Shown piece after piece: positions 1-57,910 of a stretch of DNA of 57,910 nucleotides. Within the stretch, counting starts at the first letter, position 1. Each line of letters begins with the position of its first letter. Below the pieces are notes generated by a model. It searched no databases. It worked only from the letters and a program-made list of their open reading frames with translations, and was not told where the DNA came from. Made by a program: the position numbers and the translations under genes. This DNA is from Gracilibacillus lacisalsi DSM 19029 (GTDB taxonomy: Bacteria; Bacillota; Bacilli; Bacillales; Amphibacillaceae): NCBI RefSeq assembly GCF_000377765.1, contig NZ_KB898683.1, positions 1-57,910 on the forward strand. The letters run 5' to 3'.

Positions 1-84
1 TCAGACAAGCTTCCCGCGCTCGACTTGCATGTATTAGGCACGCCGCCAGCGTTCGTCCTGAGCCAAGATCAAACTCTCAATAAA
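1..84 (-). rRNA. 16S rRNA, 5' end (partial)
   Basis: The minus strand reads the first part of 16S rRNA, including the universal 27F site AGAGTTTGATCTTGGCTCAG, followed by the conserved GACGAACGCTGGCGGCGTGC stretch. The gene runs off the left edge. The 5' end near position 84 is set by analogy with the Bacillus 16S start (TTTATTGAGAG...). It is the first gene of an rrn operon transcribed leftward, with tandem promoters just upstream. Confidence 0.97.
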
Positions 85-198
85 GTTGACTTGCGCTCGC
101 TTCTATAAGCTAGCTTGTTTCATGTTTAAAATCATACTGGTTGTTTTGTTCAGTTTTCAAAGATCAATATGACTGCCGTTTTTTGCGACAGCTTTTAT

Positions 199-227
199 AT
201 CATATCATCTCACTCACATTATGTCAA
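199..227 (-). promoter_or_regulatory. rrn promoter, proximal (sigma-A)
   Basis: On the minus strand a perfect TTGACA (222-227) is followed after 17 bases by TATGAT (199-204). It lies about 115 bases upstream of the 16S start and is the nearer of two tandem promoters, the usual rrn layout in Bacillus. Confidence 0.85.
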
Positions 228-308
228 CAACCTTTTTTAAAATTTTAAGTTGCGTTTTTAAGTCGTGATGGATGATTTTTTGTCATGTCGTTTTCAGCGA
301 CGATTAAT

Positions 309-338
309 AATATAACACGTGGTTAGATTTAAAGTCAA
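309..338 (-). promoter_or_regulatory. rrn promoter, distal (sigma-A)
   Basis: On the minus strand TTGACT (333-338) and TATATT (309-314) are separated by 18 bases. This is the second, upstream promoter of the leftward rrn operon. It lies between the lysS terminator and the proximal rrn promoter. The rest of the 85-434 interval shows no gene. Confidence 0.75.
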
Positions 339-391
339 CAACTTTTTTCACTTTTTTTAAATAAGTCATCTTCTATCTTAGTTACTCCCAT

Positions 392-426
392 AAAAAGAAC
401 CTCGACCAAGAACGGTCAAGGTTCTT
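392..426 (-). terminator. lysS terminator
   Basis: The minus strand has a hairpin AAGAACCTTGACC / GGTCGAGGTTCTT followed by a short U run. It starts 9 bases after the lysS stop codon and separates lysS from the downstream rrn promoters. Confidence 0.88.
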
Positions 427-434
427 CCATACTA

Positions 435-1922
<1,488 letters not shown>

Positions 1923-1954
1923 TCACCTCTATAATTAATTTATGTAATATATAT

Positions 1955-1983
1955 CAAAAAACTGCCAGCATCACACTGGCAGT
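1955..1983 (-). terminator. Terminator of the folP-folB-folK-yazB operon
   Basis: The minus strand reads ACTGCCAGTGTGATGC then TGGCAGT and a run of six U residues. The stem is strong and sits between the dusB remnant and lysS. Confidence 0.9.
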
Positions 1984-2042
1984 ATCATATTCATTCATGA
2001 TTAGTATAGAAAAGGAACTTGTCTGTGTCAATGTTTACACAC

Positions 2043-2207
2043 TCAGGAAACTCTTACTTGTTGTTCTACGTAGTCGTATAACAGTCCATCTAGTTCTTGG
2101 ACTCTGTTTCGTTAATTACGTACTTTACCATTTCCTTTTAAATACCAACTAGCCATTGGTGCTAAAACAACCTGGTTACGGATGTTAATATCATCTGTGT
2201 TCCACAT
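2043..2207 (-). pseudogene. dusB: dusB remnant (tRNA-dihydrouridine synthase B), internally deleted
   Basis: The slot between yazB and lysS, where B. subtilis has dusB, holds 55 codons in one frame. The first part reads MWNTDDINIRNQVVLAPMA, which resembles the conserved N-terminus of DusB (VVLAPMA). It then runs directly into SWYLKGNGKVRN, a stop (TAA at 2112-2114), and RNRVQELDGLLYDYVEQQ up to TGA at 2043-2045. That second part resembles the extreme C-terminus of DusB. The ATG overlaps the end of yazB, as expected for an intact yazB-dusB pair. The reading is of an in-frame loss of roughly 270 codons plus a nonsense mutation. No FMN-binding or catalytic part is left. The match is from memory of the family. 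Confidence 0.8.
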
Positions 2208-2433
2208 ACCGTTTCTCTTCATTATCTTCTATTTTAGGTTGCAGCTCTTCTAATGAAATATCGAGCTTAGCTGCAATATATTTTAAATGATCCTCAGTAG
2301 GAATTCTTTTACCTCTTTCAATTTCTCCTAATTGCGAAACCGATATTCCAAGTTCATCCGCAAATTCAATTTGCGTATAACCTTTCAACTTCCGAAATGC
2401 TTTGATTCTCTTACCCCATCTATTGGTTGCCAT
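2191..2433 (-). CDS. yazB: Small XRE-family HTH protein YazB
   Basis: An 80-residue protein made almost entirely of one Cro/C1-type helix-turn-helix (residues about 7-62: RIKAFRKLKGYTQIEFADEL, then SVSQLGEIERGKRIP). It overlaps the end of folK by 49 bases, and its own end overlaps the start of the dusB remnant, so it is the last intact gene of the folate operon. The target is not known. The position is conserved in Bacillaceae, but that does not reveal the regulon. Confidence 0.85.
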   Translation of the reverse strand: MATNRWGKRIKAFRKLKGYTQIEFADELGISVSQLGEIERGKRIPTEDHLKYIAAKLDISLEELQPKIEDNEEKRYVEHR

Positions 2434-2915
2434 TTGACTACACCTTCTTTATCTTCTGCAGGTATACTTGCTAATAATTCCGTTATATTCTTATCAAAAT
2501 ATGCTATATACAAAAATGGATTTATTTCTGCTAATGGTATTAAAACAAATGCTCGCTCATGTAATCTTGGATGTGGTAAAATTAATCGCTCTGTTTCTAT
2601 ATTTTCTTTATTATATACTAAAATGTCAAGATCAATTGTCCTCGGTCCCCATTTTACTTCTCTTTTTCTACCGAGATTCTGTTCGATACTTTGGCAAACG
2701 TTCAACAGAGAATTTGGATCTAAATCTGTTGCAACTTCAATCACCATATTCAAAAATTGATCTTGTTCCACAAAACCTACAGGGTCTGTTTCATATATTG
2801 AAGATTGATCTTTGATTTCTATTTTATCATGTACAGCTAATTGTTCCATAGCTTTATTTAAATAAGCTAATCTTGGTTCGATATTAGATCCAAGCGCTAT
2901 ATATACTTTTTTCAT
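2385..2915 (-). CDS. folK: 6-hydroxymethyl-dihydropterin pyrophosphokinase
   Basis: Transfers pyrophosphate from ATP to 6-hydroxymethyl-7,8-dihydropterin, the substrate for FolP. The 176 residues start with the typical ALGSNIEPR and contain the HPPK signature KWGPRTIDLDILVYN near residue 85-100, with the metal-binding D-L-D. The start overlaps the folB stop by 4 bases (ATGA), so translation is probably coupled. Confidence 0.96.
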   Translation of the reverse strand: MKKVYIALGSNIEPRLAYLNKAMEQLAVHDKIEIKDQSSIYETDPVGFVEQDQFLNMVIEVATDLDPNSLLNVCQSIEQNLGRKREVKWGPRTIDLDILVYNKENIETERLILPHPRLHERAFVLIPLAEINPFLYIAYFDKNITELLASIPAEDKEGVVKWQPIDGVRESKHFGS

Positions 2916-3277
2916 AAAGATTTCTCCCTATAAATTTCAACAGCAACCGACTGATAATGACCAGGAATAGGAGGATCAGGTTTCATTACCTTGACAGTAC
3001 AAGCTTGTAATGGATCAAACTGGGATAAAAGTGTCTCTGCAACCTCTTCAGCTACTGCTTCAATTAAATTTTTTGATCTTCCTTCAACGATTTGCTTCGT
3101 CAATTGATACACGAGGCCATAATCAATGGAATGCTGAAGATCATCTGATTGACCTGCCTGTTTCAAATCTGCTTCCAATACTACATCTACTAAAAAGCGT
3201 TGCCCTAGCTTCTTTTCTTCAGGAAATACACCGTGAAACCCATAAAAGGTCATTTGATTAAGGTATATTTTATCCAT
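2912..3277 (-). CDS. folB: Dihydroneopterin aldolase
   Basis: Cleaves 7,8-dihydroneopterin to 6-hydroxymethyl-dihydropterin and glycolaldehyde in folate synthesis. I chose the ATG at 3277 (MDKIYLNQMTFYGFHGVFPE), which follows GGGTGGTGCATAAG and lies one base after the folP stop. The open frame extends 7 codons further up into folP. The length of 121 residues is typical for FolB. Conserved YGFHGVFPEE at the N-terminus and the lysine of VMKPDPPIPG near the end fit the family. Confidence 0.96.
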   Translation of the reverse strand: MDKIYLNQMTFYGFHGVFPEEKKLGQRFLVDVVLEADLKQAGQSDDLQHSIDYGLVYQLTKQIVEGRSKNLIEAVAEEVAETLLSQFDPLQACTVKVMKPDPPIPGHYQSVAVEIYREKSL

Positions 3278-3278
3278 C

Positions 3279-4106
3279 TTATGCACCACCCTTACCAATC
3301 AGCTTGTCCATCATCTTAGCCATTCTTACATGCATCTCGACATTATGAACTCGGACTATTTCACAACCCTTTGTTAAACCGTAGCATACAGTTGCCCCAG
3401 TTCCTTCATCCCGCTCATCCACTGGCAAATTTAAAGTTTTGGCAATAATGGACTTACGGGAGGTTCCTAGTAAAACAGGATAATCTAATTCTCGAAGTCG
3501 ATCCATTTCCTGCATGACTTGAATATTTTCTTCATATGTCTTAGCAAATCCAATGCCCGGGTCGAGAATAATCTGGTCACTTCTCACACCAACATCTAAT
3601 GCAATCTGGATACTTTCTTTTAAATCAGATAACACATCTTCCATCAGTTCATCATATCTTGGGTTTTCCCGGTTGTGCATAAGTATAATGGGAACATCCA
3701 ATTCTGCTGCCACTTTTGCAATATCTGGTTCCTTCTTGGCACCCCAGACATCATTAATAATTGATGCGCCTGCTTCTATTGATAGCTTTGCTACCTTAGC
3801 TTTCCATGTATCAATGGAAATAGGTATATTGATTTCATCAACAAGTGCTCTAATCACAGGAATTACTCGGTCTATTTCATCTTTTTCAGATACCGGTGTG
3901 TGTCCGGGTCTTGTTGATTCACCACCAACATCGATGATATCAGCGCCTTGCTCTTCCATTTTTTTAGCCTGGCGGATCGCGGCTTGGATATTATTATATT
4001 TTCCTCCATCAGAAAAAGAATCTGGTGTTACATTTAAGATACCCATTACTAATGTTTTCTCTGGATAATGATAGTCTTTTATTTTTGTTCGTAACCACTT
4101 TTCCAT
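3279..4106 (-). CDS. folP: Dihydropteroate synthase
   Basis: Condenses p-aminobenzoate with hydroxymethyl-dihydropterin pyrophosphate and is the sulfonamide target (B. subtilis sul). The 275-residue TIM barrel shows GILNVTPDSFSDGG (about residues 22-35), DVGGESTRPG, SIDTWKAKVA and DPGIGFAKT. It heads folP-folB-folK-yazB. In B. subtilis this gene follows pabB-pabA-pabC. Those are absent here, and the upstream gap to cysK is filled by a repeat element, so PABA synthesis genes must lie elsewhere or be missing. Confidence 0.97.
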   Translation of the reverse strand: MEKWLRTKIKDYHYPEKTLVMGILNVTPDSFSDGGKYNNIQAAIRQAKKMEEQGADIIDVGGESTRPGHTPVSEKDEIDRVIPVIRALVDEINIPISIDTWKAKVAKLSIEAGASIINDVWGAKKEPDIAKVAAELDVPIILMHNRENPRYDELMEDVLSDLKESIQIALDVGVRSDQIILDPGIGFAKTYEENIQVMQEMDRLRELDYPVLLGTSRKSIIAKTLNLPVDERDEGTGATVCYGLTKGCEIVRVHNVEMHVRMAKMMDKLIGKGGA

Positions 4107-4155
4107 GATACCCCGTCCTCACGAAACGAATTCTATAATCTATTCATAACAAAAT

Positions 4156-4164
4156 ATTATACCA
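4156..4164 (-). promoter_or_regulatory. folP extended -10 promoter
   Basis: The minus strand reads TGGTATAAT, a consensus TATAAT with the extended -10 TGn, about 50 bases before the folP start. No good -35 is visible. It lies between folP and repeat element 1, so the folate operon here has its own promoter. Confidence 0.5.
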
Positions 4165-4287
4165 CAAATAAACATTGAAAGTTTAGGTCTATTGAAAAAT
4201 ATTCTCTACTACTAGCACTACTTTTATCCAATAGTAAAAAACACATTGCGATACCCACCAGATACCAGAATGCTTTATTCATTAGAT

Positions 4288-4880
4288 ATAAACTGCGAAG
4301 TAATGAAAGTTCTGTCTGAAGTAGCGTGGTAATTAGTTGTGCGGTCACCTAAGAGATAATTTTGAACTATATCGTGATGATAACTACCACTCCGGCTGCC
4401 CACTTCCCTTCCGTGGGGTTTGCCCTTCAGCTAACTTTTTCGAGCAAAAACCACTCGAAGAAGTGGATCTTCAGGTCAAACAGTTCCCACAGGAGTGAAA
4501 GTGGGCGGCCTTCGTTAAGATATACTCCACAACACTTATCCGAAATCAGCCAGTCAATTTCTCCACCATATGTAATGTAGGGTACGACTATGCTAAAGGG
4601 CATTCACAGCCAATTAGTACTGTAATAAAACAGAAAATTTTTATTCCCATGAATTCATTTCTTACTATAATCAGAGAACCAAAATAGCGTAGGCAGAATA
4701 CGGAGACTCCTGTGGGACTCACGAGAGCTGAAGATCCACTTTGCAAAGTGCTTTTCTTTGCAAAGTTAGCTGAAGCCGAGCCCACGGAAAGCGCAGTATT
4801 CTGCCGAAGCGGTATTCGGGTGCACTCTCTATGGGAGGATGGACAGAGCAGATCCTCAAGAGAGTTACTTCGCAGTTTAT
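4288..4880 (+). repeat. TIR-bounded hairpin element, copy 1
   Basis: The left terminal repeat ATAAACTGCGAAGTAA (4288-4303) is matched by the perfect inverse TTACTTCGCAGTTTAT (4865-4880). Inside are two imperfect hairpin modules facing opposite ways. Module A (4394-4510) has an outer stem GGCTGCCCACTT / AAGTGGGCGGCC. Module B (4692-4805) has an outer stem GGCAGAATAC / GTATTCTGCC. Both contain the core CTTCAGCTAACTT ... AAGTGGATCTTCAG. No transposase is encoded, and the short open frames inside are not credible genes. The element fills the 870-base gap between the cysK terminator and folP, where pabB-pabA-pabC stand in B. subtilis. Confidence 0.88.
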
Positions 4881-4902
4881 GTTTACTGCGATGGTTATGC
4901 AA

Positions 4903-4939
4903 AATAAAACCCCGTTTCAATATGAACTGAAACGGGGTT
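4903..4939 (-). terminator. cysK terminator
   Basis: The minus strand reads AACCCCGTTTCA, a loop, TGAAACGGGGTT and a U-rich tail. It lies 38 bases after the cysK stop and 22 bases before the right end of repeat element 1. Confidence 0.92.
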
Positions 4940-4976
4940 GTACTTATTTATTCTCTTTATTAAATCGCCTTGTTGT

Positions 4977-5903
4977 TTATTCTTCGTCAAATTGATAAAG
5001 AGGGGTTGAGAGATAGCGTTCTCCGTTACTTGGAAGAACCGCAAGAACTTTTTTGCCTTTACCAAGTTTTTGTGCTACTTGTTTAGCTGCGTAAATAGCA
5101 GCACCTGAAGATACACCACCAAGTACGCCGTCTTTGCGAGCTGCCTCTCGAGCTGTTTCATAGGCTTGATCATTGGATACCGTAATCACTTCATCATAAA
5201 TATCTGTATCAAGAACTTCTGGTACAAACCCTGCACCGATTCCTTGAATTTTGTGAGGACCCGGTTTACCTCCAGATAATATAGCTGAATCAGTTGGTTC
5301 TACCGCATAAATTTTAATATCCTTGTACTGATCCTTCAAGACTTTACCTGCACCAGTGATTGTTCCACCAGTTCCAATTCCCGAAACAAATGCATCTAGT
5401 TGATCACCCATTTGCTCGACAATTTCTTTACCAGTTGTACGAGCATGAACAGCAGGGTTTGCTACGTTATTAAACTGCTGAGGCATGAAGTAGCCATTTT
5501 CTTTTTGTAATTCTGTTGCTTTCGCAATTGCACCTTTCATACCTTCTGCACCTGGTGTTAATACTAACTCTGCACCATAAGCTCGTAATAGATTACGTCT
5601 TTCCATACTCATTGTATCAGGCATTACTAAAATCGCTTTATAACCTTTAATAGCGGCAACTAATGCTAGACCAATACCAGTATTACCACTTGTTGGTTCA
5701 ATGATGGTTTCTCCGTCTTTTAAAACACCCTCTTCTTCTGCAGCCTCAACCATCGCTAGTGCGATACGATCTTTAACAGAGCTACCAGGGTTCATAAATT
5801 CCAACTTCAAATAAATCTCTGCACCTTCAGGATCCGCTGTGCGATTTAATTTCACAATCGGTGTATTTCCAATCAATTCCGCAACATTTTGAGCTACTTT
5901 CAT
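4977..5903 (-). CDS. cysK: Cysteine synthase (O-acetylserine thiol-lyase)
   Basis: A PLP enzyme that makes L-cysteine from O-acetylserine and sulfide. The 308-residue protein has the PLP lysine in [11 protein letters not shown] (K44) and the TSGNTGIG phosphate/substrate loop at residues 71-78. A glycine-rich GTGGTITG loop binds the PLP phosphate. The start is preceded by GAGGAGG. It has its own promoter and terminator. In Bacillus the gene is under CymR control, but I could not identify a convincing CymR box here. Confidence 0.98.
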
Positions 5904-5948
5904 TCCAGTTCCTCCTCAAATCCAAGTAAAATTATTGGTTTTATATAC

Positions 5949-5977
5949 AATGTACATGAAACGGTATACAATGTCAA
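5949..5977 (-). promoter_or_regulatory. cysK promoter (sigma-A)
   Basis: On the minus strand TTGACA (5972-5977), 17 bases, then TACATT (5949-5954). It sits about 45 bases upstream of the cysK ATG. The spacer and -10 region carry the repeated word TTGTATA/TGTATATAA, which could be a regulator site. That is only a suggestion. Confidence 0.7.
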
Positions 5978-5999
5978 CCCATAAACTGGAAAGGGCTTG

Positions 6000-6920
6000 T
6001 TAATTTTTTTCATTTTTATAGTTTAACTCTACTTCTATTTGATCCCACAGAGCTGAAGCATCTACTTCAGACTGTAATTGATCTAAGGCAATATCTTGAC
6101 GTACTTCCTCATACACTTCATCATAGTTCAATTCAATAGCAGGGAGATGTTGGTGATGGAAGATAATTGCATATCCGTTATTCACTAATATTGGTTCACT
6201 ATATGTCCCCGCCTCTAATGAAATCGCCGTGTCATAGTATTCCCTTGGTATAAAACTGCTTGTCTCAGAATAAAACCCTAAATATCCGCCATCCGTTCCG
6301 CTTTCCTCATCAATGGACAAATCTTTTGCAACCTCATTGAAAGGTTCGCCATCATCCAACCTTGCCATCACATATTCTGCTTCTTGTTGTGTCGAAACGA
6401 GAATATGTGACAGCTGGACCATATCATCAAACTGGTATTGGTTTTGATAAAATTGATAATACTCTTCTATTTCTGCTTCAGAAACACTAACACCTTCACT
6501 TAAAAGTTGTTGTAGATAATAACGATATTTTATTTGCTCGGTCCATTTTTCAATTTTTTTCTCTTTTTTCTCTTCAGATAACAATCCTTGCATTACCATC
6601 ATTCTCGATAATTCTCGGTCGATAATTTTCGGATGGACCTCAAGGTCTTTATCCTCTGCTAACTGAAAAACAACTTCCTTATCAATTAAATCATGTAAAA
6701 CGGATTCGCCATATTGCTCTATTAATTCGCTCATCCAATCTTGATATAAAACTTCCTCATCCCCGATTTCTGCTAAAGGTTGATTACGATCCACCGGATT
6801 CTCATCTAATACTACAAATTCATCTGAGCTGTTTTGTCCTGAAAAGATAAAAATGGTTGTAATATTTGTTATGAGCAATAGTAAAATAATAGACCATAAT
6901 ACCAGACGTGATACCCTCAA
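6000..6920 (-). CDS. yacD: Membrane-anchored PpiC-type peptidyl-prolyl isomerase (YacD/PrsA-like)
   Basis: A 306-residue protein with one N-terminal membrane segment (residues about 6-27, LVLWSIILLLLITNITTIFI). The rest is predicted outside, with a charged SurA-like N-domain and a parvulin (PpiC) domain at about residues 165-255 (VQLSHILVSTQQEAE ... GGYLGFYSE). It probably helps fold exported proteins at the membrane surface. I see no lipobox cysteine, unlike classical PrsA. It lies between hslO and cysK, as in B. subtilis. Confidence 0.88.
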   Translation of the reverse strand: MRVSRLVLWSIILLLLITNITTIFIFSGQNSSDEFVVLDENPVDRNQPLAEIGDEEVLYQDWMSELIEQYGESVLHDLIDKEVVFQLAEDKDLEVHPKIIDRELSRMMVMQGLLSEEKKEKKIEKWTEQIKYRYYLQQLLSEGVSVSEAEIEEYYQFYQNQYQFDDMVQLSHILVSTQQEAEYVMARLDDGEPFNEVAKDLSIDEESGTDGGYLGFYSETSSFIPREYYDTAISLEAGTYSEPILVNNGYAIIFHHQHLPAIELNYDEVYEEVRQDIALDQLQSEVDASALWDQIEVELNYKNEKN

Positions 6921-6935
6921 CTATTACTCCCCCTA

Positions 6936-7808
6936 TTACTCTGTCTTCAATGCCCGCAACTCATCGATCGTAAATTTGTATGTTTCATTACAAAAATGGC
7001 AAGAAGCCGTAGCACCATGATCTTCCCTAATCATCGAATCAATCTCTTCGTTTCCTAAACTTTGGATTGCTGTTTCCAGTCTTTCTTTTGAGCAAGGGCA
7101 AGAAAATTGTACTGGTAAACGCTCATGAACTTTTAGATTTCCTTCACCTAATAACAACTCTAATATCTCATCTGGCTGTTTCCCATCTTGGATCAACTTT
7201 GAAATAGGTGGAACATTGGCAACCTTTTCCTCAATTTGAGCAATGGTTTCTTCTGATGCTCCCGGCATCATCTGTACAATAAATCCTCCAGCAGCTAAAA
7301 TACTATGATCTGGATTGACTAAAACTCCTGCTCCTACCGCTGATGGAACCTGCTCAGAGTTAGCTAAGTAATAGGTGAAATCTTCACTTATTTCTCCAGA
7401 TACAATGGGAACTTGACCAGTAAAATGATTTTTTAAGCCTAAATCTTTAACAATGCTTAATGTTCCCTCGGTTCCAACTGCTCTTCTTACATCCAATTTC
7501 CCTTGTGCATTTGATTCAAAATCGACATGTGGGTTTCCGACATAGCCACGTACTTCCCCTTTAGCATTGGCATCAGCAATGATTGCTCCCATTGGTCCGT
7601 TTCCTTCTACTTTTACCGTCAGCTTGTCTTCACCTTTCAACATCGCACCTAACATCGTGGAAATGGAAAGTGTTCTTCCAAGTGCAGCCGAAGCAGTTGC
7701 CCATGTATCCTGGCGAACTCGCGCCTCTTCTACTGTATCTGTTGAACGGATTGCGTAGGCTCTTACATCTCCGCCAAATGCTGTTGCTTTTAATAAATAG
7801 TCACTCAT
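6936..7808 (-). CDS. hslO: Hsp33 redox-regulated chaperonin
   Basis: A cytosolic holdase activated by oxidation. The 290 residues end in the zinc-binding redox switch with the four expected cysteines, C237 and C239 (CPC) and C270 and C273 (CHFC). The N-terminal domain ([20 protein letters not shown]) is typical. It sits between coaX and yacD, 17 bases after the coaX stop, so the two are probably co-transcribed. Confidence 0.97.
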
Positions 7809-7825
7809 TTATAAACGTCCTTTCT

Positions 7826-8605
7826 TTACGCAAAATCTTGCTCATTCTTTTGGTATATTTCGTACAAACCTTTTAAGGTTAGATAAGGGTCGACGATATC
7901 AATTACAGAGGAGTCTTTGGCAATTAATGTTGCTAAACCTCCTGTGGCGATCACTTTTGGTGACCCTCCAACTTCTTTTTTTATCCGGTTTACGACAGCA
8001 TCTACTTGACCGACGTACCCAAAGTAAACACCAGATTGCATTGCTTCTACCGTTGATTGCCCTAAAACCTGACTTGGCTTTTTCACTTCTATTTTCGGCA
8101 ACTTGGCAGCATTCTGGTATAGAGCTTCTAAAGAAATATTAATGCCCGGGGTGATAACACCACTGACATATTCATCTGCTTCATTGATGTAACAGTAGGT
8201 TGTAGCCGTCCCGAAATCAATAATAATACTCGGGGAACCATATTCTTTAATGACGCCTACTGCGTTGACAACACGATCAGCACCTAACTCTTTAGGATTA
8301 GGGTACTTCATTTTTAAGTATGGATTCACTTTTTCATCACCAATTATCATGGGATTACAATGGAAATATTTATCTGCCATACGCTGCAGGGCAAATAAAA
8401 TTGGTGGAACTACAGATGAGATGACAATACCGTTAATGTCTGAAAATGTTAATCCTTCATGTCCTAATAACGATTTAATAAACATGGCATATTCGTCTTC
8501 TGTTTTGTTTTTGTCCGTTTGCATGCGCCATTGATATGTTAATCGGCCATCATTAAACACTCCTAATACAGTGTTTGTGTTACCAACATCTAATACAAAG
8601 ATCAT
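7826..8605 (-). CDS. coaX: Type III pantothenate kinase
   Basis: Phosphorylates pantothenate in the first step of CoA synthesis. The ATG at 8605 ([17 protein letters not shown]) follows TTTTGGAGGATATT and gives 259 residues, the normal length. The open frame itself extends 25 codons further up without a ribosome site. The ASKHA phosphate-1 motif DVGNTNT is at residues 6-12, and the type III motifs [12 protein letters not shown] and DFGTATT follow. A possible promoter on the minus strand is TTGCGA-18-TACAAT in the 8655-8690 area. I rate this as weak. Confidence 0.96.
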
Positions 8606-8763
8606 AATATCCTCCAAAATATCCAAAAAAATTTGTTTACTTATTTTCATATTGTATAGCTTGCAAGCAACAAGTCGCAAGTTTTATGGTTGTAGACCTA
8701 ACTCACATCAGTTATATCATACACTTGAGAAAACACAAATATTTCAATCCATAAATAAAAAAG

Positions 8764-9305
8764 GCCCTGAAGTAATAACTAATAGATGTTCGGTCACCTA
8801 AGAGATAATTTTGAAATATATCGTGGTGATAACTACCACTCCGGCTGCCCACTTCCCTTTCCGTGGGGTTTGCCCTTCAGCTAACTTTTTCGAGCAAAAA
8901 CCGCTCGAAAAAGTGGATCTTCAGGTCAAACAATTCCCACAGGAGTGAAAGTGGGCGGCCTTCGTTAAGATATGCTCCACAACACTTATCCGAAATCAGC
9001 CAGTCGATTTCTCCACCATATATCACAGAATTACAGCCGATTAGAACTATAGTAAAACAAAAGAATTTAGTTCCGTGAATTCATTCCTTTCTATAATCAG
9101 ATAACAAAAATAGCGTAGGCAGAATACGGAGACTCCTGTGGGACAGCGAGAGCTGAAGATCCACTTTGCAAAGTGGTTTTCTTTGCAAAGTTAGCTGAAG
9201 CCGAGCCCACGGAAAGCGCAGTATTCTGGCGGAGCGGTTTGCATGCACTCTCTAAATGAAGAATGGTAGAGAGCAATTCCTTGTGCTCGTTACTTCACAG
9301 TTTAT
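8764..9305 (+). repeat. TIR-bounded hairpin element, copy 2
   Basis: Same layout as copy 1. Module A is at 8843-8960 and module B at 9118-9230. The right terminal repeat TTACTTCACAGTTTAT (9290-9305) is clear, while the left one is worn (CTGAAGTAATAACTA near 8767). The sequence from GGTCACCTAAGAGATAATTT onward is nearly identical to copies 1 and 4. It fills the gap between coaX and the ftsH terminator. Confidence 0.85.
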
Positions 9306-9324
9306 GTATTCTGTTTCTTGAAGC

Positions 9325-9360
9325 GTAAAAAAGCAGTTCCTTTTTTAGGAACTGCTTTTC
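9325..9360 (-). terminator. ftsH terminator
   Basis: The minus strand has AAAAGCAGTTCC, a 7-base loop, GGAACTGCTTTTTT. It starts immediately after the ftsH stop and lies 19 bases from the right end of repeat element 2. Confidence 0.93.
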
Positions 9361-9363
9361 GTT

Positions 9364-11388
9364 TTATTGTTTATCTTTATCGTCGGACTCTTCAGTTGAT
9401 TTGTCTTGGTCGAAATAGCTTTTTGAATCCTGGTCAAAATAGCTTTCTTCTTCTTCTTTCGGTTGAATGTTTACTTTAAAGTCAGATGACTTGTTATCAT
9501 CTTCCTTTGTATCATCCGTTTCTGTTGGAGATGGTTTTTCTTTACCATCTTGTTCAGAAACTACCGGATCTGGAAGTTTACCATCTTCAAACAGGCCTTT
9601 AATCTGACCAGCATCTAATGTCTCAACCTCTAGTAGAGTCTTCGCTACAAGTTCTAACTTGTCACGATTTTCTGTGAGAATTTGTTTTGCTCTGTTATAA
9701 CATTCTTGGATGAAGTTTTGGATTTCCTGATCGATTTCATATGCAATCGCATCACTGTAGTTTTGCTCATTTTGCATATCGCGACCTAAGAAAACTTGCC
9801 CTCCACCACTTCCAAATTGAAGAGGTCCAATCTTATCACTCATACCATATTCCATTACCATCTTACGAGCAATTCCGGTTGCACGCTGAAAATCATTATG
9901 AGCACCAGTACTTGCTTCACCAAAGATGATTTCTTCAGCTACACGACCACCTAATAAACCGGTGATCTTATCGAACAACTCTGGTTTTGTCATAAAGTAG
10001 CGATCTTCACGCGGAAGCATTACGGCATAACCACCTGCTTGACCACGAGGTACAATCGTTACCTTATGTACCATGTCAGCATCATCTAGCACCATACCAA
10101 TAATCGTATGACCACTTTCATGATAAGCAACAATATTGCGTTCTTTTTCTGAAATAACCCTACTTTTCTTAGCAGGTCCAGCGATGACACGGTCAATTGC
10201 TTCATCTACTGATTCCATATCGATTTTCTCTTTATCATGTCGTGCTGCAACAAGTGCTGCTTCATTTAAGAGGTTTTCAAGGTCTGCACCTGAAAATCCT
10301 GGTGTACGCATAGCGATTGTCTTCAAATCAACATCTTCTGCTAATGGTTTATTACGTGCGTGAACACCTAATACGTCTTGACGACCTTTTAAGTCTGGAC
10401 GATCTACGGTAATTTGACGGTCAAAACGTCCCGGACGTAATAACGCAGGGTCTAAAATATCTGGTCTGTTAGTTGCAGCGATAATGATAATTCCTTCATT
10501 CTCACCGAAACCATCCATTTCAACGAGTAATTGGTTTAAGGTTTGTTCACGTTCATCGTGACCGCCACCTACACCAGCACCACGCTGACGACCTACTGCA
10601 TCAATCTCGTCAATAAAGATAATACATGGTGCATTTTTCTTCGCATTTTCGAATAAATCACGTACACGAGATGCACCAACACCCACAAACATCTCCACGA
10701 AATCCGAACCACTTATAGAGAAGAACGGAACTCCTGCTTCACCTGCAACGGCTCTAGCAAGTAATGTTTTACCTGTACCAGGAGGTCCTACTAGTAAAAC
10801 CCCTTTTGGTATTTTTGCACCAATAGCAGAGAATTTACGTGGATCTTTTAAGAAGTCAACTACTTCTACTAATTCCTGCTTCTCTTCATCCGCACCAGCA
10901 ACATCTCTGAAACGAACTTTTTTCTTCTCTTCATTGTACATTTTCGCCTTACTCTTACCAAAGTTCATCACACGGCTACCACCGCCTTGAGCCTGGTTAA
11001 GTAAGAAGAAAAACAGAATGAATATAATAACAAATGGAATCATGGTCGTTAAGAACGTAACCCATCCACTCGGTTGTTCCTCTTCCTCAATTGTTAATAT
11101 CCCTTGATCTTTAGCGGTATCTTCCACCTGTTCAACGATACCAGGAGTATCTAGGATATTAGTCATAAAGGGTTTATCATCTTGCTCTAATTCCCCTACC
11201 ACACGTATTACACCATTGGAAGGGCGCATTTCCATTTCTTTGATTTGGTTATTTTCCAATGCTTGCATAAATTCGTTTACTTTTAATTCTTCAGCCTGGT
11301 TGTTTTGGCTGCTGAATACTGATATGATCCCTATCACAACTAAAAAGATTACGAAATAGAGGATCACATTACGTATAATCCGATTCAT
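9364..11388 (-). CDS. ftsH: ATP-dependent zinc metalloprotease FtsH
   Basis: A membrane AAA+ protease for quality control and regulated proteolysis. Two membrane segments (residues about 5-25 and 110-132) flank a small external domain. Walker A GPPGTGKT is at 201-208, Walker B IIFIDEID near 256-263, the second region of homology near 305-325, and the zinc site HESGH at 423-427. The 674-residue length is slightly above B. subtilis FtsH because of an acidic C-terminal tail. That tail contains a direct repeat SYFDQD twice within 15 residues. It stands alone between hprT and repeat element 2. Confidence 0.98.
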
Positions 11389-11485
11389 TGCCTACCTCCT
11401 CCCGAAACGAGAAAACTATAGTAAATAGTATCATATTGCAAGACTTTATGACAACTAATTACAACTGACCTTTGTTTGATTTTAA

Positions 11486-12031
11486 TTATTCTTCGCCACC
11501 ATAAACTTCTGGCTTCAAAATACCAATATATGGTAAGTTTCGATATTTCTCTTGATAATCTAGTCCATAACCCACCACAAATTCATTTGGCACTTCAAAA
11601 CCTACTACATCTGCTTTAATATCAACAGTTCTTCCTTCAGGTTTATCTAATAATGTGACAATTTTAATAGAATTTGCCTGACGATACTTAAATAAATCAA
11701 CTAAATAACTTAATGTTAGACCACTATCAATGATGTCTTCAATAATTAAAATATCACGGCCCTCTACCTTTGTGTCTAAATCTTTCACGATTTTAACTTC
11801 ACCAGAGGAACGCATTTCATTCCCGTAACTTGAAACATCCATAAAATCCATTTCTAGGTGTGTATCAATCGAACGTAAAATATCCGACATAAAAGGTAAT
11901 GCACCTTTCAACACACCAACCGCTAACGGAAACCTTCCTTCATATTCTTTGGTTAACTGCTCACCAAGCTCTTGACATTTCGCTTGTATTTGCTCTTCGG
12001 AAATTAATATTTCCTTTATCTCATCATGCAT
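11486..12031 (-). CDS. hprT: Hypoxanthine phosphoribosyltransferase
   Basis: Salvages hypoxanthine and guanine with PRPP. The 181 residues contain the PRPP motif [13 protein letters not shown] (about 94-106) and the flexible-loop region MDVSSYG. It follows tilS by 11 bases, the conserved tilS-hprT-ftsH order in Firmicutes. In B. subtilis TilS and HprT together activate ftsH expression. That is knowledge of the family, not something visible here. Confidence 0.97.
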
Positions 12032-12042
12032 CTTGCTGCCTC

Positions 12043-13452
12043 CTATTCATTTGAATCCCTATATGTTAATGAAATATATTTACCAACAGAACCTTCATGA
12101 ACTAGTTCCGCTTTCCTTAAACCAACAATCCAAAGCAAAGATCCATCTGCACCAAAGATGAGCGGCCAGCTATCTCTTAAATAAACCGGAATTTTCTCAT
12201 CAATAAATATATCTTTTACTTTCTTCCGACCGTTTAACCCTTTCACTTTGATACGGTCCCCTGGCATTCTCACTCTCATACTGAGTGGTAATAATGATTC
12301 ACATTCAATCGGGATATGTAAAGTATAATTATTATCTTCTTGAATATCTCCAGAGGTATATGTGGCTGTCAGAATGGCGCCATTCGGTAGTAACATTTCA
12401 CCGGGAACCTTTATGAATTGGTGGTCTTTCCATTTCTTTTCGACTTGGGAGAGAAAGTGGAAACGCAATTCTTGGTAATTTTTCGTTACCTTTAAGGATT
12501 TTGGGAAATCTAAAGTAACATTACTCTTTTCTTGATCTAATAATGCAAAAAAAGCTTTTTCATGTTGTGTAGATAAATCTGTTGGTACTTCTTGATAAAG
12601 ATAGTTTAATATTAGATGAAAGGCTCGTCTTTGTAAAGCTATCGGGTAAGATCGAAAAGCTTCAATATTAAAAAATACCGAGTCTTTTTCACATGTTACG
12701 ACTTCATGCCTCATTGCTTTCGTTTGTGCTTGAAGAAATTCCTCGTCCTCCGTCATACGCTCTGTCATTTCCTGTACATGAAGATGAACGTGACGGTCTT
12801 GTTGCTTGAGCAACGGTAAAACATGCAACCGGAAAAAATTGCGTGTATAATCGATAGATTGGTTCGAAGGATCCTCCCTAGGTACGATCTCGAACTCTCG
12901 ACAATATTGATAAATTTCATTTTTAGATAAACATAATAAAGGCCTAACGATGTATCCATTTGCGAATTTTCTTTTTACTGGGATACCAGTTAAAGCAGCA
13001 GGATTAGACTGACGTACCATTCGCATTAAGACGGTTTCTACCTGGTCATCACCATGATGTGCCAAAGCTAAAAGGTCAGAACCTGTTTCCTTCATAACCT
13101 GTTCAAATACTTGATAACGCAAAGTACGGGCCGCTAACTGTGTCCCTTCTTTATGTATTGCTTTTCTCCTGTTCACATCTACCTCTTTCCCTATAAAAGG
13201 GACGCCTAATTGCTCACAAATCTGTTCAACGTATTGAACATCTGCCGCAGACTCTTCCCCACGCAAACCATGATCGATGGAAATTACCTTAACTTGTACA
13301 TCCCATAGATTCTGCAAACTTACTAAACAGTGTAGTAATAGCAAAGAATCTGCACCACCTGAAACACCTACTAATACCTTGGCATGCTTATGTAATAATT
13401 GATGTCTCTCCATAAATGGCTTTAATTTATCATAAAGGGTTGATTTACTCAA
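12043..13452 (-). CDS. tilS: tRNA(Ile)-lysidine synthase
   Basis: Modifies C34 of the minor tRNA-Ile (CAU) to lysidine using ATP and lysine. The N-type ATP pyrophosphatase P-loop VGVSGGADS lies near residue 30, followed by RxxR-type conserved DHGLRGEES and [12 protein letters not shown]. The C-terminal TilS domain ([20 protein letters not shown]) is present. I favour a TTG start at 13452 (SKSTLYDKL) with the G-rich GGGGTGGTGG upstream. An ATG 5 codons further up (13467) is the alternative. Confidence 0.93.
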
Positions 13453-13518
13453 ACACCACCACCCCATCCAATCTTGTTTACATTATTTTAACATAATATG
13501 AATGATAAAATCTTTTTA

Positions 13519-14463
13519 TCACATAAAAAATGTAACATAAAGATAACAGGCACCTCCAATGGTTAATATACTACCTATTTCAAGAAAAGGATATAATGCT
13601 TCATGAGAGCTTTTTGCTTTTTGATGCTGTCTTCTCTTATCTCGTTTTGACTTCTGATGAATAAAATAATTTAACAAATAATCTTTTATCTGTTTTGCCT
13701 CGGTTATAGAATTATTAATGAGCATCAGTAATAGTTTTCTCAATGGATCGATTGTCACTGCTTGATTGATTTTCTGTTGTAACGTTTTTTTAGGATTAGT
13801 TCCTTTTGTAAAACCATTTGGATAATAGACACGCAAAATCACCATTGCTAACGCAAAGAGATCGTAGCCTGGGTCAGCTTTACGTGAACCGCATTGCCAA
13901 TACGCACGATCATAGAATTCAGTATACTCTTTAATTGCTCTACCCTGTAAGGTTGTCCCACCAACATCAACCCATCTTAATTGAACGGGCTTACGTGATA
14001 CAATTAAATTTTCTATCTTTAAATCACCAAATACATACCCTTGCTGATGTAATACGTGTAAATCATTAGCAAATTTGATCAAAAGAGATACTAACCATTC
14101 ATGACCATTTCTTCGCATAAAATCATGTAACGACTCACCAGATATATATTCCATTACATAAAAAGAATAGGTAAAGCCATTATGAGCCTGATAATCATCC
14201 ACATCTATCAAAGAAGGTCCAAGGTGATAACCTTGAACCGCTTGGAAGGACTTCAATACGTTTACTTCAGAACTCACAGAAGCACTTTGTTTACTGATTT
14301 TCAGTGCTACTTGTTTGTTTTCGTGTACACAAAGATAAACAGATCCTATCGCACCACTCCCCAGTTTTTTTACGACATGGTAATGATGACGGTGCCATTT
14401 ACCTTTGACAATTTGTCCTTTTCTTAACTGAATATCAGGCTTCTTCGATGTCTGTGTAATCAT
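13519..14463 (-). CDS. yabT: Membrane-anchored Ser/Thr protein kinase YabT
   Basis: A Hanks-type kinase. Relatives are DNA-sensing kinases of sporulation. I chose ATG 14463 (MITQTSKKPD), which has AAGGAGA upstream and gives 314 residues. The glycine loop KKLGSGAIGSVYL, the lysine in VALKIS and the catalytic loop VFGDLKIENLI are visible. The usual H-R of the HRD triad is replaced by F-G, a known trait of this subfamily as I recall it. A C-terminal membrane segment (about the last 22 residues, IGSILTIGGACYLYVTFF) anchors it with almost no tail outside. The start overlaps yabS by 29 bases. Confidence 0.93.
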   Translation of the reverse strand: MITQTSKKPDIQLRKGQIVKGKWHRHHYHVVKKLGSGAIGSVYLCVHENKQVALKISKQSASVSSEVNVLKSFQAVQGYHLGPSLIDVDDYQAHNGFTYSFYVMEYISGESLHDFMRRNGHEWLVSLLIKFANDLHVLHQQGYVFGDLKIENLIVSRKPVQLRWVDVGGTTLQGRAIKEYTEFYDRAYWQCGSRKADPGYDLFALAMVILRVYYPNGFTKGTNPKKTLQQKINQAVTIDPLRKLLLMLINNSITEAKQIKDYLLNYFIHQKSKRDKRRQHQKAKSSHEALYPFLEIGSILTIGGACYLYVTFFM

Positions 14464-15169
14464 CGCTCGTAAATCTCCTTCGTAACGTCTTCTTACCAAA
14501 TTGATACATGGCTTCTTTTAAAGCAGGCCCAGTCGGTGTAATACCACCGCTTGATATTTTGGCAAAAATAGAAGTGATGGAATCTAGTTTCGATGTCCAA
14601 TCTACTAATTGTTGAATCGGCTTCTTCCGTCCCGGGAATTGATATACAGCAAAACGGCTTCGCCCAATTCTTGCATTCATACTGATGGAAAGATCAATAA
14701 GAGCTTCTTGAACAGTTGGTAGTTTATTGGTCATACTAGCACTTGTATCAACGAGTACTAATACTTCTAAATCACAAGTCTCTCCTAGTTCGTCCACTAC
14801 TTCCATTACCTCCCCACGCTGATCTGGAGGTAATTCTTCCATTGTTTTTTCACTACCTAAGATTTGCTTTAATTCATTATTCACCACACCTTGCAACGTT
14901 TCCGTCATCGCTTGTTTGGTCACAGTTTGAACGGTCTGTGCTAAGGCATCCTGATAAACAATTTGACTAACCCCTTGGCCGTTTTCAGAGATTTCTTCTA
15001 CTTCTTCCAATCCCTCTGGTTGTTCTGTATGATCATCTTCTAATATGCCAATGACATTAACCGTAATTCCTTGTTCGGCTACTAAACTAGCTACTAGTGC
15101 TGGATCTTCTCCTTGGTTCGAGCAACCATCCGTAATTAAAAGAATTTGTTTAAGTGTCCCCGTTTTCAT
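14435..15169 (-). CDS. yabS: von Willebrand factor A domain protein YabS
   Basis: A 244-residue cytosolic protein. The ATG at 15169 (MKTGTLKQILLITDG) follows TAGGAGGAAAATGT. The upstream part of the frame (16 codons) has no ribosome site. The vWA fold shows a DTSAS MIDAS-type motif (VLVLVDTSASMTNKL) around residue 155 and ITPTGPALKEAM later. It is followed directly by the kinase yabT, an spoIIE-yabS-yabT cluster typical of Bacillaceae. The precise role is unknown. Confidence 0.88.
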   Translation of the reverse strand: MKTGTLKQILLITDGCSNQGEDPALVASLVAEQGITVNVIGILEDDHTEQPEGLEEVEEISENGQGVSQIVYQDALAQTVQTVTKQAMTETLQGVVNNELKQILGSEKTMEELPPDQRGEVMEVVDELGETCDLEVLVLVDTSASMTNKLPTVQEALIDLSISMNARIGRSRFAVYQFPGRKKPIQQLVDWTSKLDSITSIFAKISSGGITPTGPALKEAMYQFGKKTLRRRFTSDDYTDIEEA

Positions 15170-15252
15170 ACATTTTCCTCCTATTATTGGTCGTTTATTA
15201 TTAGTAAGGTTCGCCAATAATGGGGGGAATTATACGTTTGACCTGCTTGTCA

Positions 15253-17709
15253 TTAACTAATGTCCTCTCTTTCAAATTGTCGAAAAGAACGAATAGGTGC
15301 CCATTGTGGCTGATTTTCCGTAATTTGAGCTACCAATACCGTCATATCATCTTCAATCTCACCACTTTGAGTTCGAATCACCTCTTCTAGTAATAAATCA
15401 GCGATCTCTTGAGGCTCTTTCGTCTCCATTTCTAGCAGTTTTCGCTTCAACCATAGATCGACATTCTCTATCTCTTTCGGACCGTCAAATATCCCATCAC
15501 TCATCATGATTAAGAAATCGCCTGCTTTCAATTGTGCACTGACAACATCAACTTCTACCTCCTGAATAATCCCGATTGGAAGGTTGCTAGCCTCTATCTT
15601 CTCTACAGCATCACTTCGCATAATAAAACTAGGAGTAGAACCTACTTTTAAAAAGCGAACTACTGCATGGTGGAGGTCTACCATTGCCAAATCCAATGTT
15701 GCATAAATCTCTTCATTTGTTCTAAGTGCTAAGATGGAGTTAATCGATTTAATTGCTACCTGCTCGTGCAAACCAGATTCTAAGATTTGTTGTAATAACC
15801 GTAATGTTTCGGTACTTTCTTCATGTGCTCTGTCTCCATTTCCCATCCCGTCACTTATAGCTAAAGCATATTTTCCGGCACCAAGCTCCATTGATTTGTA
15901 ACAATCCCCTGATATTAATCCTCCTCCTTTAGCTGCGTGTGCCACCCCAGTATTAATGACAAATTTCCTGGCAGAACCAAAGGTAAAAAAGCTATGCCCT
16001 TTTGCTAGAGGAGAAAGGTCTTCCGTAACGACAATGATCGTTTCATCCAAAATATCAGAGAGAATTGGTGCAATCAGTTTGGCAGCTTCTCCATGGTATT
16101 GCTGGAACGCAATCACCATTTCAATATCGATGTTTCCTTTCTCCAAACTATAAATATCTAGTTTTTCTAGTTCAATCCCTACATGTTTTAACGCCGCAAC
16201 TATTTCAATTTCCTGTTGCTCATGGTTTTCCTTTTCTTTAAGAATCTCATTAGCGAAATTCTCCATGACTTCTGATACACCACTTAATTGATCTGCGACA
16301 AAACGTCTACTTTCTAACACTTGTTTCTTCAGTTGTTTGTTTGCTTCAAAAAAGGATAGTTCTTGTTGCATGATATCAATCACTTTACGAGATTTAATAC
16401 AGTGATTTTCAAATTGTCTGTTCGTTATATTATTCAATTGGTTATCTGTCTCCAATTGATCTTTGACATCTCGCATTAAATCGTATGTTTTATCAAATTG
16501 TTGTACCCAACAGGTTTCTTTTTTGAAGCATGTTTGACAAGTTTTTTCCGTGACATTACTTAAATAGTAGTCCACTTCTAGATCCTGTTCCTGCCATTGG
16601 TTAGATTCTGTTTGAAAGCTGCGAGACAAAGCTTTAAAGACATTAGAGAACCGTTCGACCCGATGGGCAGTCACGTTTCGAACCTTTTGCAAATATTGCT
16701 CTTGCTCATTGGTATGTTCAACCGTTCCAGGTATATATTTAGCAATCTGTTTAATCAATTTGCTCGGTGTTATTAAAAACAATAATATCGCTAACGCTGA
16801 TTCCATTAATGCAGTTGCCAGATAATCAAAGGATTCGCCATATAAACTGATTAACAACGTACTAATTAATAACCCTAAACTGACAGCTAGCTTTCTTCCT
16901 TCTTTCAGTAACCCACCTAATAGGCCTGAGAAAGCTAATAAGCTCATTTGAAACATGTTGGCGATGCTGGCAAGACTCAATATTAATCCTGCCACAACCC
17001 CAACAGTGGAACCAATTGCAGCACCACCAACTAATGCAAGAAGCAATACTAAATATCGTGCTAAAACCTGTTCCATTTGCGCATCATAGATTTCTACACC
17101 AATCACTCCTGTTAGTACCGAAGCTAATAAAATGATAAAACAAACAATTTCTTCATTTTTTAGGATTGGTTTATATCTTTTTGGTGATAATAATGGAATA
17201 CTTTGCATAAAGATTAGTAATAGAACAGCTGCTAATATTCCCTCAACAAGAGCGATGACCCACTCCAGATATGTTAGCTTCATTGTCATCGCATAAGTAC
17301 TGATTCTAGGAATACTTGCTGCAAAAAAGACGAAAAACGGTAAGATCCTCTCGACCGATTTCGATTGATAGATAAAAAAGGAGAGGACTATTAAGATAGA
17401 AATAGATAAAAATATATAGAAGCTATGTGACAGACCGTATGTAAAAGCTCCTATTAATGAGAATGTAATAAGGGGAAGTACTTTGTCTCGACGTAAAAAC
17501 CAGACTGCCGCAACAAAGGCGATGACAAATGGTGAAAGTGTCGATAAAATGACAGCTCTTCCTAATAGAAAACCGATAATACAAATAAGCAAACCTTTCT
17601 CAAACAATAAGCTTGTCCAATGTTGACCGATCTTTTGACGTAAGTTACTCATCATCGGATGAGAACTAGAAAAAAAAGATTTTGGTTTATTATCCGTATA
17701 TGTGTTCAT
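15253..17709 (-). CDS. spoIIE: Stage II sporulation protein E, membrane PP2C phosphatase
   Basis: Dephosphorylates SpoIIAA to release sigma-F in the forespore and interacts with FtsZ at the polar septum. The 818 residues begin with about ten membrane segments (residues 35-315) and continue with a regulatory region (about 320-585) that includes CQTCFKKETC. The C-terminal PP2C/SpoIIE phosphatase domain has the metal-binding motifs GGLISGDCY (about 596-603) and ISDGMGNG (618-625). The length fits B. subtilis SpoIIE (827). Upstream Spo0A-like boxes match its known Spo0A activation. Confidence 0.97.
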   Translation of the reverse strand: MNTYTDNKPKSFFSSSHPMMSNLRQKIGQHWTSLLFEKGLLICIIGFLLGRAVILSTLSPFVIAFVAAVWFLRRDKVLPLITFSLIGAFTYGLSHSFYIFLSISILIVLSFFIYQSKSVERILPFFVFFAASIPRISTYAMTMKLTYLEWVIALVEGILAAVLLLIFMQSIPLLSPKRYKPILKNEEIVCFIILLASVLTGVIGVEIYDAQMEQVLARYLVLLLALVGGAAIGSTVGVVAGLILSLASIANMFQMSLLAFSGLLGGLLKEGRKLAVSLGLLISTLLISLYGESFDYLATALMESALAILLFLITPSKLIKQIAKYIPGTVEHTNEQEQYLQKVRNVTAHRVERFSNVFKALSRSFQTESNQWQEQDLEVDYYLSNVTEKTCQTCFKKETCWVQQFDKTYDLMRDVKDQLETDNQLNNITNRQFENHCIKSRKVIDIMQQELSFFEANKQLKKQVLESRRFVADQLSGVSEVMENFANEILKEKENHEQQEIEIVAALKHVGIELEKLDIYSLEKGNIDIEMVIAFQQYHGEAAKLIAPILSDILDETIIVVTEDLSPLAKGHSFFTFGSARKFVINTGVAHAAKGGGLISGDCYKSMELGAGKYALAISDGMGNGDRAHEESTETLRLLQQILESGLHEQVAIKSINSILALRTNEEIYATLDLAMVDLHHAVVRFLKVGSTPSFIMRSDAVEKIEASNLPIGIIQEVEVDVVSAQLKAGDFLIMMSDGIFDGPKEIENVDLWLKRKLLEMETKEPQEIADLLLEEVIRTQSGEIEDDMTVLVAQITENQPQWAPIRSFRQFEREDIS

Positions 17710-17754
17710 TTATATCACTCCTCTGTCCACATTAAATCACATCTCCTCTCGATA

Positions 17755-17797
17755 TTTTGTCAAAACAAGGAAGATGCCGTTCTAAAAAGTTCGACGC
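17755..17797. promoter_or_regulatory. Putative Spo0A boxes upstream of spoIIE
   Basis: Two words resemble the 0A box TTTGTCGAA. TTTTGTCAAAA is at 17755-17765 on the plus strand. GCGTCGAAC on the minus strand is at about 17789-17797. They lie 46-90 bases before the spoIIE start. The spoIIE promoter of B. subtilis is Spo0A-activated. Matches are imperfect and I have not identified the -10/-35. Confidence 0.45.
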
Positions 17798-17915
17798 TAT
17801 TCTTTATATAAAGAACCAAACGACATTTTCTTCTTACATTTCCTTTGATTTCTTTCAATTTTTTTGACAGACCTTGTAGATACAGAAAAGATAATAAAAA
17901 ATTTGAAGTTGTTTG

Positions 17916-17944
17916 TTGACAGATAGGTAAAGCTGTTGTATTAT
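17916..17944 (+). promoter_or_regulatory. tRNA-Met promoter (sigma-A)
   Basis: Perfect TTGACA (17916-17921), 17 bases, TATTAT (17939-17944), 45 bases upstream of the tRNA. It faces away from spoIIE, so the 17710-17988 interval holds two divergent promoters. Confidence 0.88.
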
Positions 17945-17988
17945 ATTTTTTGTGTCTTTCAAATAAGACAACCCTATTTTTATATCAT

Positions 17989-18062
17989 GGCGGTGTAGCT
18001 CAGCTGGCTAGAGCGTACGGTTCATACCCGTGAGGTCGGGGGTTCGATTCCCTCCGCCGCTA
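17989..18062 (+). tRNA. tRNA-Met (CAU), elongator type
   Basis: A complete 74-base cloverleaf. The acceptor arm is GGCGGTG / CGCCGCT with discriminator A, the D arm GCTC...GAGC, and the anticodon arm TACGG-TTCATAC-CCGTG with anticodon CAT. The T arm is GGGGG-TTCGATT-CCCTC. The CCA end is not encoded. The anticodon stem lacks the three G-C pairs of initiator tRNA, and the sequence does not look like tRNA-Ile2, so it is elongator tRNA-Met. It is the only gene besides abrB on the plus strand. Confidence 0.96.
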
Positions 18063-18068
18063 TAAAGC

Positions 18069-18101
18069 AAAAGACTTAGGCAACTGCCTAAGTCTTTTTT
18101 T
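18069..18101 (+). terminator. tRNA-Met terminator
   Basis: AAGACTTAGGCA, a 2-base loop, TGCCTAAGTCTT followed by T residues, 6 bases after the tRNA on the plus strand. Confidence 0.93.
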
Positions 18102-18139
18102 ATATAAACTAATACAACTCTATTTGATTCGATGTAGAT

Positions 18140-18699
18140 ATATACTGCGAAGTAATGAAAGCTCTATTTGTTCAAAGTAATGTGATACGGTAATCTAAGG
18201 CATAATTTTGATATATATCGTGATGATAATTACCACTCCGGCTGCCCACTTCCCTTTCCGTGGGGTTTGCCCTTCAGCTAACTTTTTCGAGCAAAAACCG
18301 CTCGAAAAAGTGGATCTTCAGGTCAAACAATTCCCTCAGGAGTGGAAGTGGGCGGCCTTCGTTAAGCTATGCTCCACAACACTTATCCGAAATAATCCAG
18401 TCGTTTTCTTCACCATATGTAACATAGGGTACGTCTATGGAAAAGGGGCATTCCCAGCCAATTATCACTGTAATAAAACAGAAAAATTTAATTCCATGAG
18501 TTCATTTCTTTCTATAATTAGAGAACTAAAATAGCGGAGGCAGAATACGGAGACTCCTGTGGGACAGCGAGAGCTGAAGATCCACTTTGCAAAGTTAGCT
18601 GAAGCCGAGCCCACGGAAAGCGCCGTATTCTGCCGGAGCGGTATTCGGTGCACTCTCTATGGGAGGTTGGACAGCGTAGATCCTCGAGATAGTTTTATG
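18140..18699 (+). repeat. TIR-bounded hairpin element, copy 3
   Basis: Left terminal repeat ATATACTGCGAAGTAA (18140-18155). The right one is damaged to AGTTTTATG (about 18691-18699). Module A is at 18240-18357. Module B (18539-18634) has lost its inner hairpin: GATCCACTTTGCAAAG joins directly to TTAGCTGAAGCC. It lies between the tRNA-Met terminator and the yabR terminator. Confidence 0.84.
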
Positions 18700-18779
18700 T
18701 ATTTGTGTTAATATGTTTATTTGCGAAGGATTCTATAGTTAATCCAGTACCTCCATTCTATACACTTACCCCTTACACT

Positions 18780-18816
18780 GAAAAAGCTACCGATCATTTG
18801 ATCGATAGCTTTTTCT
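18780..18816 (-). terminator. yabR terminator
   Basis: A near-symmetric hairpin AAAAAGCTACCGATCA / TGATCGATAGCTTTTT, U-rich on both strands. It follows the yabR stop by 59 bases. Confidence 0.85.
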
Positions 18817-18874
18817 TTATAATATATAATTACGAGTCACATCCGTCTTCTTTACGTTACATAGACAGCAAGTT

Positions 18875-19285
18875 TTAGCCTTTTCTCGCCCCTCGTCCTC
18901 CGCGTTTTGATTCTGTATGCTTTTTAAGAGTCGCTAAGCGATCTTCAGAATCTTTTAAGAAACGATTCATTTTTTGCTCAAATGATTCGCCTCTTTCGCG
19001 GTTATTTTTTGGATTTCCTTGATTTTTGCGACGATTAGATGGCGGTGGATTGTCTTTTGCTTTTTTAATAGACAAACCGATTTTACCATCGTCTTCCACA
19101 TTAAGAACCTTAACTGTTACTTCATCACCGACAGTTAAGTGTTCATTAATGTCTTTTACATAATTATCGGCAACTTCACTAATATGAACTAGACCTGTTT
19201 TACCTCCAGGTAATTCAATAAACGCTCCAAAATTAGTGATTCCTGTTACCTTTCCCTGCAACTTGCTGCCTACTTCGATTGACAT
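18875..19285 (-). CDS. yabR: S1-domain RNA-binding protein YabR
   Basis: A 136-residue protein with one S1 domain at about residues 5-75 (GKVTGITNFGAFIELPGGKT, LVHISEV, KIGLSIKKA) and a basic, low-complexity tail. General stress or translation-associated S1 proteins of this type are found right after divIC. The exact role is not established. It is the last gene of the yabM-mazG-rqcP-yabP-yabQ-divIC-yabR run. Confidence 0.9.
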   Translation of the reverse strand: MSIEVGSKLQGKVTGITNFGAFIELPGGKTGLVHISEVADNYVKDINEHLTVGDEVTVKVLNVEDDGKIGLSIKKAKDNPPPSNRRKNQGNPKNNRERGESFEQKMNRFLKDSEDRLATLKKHTESKRGGRGARKG

Positions 19286-19358
19286 AAAAAAATTGCTCCT
19301 CCTTAAATTTTAAAAAAATATACTACAACTATATTATAGCCAAGCAATTAAAACGGTG

Positions 19359-19736
19359 TCAATAAGATGGATCCTCTTCTGGCAATTTAAAGACGATCTC
19401 TCCTTCTTCCGTAAAGAAATAATTCGTTTTTGCAATTTGCAACAAATATTCTTCATCATTTAAAAGCTCTATTTCTTCAGTCAGTTTCTTTTCTTCGTTT
19501 TGAAGAGTAGTTAATTCTTCGGAAAGCTCCGTATATTCCTGTTGCATATCCTGATATTTCACACGTTGATTAATATGAAAAGTAATGAGGCTAACCATGG
19601 TGACGGAGACAATTATGCCAAATAACATTAATCTACGATATAATTTCTTTTTTCTGCGTTTTTGACGTTTTACTTGAGCGTCGTATTGTTCAATATAGGC
19701 GTCATTGATACGAGATACCTTGTTGCGTTTAGCCAT
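19359..19736 (-). CDS. divIC: Cell division protein DivIC (FtsB-like)
   Basis: A 125-residue bitopic membrane protein of the divisome. A basic N-terminus (KRQKRRKKKLYRRL) is followed by one membrane segment (residues about 32-52, LMLFGIIVSVTMVSLITFHI) and a coiled coil (about 55-95, QEYTELSEELTTLQNEEKK). The conserved end LLQIAKTNYFFTEEGEIVFK is present. It partners FtsL and DivIB. Confidence 0.95.
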   Translation of the reverse strand: MAKRNKVSRINDAYIEQYDAQVKRQKRRKKKLYRRLMLFGIIVSVTMVSLITFHINQRVKYQDMQQEYTELSEELTTLQNEEKKLTEEIELLNDEEYLLQIAKTNYFFTEEGEIVFKLPEEDPSY

Positions 19737-19763
19737 AATTCACCAGTGCCTCCCTTGTGGAAA

Positions 19764-20327
19764 TTATTCTTTTCTTCTTATTTTACTATAAAATCGATAA
19801 AAAGGATGTAAATATTTCTTTGCATTTTTTGGTAATAATGGCTGTAAGATAGAAAGAATCATCTTTACCGGCCACCCCAATACGTTTAATAGCAATAATA
19901 GCAATGAATATAAAGCGATAAATACTTTGCTAATACATACTACTATTAATGATACGATAAATACGATAGGCTTTACAACTAAAATTTCTATTATTCGGTA
20001 TAGAAAGCGATAAATACGAAGTGCAATTCGGATTAACGTATCTACAACGCGTCCAAAAGCCTGTTCGAAAAGGCTTTTGAACATCGCATAACCACATAGC
20101 ACTGCCAAAAATATATAGAATCTTAAAATTCCTTCATTGACAAAAAACAATATAAAATAGAGAATCGCTGCTTGTATGAGCCAAAAGAGAATCTCCAACA
20201 CATATTTCCATAGTATGCTTGAGGTCCACAATCGTTCCAGCCGTTTGAACGTATGGTAACTAGCACCGAGATAGACACCAGATACCACCATCGCTATGAT
20301 TGTGATAAATTGTGTACTTAATGTCAT
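19764..20327 (-). CDS. yabQ: Sporulation membrane protein YabQ
   Basis: A 187-residue protein with about five hydrophobic segments (residues 5-25, 40-60, 62-82, 110-130, 135-160) and a basic tail. In B. subtilis YabQ is mother-cell expressed and needed for cortex formation. Its start overlaps the yabP stop by 4 bases (ATGA). Confidence 0.88.
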   Translation of the reverse strand: MTLSTQFITIIAMVVSGVYLGASYHTFKRLERLWTSSILWKYVLEILFWLIQAAILYFILFFVNEGILRFYIFLAVLCGYAMFKSLFEQAFGRVVDTLIRIALRIYRFLYRIIEILVVKPIVFIVSLIVVCISKVFIALYSLLLLLLNVLGWPVKMILSILQPLLPKNAKKYLHPFYRFYSKIRRKE

Positions 20328-20623
20328 TTGAATAGCTTGCTAAACAAACCTTTAGCCTTCTCCCCATGTTGCTCGTCCAAATAAGATAATTCATAAATCT
20401 TACCCTTAATGGAAACATGGCCAGATTCTACATCGAGGTTTTTCATTTGTAAATTATCTCCACGAATAACTAGATAACCCATAACGGTTTGCAGTAGAAA
20501 CTCTTCACTATCAAAGCTATCAACTTCTTTGACTCCATCTATCTCCAAGAGACGACGGTTGGTCATTTTCACGTGGTGTTCCATTTGTGGTGCTGGCATC
20601 GTTTTTTTATCATAGTAATTCAT
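20324..20623 (-). CDS. yabP: Sporulation protein YabP
   Basis: A 99-residue YabP/YqfC-family protein (HHVKMTNRRLLEIDGVKEVD, FLLQTVMGYLVIRGDNL, LDVESGHVSIKGKIYEL). In B. subtilis it is expressed under sigma-E and acts with YabQ. Upstream, CATATATT at about 20654 resembles a sigma-E -10, but I see no matching -35. Confidence 0.9.
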   Translation of the reverse strand: MNYYDKKTMPAPQMEHHVKMTNRRLLEIDGVKEVDSFDSEEFLLQTVMGYLVIRGDNLQMKNLDVESGHVSIKGKIYELSYLDEQHGEKAKGLFSKLFK

Positions 20624-20693
20624 TAGTTTTTCCCTCCCTTTTATCCATCACTAATATATGAATAAAGGGACAAGTTTAGAACTTAATAGAACA

Positions 20694-20954
20694 CTATTGA
20701 TTGATATATTCCTCATGTTTAATCGTATATAAATTACTTGCTTCATCTTTTTTGACCGTTTCTTTTAAATCATCAATTTGTATGGTTAATAGTTTTTGAC
20801 CAAATTGAATCTTCATTTCATCACCCACCGCTACATAAGTAGCAGCTTTCGCAACATTACCATTGATAAGAATTCTACCTTGGTCTGCAATTTCCTTTGC
20901 TAGGGTCCTTCGTTTAATTAAACGAGAAACTTTTAAAAATTTATCCAGTCGCAT
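20694..20954 (-). CDS. rqcP: S4-domain protein RqcP (YabO)
   Basis: An 86-residue S4 RNA-binding protein (MRLDKFLKVSRLIKRRTLAK, GRILINGNVAKAATYVAVGD). In B. subtilis it binds the 50S subunit with RqcH in ribosome-associated quality control by poly-alanine tailing. Homologs are of the Hsp15 type. It lies between mazG and yabP, the conserved place. Confidence 0.93.
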   Translation of the reverse strand: MRLDKFLKVSRLIKRRTLAKEIADQGRILINGNVAKAATYVAVGDEMKIQFGQKLLTIQIDDLKETVKKDEASNLYTIKHEEYINQ

Positions 20955-20978
20955 CGATAATTCCCTTCCTCTACATTG

Positions 20979-22436
20979 TCATTCGTTTTCAAGACGCTTT
21001 GCCTCTTCCCAAAATTGGTCCAATTCATTTAATGTGAAAGACTCCCAAGCTCGTTCACTTCCCTTCACCTTTTGCTCTACGAATTGAAAACGATGTATAA
21101 ATTTTTGATTAGTTCGCATTAAAGCTATTTCTGGATTAATTTTATAATATCTTCCTAAGTTGATCATTGCAAATAGTATATCTCCAAATTCTTTTTCTTG
21201 CGCCTCAAAACTTTCATATTCCCTTGCATTTTCAAATTCTTCTAACTCTTCATAAACCTTGGCCCAAATCGAATCTGGTTCACTCCAATCAAAACCTACT
21301 TTCGCAGCTTTTTTTTGGATTTCTTCTGCTAGTAATGTTGCTGGTAACCCTTTGTTCAATTCGGATAAAATCGTTGGCTGTTGTTCTCTCTTTTCTTCCT
21401 TTTTGATAGCTTCCCAATTTTTGATTACTTCTGTTTCATCTTCAACCTCTAATTCACCAAAGACATGTGGATGACGTCGAATCATTTTTTCTGTGATACT
21501 ATATATTACGTCATCAATGGTGAAAAATCCTGCTTCTTCTCCAATTTGACTATGTAACATGATTTGCAGCAGTACATCACCAAGTTCTTCTGCCAATGCT
21601 TCATCATCTTCATTATCTATTGCTTCGATCACTTCATAAGCTTCTTCAATTAAATATTTTTTTAATGTTTCATGTGTTTGCTTTTGATCCCACGGGCACC
21701 CTCCAGGTGCTCTTAAAGCTGCAATCACTTCTTTCAAACGATAAAATTGGTGATGAAGTTTTTCTTTGTCTATCGGTGGGATGTAGACACTTGTTAAGTT
21801 ACTTAGCTGCATTTGCTGATCTAACTCGACTAACGGGATTTCTTGAATAGACTCTTCTTTACTACCAACTGCTTCCACTAAATAAATTGGATAATCTGCT
21901 GGTAAGTCCTCCAACAAAGTTAGCTTCACCTCTGATGCAATAAAAGCATCATATACTTGGCAAAAAACAAGATGTTGTTGATATTGCAGGTGACGGCGGC
22001 TGAATGAGGTCGCATCTACAAATTGAAATCCTTCGATCGGATCTATTTTTAATGCAGAAAATAAATCATCTAAGAAACTTTGGCCACCGACAATCTCTAC
22101 CTCCACCTCTTGACTTTGTATTAATAACTGTACGGTTTGCTCAGCAAGCATTGGATGACCTGGCACTGCATAAACAATGTTCCCCTTCTCGTTAGCCGTA
22201 TCTAATAATTTCCTAGCGATTTCATGGTACACTGCATCAAAATGATCGTGCTTTTCATAGATATCATCAAACGAATGAAAATCTACCGATTCCTCTTGCA
22301 ATGCCTGAATTACCGGATGGTCGAGCGTCCTTACATAACATACTTGTTGTTCGCTTGTGAGCTTTCGATATATTCCCAATGGGAGCTGATTGATATCTCC
22401 TCCACCAAGACCAATAATTTCGATAAAAGGTTTCAT
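20979..22436 (-). CDS. mazG: Fusion of tetrapyrrole-methylase domain and MazG nucleotide pyrophosphohydrolase (YabN)
   Basis: The ATG at 22436 (MKPFIEIIGLGGGDINQ) matches the start of YabN and gives 485 residues. An ATG 9 codons upstream lies within the end of yabM and lacks a ribosome site. Residues about 1-215 form a SAM-dependent tetrapyrrole methylase-like domain (IGLGGGD, YAVPGHPMLAEQTV). Residues about 220-480 form two MazG repeats, the first with GGCPWDQKQTHETLKKYLIE and the EEAYEVIEAI ... EELGDVLLQ metal motif. Likely hydrolyses aberrant NTPs. The role of the methylase part is unclear. Confidence 0.93.
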   Translation of the reverse strand: MKPFIEIIGLGGGDINQLPLGIYRKLTSEQQVCYVRTLDHPVIQALQEESVDFHSFDDIYEKHDHFDAVYHEIARKLLDTANEKGNIVYAVPGHPMLAEQTVQLLIQSQEVEVEIVGGQSFLDDLFSALKIDPIEGFQFVDATSFSRRHLQYQQHLVFCQVYDAFIASEVKLTLLEDLPADYPIYLVEAVGSKEESIQEIPLVELDQQMQLSNLTSVYIPPIDKEKLHHQFYRLKEVIAALRAPGGCPWDQKQTHETLKKYLIEEAYEVIEAIDNEDDEALAEELGDVLLQIMLHSQIGEEAGFFTIDDVIYSITEKMIRRHPHVFGELEVEDETEVIKNWEAIKKEEKREQQPTILSELNKGLPATLLAEEIQKKAAKVGFDWSEPDSIWAKVYEELEEFENAREYESFEAQEKEFGDILFAMINLGRYYKINPEIALMRTNQKFIHRFQFVEQKVKGSERAWESFTLNELDQFWEEAKRLENE

Positions 22437-22447
22437 GTTCTTATATC

Positions 22448-24016
22448 CTATCCTTTCTTCCATCTATTTAATAGTGGGAGCGGTGCAAGCTCATTCCTCG
22501 TTAAAATACGCCACTTAACAACAACAATAGCATAGACGATAAAGCCGATTATTACACTCCCTATTACAAAAAGGAATAGAGCTAATCGATTCTCGAACGA
22601 ATTAAAATAGAAGGCTATCTGTTTTAAAATAGCTAACACAACCGCCATCACTAAACTCGCTATTATTACCTTTATCCAAGGGATCACAAATAATCGGTCT
22701 CCGTTTAATACCGATCGGAGCAACAAAAAGTTCGTCATACATATAATGATTAAGGTGCTAACAGTTGCTATAGCAGCTCCATCCATCCCCCATAAAGGAA
22801 TAAGGAAGTAGTTCAGCACCATTTTAACCCATAATCCTAAAAAAAGAATAATCGCCGTCCACTTCATATATCCAAACCCTTGCAAAGTAGAGGCGGTCGT
22901 TACTGTTAAAGAAGTAAACAATAGAGAAATCGTTAATATTCGCAAACTAGAAGTACCTAGTTGATTTTGAAACAATAACTGGTTCACTTCAGGAAATAAT
23001 GTAAACAAACCTACTGTAGCTCCCACGGAAAGTAATATACAATATTTAGTTGTTAATTGAAGCTTTTCGATGGTTTCTTCTCTGCTAATTTGCCAGTTTA
23101 TTTTCGTTACTTGTGGAACCAATGCCATTGCAAATGATGATCCAACAACGGTCACTAGTTGTAATAATGGTTGTCCTCTATCAAAAACTCCCTTTGTCGC
23201 TGTAGCCTCTCTTAATGTTTCACCAAATGTAAGTAGCCCTGGAACCATTGTAAATGCATCAGCTAGCTGCATAAGCAATAACAACATATGATTCATACTG
23301 ATGATAAGCCCAGCAACAATGACCGGGGAGATTAAGTGACTAATGGGTATACTTTTCGATGAATGGCCGTGATTCCATGTGCTACTTTTTGTAGCATATA
23401 AATAAATGAAAATAAAAGATATACTCAATGCGATAATACTTGCCATCATTGCTCCATCCGCAATTTTGTATACGTGTAGGTGCCCTTGATATATCAGTAT
23501 TGCCGTAACAATAATGATAGTAGCGCGTAATAACTGTTCGATCATTTGCGAATAAGCAGTCGGTTCCATCCATTGATCTGATTGGGTAATCCCTCTAAAT
23601 AGGGCAACAAAAGGTATAAACAAAAACACCCAAGAAACGTGACGGAGTGGATCGGTTAACAGATGGTCCCCCATCCAGTTAGCAAGAACAGGGCTTAATA
23701 AGAAGAGCGTAAGAAAAAGAAATATTGCAAAGCTCATCATCACCTTAAAAATCGATATGTAGATCTTTTGGTGGTGTTGTTCTTTTCCATTCTCGGCTAA
23801 AAACTTAGAGATTGCAGCAGGGAAGCCATATAAGGCTAACATGAAGGCGATCCCTAAAATCGGGTATACTTGCTGATAAATATAGAAGCCAATATCACCG
23901 GTTAAATTTTGTAACGGTATCCGGTAAAAGGCGCTGATCACTTTGCTTAGTATACCTGCTAAAAGGAGGGCAAAAGCACCTCTATAAACTTGGTTGTCTT
24001 TCTTATCATTATTCAT
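22448..24016 (-). CDS. yabM: MOP-superfamily membrane exporter/flippase YabM
   Basis: A 522-residue polytopic protein with about 14 membrane segments, related to SpoVB, MurJ and O-antigen flippases (start GAFALLLAGILSKVISAFYR). In B. subtilis the gene after spoVT is yabM, a SpoVB paralog. The substrate is unknown, probably a lipid-linked glycan. SpoVB cannot be excluded by sequence alone, but position favours YabM. Confidence 0.85.
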   Translation of the reverse strand: MNNDKKDNQVYRGAFALLLAGILSKVISAFYRIPLQNLTGDIGFYIYQQVYPILGIAFMLALYGFPAAISKFLAENGKEQHHQKIYISIFKVMMSFAIFLFLTLFLLSPVLANWMGDHLLTDPLRHVSWVFLFIPFVALFRGITQSDQWMEPTAYSQMIEQLLRATIIIVTAILIYQGHLHVYKIADGAMMASIIALSISFIFIYLYATKSSTWNHGHSSKSIPISHLISPVIVAGLIISMNHMLLLLMQLADAFTMVPGLLTFGETLREATATKGVFDRGQPLLQLVTVVGSSFAMALVPQVTKINWQISREETIEKLQLTTKYCILLSVGATVGLFTLFPEVNQLLFQNQLGTSSLRILTISLLFTSLTVTTASTLQGFGYMKWTAIILFLGLWVKMVLNYFLIPLWGMDGAAIATVSTLIIICMTNFLLLRSVLNGDRLFVIPWIKVIIASLVMAVVLAILKQIAFYFNSFENRLALFLFVIGSVIIGFIVYAIVVVKWRILTRNELAPLPLLNRWKKG

Positions 24017-24049
24017 CTTGTTCTTCCTTCATTTTCTAAATTCCTTGCC

Positions 24050-24058
24050 ATTATAACA
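24050..24058 (-). promoter_or_regulatory. yabM extended -10 promoter
   Basis: The minus strand reads TGTTATAAT, a perfect TATAAT with extended -10, about 34 bases before the yabM start. No clear -35. Confidence 0.5.
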
Positions 24059-24175
24059 CAGACACGTGACATCTAGATGAAAAAACAGTCGATCATTCCC
24101 CAATTCATATATCGCTTCAATCTTTAGTAACAAAGAAAAACCAAATCATGCACTGTTATCAGATTCGCAGTCGAT

Positions 24176-24753
24176 ATAAACTGCAAAGTAATGTGGTAAT
24201 TAGATGTGCGGTCACCTAAGAGATAATTTTGAAATATATCGTGATGATAACTACCACTCCGGCTGCCCACTTCCCTTTCCGTGGGGTTTGCCCTTCAGCT
24301 AACTTTTTCGAGCAAAAACCACTCGAAAAAGTGGATCTTCAGGTCAAACAGTTCCCACCGGAGTGAAAGTGGGCGGCCTTCGTTAAGCTATGCTCCACAA
24401 CACTTATCCGAAATCAGCCAGTCGATTTCTCACCATATGTAGTTTTGGAAGTCGCATTTTCTACAGCTTAGTATACAATTCTGATCAAGTGACAAGAAAT
24501 TCAAAGAGTTTAGTTCCATGAGTTCTATCCTTTCTATAATCAGAGCACAACAATAGCGTAGGCAGAATACGGAGACTCCTGTGGGACTCACGAGAGCTGA
24601 AGATCCACTTTGCAAAGTGGTTTTCTTTGCAAAGTTAGCTGAAGCCGAGCCCACGGAAAGCGCAGTATTCTGCCGGAGCGGTTTGCATACCACTCTCTAA
24701 GTCAAGAATGATGGTAGAGAGCAATTCCTTGTCCTCGTTACTGCGCAGTTTAT
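24176..24753 (+). repeat. TIR-bounded hairpin element, copy 4
   Basis: Terminal repeats ATAAACTGCAAAGTAA (24176-24191) and TTACTGCGCAGTTTAT (24738-24753). Module A is at 24261-24378 and module B at 24561-24674, both with complete inner hairpins. The central linker between the modules differs from copies 1, 3 and 6 (it contains GTCGCATTTTCTACAGCTTAGTATA-like sequence shared with copy 5). The element lies between yabM and the ptsG terminator. Confidence 0.87.
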
Positions 24754-24778
24754 GGATACTATGCACTAAAATTGATTG

Positions 24779-24820
24779 CAAAAAAACACGCGTTTCGTTG
24801 TTTTTGAAACGCGTGGTTTT
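24779..24820 (-). terminator. ptsG terminator
   Basis: The minus strand has CCACGCGTTTC, a 9-base loop, GAAACGCGTG and a run of seven U residues, directly after the ptsG stop. Confidence 0.94.
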
Positions 24821-24822
24821 TA

Positions 24823-26844
24823 TTATTGATTAATTTGGAAGATGTCTTTATCTTCTTTGTTGATGTTTCCTGTCTTGATTAATTGGATTGATTGATCTTC
24901 TGCTAAGTTAGTAAAGATAACTGGTGTTACCGTTGATGGTGCATTGTTGCTAATAAAGTCGAGATCGACTTCCATCAAGGTTTGACCTTGTTTTACTTCG
25001 TCGCCTTCTGCCACTTTAGCTGTAAAGCCTTCCCCTTTTAGGTTTACTGTGTCGATACCGATATGGATTAGAATTTCTGTTCCATTATCAGCTTCAATAC
25101 CGATCGCATGTTTTGTTGGGAAGATATTAATGATTTTACCATTAACAGGTGACACAATCTCACTAGCTGATGGCTTAACCGCGAAACCGTCTCCCATCAT
25201 TTTTTGTGAGAATACTTGATCAGGTACATCAGATAACGGCATTACTTCCCCTTGCATTGGGCTAACAAAATCAAGGTCTCCCACTACATTATTGTCAGAT
25301 GGTACAGCCTCTTTTTCAGGCTCCGCTTTCTTCGTTGGTGTTTTGCCATCCATAATGTCTTGCATTTGACCTCTAATCGTATCAGAGACTGGGCCGTAAA
25401 TAGCTTGGATATTGTTACCTACTTCCATTACTCCAGAAGCACCAAGTTGTTTTAAACGGTCTTTATTTACTTTGCCTTTATCATCTACACTTACGCGCAG
25501 ACGTGTAATACAAGCATCAAGGTTTGTAATATTTTCTTTTCCACCCATTGCTTCTAGAATTTCAAATGGACGATCGTCCACTTCTCCGTCTTCTTCAGCA
25601 TCCTGTGCTTCATCTTCACGACCTGGAGTTGCTAAATTGAACTTCTGAATCGCAAATCGGAAACCGAAGTAATAGATAACAGAGAAAATTAAACCAATGA
25701 TGATTACCCACCACCAGTCCGTACGGTTAGGCATAATTCCGAACAGGATATAGTCGATTAGACCACCGGAGAATGTCATACCTATTTTTACATCTAATAA
25801 GTACATCGTCATAAATGATAAGCCTGCGAAAACAGTGTGAATCGCAAACAGTAATGGTGCTACGAATAAGAATGAAAATTCAAGCGGTTCAGTAATACCT
25901 GTTAAGAAAGATGTTAAAGCTGCGGAGAACATGATACCTCCAACTACTTTCTTTCTCTCAGGTTTTGCTGTATGATAAATCGCTAATGCCGCAGCTGGAA
26001 GACCGAACATCATGAAAGGGAATTTACCAGTCATAAAGTTACCAGCTGTGAAATCTACACCGTCTTTAAGCTGTTCGAAGAAAATTGTTTGGTCTCCTCG
26101 AATAACATCTCCCGCTGCACTTGTATAAGTACCAAATTCAAACCAGAACGGTGAATAAAAGATATGGTGTAAACCAAACGGGATTAATGCTCGTTCAATA
26201 ACACCAAATACAAAAGTTGAAAGGGTTCTATTTGTTTCTAACATAAAGTGAGAAACAGCATTTAAACCTTCTTGAGCAAATGGCCATACTAAATACATCA
26301 CAATACCTAATAATAAGGATGAAAACGCAGTAATAATTGGCACAAAACGTTTTCCAGCGAAGAAACCTAAAAATTGCGGTAATTCAATATCAAAGAACCG
26401 GTTATACATATAGGCGGCCAATATACCGACTATAATACCACCAAAGACACCAGTACCTAAGGTTGGAATACCGAGAACACTTTCATATGCAGCCTCTTCT
26501 GTCATTCCATCTGTGATACCACCAAAGACACTCATCGTTACATTCATAATCAAATATCCGATGATGGCAGCTAAACCTGCAACACCATCACCTTTTGCTA
26601 AACCGATTGCAACACCGACAGCAAAGAGTAATGGTAAGTTATCAAAGACTACACCACCTGCTTCAGACATTACCTCTAAAATAGTTTGTACAATTTCATT
26701 ACCAAACCATGGGAATTTCTCTACCCATTGATCTTGAGCAAAGCTTGTACCAAATGCAAGTAAAATACCAGCAGCTGGTAATAATGCTACCGGTAGCATC
26801 AATGCTTTCCCTACTTTTTGCAGGGTACCAAATAAATTGGACAT
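24823..26844 (-). CDS. ptsG: Glucose-specific PTS permease, EIICBA
   Basis: Takes up and phosphorylates glucose with phosphate from PEP via HPr. The 673 residues carry EIIC (about 1-400, ten or so membrane segments, conserved GITEPLEF at 316-323), EIIB (about 425-500, phosphocysteine C445 in [10 protein letters not shown]) and EIIA (about 525-650, phosphohistidine H594 in [10 protein letters not shown]). The fused C-B-A order matches B. subtilis PtsG. Upstream are glcT and a terminator/antiterminator leader. glcT-ptsG is not at this position in B. subtilis. Confidence 0.96.
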
Positions 26845-26929
26845 GATCTATTTCCTCCTCTTGTTGTTTTTATACATGCAACAGCTATGTTCACAGAACA
26901 TTCACTTCATATACGTAAGCAAATAAAAA

Positions 26930-27022
26930 AGGCATGAGTAAAAGGCTTTCTGTTTTAGGAAAATGATAGAAGTATACACTTCTCCCCTATCTTTTCCTAA
27001 AACAACCTTTTTACTCATGCCT
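26930..27022 (-). promoter_or_regulatory. ptsG leader: terminator with overlapping antiterminator (RAT-like), GlcT-controlled
   Basis: Between glcT and ptsG the minus strand forms a long hairpin, AGGCATGAGTAAAA ... TTTTACTCATGCCT followed by six U residues. Inside it is a second stem TTTTAGGAAAA / TTTTCCTAAAA around GATAGGGGAGAAGTGTATAC. This fits a Rho-independent terminator with an internal RNA antiterminator recognised by a BglG/LicT/GlcT-type protein. GlcT, encoded just upstream, is the obvious partner. Which bases GlcT binds is inference. Confidence 0.78.
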
Positions 27023-27041
27023 GATCGTATCAGTAACACGT

Positions 27042-27884
27042 TTATGATTGCGTTAATCGCTGTAGATGAATCGTTAGATACAATACTTCTGATTCATCAA
27101 CTCGTATATGTAATTGTTGTTGCATTACTTTGATCAATTTCCAAGCAAGATTATAGCATACCGGATAAGTTGTTTTCAAGACTTTTGCTAAATTTGTTTG
27201 TTCACCAAGTTGTTCGCCTTGATAAGCCCTTTCAATTGCACGGTGGAGATGCTGTATAAGACGGTTATAATTAATATCATTTCGTTCCAACTCGATATTT
27301 AAATTCTCTTCAATGATGGTTACTAATTTCGAAATAAGTTGATGATGACGGTTCATATCATGGATGGTTTTGTTCGTTACAGCACTATGAATGTGCAATG
27401 CTATGAATCCAACTTCCCCTTCAGGAAAAGTTACACCAACACGCTCTTGAATTACGGAAACAACTTCTTGAGCTACCTGAAATTCTTTCGGATACAATGA
27501 TTCGATCTCAAAAAGAAAAGGATTAGAAAATTGTACATTTTGGTGTGCACGGCTAATTGCAAACGATAAGTGATCAGTTAAAGCAACATGGATATGCTCA
27601 TGGAGTGTTTCATCCATTCTTTTCTCAATTAATAGCATAATCTCATGCAACACTTCCATAACGTGTGGATCAATATATGACACCAATTGTTTATATTGCG
27701 CCTGCTCTTGCTCATCCTTTAACAGAAATGTTTTTTCTGCCTGTTCTTGTGGTACAATATCTCCTTTGTTCTTACCAAAACCAATCCCTTTACCGATTAA
27801 GATAACTTCCTTATATAATGGGTGGGTCGCGATAATCACGTTATTATTTAGCGCTTTCTTAACCGCCATTTGTTGCTCGTCCAA
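27042..27884 (-). CDS. glcT: Transcriptional antiterminator GlcT
   Basis: A BglG-family antiterminator for ptsG. An N-terminal RNA-binding (CAT) domain (about residues 5-60, VKKALNNNVIIATHPLYKE, GKGIGFGKNKGD) is followed by PRD1 (about 70-170, HIHVALTDHLSFAI, FIALHIHSAV) and PRD2 (about 175-280, YLTIHLQRL). I favour a TTG start at 27884 (DEQQMAVKKAL) preceded by GGGAGGTGG. ATG at 27908 has no ribosome site, and ATG at 27869 is another option. A -10-like TACAAT lies about 40 bases upstream. Confidence 0.9.
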   Translation of the reverse strand: MDEQQMAVKKALNNNVIIATHPLYKEVILIGKGIGFGKNKGDIVPQEQAEKTFLLKDEQEQAQYKQLVSYIDPHVMEVLHEIMLLIEKRMDETLHEHIHVALTDHLSFAISRAHQNVQFSNPFLFEIESLYPKEFQVAQEVVSVIQERVGVTFPEGEVGFIALHIHSAVTNKTIHDMNRHHQLISKLVTIIEENLNIELERNDINYNRLIQHLHRAIERAYQGEQLGEQTNLAKVLKTTYPVCYNLAWKLIKVMQQQLHIRVDESEVLYLTIHLQRLTQS

Positions 27885-28070
27885 ACTCTCCACCTCCCTT
27901 TCCACCATAACACATTACACTATTGTACTAAAAACCGCCAAAGATATCACCTATAATGAGTAAATGAAGCAGGAATAATGTCCCATCCATTATTTCAAAT
28001 GAACTATAGAACACGATATTAGAATTCGTATAACAAAATAACGCTTACTCTCAACAACTGCAAATTAGAT

Positions 28071-28548
28071 ACATACTGCGAAGTAATGAAAATTCTGTTT
28101 AGTATAACATTCTTCCATTCTTATGAATTTGAGTGCTAATTCGTCGCTGCGGAAAAATACTCCCTTTCCGTGGGCTCGGCTTCAGCTAACTTGGTAAAGA
28201 AAACCACTTTACCAAGTGGATCTTCAGCTCTCGCTGTCCCACAGGAGTGTCGCATTTTTCCGCAGCTTAGTATACTGTTCTGATCAAGTGACAGGAAACC
28301 CAAAAAGCTTAATTCCTTGAGTTCATTTCTTTCTATAATTGGAACACATTAATTAGCAGAGGCAGAATACGGAGACTCCTATGGGAACAGTACGAGCCGA
28401 AGACCCCGCAGGAAAGCGATTTTGGCTTTCCGAGGAAGCTAAGGCCGTGCCCATGGAAAGCGCAGTATTCTGCCGGAGCGATTTGTTGCACTCTCCAAGG
28501 AAAGAATGGAGGAGAGTAAATCAATGTCCACTTTACTTCACAGTTTAT
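28071..28548. repeat. TIR-bounded hairpin element, copy 5 (variant modules)
   Basis: Terminal repeats ACATACTGCGAAGTAA (28071-28086) and TTACTTCACAGTTTAT (28533-28548). The left module (28146-28266) keeps the core CTTCAGCTAACTT / AAGTGGATCTTCAG but has another outer stem, GCTGCGGAAAAATAC / TTTTTCCGCAGC. The right module (28361-28474) keeps the GGCAGAATAC / GTATTCTGCC outer stem but has a different core, CCGAAGACCCCGCAGGAAAGC / GCTTTCCGAGG.AGCTAAGGC. It lies between glcT and the spoVT terminator. Confidence 0.85.
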
Positions 28549-28577
28549 CTATTTAGCGCGCCATTTTTACTTCTAAA

Positions 28578-28613
28578 CAAAAATAGTATAGAAGCAATAT
28601 ACTTCTATACTAT
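28578..28613 (-). terminator. spoVT terminator
   Basis: The minus strand has ATAGTATAGAAG, a loop, CTTCTATACTAT and U residues, about 10 bases after the spoVT stop. Confidence 0.9.
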
Positions 28614-28622
28614 CCGTTGTTC

Positions 28623-29159
28623 TTATTCCATTTGTTTAGCGAGGAAGGTTGCTGCTGCTTGGGCTGCTTTTTTCTCTGCATCACCAAAATCCTTATTCTC
28701 CCTTGTAAACAACACCATACAACCAATCGGGTCGCCACCTGCAATGATTGGTTGCAGTAAATATGCTTCTAATTCCTCGTCTTTATTTTCGATAATCTCT
28801 AATGTGTTAGTATTCGTTTCGATAACCGATTCACGACTATCCATTAATTGATCAATCTTTTTCGAAATATGCTTACCTAAGTAGTCTTTTTTCGATTCAC
28901 CTGCAACGGCAATAATCTCGTCTCTATCACTAATAAGTACCGATAAATCTAAGGAATCAAATAATGCCTCCGCATACTCAGTTGCGAAATCACCTAGCTC
29001 ACTAATGGGAGAATATTTTTTTAAAATCACTTCACCGTCACGATCCACAAAAATTTCAAGTGGATCACCTTCACGAATCCGCAACGTGCGGCGAATTTCT
29101 TTTGGAATAACAACCCTTCCTAAATCATCAATACGACGTACAATTCCTGTAGCCTTCAT
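28623..29159 (-). CDS. spoVT: Stage V sporulation protein T
   Basis: A forespore regulator of sigma-G genes. Residues 1-50 are an AbrB-type DNA-binding swapped-hairpin domain (MKATGIVRRIDDLGRVVIPK). The rest is a GAF-like domain (about 55-178). I used the ATG at 29159 as in B. subtilis. An ATG 3 codons earlier (29168) is equally possible from ribosome-site spacing. A sigma-G type promoter lies upstream. The N-terminal domain is a paralog of abrB at 48006. Confidence 0.95.
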   Translation of the reverse strand: MKATGIVRRIDDLGRVVIPKEIRRTLRIREGDPLEIFVDRDGEVILKKYSPISELGDFATEYAEALFDSLDLSVLISDRDEIIAVAGESKKDYLGKHISKKIDQLMDSRESVIETNTNTLEIIENKDEELEAYLLQPIIAGGDPIGCMVLFTRENKDFGDAEKKAAQAAATFLAKQME

Positions 29160-29238
29160 ATTAATCATTTACCTCACTTTCTATAATTGAGCAGTACATA
29201 CAATTATTTCTTTAAGAGAAATAATTATGTTGTAAGGT

Positions 29239-29268
29239 TAGTATGATTAATTAAAATGGAAACTATAC
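29239..29268 (-). promoter_or_regulatory. spoVT sigma-G type promoter
   Basis: The minus strand shows GTATA, 18 bases, CATACTA. Both match the sigma-G consensus, and spoVT is a sigma-G gene in B. subtilis. It lies about 80 bases upstream of the coding start. Confidence 0.75.
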
Positions 29269-29294
29269 CTTTTTTCGGAGATAATTTCATAATT

Positions 29295-32200
29295 CTACGC
29301 TACAGGTGTTTGTTTCATCTCATTTAATGTCTGGATAAATTCCTCTAAAATCTCATATCGCTTGATGTATTGGGACTTATCAAAGCGGAACTCCACTTTT
29401 AACTTTCGATTCTCCGTCCCTAACTGAATTAGCCTGCCATACTGATTGGCAAATTCAAATAATTTCGCACCATCCAGTTCTTGGCTTCTCTCTTCTTCTA
29501 CTATTACTTCTATTTTTTGTTTTCGTTCTGTGATCGCTTCGATTCGTTCCTTCTTGGACATCATTTTTAGTGTCGATACGTGGAAAAGATTTTCGACTTC
29601 TTCTGGGTAATCGCCAAAACGATCAATTAGTTCATCTCGTAAATCATGAACATCTTCTTGTGAATAAATAGCCTGGAACCGTTTATACATATCAATCTTC
29701 TGTTTCTCATCTGGTATATATTGATCTGGAATATAGGCATCAATTTTTAAGTCTAACTCCACTTCAAAAGGCTGTACTTCTTCGACAGCTTTGCCTTGTT
29801 TCTTCGCTTCAACAGCTTCGTTCAACATCTGGGAATACATATCGAAACCGACAGAGTCGATAAAGCCGTGCTGCTGAGCACCTAAGATATTCCCAGCACC
29901 TCGAATAGATAAGTCGCGCATAGCAATCTTAAACCCTGAGCCTAATTCCGTGAACTCTTTAATTGCCTGTAACCTCTTTTCAGAAACTTCCGTTAGAATT
30001 TTATCTTGCTGATATGTGAAATAAGCATAAGCAACACGATTAGAACGCCCTACCCGACCACGCAATTGGTATAACTGGCTTAACCCCATACGATCGGCAT
30101 CATAAACGATTAAGGTATTGACATTAGGGATGTCTACCCCTGTTTCAATAATCGTTGTACTCACTAATACGTCTGCTTCACCTTCTAAAAAGGAAAACAT
30201 CACATTCTCTAGTTCCGATTCATTCATCTGGCCATGGGCAACAGTTACCCGGGCATCTTCTACTAATGCTTGGATGTCTTGGGCAATTTTATCGATAGAC
30301 TCCACTCTATTATATAAAAAGAATACTTGACCGCCTCTGGATAACTCACGTTCAATCGCTTCCCTTACTAAAGGCGCATTATACTCCATGACATAGGTCT
30401 GAATCGGGAAACGATTCTCTGGTGGTGTTTCAATCACCGATAAATCACGCACTCCTAGCATTGACATATGCAGTGTTCTTGGTATTGGTGTAGCGGTTAA
30501 CGTTAATACATCGACATTCGTTTTTAATTGCTTGATTTTCTCTTTATGTTTTACACCGAAACGTTGCTCTTCATCAACAATTAGCAGTCCCAACTCCTTA
30601 TAGCTAACATCTTTGGATAATAATCGATGGGTCCCAATCACAATATCTACTGTGCCATTTTTTAAGCCTTTTAATGTTTCTGTTTGTTGTTTTCTTGTTC
30701 GAAAACGGCTTAATAAACCAATATTAATTGGGTAATCCTGGAACCTTTCCATTACCGTTTCATAATGCTGCTGCGCTAAAATGGTTGTCGGAACCAATAT
30801 CGCCACTTGTTTACCATCGGCGATTGCCTTAAAAGCTGCACGAATGGCAACCTCTGTTTTACCGTAACCTACATCTCCACAAAGAAGGCGATCCATTGGT
30901 TGTTCTTTCTCCATATCTTGCTTAATTTCTTCGATACAACGTAATTGATCCTCTGTTTCCTGATATGGGAACGAAGCTTCAAAATCCCGCTGCATTTCAG
31001 TATCAGGTGAAAAAGCATAGCCTTTAGCAGCTTCTCTTTCAGCGTATAACTTCATCAAGTCATCTGCAATGTCCTCCACTTTGGATTGTACTTTGCTTTT
31101 GACCTTCTTCCAATCATTACCACCTAACCGGTATAATTTAGGCTCTTTACCTTCTGAACCAACATACTTCTGCACCAAATCTATTTGATCTATCGGTACG
31201 AAAAGCTTATCGTCCCCTGAATATTTAACAAGCATAAAATCTTTATGCAAGCCATTCACTTCTAATGTTTCAATACCTATATATCGACCGATACCATGAT
31301 TTGCATGTACGACATAGTCACCAACTTGTAATTCTTGATAACTTTTAATCCGCTCAGCATTCGATATTTTTTGTTTGCGTTTTTTTCTAGTGGTTTTTTG
31401 TTTAAACAACTCATTTTCAGTTATAACGGCAATTTTATGCATCGGTAATTCAAAGCCACCACTAATATTGCCAATGGTAATTACAGGATGCTGCACCGGT
31501 AAATTTGGTAAGGTCTCACTTATCGTGGCACTCATCTGATAATCTTCCAGAACAGATTGTATTTTTTCCATTCTACTTTGATTTGGTGCCAAAATAATAA
31601 CGGAGAATTCCCCTTTATGCCAACGGTCCATTTCGTTTTCTAATAAATTCATTTGCCCATGAAATTGTTGCATTGCCCGACATGAAAGATTCACAATATT
31701 CGTTGGATTTGTATTTGGAATATGACGTAAAAAGACCGAAAGATATAACCGCTGCTGCTTCATATTGTTCCAAACTTCATTCCAATCGAACGATAACCTA
31801 GAATCACCGACAGCTTTACCTCTTTGCAAATTATCTTTGAGCCATTCTTGCTCTTCGTTATCCAAATGAGAGGCGGTTTCCTGAATCCTACTCATTTCAT
31901 CCAATATAATAAATCCGTCTTCTGGTAAATAATCTAGTAAACTATAGTTATCATCGTAGAAAAACGCAGCATATTTTCTTATTTCTTGAAAACGTTCACA
32001 ATGGTTTAGACGATCTATGTCCGCCGTAATCGTCTCCGTAAGAACTTGCTTATCAGATTTATTCTTAACCTTTTTCACCGTTTTGTTAAGTGACTGTTCT
32101 AGTTTTTGACCTGCAGCTACTAGGTCACTATCCTTTAATAACAATTCTGTCGTAGGTACAATTGTAACCTGCTCTTGCTTCTCCAGTGAGCGCTGTGATT

Positions 32201-32828
32201 CGGCATCATAGTAACGAATCGAATCAATTTCATCGTCAAATAATTCAATCCGAAGTGGTTGTTCTTCTGTTATAGGATAGATGTCTAAAATTCCACCACG
32301 CAAACTAAACTCCCCAGGGCTTGAAGCCATATCCCGGCGAAGATAACCCATCTCAACTAAATATTCTAAGGTTTGATCGATGTCAATAATCTGCTCGAGT
32401 TCGAAATGAAGTTGGTATGTTTGCCAATACTCCACAGGCGGCAGCATCCGCTTTAAAGCTGCTACTGGCGCTATTAAAATGGCATTATCAGTATTAAGCC
32501 AATTGATCAGTGCAGTGATTCGTTGGCTTAATAATTCCGGACTTGCGACCGCTAGTTCAGAAGCAAGCAGCTCATTAACGGGATAAAGATACACATTTTT
32601 CTCTTGCGAAAACTCTAACATATCTTCATATAATTGTTGTGCTTGTGTTAATTGATGGGTAACAATTAATGTTTTCTTGTGAGTAGCTTCTTGTATCAGG
32701 GTTGTAAACATACTTCTGGCAGATCCAGATAACCCCGAGACTAATTGTTCTTTCAAACCGGATTCGACCCCATTAATAATGGAATAGACATCATCCCGGT
32801 TTTGTAAGTATCGTTTTATTTCATACAT
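29295..32828 (-). CDS. mfd: Transcription-repair coupling factor Mfd
   Basis: Removes stalled RNA polymerase and recruits UvrA. The ATG at 32828 (MYEIKRYLQNRDD) follows AGGGGGAGCATT and gives 1177 residues, the same as B. subtilis Mfd. The frame extends 30 codons up into the mfd-fin gap without a ribosome site. N-terminal UvrB-like modules (about 1-350), the CarD-like RNA polymerase interaction domain (YVVHANHGIGRYIG, about 495-570), the helicase core with GDVGYGKTE (Walker A) and DEEQRFG, and the C-terminal TRCF domain are all present. Confidence 0.97.
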   Translation of the reverse strand: MYEIKRYLQNRDDVYSIINGVESGLKEQLVSGLSGSARSMFTTLIQEATHKKTLIVTHQLTQAQQLYEDMLEFSQEKNVYLYPVNELLASELAVASPELLSQRITALINWLNTDNAILIAPVAALKRMLPPVEYWQTYQLHFELEQIIDIDQTLEYLVEMGYLRRDMASSPGEFSLRGGILDIYPITEEQPLRIELFDDEIDSIRYYDAESQRSLEKQEQVTIVPTTELLLKDSDLVAAGQKLEQSLNKTVKKVKNKSDKQVLTETITADIDRLNHCERFQEIRKYAAFFYDDNYSLLDYLPEDGFIILDEMSRIQETASHLDNEEQEWLKDNLQRGKAVGDSRLSFDWNEVWNNMKQQRLYLSVFLRHIPNTNPTNIVNLSCRAMQQFHGQMNLLENEMDRWHKGEFSVIILAPNQSRMEKIQSVLEDYQMSATISETLPNLPVQHPVITIGNISGGFELPMHKIAVITENELFKQKTTRKKRKQKISNAERIKSYQELQVGDYVVHANHGIGRYIGIETLEVNGLHKDFMLVKYSGDDKLFVPIDQIDLVQKYVGSEGKEPKLYRLGGNDWKKVKSKVQSKVEDIADDLMKLYAEREAAKGYAFSPDTEMQRDFEASFPYQETEDQLRCIEEIKQDMEKEQPMDRLLCGDVGYGKTEVAIRAAFKAIADGKQVAILVPTTILAQQHYETVMERFQDYPINIGLLSRFRTRKQQTETLKGLKNGTVDIVIGTHRLLSKDVSYKELGLLIVDEEQRFGVKHKEKIKQLKTNVDVLTLTATPIPRTLHMSMLGVRDLSVIETPPENRFPIQTYVMEYNAPLVREAIERELSRGGQVFFLYNRVESIDKIAQDIQALVEDARVTVAHGQMNESELENVMFSFLEGEADVLVSTTIIETGVDIPNVNTLIVYDADRMGLSQLYQLRGRVGRSNRVAYAYFTYQQDKILTEVSEKRLQAIKEFTELGSGFKIAMRDLSIRGAGNILGAQQHGFIDSVGFDMYSQMLNEAVEAKKQGKAVEEVQPFEVELDLKIDAYIPDQYIPDEKQKIDMYKRFQAIYSQEDVHDLRDELIDRFGDYPEEVENLFHVSTLKMMSKKERIEAITERKQKIEVIVEEERSQELDGAKLFEFANQYGRLIQLGTENRKLKVEFRFDKSQYIKRYEILEEFIQTLNEMKQTPVA

Positions 32829-32954
32829 AATGCTCCCCCTAAATACCTTAAAACTAATATATGTTGATTTCTTCAATAATTGCCAAAACGCACAAAAATG
32901 CTTTGGTGAACATACCAAAGCTTATTGTGTAATTAAAGGAGAGTTGAGGTTATC

Positions 32955-33188
32955 CTATTGAATAAAATAATCTAACTCATGGTACTGTGGATTTTGATCT
33001 AATAACTGTTGGCAATTTTCACAAATAGATTGTAGTGTAACGGTCTGATCTTGCTGATAATTCATCAGTTGGTTCTTTTCCTCTGTCGATAATACATTCC
33101 AACCTATCTTTTCTAAATCCAACATCTGTGGCCTCAATCTTCCGATTTCCGTACCACAATGTTTACACGTATATAACAAAGTCATCAT
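32955..33188 (-). CDS. fin: Anti-sigma-F factor Fin (YabK)
   Basis: A 77-residue zinc-ribbon type protein with two CxxC pairs (CKHC at residues 8-11, CENC near 57-60). In B. subtilis Fin antagonises sigma-F to allow the switch to sigma-G in the forespore. The end NPQYHELDYFIQ is diagnostic of the family. AAGGAGGCGTGA precedes two adjacent ATGs (33188, 33185), and either could serve. A sigma-F promoter lies upstream, which fits feedback control. Confidence 0.92.
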   Translation of the reverse strand: MMTLLYTCKHCGTEIGRLRPQMLDLEKIGWNVLSTEEKNQLMNYQQDQTVTLQSICENCQQLLDQNPQYHELDYFIQ

Positions 33189-33226
33189 TCACGCCTCCTT
33201 ATCAGAAAGCTATAGTAATTAGTTGT

Positions 33227-33256
33227 TATTTTACCCGATAAAGGTAAAAACTATAC
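33227..33256 (-). promoter_or_regulatory. fin sigma-F promoter
   Basis: The minus strand reads GTATA, 15 bases, GGGTAAAATA, matching the sigma-F pattern GYATA / GGnnAnAnTA at every defined position. It is about 40 bases upstream of fin. The remaining gap to pth (33257-33372) shows nothing else I recognise. Confidence 0.8.
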
Positions 33257-33372
33257 TTGATGATGACTTATTTATATTTTAGATGTTAGCCGTCGACGTA
33301 GTGAATGTTCAAATGTACAAATTGATAAGAATGCTAAGACTTTGCTAGTTCTTGGCGATAAGTCCTGTTATT

Positions 33373-33930
33373 CTAATTATACTCATTCATTACTTTTGGA
33401 AATGGCTGTTTTAGCCACGCTTCCAATGCATCAGCTGCATGATCAATCGACTGTTTTAATATGTCCTGATCCTCTTCATCAAATTTTCCAAGAACATAAT
33501 CAATCACAGACATCGGACTATCTGGTCTGCCGATACCAAAACGTAATCGATTAAATTGCTTTGTTCCTAATTGATCAATACAAGAGCGAACACCATTATG
33601 GCCACCATGTCCACCAGTTTGCCGTAACTTAATTTTACCCAATGGTAAATCCAAATCATCATAGACAACGGTCACTTCGTCTGGTTGAAGATTATAAAAG
33701 TCCATTAATGGCCGGAGTGATTCACCAGACAAGTTCATAAAGGTTTGCGGTTGGAGTAATATCACTTTATCTCCTCCAACAGATTCAATCGCAAAATGTC
33801 CTTTAAATTTACTTTTATTTAATGTCCAACCATGACGCTCCAGTAGTTCGTCGATTACCATAAAGCCGACATTATGTCTTGTTTGCTGATATTTAATGCC
33901 TGGATTTCCTAAACCTACGATACATTTCAT
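33373..33930 (-). CDS. pth: Peptidyl-tRNA hydrolase
   Basis: Recycles peptidyl-tRNA released from ribosomes. The ATG at 33930 (MKCIVGLGNPGIKYQ) follows AAAGGAAG and gives 185 residues. The frame continues 33 codons up, but that part crosses the ctc terminator and is not coding. The active-site elements GLGNPG (N8), TRHNVGF with the catalytic histidine at about residue 20, and FNRLRFGIGRP are present. It precedes fin-mfd, as in B. subtilis. Confidence 0.97.
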   Translation of the reverse strand: MKCIVGLGNPGIKYQQTRHNVGFMVIDELLERHGWTLNKSKFKGHFAIESVGGDKVILLQPQTFMNLSGESLRPLMDFYNLQPDEVTVVYDDLDLPLGKIKLRQTGGHGGHNGVRSCIDQLGTKQFNRLRFGIGRPDSPMSVIDYVLGKFDEEDQDILKQSIDHAADALEAWLKQPFPKVMNEYN

Positions 33931-33978
33931 AGCATAAAGACTTCCTTTACCTATTTTTTCTTCCTTATAGTTTAACAT

Positions 33979-34020
33979 AAAAAACGGTGAAAAGACGCAA
34001 CTTTTGATAGTTGCGTCTTG
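33979..34020 (-). terminator. ctc terminator
   Basis: The minus strand has AAGACGCAAC, an 8-base loop, GTTGCGTCTT. A second U-rich patch (CCGTTTTTTA) follows about 10 bases on. It lies between ctc and the pth start. Confidence 0.85.
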
Positions 34021-34086
34021 ATTATTCATAAGAAATTTACAAAAGTGATGTCTAGCTCCAACCGGTTTACCCTTCGCATTTGTCTT

Positions 34087-34725
34087 TTATTCTTCACTGT
34101 CTCCGTGTTCTTTTTTATCCCCTTCAATAACTTCTGGTTCTGCCGGTTCATCTACAGCGGAGTCTTCTGCAGGTTCTTCGTCTGGAACTAAGATAGAAAC
34201 AATAGTTGTTCCCTCATCTTCTAGGATGTCATAATTTCTTCCTACTTTTAAATCTGAAACTAAGATGCTATCCCCTACAGCTAAATCTGAAACATCGATT
34301 GTAATCTGCTCAGGAATATCTTTAGGTTTTGCTCTAATAGACAAATCATATAATGGTTGTTGTAGAACGCCGCCTTCTTTAGCACCTATTGCTTCACCTT
34401 CTAACACTATTGGAACTTGTACATCCATTTCTTCTTTCATGTTAACAGCATAAAAGTCTGCATGTACTAATTCATCTCTTAATGGATCAATTTGATAATC
34501 ATGCAGCATTACATCAACTGCATCACCATCTACTTGTAATGAGATGATCGCATTTTTACCTTCATCTCTTACTGTTTTTAATAATTCAATACTTTCTACT
34601 GCCACTGTTTTTGGTTCTACTTGATAACCATAAATAATCGCTGGTACTTCTCCTGCTGATCTAATTGCTCTTGTATTAGAAGTTTTTAAATTCTCTCTTT
34701 TTTTCGCTTGCAAAGTTGCTGCCAA
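34087..34725 (-). CDS. ctc: Ribosomal protein L25/TL5, general stress protein Ctc
   Basis: Binds 5S rRNA in the large subunit and is a stress-induced L25 in Bacillus. I chose a TTG start at 34725 (AATLQAKKREN) with GGAGG 8 bases upstream, which gives 212 residues. The open frame runs 30 codons further up through the promoter and is not coding there. The N-terminal L25 domain (about 1-95, RSAGEVPAIIYGYQV) and the C-terminal TL5 beta domain (about 96-180) are followed by an acidic tail rich in E and P. Confidence 0.93.
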   Translation of the reverse strand: MAATLQAKKRENLKTSNTRAIRSAGEVPAIIYGYQVEPKTVAVESIELLKTVRDEGKNAIISLQVDGDAVDVMLHDYQIDPLRDELVHADFYAVNMKEEMDVQVPIVLEGEAIGAKEGGVLQQPLYDLSIRAKPKDIPEQITIDVSDLAVGDSILVSDLKVGRNYDILEDEGTTIVSILVPDEEPAEDSAVDEPAEPEVIEGDKKEHGDSEE

Positions 34726-34764
34726 AATAATCACCCTCCATAGAAAATAACTGATATTACTATA

Positions 34765-34790
34765 TTTCCCTCGAGTGTGACAGGCTAAAC
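34765..34790 (-). promoter_or_regulatory. ctc sigma-B promoter
   Basis: The minus strand reads GTTTAG, 14 bases, GGGAAA, close to the sigma-B consensus GTTTAA / GGGTAT or GGGAAA. It sits between prs and ctc. ctc of B. subtilis is a classic sigma-B gene. Confidence 0.78.
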
Positions 34791-34807
34791 CTCTTTTTTC
34801 AGAAAAC

Positions 34808-35755
34808 TTAATCAAATAGTATACTTACAGATTGACGTTCATGTACACGAATAATCGCTTCACTAATTAAAGGCGCTACAGATAATTGCGTTACCTTATC
34901 GATTTGTTTTTCTTCTTGTAATGGAATACTATTCGTTACTACTAATTCTTTAATTTTTGAATTCTCGATTCTTTCGATTGCAGGTCCTGATAATACTGGA
35001 TGGGTACAACAAGCATAGACATCTGTTGCTCCATTTTCAATTAAAGCATTTGCTCCTAATGTAATGGTTCCTGCTGTATCGATAATATCATCGATTAGAA
35101 TCGCTGTTCTTCCCTCGATATTACCTACTATATTCATCACTTCTGCAACATTTGGACGCGGTCTGCGTTTATCAATGATTGCAATTGGTGCTTTCAGTCT
35201 ATCCGCTAATTGTCTTGCACGCGTTACCCCTCCGTGATCAGGTGACACTACCACGATATCTTCTAGACCTTTCTTGCTCCAATAGCTAGATAAAATCGGA
35301 ACACCGACTAACTGATCAACTGGAATATCAAAGAACCCTTGAATTTGTGGTGCATGTAAATCCAACGTGATTACTCTGGTAGCACCAGCTGTTTGCAGTA
35401 AGTCTGCAATTAATTTCGCTGTAATTGGCTCACGTGCGCGTGCTTTACGGTCTTGTCTGGCATATCCATAGTAAGGCATCACAATATTAATCGACTTTGC
35501 TGATGCTCTTTTTAATGCATCGATCATAATCAATAGCTCCATGATATGCTGATTACCTGGTTCACAAGTAGACTGCACAACATATACATCACAACCTCGG
35601 ATACTTTCCTCTATATTTATTTGAATCTCACCATCACTAAATTTTGTTACCGAGCTTTTTCCTAACTCCACCCCAATATTGGCTGCAATCTCTTCCGCTA
35701 GGCTTGGATTCGAGTTTAATGTAAATACTTTTAAGGATGAATCCTTATAGGACAT
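34808..35755 (-). CDS. prs: Ribose-phosphate pyrophosphokinase
   Basis: Makes PRPP from ribose 5-phosphate and ATP for nucleotide, His and Trp synthesis. The 315 residues include the class I motifs [23 protein letters not shown], the flexible loop [16 protein letters not shown], and the PRPP site [13 protein letters not shown] near 213-225. It is co-transcribed with glmU (28 bases apart). Confidence 0.98.
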
Positions 35756-35783
35756 TTGTATACCTCCATGTGATTTTTAATAA

Positions 35784-37148
35784 TTATTTATATTTCTTTG
35801 CGTACTGCTCTTTGTTGACTTGTTTTGCTCGGCCAATCGATAATGCATCACCTGGTACATCTTGATTGATCGTAGAACCTGCTGCAACTAATGCTCCCTT
35901 ACCAATCGTAACTGGTGCGATTAAGTTAGCATTACACCCGATAAAAGCATCATCTTCTATCGTTGTTTTAAATTTATTCTTCCCGTCATAATTAACTGTA
36001 ATCGCTCCACATCCAATATTTACACCACTTCCGATTTCTGCATCGCCAATATAGCTGAGGTGTGGAACCTTACTTTTATTATCTATCTTTGACTTTTTAA
36101 TTTCAACAAAATTACCTACTTTTACATCGTTACCAATCGATGCATCCGGACGAATATGTGCGAAAGGTCCAATTTGAACGCGCTGACCAATATAGCTTGA
36201 TGTTGCAACGCTATGACGAAGTACTGTATTCGCTCCAATATGGCAATCATTCACTTCTGAATTCGGTCCAATTACAGCTTCATCTTCTATGGTTGTGTTT
36301 CCTTTTAATACACAACCAGGCTCAATTACAACATCTGATCCGATTGTTACATCTGTACCTATGTAAGTATTGGTAGGGTCTATAAGCGTTACACCATTTC
36401 TCATATGTTGCTCATTAATACGTTTTTTCATAAGTATTTCTGCTTGGGATAATGCAACTCGATCATTAACACCAATTGTTTCTTCAAAATTATCTGTCTG
36501 ATAAGCTGCTACTTTTCGGCCTTCTGCTTGTGCGATTTCGATCACATCTGGTAAATAATACTCGCCTTGGGCATTATCATTAGATACCTTCTTTAGTGCT
36601 TCAAATAACCATTCATTATCAAAGCAATATGTGCCAGTATTGATCTCTTGAATCGCTTTTTCCTCTTCTGTCGCATCTTTTTGTTCTACAATTTTGCTAA
36701 CTTGATTATTTGCATTTCTTACTATTCTTCCGTATCCAGCAGGTTCCTCTGCATTTGCAGTTAAAATAGTAACAGCAGCACGTTCCTGCTCATGGTGGTT
36801 CAATACAGCTTGTATGGTGTTTTTCGTTAATAATGGTGTATCACCGCAAACTACAATGGTAGTACCTTTTTTATTTGCTAGGTATTTTTCAGCTTGCTGT
36901 ACAGCATGCCCTGTTCCTAACTGTTCTTCCTGAATAACAAATTCGCTTGTTTGTCCTAATTGTTCCTGTACTTTCTCAGCTCCAAAACCAACAACAGTTG
37001 TTATACTAGCAAGATCTAATCCATTCAATTGATCAACCACATGTTGTACCATTGGTTTTCCTAAAACAGGATGAAGAACTTTATATAATTTAGATTTCAT
37101 TCTTGTTCCTTTTCCTGCAGCTAAAACAATTGCATACCGATTTGACAA
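35784..37148 (-). CDS. glmU: Bifunctional GlmU (GlcN-1-P acetyltransferase / GlcNAc-1-P uridyltransferase)
   Basis: Makes UDP-GlcNAc for peptidoglycan. A TTG start at 37148 ([16 protein letters not shown]) has GGAGG 7 bases upstream and gives 454 residues. The ATG 8 codons up has no ribosome site. The N-terminal pyrophosphorylase domain has [11 protein letters not shown] (about 9-19). The C-terminal left-handed beta helix of hexapeptide repeats runs from about 250 onward, with acetyltransferase residues in NFVEIKKS and [14 protein letters not shown]. Confidence 0.97.
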
Positions 37149-37238
37149 GGTTGTCCCTCCGTTCCACTTCACTTCTTATATATTTATGTAAAATATGTAA
37201 AAAAGGGTGTGCTTTTGTACAATAATATCCCAATTATG

Positions 37239-37267
37239 AATATATACGAAAACAAACGTATTTTCAA
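37239..37267 (-). promoter_or_regulatory. glmU-prs promoter (sigma-A)
   Basis: The minus strand has TTGAAA (37262-37267), 17 bases, TATATT (37239-37244), about 90 bases before glmU. The AT-rich stretch 37268-37364 up to repeat element 6 shows nothing else. Confidence 0.65.
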
Positions 37268-37364
37268 TAAAGATGGCATAATTTAAATAACTATAATATG
37301 GCAACATTTTAATATTGATGGCTCAGTGATAATAAATAATTAAAATTGTAATAATGAAGTCGAT

Positions 37365-37927
37365 ATAAACTGCGAGATAATTAGATGTGCGTTCACCTAA
37401 GAGATAATTTTGAAATATATCGTGATGATAACTACCACTCCGGCTGCCCACTTCCCTTTCCGTGGGGTTTGCCCTTCAGCTAACTTTTTCGAGCAAAAAA
37501 CCCTCGAAAAAGTGGATCTTCAGGCCAAACAATTCCCTCAGGAGTGAAAGTGGGCGGCCTTCGTTAAGATATGCTCCACAACACTTATCCGAAATCAGCT
37601 AGTCGATTTCTCCACCATATGTAGCGTAGGGTACGACTATGCTTAAGGGGCATTCACACCCAATTAGTACTGTAATAAAACAGAAAAATTTAGTCCCATG
37701 AGTTCATTTTTTTCTATAAATCAGAGAACAAAAATAGCGTAGGCAGAATACGGAGACTCCTGTGGGAACTCACGCGAGCCGAAGACCCCACAGGAAAGCG
37801 ACTTTTGCTTTCCGAGGAGGCTAAGGCCGTGCCCATGGAAAGCGCAGTATTCTGCCGGAGCGAATGACAACACTTCTCAAAATAACAGATCGAAAGAGAG
37901 CAATTCCTTCGTTACTGCGCAGTTTAT
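37365..37927 (+). repeat. TIR-bounded hairpin element, copy 6 (hybrid modules)
   Basis: The left end ATAAACTGCGAGATAA is shortened against other copies, and the right end TTACTGCGCAGTTTAT (37912-37927) is intact. The left module (37442-37559) is type A. The right module (37742-37857) has the GGCAGAATAC / GTATTCTGCC outer stem, but the alternative core GCCGAAGACCCCACAGGAAAGC seen in copy 5. This element therefore combines the two core types. It lies between glmU and the spoVG terminator. Confidence 0.86.
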
Positions 37928-37965
37928 GGATTATGTGCAGATATTTTATGTATACGATGACAAAA

Positions 37966-38004
37966 ATAAAAAGCCTAATCAATGTTATTGATTAGGCTTT
38001 TTTT
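37966..38004 (-). terminator. spoVG terminator
   Basis: A hairpin AAAAAGCCTAATCAAT / ATTGATTAGGCTTTTTTT directly after the spoVG stop. It is U-rich on both strands. Confidence 0.94.
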
Positions 38005-38013
38005 ACCCTTGTT

Positions 38014-38304
38014 TTAAGAAGCTCCTGCTTCTTCATACTCTACTTCAGCTTCTCCAGCACGATGATACTCTTCTAAAACAGCATCTTGAATTTTTGCTCT
38101 AGTACCAGAGTTAATTGGGTGTGCAATATCCCTAAATTCACCATCCGGCGTACGTTTAGAAGGCATTGCTACAAACATCCCATTATTCCCATCAATCACT
38201 CGAATATCATGCACCACAAATTCATGATCTAATGTAATGGATGCGATAGCTCGCATTCTTCCATCGGTATTCACGCGGCGTAATCTTACGTCAGTTACTT
38301 CCAC
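38014..38304 (-). CDS. spoVG: Septation/RNA-binding regulator SpoVG
   Basis: A 96-residue SpoVG ([57 protein letters not shown]). It affects sporulation septation in Bacillus and binds nucleic acid in other Firmicutes. The sigma-H promoter upstream matches its known control. In B. subtilis ridA (yabJ) lies between purR and spoVG. Here the purR-spoVG gap is only 166 bases and has no gene. Confidence 0.97.
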
Positions 38305-38345
38305 TATGTTTCACCACCTTTTCCCTTTTTAAGAACTTATTATCT

Positions 38346-38374
38346 TAATTCAACAAATTTTTTAAAATTCCTGC
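38346..38374 (-). promoter_or_regulatory. spoVG sigma-H promoter
   Basis: The minus strand reads GCAGGAATT (38366-38374), 11 bases, GTTGAATTA (38346-38354). This matches RnAGGAWWW / RnnGAATWW fully. The very AT-rich stretch 38375-38450 upstream resembles the AbrB-bound AT box described for B. subtilis spoVG. AbrB binding here is inference. Confidence 0.85.
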
Positions 38375-38470
38375 TTAATTTTTAAAAAATATTATCTTTT
38401 TAAGAAAATTTTCTTATAATAGGTGGTGAGTGACATAATTCGATATAATTAGACCTTTTTACACAATCCG

Positions 38471-39289
38471 TTAGTACTGATCAAAGTAGTTTCCTTTTAT
38501 TACCTCTATTTGTTTACTATTAGAATCCACGTTTTTAATTTGCAATAAAGAAGTATAATCATCTACTACACGATCTTCTTCTTCGTCCTCAGCCTCTGCT
38601 AGTACTCCAATCGCCTTCACATTGGCATCAAATTCTTGCAGTAAGTTTTTCATACCGTTAATCGTACCACCAGCCTTCATAAAATCATCGATGATACAAA
38701 CATTTTCACCAGGCTTCAGGCTGCGCTTAGATAACACCATCGTCTGAATTTTTTTAGAAGAGCCCGATACATAGTTGATACTTACAGTTGAACCTTCCGT
38801 CACTTTCGGGTCACGACGAACAATGACTACTGGAACATTTAAAAATGAAGCTACTGCATAGGCTAATGGAATCCCTTTCGTTGCTACCGTTACAATGGAA
38901 TCAATGTTTAATCCTGCAAATCGAGAAGCAAATAGCCTACCAACATCTCTAACAGTACTAGGTGTGCCTAAAATATCGCTCATAAACAAATAACCGCCAG
39001 GCAAAATCCGATTTGGATCTTCCAGCTCTTCACATAACTTATTGATCATGGATTCACTATTATTTAATGAAACATTAGGCACATATTTTACTCCACCAGC
39101 AGCACCGGAAATAGATTCTAAATAACCAATCCCATCTTCTTTAAACATGTGGTTGATAATGGACAAATCTTCACTAATCGAAGACTTAGCAGCACCATAT
39201 GTATCAGAGAAAAAAGGAAGAGAGATTAATTCCATTGGATGTTCAACTAAATAATTGGTCATCGCAACTAGACGATCACTTCTTTTCAT
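38471..39289 (-). CDS. purR: Purine operon repressor PurR
   Basis: A PRPP-responsive repressor of purine genes. The 272 residues consist of an N-terminal winged helix (about 1-75, MKRSDRLVAMTNYLVEHPME) and a phosphoribosyltransferase-like domain with the PRPP motif VCIIDDFMKAGGT. It follows ispE at a 54-base distance, the same order as B. subtilis. Confidence 0.97.
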   Translation of the reverse strand: MKRSDRLVAMTNYLVEHPMELISLPFFSDTYGAAKSSISEDLSIINHMFKEDGIGYLESISGAAGGVKYVPNVSLNNSESMINKLCEELEDPNRILPGGYLFMSDILGTPSTVRDVGRLFASRFAGLNIDSIVTVATKGIPLAYAVASFLNVPVVIVRRDPKVTEGSTVSINYVSGSSKKIQTMVLSKRSLKPGENVCIIDDFMKAGGTINGMKNLLQEFDANVKAIGVLAEAEDEEEDRVVDDYTSLLQIKNVDSNSKQIEVIKGNYFDQY

Positions 39290-39301
39290 TACTACACCCC
39301 A

Positions 39302-39314
39302 AAATCCGAATATT
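39302..39314 (+). promoter_or_regulatory. Possible PurBox before purR
   Basis: AAATCCGAATATT matches the PurBox AWWWCCGAACWWT at 12 of 13 positions and lies 12 bases upstream of purR. PurR of B. subtilis is autoregulated through paired boxes. I see only one box, so this is tentative. Confidence 0.35.
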
Positions 39315-39343
39315 TTGTGGTAAATATAACATTTTATACGTGT

Positions 39344-40213
39344 TTAATCAAGTCTTTGATGACAACCTAATGAGCGAACCACATATACTTCTTCACAAAA
39401 TCCTCTCAAGCTGTTATAAATTCGATCTGCTCTGCTCTCTTGTTGTACTAGCCCAAAAACAGTTGGACCGCTCCCACTCATTAATACTGCATCTGCACCA
39501 GAACTAAGCATTTGTTGCTTTATTTGTTCCACTTCCGGATTTTTGGGCAAGGTTACTGTTTCCAATACATTTTTCAACCTACTGCATACTCCTTGATAAT
39601 CAGATTGTTTAATTGCCTGAACCATTCCTTCTGTATCAGGATGATTTAAGTCATCTAATTGTAAAGATTTATACACAGATTGTGTGGAGACACCTTGAAC
39701 AGGCTTTGCCAAAATCACCCAGCATTGAGGGGGTGGTGGCAATTCTATAATGGTTTCTCCTCTTCCTTTGGCAAGAGCTGTGGAATTATACACACAAAAA
39801 GACACATCTGAACCAACCTCAGCTCCTAAATCAGCTAATTCATCCAACGTTAGATTAAGCTTCCATAACCGATTTAATCCTCTTAATGTTGCAGCAGCAT
39901 CACTACTTCCCCCAGCAAGCCCTGCTGCTACTGGAATTTGTTTATCTATTTTAATTCGGACGCCTTCTTTAACATCATAACGATCCTTTAACAATCTCGC
40001 CGCTCGGTATGCTAAATTTCTTTCATCATTGGGTACAAAACGATTTTCTGATGCCACCTCTATTTTATGTTCTTCTAACAAAAAGAACTCAATTCGATCC
40101 GCCAAATCAACAGTAGTCATCACCATCTCAACTTCATGGTATTGATCTGGACGTTTATAAAGTACATCTAATGTTAAGTTTATTTTAGCCGGGGCTTTTT
40201 CTATCGTGTACAA
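39344..40213 (-). CDS. ispE: 4-diphosphocytidyl-2-C-methyl-D-erythritol kinase
   Basis: A GHMP kinase of the MEP isoprenoid pathway. In 289 residues it shows the start [12 protein letters not shown], the ATP-binding GHMP motif [20 protein letters not shown] (about 92-111) and the C-terminal [12 protein letters not shown] glycine loop. It lies between sspF and purR. Confidence 0.97.
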
Positions 40214-40289
40214 TTTCGCTCACCTACTGACCATTTTATATTCAGGAATTTTACTATATGTAAAGATACCATAAAAACAAATAAAAGCG

Positions 40290-40320
40290 CAAAAAGGACA
40301 AAGTCTTAGACTTTGCCCTT
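40290..40320 (-). terminator. sspF terminator
   Basis: The minus strand has AGGGCAAAGTC-TAA-GACTTTGTCCT followed by U residues. The sspF stop codon itself forms the loop. Confidence 0.9.
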
Positions 40321-40485
40321 ATTTAAACTCTCTTCTGCCATTTGTACTGCTCTTTTCACCATATTACCGGCATCTCGTGCGGTAATTCCACCCCAACCAT
40401 CTTTTTGCACCGTGTCGTAAAAACCTAATTCTTTAGCAAGCTCTTCTTTAAACCGATTGGACATTACCCCTCGTCTTCGACCCAT
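40306..40485 (-). CDS. sspF: Small acid-soluble spore protein SspF
   Basis: A 59-residue SASP of the SspF/alpha-beta-like minor type. It reads [20 protein letters not shown], then [20 protein letters not shown] and [15 protein letters not shown]. The family-typical GFYDTV and [16 protein letters not shown] are present. The ATG at 40485 has AAGGGAG upstream. The protein binds DNA in the dormant spore. A hairpin (TGTCGT / ACGACA) lies in the leader. I could not find a well-spaced sigma-G promoter, although a CATAAAA -10-like word is present. It sits between veg and ispE, as in B. subtilis. Confidence 0.95.
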
Positions 40486-40655
40486 CTGAAGATACTCCCT
40501 TTCTGTCGTGTTTTACGACAACCTTATTTTATGTTTTTCACTTTTTATGATACAAGGTAATAAAAGGGTGAAAGACATCTTGTTGGCACTTTAAATTGCA
40601 TGAGCAGTCACATGCTTAGATGATATCACAATTACTGCATTATTAACCGAATTAG

Positions 40656-41084
40656 ATAAATACTGTGAAATAATGAAAAGAGAAAAAGTGAGGCTTTCTC
40701 CCACTCTGATTAATGATGAATTGCTCACATACGCTCCGGCAGAATACTGCGCTATTTTTGTTATCTGATTATAGAAAGAAATGAACTCATGGAACAAAAC
40801 TTTTCTACAGTACTAACCCTTTTAGCATAGTCGTACCCTACGCAACATATAGTGGAGCATATCTTAACGAAGGCCGCCCACTTTCACTCCTGTGGGAATT
40901 GTTTGACCTGAAGATCCACTTTTTCGAGTGGTTTTTGCTCGAAAAAGTTAGCTGAAGGGCAAACCCCACGGAAAGGGAAGTGGGCAGCCAGAGTGGTAGT
41001 TATCATCATGATATATTTCAATCTCTTAATGCAGTACGAGTACGGGAGGAGAACAAATCTATGTTCAGTTACTGCGCAGTCTAT
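40656..41084 (-). repeat. TIR-bounded hairpin element, copy 7 (inverted, module B collapsed)
   Basis: Terminal repeats ATAAATACTGTGAAATAA (from 40656) and TTACTGCGCAGTCTAT (41069-41084). The interior runs opposite to copies 1-4 and 6. Module A is at 40874-40989 in reverse complement. At 40735-40765 only one arm of module B remains: CGCTCCGGCAGAATACTGCG is followed at once by the linker. It lies between the veg terminator and sspF, in the slot next to the absent yabG. Confidence 0.85.
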
Positions 41085-41112
41085 AAATTATGTGTCTCTT
41101 TAATTTTTATAA

Positions 41113-41142
41113 TAAAAAAAGCAGCAAACATTGTTTACTGCT
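41113..41142 (-). terminator. veg terminator
   Basis: The minus strand has AGCAGTAAACA / TGTTTGCTGCT then seven U residues. It overlaps the veg stop region. Confidence 0.88.
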
Positions 41143-41398
41143 CCCCTGAGACCGCTTCTAATTCTTCCGTAAAATTTAGTTCAACTGTTTCAGTGAGAAT
41201 ATCTGCATAACTGTAGGATACACGTTCAAATGCATTCTCTTGTTGATCAAGTTCAACAATAAAAACGGAAGGATATGTTTCTGCTAATGTTCCATAACGT
41301 TCAATGGTTTTCTTTCTTCCACCATTTGCTTTAATTCGTAGACGTTTGCCGACATTTCCATCTAAACCTTGTTTGATTTCAACCAATGTTTTAGCCAA
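41135..41398 (-). CDS. veg: Veg protein (biofilm/spore germination-associated)
   Basis: An 87-residue Veg protein ([57 protein letters not shown]). The TTG at 41398 follows GAGGTGGAG and reproduces the B. subtilis N-terminus (MAKTL). An ATG 5 codons up lies within the ribosome-site region. In B. subtilis veg is very strongly transcribed and affects biofilm formation. Two consensus promoters here agree with strong expression. Confidence 0.95.
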
Positions 41399-41421
41399 TA
41401 CACTCCACCTCACTAATATTT

Positions 41422-41493
41422 ATTATACTACATTCTTGTCCAACCGTCAATTAAAAATATTCCATTATACCAATTATAATTGAAAGCTGTCAA
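41422..41493 (-). promoter_or_regulatory. Tandem veg promoters (sigma-A)
   Basis: On the minus strand the proximal promoter is TTGACG (41445-41450), 17 bases, TATAAT (41422-41427). The distal is TTGACA (41488-41493), 18 bases, TATAAT (41464-41469). The two lie 42 bases apart. The proximal one corresponds to the strong veg promoter of B. subtilis. Confidence 0.88.
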
Positions 41494-41548
41494 CAAAAAA
41501 ATTGGAAGTTATGTGTTTAGCTTACCTTTTTTTAAGAAAATTATGTAT

Positions 41549-43022
<1,474 letters not shown>

Positions 43023-43133
43023 AAAAGGCTCCTCCATTCTTACTTAAGATAGCTTATTGATACGTTTCCAGATGACCTAACTTTCGAGTAGAAGTTTTGC
43101 TTATACCTACTCATAACCTTTCTCATTTTAACA

Positions 43134-43169
43134 CAAAAAAGCTTACCTTTGCTTCGAAAGGTAAGCTTT
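43134..43169 (-). terminator. yabE terminator
   Basis: The minus strand has AAAGCTTACCTTT-CGAAG-AAAGGTAAGCTTTTTT just after the yabE stop. Confidence 0.92.
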
Positions 43170-43173
43170 GTAT

Positions 43174-44418
43174 TTATTCTACAATTCTTACTTGTACTGT
43201 TTTCATACCATAGCTCTCAGCTTTTTGTTTGGTTGGCATGTGAAGATCAATTTTATTCCCTTTGATATTGCCGCCAGTATCTCTAGCTACTGCATATCCA
43301 TAGCCTTCAACCCAAACTTTTGTACCTAATGGAATCACACTAGGGTCTACTGCTACAACTCCGTTGGGGTTTTCCTTTAAATTATAGCCAGTAGAAGTCT
43401 TACCTCTACCGTCGCATGATGCACAATCCCAATTGTATGCTGTTGCTTTCATGTAAAGGGTTTCTCCCTTTTCTTCGTTATCACCGCGAGAAACTGTTTT
43501 ACTTGCCGTTCCGTTACTATTAGAAGATGTATTTGCAGAAGCTGTTGTTGTTATTGGTTGATTTTCCTTCGTACCAATTGCTACGACTTTTTCTTTACTT
43601 TCTTTTTTGACTTCTTCTTTCACTAATTCACGGGATACTTCTTCCCCATTTTCCAATACAACTTCATAGTGTTTTTCAACTAGACCTGGTTCACCTTCTG
43701 ATATAACTTCTTCTTTGCCTTTCTCAAGCGAACTATCGTTTCGCTTCACCAAACTATAGTCTTGCTCTTCTTCTACAACATCTGTTACTTTCTCTACTCG
43801 TGTAATTTCGATATCAGTGCTCTTGCCTACTGAAGCAGTCTGTTCTGGTTCCACACGATCTAATTCATCTAATTCAATATCGTATTCCGCTAATAGTTCC
43901 TGAACAGAACCTCCAGTTGTCCAGACTTGCTGTTCTTCACCAGCATCATTAATGGTAACTTGAAAAGCTTTATCGATACCAATCACTAAGTTATCATCTA
44001 TTTTTGTATTTGCTGCTAATGACAATTGATCATTTTCTGTTAATTCTATATCTTGCTCTGCCAAAAATTCTTCAACTGTATCACTAGTTGTATAATATGT
44101 TTGTTCATTACCATCTATGCTGACTATTACTTGATTTGCAATTGTATGCTCGATTTTCATCTCTCTATTTACGAGGTCATTTAATTCATGTGAAAGTTCA
44201 TCATGCTCTCCCACTTCAATTGCAAGTTCATTTAGAACATCTTCGACAGTTTTGGCATGTGTACGAACTGTCGTTGATTCACCTTCTTGAACAACTGTAA
44301 CTTCTGCTTTTGATAATTCATAAAATGATGTGCAAATAAAGCCGATAAATACAAATAAAGAAAGTGCGTATATGAAGTCTTTGTTGTTCAATAAGTGACT
44401 AATTTTAAGACGTTTCAT
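43174..44418 (-). CDS. yabE: Cell-wall protein YabE (DUF348-G5-3D, RpfB/Sps-like)
   Basis: The ATG at 44418 (MKRLKISHLLNN) follows AAGGAGGGAAGAG and gives 414 residues. A signal/anchor segment spans about residues 15-35. Three DUF348 ubiquitin-like repeats (about 40-210, each with a WTTGGSVQELLAEYDI-like unit), a G5 domain (about 215-290), a Ser/Asn/Thr linker and a C-terminal 3D domain (about 325-414) follow. The 3D domain shows MKATAYNWD, TSTGYN and the three aspartates (VDPSVIPLG, ARDTGG, IDLHM). Probably a murein-modifying exported enzyme. Confidence 0.93.
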   Translation of the reverse strand: MKRLKISHLLNNKDFIYALSLFVFIGFICTSFYELSKAEVTVVQEGESTTVRTHAKTVEDVLNELAIEVGEHDELSHELNDLVNREMKIEHTIANQVIVSIDGNEQTYYTTSDTVEEFLAEQDIELTENDQLSLAANTKIDDNLVIGIDKAFQVTINDAGEEQQVWTTGGSVQELLAEYDIELDELDRVEPEQTASVGKSTDIEITRVEKVTDVVEEEQDYSLVKRNDSSLEKGKEEVISEGEPGLVEKHYEVVLENGEEVSRELVKEEVKKESKEKVVAIGTKENQPITTTASANTSSNSNGTASKTVSRGDNEEKGETLYMKATAYNWDCASCDGRGKTSTGYNLKENPNGVVAVDPSVIPLGTKVWVEGYGYAVARDTGGNIKGNKIDLHMPTKQKAESYGMKTVQVRIVE

Positions 44419-44449
44419 GAACTCTTCCCTCCTTTTTACTCGCCGTTGT

Positions 44450-44478
44450 ATTATATAAAGATCCTTTTTCAGTGTCAA
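44450..44478 (-). promoter_or_regulatory. yabE promoter (sigma-A)
   Basis: Perfect TTGACA (44473-44478), 17 bases, perfect TATAAT (44450-44455) on the minus strand, 32 bases upstream of the yabE ATG. Confidence 0.92.
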
Positions 44479-44494
44479 ATGGCGTTATGAAAAG

Positions 44495-44537
44495 CAAAAA
44501 GCAGCAAAACCCTTGAATTCAAAGGGTTTTGCTGCTT
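44495..44537 (-). terminator. yabD terminator
   Basis: A near-perfect hairpin AAGCAGCAAAACCCTTTGAA / TTCAAGGGTTTTGCTGCTTTTT on the minus strand, about 70 bases after the yabD stop. The yabE promoter starts just beyond it. Confidence 0.94.
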
Positions 44538-44606
44538 ATTTTTATGAAATATTTCAGTTTGTTTACATTACCGTAACATCACCTGAAACATTTGCTGCTA
44601 AAGGCA

Positions 44607-45380
44607 TCATCCGTTTTTTAGACCGAAAAATCGTTTGGCGTTTTCAGTTGTTTGCTTACTTATTTCTTCATAACTCACATCACGCAGTTCTGCTATTTTT
44701 TCTGCAACCAACTTGACATAAGCAGGCTCGTTTCTTTTTCCCCGATTAGGATGTGGCGCGAGAAATGGGCAATCTGTTTCGATTAATAAACGATCTGCTG
44801 GTACATACTTTGCTACTTCCTTCGGTAAAGTAGCATTTTTAAACGTTACTGGTCCACCAAGTGATATATAAAAGTTCATCTTTAAGCATGCATCAACATA
44901 GTCAACAGAATCATTGTAACAATGCATAATACCACCAACTTCTTCTGCTTTTTCTTCTTGCAATACTTGGATGATATCCTCTGTCGCCTCCCGATTATGA
45001 ATAATAATGGGTAAGTTGACTTTTTTGGCTAACTGAATTTGCTTGCGAAAAACTTCTTGTTGTACATCTTTCGGCGACTTGTCCCAATGATAATCTAGGC
45101 CCATTTCTCCTAAAGCGACTACTTTTGGGTGTGAGGACAATTCTTCTAACCATGCTAGTTCTTTGTCGGTCATATCGATAGCATCAACTGGATGCCAACC
45201 GACTGCAGCATAAATATGGTCATATTGTTCGGCCATCTCTATTGCTTTCGGGATCGTTTCATGATCAAATCCAACAATGACCATGTTTTCGACACCAGCC
45301 TCTTTCGCTCTTTGTAATACTTCCTCACGGTCTTCATCAAAATGCGATACGTTTAAATGAACGTGTGTATCAAATAACAT
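44607..45380 (-). CDS. yabD: TatD-family metal-dependent hydrolase YabD
   Basis: A 257-residue TIM-barrel deoxyribonuclease-like hydrolase. Metal ligands are visible in FDTHVHLN (about 3-10), GEMGLDYHWD, IIHNREA, GGIMHCYND and IETDCPFLAPHP. It lies between metS and yabE, as in B. subtilis. The substrate in vivo is uncertain (TatD proteins act in DNA repair or tRNA/D-amino acid processing). Confidence 0.94.
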   Translation of the reverse strand: MLFDTHVHLNVSHFDEDREEVLQRAKEAGVENMVIVGFDHETIPKAIEMAEQYDHIYAAVGWHPVDAIDMTDKELAWLEELSSHPKVVALGEMGLDYHWDKSPKDVQQEVFRKQIQLAKKVNLPIIIHNREATEDIIQVLQEEKAEEVGGIMHCYNDSVDYVDACLKMNFYISLGGPVTFKNATLPKEVAKYVPADRLLIETDCPFLAPHPNRGKRNEPAYVKLVAEKIAELRDVSYEEISKQTTENAKRFFGLKNG

Positions 45381-45445
45381 ACTTCTTCCTCCTTAAAAAA
45401 ACAGACTAAACCGATTCTCCCCTGCTCGTCTCATTCATAGTTGAT

Positions 45446-45694
45446 ACAAACTGCGAAGTAGTAGCTTAGTTGCAAAGTTAACAGGACTTCTCTTCCAGGG
45501 ATATCTCTTTCTGTTCCGAGGATACCTCTTTCCCTTCCCTGGATATCCTTTGCTGTTCCGGGGATATGCTCTTCTCTTCCCTGGATATAGTCGTTTAACC
45601 TCGGAAGAGAAGATCTTTTCCCTGGAAGAGAAGCCTTTTTCCTCGGAACAGAGGGGATATCTCTTTTCCATATCCACGTTACTTCGCAGTCTAT
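45446..45694. repeat. TIR-bounded element, copy 8, carrying an inverted array of 21-bp units
   Basis: The ends ACAAACTGCGAAGTAG (45446-45461) and TTACTTCGCAGTCTAT (45679-45694) match the family, but the inside is different. Five direct 21-bp units run from 45490 to 45594, with consensus near CTSTTCCNGGGATATNCTCTT. They are followed by three to four units in inverse orientation (about 45597-45672). Read as protein, 21 bp gives a 7-residue repeat such as IPGTEKD, but no start or ribosome site supports a gene. It lies between yabD and the metS terminator. Confidence 0.85.
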
Positions 45695-45709
45695 TTTTTT
45701 GTGCATAAA

Positions 45710-45756
45710 TAAAAAGTACACACACGTTTTCAAATGGAATGTGTGTATACTTTTTG
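45710..45756 (-). terminator. metS terminator
   Basis: The minus strand has AAAAAGTATACACACATTCC, a loop, CGTGTGTGTACTTTTT after the metS stop. Confidence 0.9.
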
Positions 45757-45760
45757 ATAT

Positions 45761-47725
<1,965 letters not shown>

Positions 47726-47765
47726 TCAATACATTTTTATCTATATATAAACAGTCTGCTTTCAT

Positions 47766-47858
47766 TGTAGCGATTTTTCGAACAATTTTCCATTATAAAT
47801 ACATTGTCACCATTTATTTTATGTTTAAAACATCTAAAATTGTCGAAAAATCACTACA
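47766..47858. repeat. Long inverted repeat between metS and abrB, with TGTCGAA-like words
   Basis: The arm TGTAGCGATTTTTCGAACAA.. (47766-47789) and its near-perfect inverse at 47836-47858 (ends in TCACTACA) agree at about 22 of 24 positions and are 46 bases apart. Each arm contains a 0A-box-like word (TTTTTCGAA / TTGTCGAAAAA). A TATAAT for metS lies between the arms on the minus strand. It could be an operator or a cruciform/leader structure shared by metS and abrB. Confidence 0.7.
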
Positions 47859-47921
47859 AACTAGTGACTTGTATTTCTTCAATTTTTTTATAAAAGCTTG
47901 AAAAAAATGAGAAAATTAAGT

Positions 47922-47950
47922 TTGACAATAATGGCAACTAATGGTATTAT
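47922..47950 (+). promoter_or_regulatory. abrB promoter (sigma-A)
   Basis: Perfect TTGACA (47922-47927), 17 bases, TATTAT (47945-47950), about 55 bases upstream of abrB. Confidence 0.9.
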
Positions 47951-47961
47951 AACGCTATAGA

Positions 47962-47978
47962 TGTCGAATATTGCCGAA
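47962..47978 (+). promoter_or_regulatory. Tandem Spo0A boxes in the abrB leader
   Basis: TGTCGAA (47962-47968) and TGCCGAA (47972-47978) are spaced exactly 10 bases apart just downstream of the expected transcription start. The same arrangement represses abrB through Spo0A-P in B. subtilis. Confidence 0.85.
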
Positions 47979-48005
47979 TTTATTTATCAAAGGGGAGAAT
48001 AAATA

Positions 48006-48284
48006 ATGAAATCAACAGGTATTGTGAGAAAGGTAGACGAGCTTGGTCGTGTTGTAATTCCGATCGAACTACGTCGAACATTAGGAATCGAAGAGAAAGA
48101 TGCTCTTGAAATTTATGTCGATGATGAGCGTATCATATTACAAAAATATAAACCAAATATGACTTGTCATATTACTGGTGATATCTCTGACGACAACTTT
48201 ACATTAGCAGATGGAAAACTAGTACTTAGTCCTGAAGGTGCTCAGACACTAGTTGACGAAATCCAAAACAAATTAAACAAATAA
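48006..48284 (+). CDS. abrB: Transition-state regulator AbrB
   Basis: A 92-residue DNA-binding global repressor of post-exponential genes. The N-terminal swapped-hairpin domain is MKSTGIVRKVDELGRVVIPI (residues 1-20 onward to about 50), and a short C-terminal multimerisation region follows. It is the only protein gene on the plus strand, the same inverted placement as in B. subtilis. AAAGGGGAG precedes the ATG. Confidence 0.97.
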   Translation: MKSTGIVRKVDELGRVVIPIELRRTLGIEEKDALEIYVDDERIILQKYKPNMTCHITGDISDDNFTLADGKLVLSPEGAQTLVDEIQNKLNK

Positions 48285-48292
48285 AGATACAT

Positions 48293-48326
48293 AAAAACCC
48301 TGTTTCATGATTGAAACGGGGTTTTT
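48293..48326. terminator. Bidirectional terminator between abrB and rsmI
   Basis: AAAAACCCTGTTTCA-TGAT-TGAAACGGGGTTTTT is T-rich on both sides and lies between two converging genes. The stem resembles the cysK terminator. Confidence 0.92.
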
Positions 48327-48332
48327 ATTTGT

Positions 48333-49199
48333 TTACTCTATATGATAAGCATTGTATACTTCTCTTTTGGGAATATGGCGCTTTTTTGCTACAGCTTTGA
48401 TGGCTTCTTTACTTGAATATCCCTCTAATTCCATTTCTTTTTCGACATGCTCTTTTATGGTAAGATCTGTCCACCATTTCGTTTGTGGATTATCCTTAAT
48501 TCCTTCCACAACAATACAGCACTCACCTTTTATCGAGTTATCTGCTATCCACTCTTCTATTTCTGGTAATCTCCCTCTTATATATTCTTCGTATCTCTTG
48601 GTTAACTCCCTTGCTATTGCTACTTGTCTGTCACCAAGTGATTCGCTTAACAACTTGATTGTCTCGTTAATACGGTGTGGTGATTCATACAAGATAAACG
48701 TTGTATCCATTGATTGCAGTAATTGTAGTGCCTGATCACGATCTTTTTTCTTTCGTGGCAAAAAGCCATAAAAGTAAAAATGATCAGTTGGTAACCCTGA
48801 ACCAACTAAGGCTGATAATGCGGCGTTTGCCCCAGGTAATACCACAACGGTAAGATCTCTTTGAATGGCAGCTTGTACTACTTCAAATCCTGGATCTGAG
48901 ATTCCTGGCATACCTGCATCACTAACTAGAGCTAAATTTTCCCCATTACTTAGCATCTCAAGAATTTGATCCTGTCTTGCCATTTTGTTATGTTCATGGT
49001 AGCTGATCATCTTTTGCTTCAGTTCAAAATGATGTAACAGCTTCCCAGTATTTCTCGTATCTTCAGCTAAAACAGCATCAGCCTCTTCCAATATACGTAA
49101 TGCTCGAATCGTAATATCTTCTAAATTGCCGATTGGTGTCGGCACTACGTATAATGTGCCTTTTTCATTATCAGTCTGGTAGCTCTTCTGTATCTGCAT
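48333..49199 (-). CDS. rsmI: 16S rRNA 2'-O-methyltransferase RsmI
   Basis: Methylates the 2'-OH of C1402 in 16S rRNA with SAM. The tetrapyrrole-methylase fold shows LYVVPTPIGNLEDITIRALR, AEDTRNTGKLL, SDAGMPGISDPGF and VVLPGANAALSAL. I placed the start at the ATG at 49199 ([11 protein letters not shown]), 9 bases after AAAGGT, which gives 288 residues. ATG 49208 is too close to that site. It overlaps yazA by 29 bases. Confidence 0.95.
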   Translation of the reverse strand: MQIQKSYQTDNEKGTLYVVPTPIGNLEDITIRALRILEEADAVLAEDTRNTGKLLHHFELKQKMISYHEHNKMARQDQILEMLSNGENLALVSDAGMPGISDPGFEVVQAAIQRDLTVVVLPGANAALSALVGSGLPTDHFYFYGFLPRKKKDRDQALQLLQSMDTTFILYESPHRINETIKLLSESLGDRQVAIARELTKRYEEYIRGRLPEIEEWIADNSIKGECCIVVEGIKDNPQTKWWTDLTIKEHVEKEMELEGYSSKEAIKAVAKKRHIPKREVYNAYHIE

Positions 49200-49476
49200 A
49201 TACGCCATACCTTTCCGTTTGGTTTTCTTTAATCCATAATTCCTTCTGCTTTCTAGTAAGCTTTTTAATTTTTGCTTCTAACTGCATTGCTTCTGATTTT
49301 GTCTTACATTGTTGTTGGTACTGCAATTGAAATGGGGCTCTACCTCTTGTATATTTAGCACCCTTACCTTGTTCATGCATTTTCATCCTTCGTTCGATAT
49401 CGGTTGTATAGCCTGTATATAATGTTTCATCTTTACATTTAAGAATATAGACAAAATGATTATTTTTTTCTCCCAT
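49171..49476 (-). CDS. yazA: GIY-YIG domain protein YazA
   Basis: A 101-residue single-domain GIY-YIG nuclease-like protein: [20 protein letters not shown] with the VYI...LYTGYT variant motif, then [20 protein letters not shown]. It sits between trmN6 and rsmI with overlaps on both sides. The role is not established. Confidence 0.92.
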
Positions 49477-50206
49477 ATAGTATACCTTCTACCTCTTTTG
49501 TATAATTTCCCTCTCCATCGAAAGCATATAATGGCGACAAAAGCTTGAGATCTGGATTTCCATCTCTAATTCCTTCTATTAATAATATATTTGCTTCTTT
49601 TCCTTCTTTAGGATACACGAAACGAACACGCTTTGGTTCTATTTTATATTGCCTGAATAAAGTAATAATATCGACAAAACGTGACGGACGATGGACCATA
49701 GCTACTTTCCCACCTGATTTAACGAGTTTACTACACGATTGTACCACATCTTCTAACGTACAAAAGATTTCGTGTCTTGCAATTGTTAGATAGTCATTAT
49801 GATTTTGATGATTTTTATTCTCAGTCTCGAAATAAGGAGGATTAACGGTTACTAAATCAAATTTGTTATTTTTGAAGTGATCCGGCATATCCTTTAAATC
49901 ACCATGGATCATATTAATTTGATGGTCCAGCTTGTTCAGCTCAATACTGCGGCATGCCATGTCATATAGACGTGCTTGAATTTCGACTCCTGTAATGGGG
50001 ACGTTAGATTGTCTTGATAATAACAGTGGGATAACGGCATTACCTGAGCAAAGATCCAGTATTTTTCCTCTTGTTTTTGGTGTTGTAGCGAAGTCTGCCA
50101 GTAGCACAGCATCGATGGAAAAGGCAAACTTAGTCGGGCTTTGAATGATTTGCATGGTTTGATCTGCTAACAGATCATCAATACGTTCGTCTTCTTTAAG
50201 TTGCAT
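49460..50206 (-). CDS. trmN6: tRNA (adenine-N6)-methyltransferase-like protein TrmN6/YabB
   Basis: A class I SAM methyltransferase of 248 residues. Motif I is [13 protein letters not shown] (about 47-59) and the N6-adenine motif NPPY is in VTVNPPYFE. The ATG at 50206 ([15 protein letters not shown]) has AAGGAGA upstream. The same frame stays open for 57 more codons, but those lie inside repeat element 9 and should not be annotated as protein. The likely target is A37 of tRNA-Val by family analogy. Confidence 0.92.
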
Positions 50207-50240
50207 TTGTTTATCTCCTTCAATAAAGTGCATAATTGAT

Positions 50241-50775
50241 ATATACTGCGAAGTTGTGAAAGTTTGTGAAGTGAGGTTTTCCTCCATTCTTTCCATAGGA
50301 AGTACTGGAACACCGCTCCGGCAGAATACTCCGCTTTCCGTGGGCTCGGCTTCAGCTAACTTGGTGAAGAAAGGCACTTCACCAAGTGGATCTTCAGCTC
50401 TCGCTGTCCCACAGGAGTCTCCGTATTCTGCCTACGCTATTAGATAATTCTACTTTTATAAGAAGAAACACTCGGAAACCAATACCCGTGTATTACTTCT
50501 TTCAGAATTTAGAACAATACGCTAAGCGGAGGCAAGATACGTGGACTCCTACGGGAACAGCGCGAGCCGAAGACCCCGTGATGCACCTGCGTCTTCTAGT
50601 AACGCTTCGAAGTGGCTTCCTCGGTGCAAGGGAGCAAAGAAGATGATTCCAAGTAGTTCCCTGGCTAAGGCCGTGCCCGTGGAAAGCGAAGTATCTTGCC
50701 GGAGCGCATGTAAGCACTCATCAAAATGCAGTACGGGAAGAGAGCAAATCCTTGCCATGTTGTTACGCAGTATAT
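50241..50775. repeat. TIR-bounded hairpin element, copy 9 (expanded right module)
   Basis: Terminal repeats ATATACTGCGAAGTTG (50241-50256) and a shortened TTACGCAGTATAT (50763-50775). The left module (50320-50432) is a B type in reverse orientation. The right module (50531-50700) has an outer stem GGCAAGATAC / GTATCTTGCC and an enlarged interior of about 110 bases. That interior has extra small stems (for example TGCACC / GGTGCA) in place of the simple core. It lies between trmN6 and the yabA terminator. Confidence 0.83.
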
Positions 50776-50810
50776 GGATTCTGCTCACTTTTTTTTAGTT
50801 AAATCCTAAA

Positions 50811-50846
50811 ACGAAGGCTGACACTTGAGTATGCCAGCCTTGGTTT
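50811..50846 (-). terminator. yabA terminator
   Basis: The minus strand has AAGGCTGGCATACTC-AAG-TGTCAGCCTTCGTTTT, 3 bases after the yabA stop. Confidence 0.85.
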
Positions 50847-50849
50847 GGT

Positions 50850-51191
50850 TTATTTGGTTTTGTTTAGGAATAGTAGACAGAAGAGGCAGTCGCCTTCTTG
50901 CCTTGGACTTCCAAAATGTACGTTACAAATATGAAAGCCTTCTTCATAAAGTCTGGCTAAATTATCGTATCCTTCGCCAATTGCTGCTTCATCATCAGCT
51001 TGCTCATTTTGCTCGGAACTTTCCGATTCATTGTCCAACCGTTGTCTGAGGTGATGATTTTCCATCTCTAGCCGGTGATTTTCTTCCAGCATTTCGCCTA
51101 ACTGCTGTTTCAAATCTCCTAGTTGCTGATATAATTGACCAATTTGTTCTTCCATGTCAGAAACTTGTTCAAATAATTCCTTTTTCTTCAC
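50850..51191 (-). CDS. yabA: Replication initiation control protein YabA
   Basis: Binds DnaA and DnaN and limits replication initiation. The GTG at 51191 ([20 protein letters not shown]) matches the B. subtilis N-terminus and gives 113 residues. The open frame extends 16 codons into ricT. An N-terminal leucine-zipper coiled coil (about 5-60) is followed by an acidic linker. The C-terminal zinc-binding domain is [20 protein letters not shown] with the C-x2-C end DCLFC. Confidence 0.94.
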
Positions 51192-51204
51192 GTACTCCAC
51201 CCCA

Positions 51205-52032
51205 TTATTCTGTGGCCTGGGTATTAATAACTCCTTCATCTATAAGTTCATCTAATGTGTATTCAATCATACGTTCCTTTTCTGGAATTTCGATTTGAAT
51301 AAGGCGTTCCAGGATGTTGAGTCCGACTACCTTTCCATGGCCATAAGCTGTCGTTATTTCTTCACCTAGATCCGGTAATTCTTTTTTAGCCGTTTCATAA
51401 TCATCATTCTCATATTTCAAACAACACATTAAGCGCCCACAAAGACCAGAAATTTTCGATGGATTTAAGGAAAGGTTTTGATCTTTCGCCATTTTAATCG
51501 ATACTGGTTCAAAATCACCTAAGAATGTGGAACAACAAAGCATACGACCACACGGACCAATACCGCCTAACAGCTTAGCTTCATCTCTTACACCAATTTG
51601 ACGCAATTCAATGCGTGTTTTGAATACAGATGCAAGATCTTTTACTAAATTACGAAAATCGACTCTTCCATCGGCTGTAAAATAGAAAATAACTTTATTT
51701 CGATCAAATGTATATTCTACATCGACTAAATTCATTTCCAATTCATGCTCTTTTATTTTGGCCTGACATGTTTGATAAGCCTCTTCAGCAATCTCCTTAT
51801 TCTCCACGACAATCAATTTATCTTTGTCATTGGCAATACGAATTACTTTCTTGAGGGGAAGCACAACATCTTCTTCATCGACCTGCTTATTCGCAACAAC
51901 AACCTTACCAAACTCTACTCCTCTGACAGTCTCCACAATGACATAATCATCTGTATCGACCTTTAAGTCATCTGGATCAAAATAATATATTTTACCCGCT
52001 TTTTTAAAGCGGACACCTATAACTTCTATCAC
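51205..52032 (-). CDS. ricT: RicT (YaaT), Y-complex / PSP1 protein
   Basis: The 275-residue PSP1-domain protein is part of the RicA-RicF-RicT complex that affects RNase Y processing, competence and sporulation. Cysteines that ligate Fe-S clusters in the B. subtilis complex are conserved: [16 protein letters not shown] (about 165-180) and [14 protein letters not shown] (about 195-208). It starts 6 bases after the holB stop. Confidence 0.95.
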
Positions 52033-52038
52033 AAATAT

Positions 52039-53028
52039 TCACCTCTGTAGTTGAAGTGTTAATTGCTCCAATACTAACTGTGGGTGCACATTTTGCTCTA
52101 ATTTACGTTTTGCCTCCATAATATATTGTAAGTTATCAGTCGCATGGTTTATCGACCAATACATCGCTGCTGCTTCTAATTTATTATGGTGATTAGCAAA
52201 CACAATCCTAGAAGATTCATCTAAATGATAATGAACAATATCTCTAAACCATAATAATAATAAATCGAGACCTTCTTGTAACTGTGTACGTTCTTTAAAA
52301 TGTGGCATCCACTGCGTATGCACAAATATTGGCACTTCGTCTTTATTATGTTGAAGCATTTCAACTAATTGTACCACTAATTTTCGTGACTGTGCAAACC
52401 AAGTATCCTTACTCTTTTCGATTGCTTCTGATAAATTATTTGTTATATGAGTCATTAGACGGGCATTTGTTTCTGTTAAACCTTCTCTTTGTAAACTTTG
52501 CTCTAATTGCTTGGGATTTAGTGGTTTAAATGCGATCATCTGGCATCTGGAACGAATCGTAGACAGCATTGCGTGACTATTCTCTGTTAATAAAATAGCA
52601 GTTGTTTGCTGACTAGGCTCTTCTAAAAACTTTAGCAGTCGATTAGACGCATTATCGGTCATTTTTTCCGCCTGTAAAATAATATATACTTTTTTATTGG
52701 ACTCCAGTCCAGTATACGTAAATTCCTTTTGCAAATGTAAGATTTGTTCTTTCTTTATACTTGCTCCATCAGGGATGATAATATGTAAGTCAGGATGATT
52801 CCCACTTTTAATTCGGCGACAGTCACTACACTGATGACACGGGTCGACAGTTGTCCGTTCTTTACAAAAGATACTCATTGCGAAAAGGAGTGCAAGCTCA
52901 TACTTCCCCGTACCTTTATCACCGTGGAATAGATAGGCATGAGATATTCTTGATTTTTTAATACTGTTCATTACCATCTTACTGACAACAGTTTGTTTTT
53001 CTAGCATGTCCGCCCATACCGTGTCCAT
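52039..53028 (-). CDS. holB: DNA polymerase III delta' subunit
   Basis: A clamp-loader subunit of 329 residues. A P-loop-like HGDKGTGKYELAL lies near residue 36-48, and a zinc module with CxxC spacing (FCKERTTVDPCHQCSDCRR) near 54-72. The sensor-1-type region is LLKFLEEPSQQT. The frame is open for about 37 codons upstream without a start (see findings). Confidence 0.95.
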   Translation of the reverse strand: MDTVWADMLEKQTVVSKMVMNSIKKSRISHAYLFHGDKGTGKYELALLFAMSIFCKERTTVDPCHQCSDCRRIKSGNHPDLHIIIPDGASIKKEQILHLQKEFTYTGLESNKKVYIILQAEKMTDNASNRLLKFLEEPSQQTTAILLTENSHAMLSTIRSRCQMIAFKPLNPKQLEQSLQREGLTETNARLMTHITNNLSEAIEKSKDTWFAQSRKLVVQLVEMLQHNKDEVPIFVHTQWMPHFKERTQLQEGLDLLLLWFRDIVHYHLDESSRIVFANHHNKLEAAAMYWSINHATDNLQYIMEAKRKLEQNVHPQLVLEQLTLQLQR

Positions 53029-53259
53029 ATTATTGCCTACTTTCCTTTTTTTGATTAAGAAAAACTGAACACCTTCCGCCCAGTCCTTATCGATACATAC
53101 TAAGTGGATATGCGAGTGTTTGTACTCATAAATAACTACTTTTCAAAATGTAACTCCATCTGTATAACTATTTTTGCTTCTTAAAATATACGTAACCTTC
53201 CTATCATACTTGCTTATAAAAGTTGAGATACCAATGGTTAGCTGTCTTCCCCTTTTTTA
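53029..53259 (-). other. Gap between yaaR and holB with an open, start-less stretch
   Basis: The minus strand from about 53140 to 53029 is open in the frame of holB and reads YEYKHSHIHLVCIDKDWAEG and VQFFLIKKRK, with no ATG, GTG or TTG at its head, after a stop. I do not recognise it. It may be chance or the tail of a lost gene. Positions 53140-53259 show no other feature. Confidence 0.3.
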
Positions 53260-53304
53260 AAGAAGAGGATGGATTAGTTTTCTTCGCTAATCTATCCTCT
53301 GTAT
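53260..53304 (-). terminator. Possible yaaR terminator
   Basis: The minus strand has GAGGATAGATTAG, a loop, CTAATCCATCCTC. The stem is strong, but the tail (TTCTTTAAAAAAG) is a mediocre U run. Confidence 0.6.
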
Positions 53305-53306
53305 GC

Positions 53307-53747
53307 TTACGTATATAGGTTAATGAGGAGACCTTTTATTTCTCCAATTAAGTCCAAGATTTGAATAGAGTTTTTTTCTTGATCCATAACAGATTCAGTT
53401 AATTCCACTAGCTTTTCATCTACTTCTTCTACAATGGTTAATCTACGGTTATCTCCATCTAACATAAAACTGTGGGATTGTTTCAACTCCATCCCATAAT
53501 CCACTGCTTCTTTGACAAACCGCTTGACCATTCTTTTATATGCAGCGAGATCTTTAAAGGAACGAAATCGAGCAATTTTCTGTCCTTGAGCCGTTAATTC
53601 ACTCATTAATTTTTGTAGCTCGGCTTGTTTTAATTGTGTGGATTGCTGTCTCACCATCGTATCAAACCTTTGTGATGGTGGTCTTGATTGTTGATCCTTT
53701 TTGTTCAATGCTTCGAGTTGTGTACGCATTTCTTGACTAATTTTCAT
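53307..53747 (-). CDS. yaaR: DUF327 protein YaaR
   Basis: A 146-residue helical protein (QKIARFRSFKDLAAYKRMVK, RFVKEAVDYGMELKQSHSF). It belongs to a conserved family of unknown function found between darA and holB. No signal or membrane segment is seen. Confidence 0.9.
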   Translation of the reverse strand: MKISQEMRTQLEALNKKDQQSRPPSQRFDTMVRQQSTQLKQAELQKLMSELTAQGQKIARFRSFKDLAAYKRMVKRFVKEAVDYGMELKQSHSFMLDGDNRRLTIVEEVDEKLVELTESVMDQEKNSIQILDLIGEIKGLLINLYT

Positions 53748-53766
53748 AACTGGTGAAACCTACCTT

Positions 53767-54126
<360 letters not shown>

Positions 54127-54248
54127 TTAGTATAAAATAAGACTTCCATCAGAGGGAAGTTGCTTCATCCCGCTGCATTGGCATAATTATCAAGATACTA
54201 ACAGTTCTTAGTTTTCTGTAATGCTTCTAAATAGGTGCCCATAGACGT

Positions 54249-54875
54249 TCACCGTGATAAATATGCTTTTACCTTTTTATATGATTGTTCTTCTACTTCT
54301 ATTATATCAAAGTTTGCATCAATTCTCTCGATACGATCAGGAAATTTTATAAGTAACTGTTGATATGCTTCATAAACCTTTTGATGAAAAGATAATGATT
54401 CTAAATCTAACCTATTTTGTTCCCTTTCCACATTTTTATTAATTCGTTTTAATCCTTCTTCCGGATGTATATCAAAAAACAGGGTAAGATCTGGCATCTG
54501 GTCTGCAATGGCAAACTGATTTATTTGAAAAACTTCCTCCACGCCAAGACCACGTGCTGCACCTTGATAAGCAAGACTGCTATCTACAAAACGGTCACAA
54601 AGTACAATTTTACCCTCTTTCAATGCAGGTTCTACTATCTCCACTAAATGTTGCCTTCGTGCAGCAGCATATAATAATGCCTCTGTTCGTGCATCCATCA
54701 TCGTATTTTTTGTATCTAAAATGATGTCACGAATTCTTTCAGCAATCGGGATACCACCCGGCTCCCTTGTTTGGATTACTTGATGTCCGTCTTCTGTTAA
54801 GCGTTGTGCCAGTCGGTTAATGATAGTTGTTTTTCCAGCACCTTCGCCACCTTCAAATGTTATAAACACGTTCAT
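54249..54875 (-). CDS. tmk: Thymidylate kinase
   Basis: Phosphorylates dTMP to dTDP. The 208 residues contain the P-loop [13 protein letters not shown] (about 7-19), the DRX motif [13 protein letters not shown] (about 92-104) and the lid region. The start overlaps yaaO by 4 bases. Confidence 0.97.
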
Positions 54876-56308
54876 TCTCCTTCTGTTACATCATAAATAT
54901 ATAAACCATTTCTTCGATTTTTTGGTTGAAAATTTATTTTTTGGTCTAATAAACCTTGTATCTTCTTTATTATTGTTTCGCTAATTTCCTCACCTTTTGC
55001 AAGCAAGGGAATTCCAGGTGGATATGGAATAATTGCCTCTGCAGCAATTTTACCAGCTGCTTCTTTCCAAATGCACCACTTTTGCTTTTGATGTCGCATA
55101 TCTGCATATGATAATGCTAGCGGTGTAATATCTTCGATAAAGTAATGGTTTTTTTCTTCTATTGTAGCATGCTTAGAGCAAAAAATTAATCTATCAGTAA
55201 TTCTCCTTATTTTATCTATTAAAATGTTAGGATCAATTGTCGGCTCTAACCCAAAAATAAATAGTATATGTTTGTCCGTTATTAATTCTGGGTAAAGCTT
55301 TTCTTCCTCAAATAGTTGTTTGACGTCTTGACTATTTACTCCTTCTTTAACACGCAAACATACTTTTAATGGATCATCGCTTTGTTCCAAGACCCAGCCA
55401 TTATTATCATTAAAACATGCACGAATTTTTTCTATATAAGCAAATAAATACTTACTTTGTTCTGACGTAAAAGTAGCTAAATAATATCTTGCTAAGTCCA
55501 AACTTGCCATAATCGGATACGATGGACTACTTGATTGCAACATTTGCAAATAATAGCTTACCCTCTCTCGCGCTACTCGACTACTTTGCACATGAAGATA
55601 TGCTGCCATAGTTAAAGCCGGTGTCATCTTATGTGCGGACTGAACAACAACATCTGCCCCCAGTTCCACAGCGGATGGTACGGGTAAGGATGGTAAAGAA
55701 AAATGACAGCCATGCGCTTCATCTACTAGAACGGTAATGTTATAAGAATGAGCTAGATCAATAATCTCTTGAATTGGATATATGTCTCCAAAATAATCTG
55801 GATAGGTAAGGATGACTGCTTTTGCCTCCTGGTATTCGGCTATCGCCTTTTTTACAGTTGCTACAGAAGGTGCTGTATACCTCTGATTGATTTTGTTATA
55901 AGCTGGAGGCAGGAAAATTGGTTGAACGCCTGCTAACTCCATCCCATGTAAAATCGATTTATGGCAATTCCGCTGCACGAGGACTTGATCACCTGAATCA
56001 CATGTTGCTAGTATCATAGCTAAGTTCCCAACAGTACTGCCATTCACTAAGAAATATGTATAGTTAGATCGAAACCAATCAGCAGCTATTTCTTGTGCTT
56101 CTTGAATCACACCCTCTGGTGCATGTAAATCATCTAAGCCATCTAATTCAGTGAGATCCATTTGCAAAAACGCTTGAAATTGTTCCTTGGCCTTCGCGAC
56201 AAATATTTCTCCATTTTTATGACCTGGAACGTGGAGTGATACATTTTGGTTATCCTTAAAGTCTGTTATTGCTTGATAGAGTGGTATTTGATTTTGCTTG
56301 CTATCCAT
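54872..56308 (-). CDS. yaaO: Orn/Lys/Arg decarboxylase family protein YaaO
   Basis: A 478-residue fold-type I PLP enzyme. The substrate-binding HVPGHKNG start (about 26-33), the VNGSTVGN phosphate loop, the DEAHGCHF aspartate/histidine motif and the PLP lysine in [10 protein letters not shown] (about 228-237) are clear. The C-terminal decarboxylase domain ends in [12 protein letters not shown]. It is a paralog of SpeA. The true substrate (arginine, lysine or other) cannot be read from the sequence. Confidence 0.93.
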
Positions 56309-56361
56309 TCTATTGCCTCTCTTTTATAGATAATTTGTATTGATAGCTTATGTGAATTTAG

Positions 56362-56396
56362 AAAAAAATAAATGGAATCACTAGTAGTGACTCCAT
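56362..56396 (-). terminator. csfB terminator
   Basis: The minus strand has ATGGAGTCACT-ACT-AGTGATTCCAT followed by a U-rich tail, overlapping the csfB stop. Confidence 0.88.
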
Positions 56397-56581
56397 TATA
56401 TAGTATAAGATGATTGATTGATAGCACGTAATTTTTCTACATAGAATTGATAATTTTCGTCTTTGGGACTCGTGGAAATGATTTTTTCCTCACATTCCTG
56501 ACAAATATAAAGTTGATATAAAAACATTCCGTCTTCCTTTGTTTGATTACATATACCACAAATATGAATATTCTTCCCCAT
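56396..56581 (-). CDS. csfB: Anti-sigma factor CsfB (Gin)
   Basis: A 61-residue zinc-binding inhibitor of sigma-G (and sigma-E) made under sigma-F. The ATG at 56581 (MGKNIHICGICNQ) follows GGAGGTG. The open frame extends 13 codons up without a ribosome site. Two CxxC pairs (CGIC at 8-11, CQEC at 30-33) and the family ending KIISTSPKDENYQFYVEKLR are present. B. subtilis has xpaC-yaaN after csfB. Both are absent here. Confidence 0.92.
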   Translation of the reverse strand: MGKNIHICGICNQTKEDGMFLYQLYICQECEEKIISTSPKDENYQFYVEKLRAINQSSYTI

Positions 56582-56600
56582 ATGCCACACCTCCATTAAG

Positions 56601-56629
56601 TAGTATGGCCAATCTAGCAAATAATATAC
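56601..56629 (-). promoter_or_regulatory. csfB sigma-F promoter (may also serve sigma-G)
   Basis: The minus strand has GTATA (56625-56629), 14 bases, GGCCATACTA (56601-56610). This fits the sigma-F -10 GGnnAnAnTA. The same bases contain CATACTA 17 from GTATA, a sigma-G-like pair. It lies 20-50 bases upstream of csfB. Confidence 0.7.
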
Positions 56630-56687
56630 AAAGAATAATAGATTTTTTCACTTCGACAATTTTATTGTTTTTTCACGTGAAACATTT

Positions 56688-57443
56688 TTATTTCTTGTAT
56701 CCAATCACTTGAATTCGACAGTAATCTGCATGCCATTGTTGATCTTTGTACAATGTTGGTTTTAATACCTGTTCAACACGCTTTACTAATTGTTCCTTTT
56801 CCGCATCATTCAAATGGGCTAACATGCCTGCCGCAAACATAAAAATCCAATTCTTCAATCCATCTTCCCCTTCTAACGGAGTTGGTCTAGTGAAATATCT
56901 TGCATAACTAACTGTAAGCCCAACCTCCTCCATTAGCGAAGTGTACTCTCCTATACTCGGAAAATACCATGGCTCCTCTAATTGATCATATGTTGGAAAT
57001 AATTGATGATAGGACTCTTGAATCGCCTGTCTTATATATAACACATTATCTTTACCACCAAACTCAACTACTAATCTTCCACCTGAATGCAAGCTTTGAT
57101 ATAACCTTTCCAATGCCTGCTTTGGTTTCGTCACCCAGTGCAATGTAGCATTAGAAAAAACAGCATCAAATTCATTATGAAATTCCATATCATATACATC
57201 CATTGTTTGAAAATGAAGGTTTGAGTACTTATTTTGAGCTTCTAGTATCATATTAGATGAGCGATCTACTCCGGTAATATTAGCCCCCATTTTGTTTATT
57301 TCATTTGCAAGGTCACCAGTACCACATCCTACATCCAGTATCCACTCTCCTTCCTTGGGAGAAAGTAAACGCAACACACCTTTGCCCAAGTTCGATACAA
57401 AGCTATGCCTTTCATCATACAAATTAGAAGACCAGAAATCCAT
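56688..57443 (-). CDS. Class I SAM-dependent methyltransferase
   Basis: A 251-residue cytosolic methyltransferase. Motif I is ILDVGCGTGDLANEI (about 35-49) and motif II ITGVDRSSNMI. A C-terminal region resembles trans-aconitate methyltransferase (FSNATLHWVTKPKQAL). The substrate cannot be inferred. GGAGGGG precedes the start at 57443. It lies between the 5S gene and csfB, a position without a counterpart in B. subtilis as I recall it, so it may be a local addition. A TATAAT lies about 33 bases upstream. Confidence 0.88.
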   Translation of the reverse strand: MDFWSSNLYDERHSFVSNLGKGVLRLLSPKEGEWILDVGCGTGDLANEINKMGANITGVDRSSNMILEAQNKYSNLHFQTMDVYDMEFHNEFDAVFSNATLHWVTKPKQALERLYQSLHSGGRLVVEFGGKDNVLYIRQAIQESYHQLFPTYDQLEEPWYFPSIGEYTSLMEEVGLTVSYARYFTRPTPLEGEDGLKNWIFMFAAGMLAHLNDAEKEQLVKRVEQVLKPTLYKDQQWHADYCRIQVIGYKK

Positions 57444-57583
57444 AAAACCCCTCCATATCTTTTCACCTATTATATACTAAATTATGGAACAAGATATTAA
57501 ATTTATAGAAATCATGTTCAAACTTTTTTATCTACAACGCTAGCAAGAATTAACACAGCTGTTTTTATACTTTCCTTACATAC

Positions 57584-57621
57584 AAAAAAACTCCCTAGTC
57601 CCTATGACTAAGAAGTTTTTT
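57584..57621 (-). terminator. rrn operon terminator
   Basis: The minus strand has AAAAAACTTCTTAGTC-ATAG-GGACTAGGGAGTTTTTTT, with G-U pairs, directly after 5S. Confidence 0.9.
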
Positions 57622-57629
57622 ATTAATGG

Positions 57630-57745
57630 CCTGGCAACGTCCTACTCTTGCAGGGGCGTGAGCCCCAACTACCATGGGCGCTGGAGAGCTTAACTACTGT
57701 GTTCGGCATGGGAACAGGTGTGACCTCTCCGCTATCGTCACCAGA
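57630..57745 (-). rRNA. 5S rRNA
   Basis: The minus strand reads a complete 116-base 5S rRNA, from TCTGGTGACGATAGCGGAGA through GTTCCCATGCCGAACACAG to GAGTAGGACGTTGCCAGGC. It follows 23S in the operon that enters from the right edge. Ends are set by Bacillus homology. Confidence 0.97.
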
Positions 57746-57818
57746 CTGTGTATAATATTTAAGGGATGTACCCTAAAAACTAGATAAGAGTTATATTACA
57801 AGTTCAAACAAATCGTAT

Positions 57819-57910
57819 AGTTAAGTCCTCGATCGATTAGTATTCGTCAGCTGCACATGTCACCATGCTTCCACCTCGAACCTATCTACCTCATCGTCTC
57901 TGAGGGATCT
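57819..57910 (-). rRNA. 23S rRNA, 3' end (partial)
   Basis: The minus strand shows the conserved end of 23S rRNA (GACGAATACTAATCGATCG, GAGGACTTAAC). The gene runs off the right edge. The 23S-5S spacer is about 73 bases and has no tRNA. Confidence 0.95.

Follow-up and report, generated by a model that had tools for sequence, protein, structure and literature searches.

The window examined here, a stretch of 57,910 nucleotides from Gracilibacillus lacisalsi DSM 19029, holds nine intergenic elements of 249 to 593 bp each, all on the plus strand and every one flanked by long reading frames sharing one strand. The initial annotation had described nine elements with common inverted ends, every copy in a gap between genes, and this description was confirmed. 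Its 16-bp end, at up to 3 mismatches, matches the window 14 times against 0.89 expected, and none of 100 shuffles reached 14. An end weight matrix built from copies of the same genome (window elements included) and applied at a score of at least 10 recovered 16 of the 18 ends, whereas a single shuffled window gave no hit. The two missed ends, the eroded left end of the element at 8764 and the right end of that at 18140, which is without the inner-half core, look like losses. The spans needed small corrections: conservation extends ~16 to 20 bp outward of the 16-mer, the seventh element pairs its ends best from 40658 rather than 40656, and the nine spans sum to ~4.5 kb where 4.6 kb had been claimed.

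Element 1 (4276 to 4892, core 4288 to 4880, 593 bp) has both ends intact, found by the matrix and by 16-bp matches alike, with a dihydropteroate synthase gene at its left and a terminator at its right. Element 2 (8752 to 9317, core 8764 to 9305), seen by the matrix, keeps its right end intact and has an FtsH gene on that side. Element 3 (18128 to 18711, core 18140 to 18699) has an intact left end and has lost most of the inner half of its right end. Elements 4 (24164 to 24765, core 24176 to 24753) and 5 (28059 to 28560, core 28071 to 28548) show both ends by 16-bp matches and matrix. Element 6 (37353 to 37939, core 37365 to 37927), also with both ends, is the family reference copy, relative to which the interior of element 7 (40646 to 41096, core 40658 to 41084; both ends, matrix) is inverted. 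Element 8 (45434 to 45706, core 45446 to 45694; 16-bp matches and matrix) is a short form with a different interior, and element 9 (50229 to 50787, core 50241 to 50775; both ends, matrix) has a DNA fold z of -9.5.

The elements were also described as non-coding, variable inside and without a transposase of their own, and this held. Since interiors vary from one species to another, a conserved protein within the elements appears unlikely. Rfam covariance models at the gathering score matched only rRNA and tRNA in the window and none of the elements, so that identity with a known RNA family was rejected at that score.

Two-part ends and hairpin interiors of a dispersed family

The outward extension of conservation beyond the 16-mer means that every end comprises two halves, an outer and an inner one, arranged as a dyad. 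In element 4, the left end (24164 to 24191, plus strand) consists of the outer half TTCGCAGTCGAT and an inner half, the family consensus being TTCGTAGTAGAT followed by AYAAACTGCGAAGTAATG; the right end (24738 to 24765, minus strand) has the outer half TGCATAGTATCC and an inner half, with the consensus TGCACAAAATAC followed by ATAAACTGCGAAGTAAC. Left and right ends differ in sequence. Six core bases are alike among left ends, alike among right ends and different between the two, and inner position +16 is T in 102 of 109 left ends and C in 77 of 109 right ends, although the typing of ends as left or right itself used these bases. The outer halves have a common consensus across copies, yet they are not homogenised. 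Judged from the consensus, the inner halves of a left and a right end would form a near-perfect palindrome if joined.

Within the elements lie hairpin modules, such as that at 24554 to 24682 on the plus strand, which carry compensatory changes. In 43 thinned copies of the 147 found, 97.2% of cells are paired, and 152 changes affect both sides of a pair against a shuffled mean of 38. A repeat listing of the elements showed these modules to be non-identical to each other.

As the initial annotation had supposed, the family reaches beyond the window. A genome-wide search with the ends gave 101 matches against 4 in the control, and ends are present in 12 of 17 genomes of the genus, one of these with a single match at chance level only; the family also occurs in Gracilibacillus suaedae, G. 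orientalis and Virgibacillus subterraneus. Pairing ends up to 1 kb apart in the fetched loci yielded 136 copies with a median length of ~475 bp, the longest of which, at 922 bp, is a copy broken by a transposase fragment. Viral contigs contain 10 end matches. No phage record was matched by the element sequence, and a single plasmid record matched an internal module without ends. Among the literature matches listed, mostly without subscription papers, no title or abstract opening described the family; a search by genus name returned one unrelated paper, and one by a string of the Bacillaceae module returned none.

Fixed docks with exchanged interiors

The outer left and right half-ends together with their flanks form what we call a dock, which is fixed in place and holds an exchangeable non-coding interior. 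All 9 window sites have kept an end in G002, a relative with a complete genome, and all 8 that could be assessed have kept one in G009; sites also retain position and orientation between flanks that are ~87 to 94% identical. In G016, 3 of 7 assessable window sites have no end, so docks also decay; some sites in G012 and G013 are likewise without a recognisable end. The recurrent pattern at orthologous sites is the same place, retained outer halves and a different interior. Element 4 stands at the same place in G009 with an unrelated interior, element 5 has an interior largely common to G009 (0.89 covered), and the interior of element 8 is shared with G009 while G002 holds a longer, unrelated one there.

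We compared orthologous ends in three genome pairs, 99 end pairs in all, which are not independent of one another. Mismatch at outer positions -12 to -3 was 0.306 between orthologues and 0.493 between random partners, with none of 300 permutations as low; the corresponding values were 0.186 and 0.181 for inner positions 0 to 16, and 0.575 and 0.587 for bases 16 to 45. The 22 pairs between the present genome and G009 alone gave 0.187 and 0.528, 0.151 and 0.138, and 0.552 and 0.560 for the same three intervals. Orthologous likeness ends at the dyad centre, and inside it orthologous interiors are no closer than random copies. The locus signal is lost abruptly at position 0 in left ends and at about -3 in right ends, not gradually over 0 to 16.

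At 14 sites shared with G009 (one own copy is a 115-bp piece, and contig ends cut two sites), one paralog from the same genome covers 81 to 100% of the interior, whereas the orthologous site covers less than 35% at 6 of them. At 6 others the orthologue covers at least 85%, at ~75 to 93% identity, and some interiors therefore stay. These retained interiors count against the exchange of interiors, as do bases 16 to 30 in the comparison of G009 with G002, which are closer than random (0.421 against 0.500; about 1 of 300 permutations). In G002, copies 531645 and 577104 have interiors 98.7% identical over 477 bp inside different outer halves, the identity stopping 3 bp outside each dyad centre; this is the clearest recent pair. 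Three different docks of G009 (L201, L202 and L203) contain interiors that share 99.6% identity over 502 bp; in the present genome the orthologue of L201 holds an interior that is 75% identical and that of L202 one that is almost unrelated. We read both cases as recent interior transfers. Over evolutionary time, interiors give way to ones like those of other copies in their own genome, in a stretch that extends outward to about the dyad centre and stops there. This change inside fixed outer half-ends, a feature missed by the initial annotation, is not the behaviour of ordinary jumping DNA.

A classical MITE, with whole copies inserted and lost through a transposase acting in trans and docks as refilled target hot spots, would account for the terminal inverted repeats, the small size, the absence of a transposase or other coding capacity and the many copies, and a target preference could explain the outer halves. 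We consider it unlikely. Orthologous gaps are mostly occupied, with different interiors, which counts against the mobility of whole copies first proposed for the family; constant occupation had been named in advance as an argument against it. Empty docks are not in excess (97 candidates in fetched loci against 118 in shuffled ones, most fetched loci having been selected because they carry an end). No clean empty site was found and no target duplication was seen, although a duplication could be neither shown nor excluded. Locus L208 was rejected as an empty site because the present genome and G002 hold other, gene-bearing sequence there and G016 a remnant (by eye). An autonomous partner with the same ends is absent from the 136 paired copies, and by eye no facing pair 1 to 4 kb apart stood among 100 end matches listed, a search that misses decayed ends. 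The sole such pair in the fetched loci, a 2.85-kb candidate in L179, was taken as chance because one of its ends lies inside a coding frame.

Docks are mostly oriented from a terminator to the next gene and with the replichore. Ends adjoin terminators, sometimes near the start of the next gene; element 3, with a terminator at its left side behind a plus-strand tRNA, is one of three exceptions. In G002, 46 of 50 paired copies follow the direction of their replichore, with the switch at dif. As evidence on whether transcription or replication sets the orientation, G002 offers just four tandem pairs whose genes oppose the replichore; there, three copies follow the fork and one the genes, and three other copies follow neither.

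The orientation, the hairpins and the lack of a visible duplication would also suit REPIN or IS200/IS605-type elements, moved as single strands by a Y1 transposase, and Y1 matches occur in 12 of 17 genomes of the genus. This origin is nevertheless very improbable. There is no Y1 match in the present genome or in G002, G004 and G011, the last three of which carry ends; G005, G006, G008 (83% complete) and G014 have Y1 matches and no end at 0 to 1 mismatches, and across the genus the presence of Y1 does not coincide with that of ends. None of nine Y1 loci of relatives (L192 to L200) contains an element end. The REPIN-like affinity first suggested thus fails, and a transposase or RAYT gene flanked by the same ends was found neither in the present genome nor at those loci. 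Locus L200 has a short match to an internal module. Group II intron retrohoming, considered because of the terminator-side position, was rejected, with no reverse transcriptase (PF00078) match in the present genome.

Selection by the host, which would maintain the ends at each locus because the element acts as an insulator, a transcribed leader or a site that organises the chromosome, could explain the conserved position and orientation, the placement beside terminators and near gene starts, and the compensated hairpins. The lack of an Rfam match, the often unrelated interiors at orthologous sites and the sites without a recognisable end in G016, G012 and G013 make it equally improbable. Selfish persistence rather than host benefit is our default assumption.

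Exchange between copies and its possible agents

The reading we favour, with a probability of about 0.48, is that the docks are long-lived and that the interior of one copy replaces that of another through ectopic recombination reaching as far as the dyad centre. The exchange would be non-reciprocal and between resident copies, most likely gene conversion triggered by putative breaks or stalls at the long hairpins. The homologous repair system would carry it out, with the conserved inner half and the adjoining arm as homology, and the dyad centre would be the edge of an originally inserted unit, placed once by some recombinase. A linkage test tied inner-half variants to the adjacent interior weakly and unevenly, which is what scattered conversion endpoints predict. 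The abrupt loss of signal, however, is more readily explained by a cut at the dyad centre than by scattered endpoints, so conversion would need to have been repeated to saturation, and plain gene conversion leaves the non-homogenised outer halves unexplained without a second assumption.

A possible but doubtful alternative is that a tyrosine recombinase, which might be the XerC/XerD of the host, exchanges the interiors as site-specific cassettes, much as dif modules replace each other. Left ends would recombine with left and right with right at a core of 6 bp spanning the dyad centre, and the dock would stay fixed. The abrupt boundary, the endpoints of the G002 pair, the palindrome of joined inner halves and the core and +16 bases that separate left from right ends are all consistent with such exchange. 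Aligned centre on centre, the right end agrees with dif at 18 of 28 bases (P 5e-5 against shuffled dif) and the left end at 16 of 28 (P 0.0025), in a register chosen after the match was seen; without a fixed register, P is 0.011. In Acinetobacter, plasmid dif modules replace one another when left cores match left and right cores match right, as described in an excerpt of PMC13141974. The weak linkage of inner-half variants to interiors counts against purely site-specific exchange. No exact joined inner halves, as a circular intermediate would show, occurred in 235 loci or in viral contigs, though a circle would seldom be visible in assemblies, and none of the six tyrosine recombinase loci of the present genome (~3.5 kb each) holds an end. 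An internal-module match lies near one of them, L217. The boldest version, in which ~50 fixed, fork-oriented docks have their protein-free interiors shuffled at a dif-like dyad by a site-specific recombinase, most daringly XerC/XerD, we regard as rather unlikely.

Comparison with known systems

Intergenic repeats are usually judged mobile by presence or absence; here presence is largely stable and content is not. Dock and interior have separate histories, with a break between them a few bases wide, and the docks provide a natural means of assaying how dispersed repeats exchange sequence, and also a test case for the reach of Xer-like sites beyond dif and plasmids. They also warn that a repeat may keep its position without keeping its sequence or function. 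With orientation tied to the replichore, a single complete chromosome allows a direct test of what replication contributes to the placing or retention of elements. If the Xer reading were true, chromosome-resolution machinery would circulate a selfish pool of modules without a gene of its own.

REPIN/RAYT systems resemble the elements in being palindromic, intergenic and multicopy, but the genome that bears the elements has no match to a RAYT-type (Y1) transposase, and the nine Y1 loci of relatives showed no ends. The bcr1, Bhal-1 and Bant-1 repeats are likewise interspersed stem-loop repeats of Bacillus genomes, but measure 72 to 167 bp in the table of the excerpted source (PMC2267715); we set them apart by description, not by sequence. 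BOX of Streptococcus pneumoniae, in the excerpted account of PMC3049150, is also a non-coding composite repeat with set ends, a variable interior, predicted stem-loops and old insertions of varying size. Variation inside BOX concerns how many boxB units are present, however, whereas the elements described here swap entire, unrelated interiors and have their edge at the centre of the end dyad (boxA, boxB and boxC were again set apart by description, not by sequence). Unlike plasmid dif modules, our elements are chromosomal, present in tens of copies per genome and free of genes, and their ends agree with the dif of the genus at just 16 to 18 of 28 bases, Xer dependence being putative. Like those modules, as described in part of PMC13141974, they are short and bounded by two sites in inverse orientation, and ends of one type have like cores by a typing that used these bases.

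An intergenic family and the anatomy of its ends

The nine protein-free elements of the window (4288-4880 through 50241-50775; about 4.5 kb in total) all lie between long reading frames, which run on one strand. As the initial annotation had proposed, they share ends: of the 18 ends expected, a 30-bp weight matrix recovered 16, with no hit in a single shuffled window, and the 16-bp end matched 14 times in the window when as many as 3 mismatches were allowed (expectation, 0.89). The window, C22:1-57910 in an assembly of 4.4 Mb and 44 contigs, includes the genes spoIIE, mfd, ftsH, and metG and has rRNA pieces at either end. Element 3 (18140-18699) adjoins a tRNA-Met (17989-18062) that is encoded on the + strand, against the direction of the long reading frames.

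That the elements belong to a family extending beyond the window was also borne out, with 101 end matches in the Gracilibacillus lacisalsi genome at up to 2 mismatches versus 4 for a reversed control. Our G. lacisalsi set holds 53 copies (53 pairings, minus three duplicates, plus three window copies added by hand), with 22 listed single ends left out. A whole-element query matched 22 of 41 genomes, G. lacisalsi counted, in most of them through internal hairpin modules only. Of 17 genomes from the genus, again with G. lacisalsi counted, 12 carry the end at up to 1 mismatch; among relatives, G010 has two such matches and G007 one, equaled by its control. A scan of named genomes also found ends in Gracilibacillus suaedae, G. 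orientalis, and Virgibacillus subterraneus. Contigs C25, C44, C46, and C52 of one relative (G009), where the copies are near-identical, and C4, C18, and C24 of another (G016) stop inside copies; assemblies thus break at this family, and draft copy counts may be too low.

Alignment of 95 oriented copies (46 from G. lacisalsi and 49 from G002, a relative with a complete chromosome) revealed that the two ends differ, with consensus CTAATTCGTAGTAGAT/ACAAACTGCGAAGTAATG for the L end and AAAATAATGCACAAAATAC/ATAAACTGCGAAGTAAC for the R end, the slash marking the dyad center. Within each dyad the outer half is variable and the inner half nearly constant, and the L and R inner halves, if joined, would form a near-perfect palindrome. 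The interiors between the ends are composed of hairpin modules that match other Bacillaceae genomes too. For two whole copies, folding was stronger than in shuffled sequence (z, -5.3 as RNA; z, -9.5 as DNA). Across 43 thinned copies of the hairpin module, 97.2% of cells are paired, and both-side changes number 152 versus a shuffled mean of 38 and maximum of 50. The interior of element 6 (37365-37927), used as reference, is inverted relative to the ends in 6 of 25 G. lacisalsi copies with a strong match.

Orientation on the chromosome

An intrinsic terminator pointing at the element stands beside the R end in 36 of 52 typed G. lacisalsi copies and the L end in 3, with neither end favored, or both equally, in 13. 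Between tandem genes, scored as long reading frames rather than from annotation, 35 of 39 copies are co-oriented with the genes. On the G002 chromosome, 46 of 50 paired copies (24 single ends excluded) are oriented with the replichore, given an origin assumed near coordinate 0 and a boundary placed at 2.6 Mb after a flip in orientation had been seen between 2.547 and 2.619 Mb. The chromosome's single dif-like site, at 2,577,416, was found after this boundary was set. Of four informative tandem pairs setting genes against fork, three follow the fork and one the genes; three further copies follow neither.

Interiors are exchanged between docks

The outer half-ends and their flanks, here called docks, are kept in relatives. 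An end is present at 9 of 9 window sites in G002, at all 8 assessable sites in G009, and at 4 of 7 in G016; in G012 and G013, whose flanking genes are about 70 to 80% identical, it is recognizable at 3 and 2 of 9. G012 and G013 are also occupied at one gap that has no element in the window; there they have a right end and flanks in common but different interiors. At a gap holding an element in G009, fetched loci from G. lacisalsi contig C18 (L222) and from G002 near 2,492,000 (L223) carry related sequence instead, including by eye a membrane-protein-like reading frame.

Interiors are mostly not kept at orthologous sites. Each of the nine window interiors is 94 to 100% covered by a single G. 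lacisalsi paralog, while the orthologous G009 site covers 0.21, 0, 0.89, 0.05, 0.32, and 1.0 of the six comparable ones. Over 14 G. lacisalsi/G009 sites (two cut by contig ends, one G. lacisalsi copy a 115-bp piece), coverage by the orthologue is below 35% at 6 and at least 85% at 6, the latter at about 75 to 93% interior identity beside flanks mostly near 93%; one paralog covers 81 to 100% at all 14. At the G009 site corresponding to window position 24176, locus L087 (about 14849-15090) has a different interior with GCGGACATT motifs, presumably another intergenic repeat, between the same kind of ends.

To locate the edge, we compared 99 orthologous end pairs among G. lacisalsi, G009, and G002, unfiltered, with orthology assigned from the 300 bp flanking each end on the outside; since the three genome pairs share sites, these are not independent. 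Orthologues are closer than random partners at -12 to -3 (mismatch, 0.306 versus 0.493) and slightly closer at -3 to -1 (0.246 versus 0.288; permutation fraction, 0.017), but not in the inner half (0.186 versus 0.181) or the 29 bases beyond (0.575 versus 0.587). Register filtering left the picture unchanged, except that G009/G002 were somewhat closer at 16 to 30 (0.421 versus 0.500). Locus likeness breaks off at position 0 in the L end and at about -3 in the R end.

Some transfers are recent. In three G009 docks the interiors share 99.6% identity across 502 bp, and a fourth is identical to them over the 345 bp compared; in fetched G. lacisalsi orthologues of two such docks, one interior is 75% identical and the other almost unrelated. 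G002 copies 531645 and 577104 are 98.7% identical with different outer halves, the match stopping 3 bp outside each dyad center.

These data show that interiors are exchanged between docks of one genome, in our preferred reading through ectopic recombination among copies that is limited at the dyad center. Two enzymologies are compatible with this, and homologous conversion, the simpler, has the lead, although so sharp an edge would require saturation. Site-specific exchange at the dyad center, with Xer enzymes as its bolder form, is the less likely alternative; it matches that edge, and dif modules offer a precedent (PMC13141974). The R end centered on dif agrees at 18 of 28 positions (P = 5e-5), though with register free only at P = 0.011. 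Inner-half variants are weakly linked to the adjoining interior, which supports homologous conversion and speaks against site-specific exchange; moreover, exact joined inner halves were absent from 235 loci and from viral contigs, and no element end lies in six G. lacisalsi tyrosine recombinase loci. A candidate enzyme is the small stand-alone tyrosine recombinase of L219 (C6:221615-222097; 186-aa frame), adjoining by eye an antiporter-like gene. Near another tyrosine recombinase gene, L217 (C7:77807-78328) has an internal-module match without element ends.

Relation to known repeat classes

Classical transposition is disfavored, as is the REPIN-like character suggested by the initial annotation. 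One copy, in L022 (C3:311097-312018), is split by a transposase fragment resembling by eye an IS110-family C terminus; IS110 elements insert into palindromic repeats. The suggested MITE-like nature held in part: as a family the elements resemble MITEs, but no autonomous partner was found among the listed G. lacisalsi end matches and fetched loci, and no clean empty site in the gaps compared with relatives. They likewise resemble BOX elements as a family, but passages on BOX in PMC3049150 mention no replacement of interiors inside fixed half-ends, as found in the present family.
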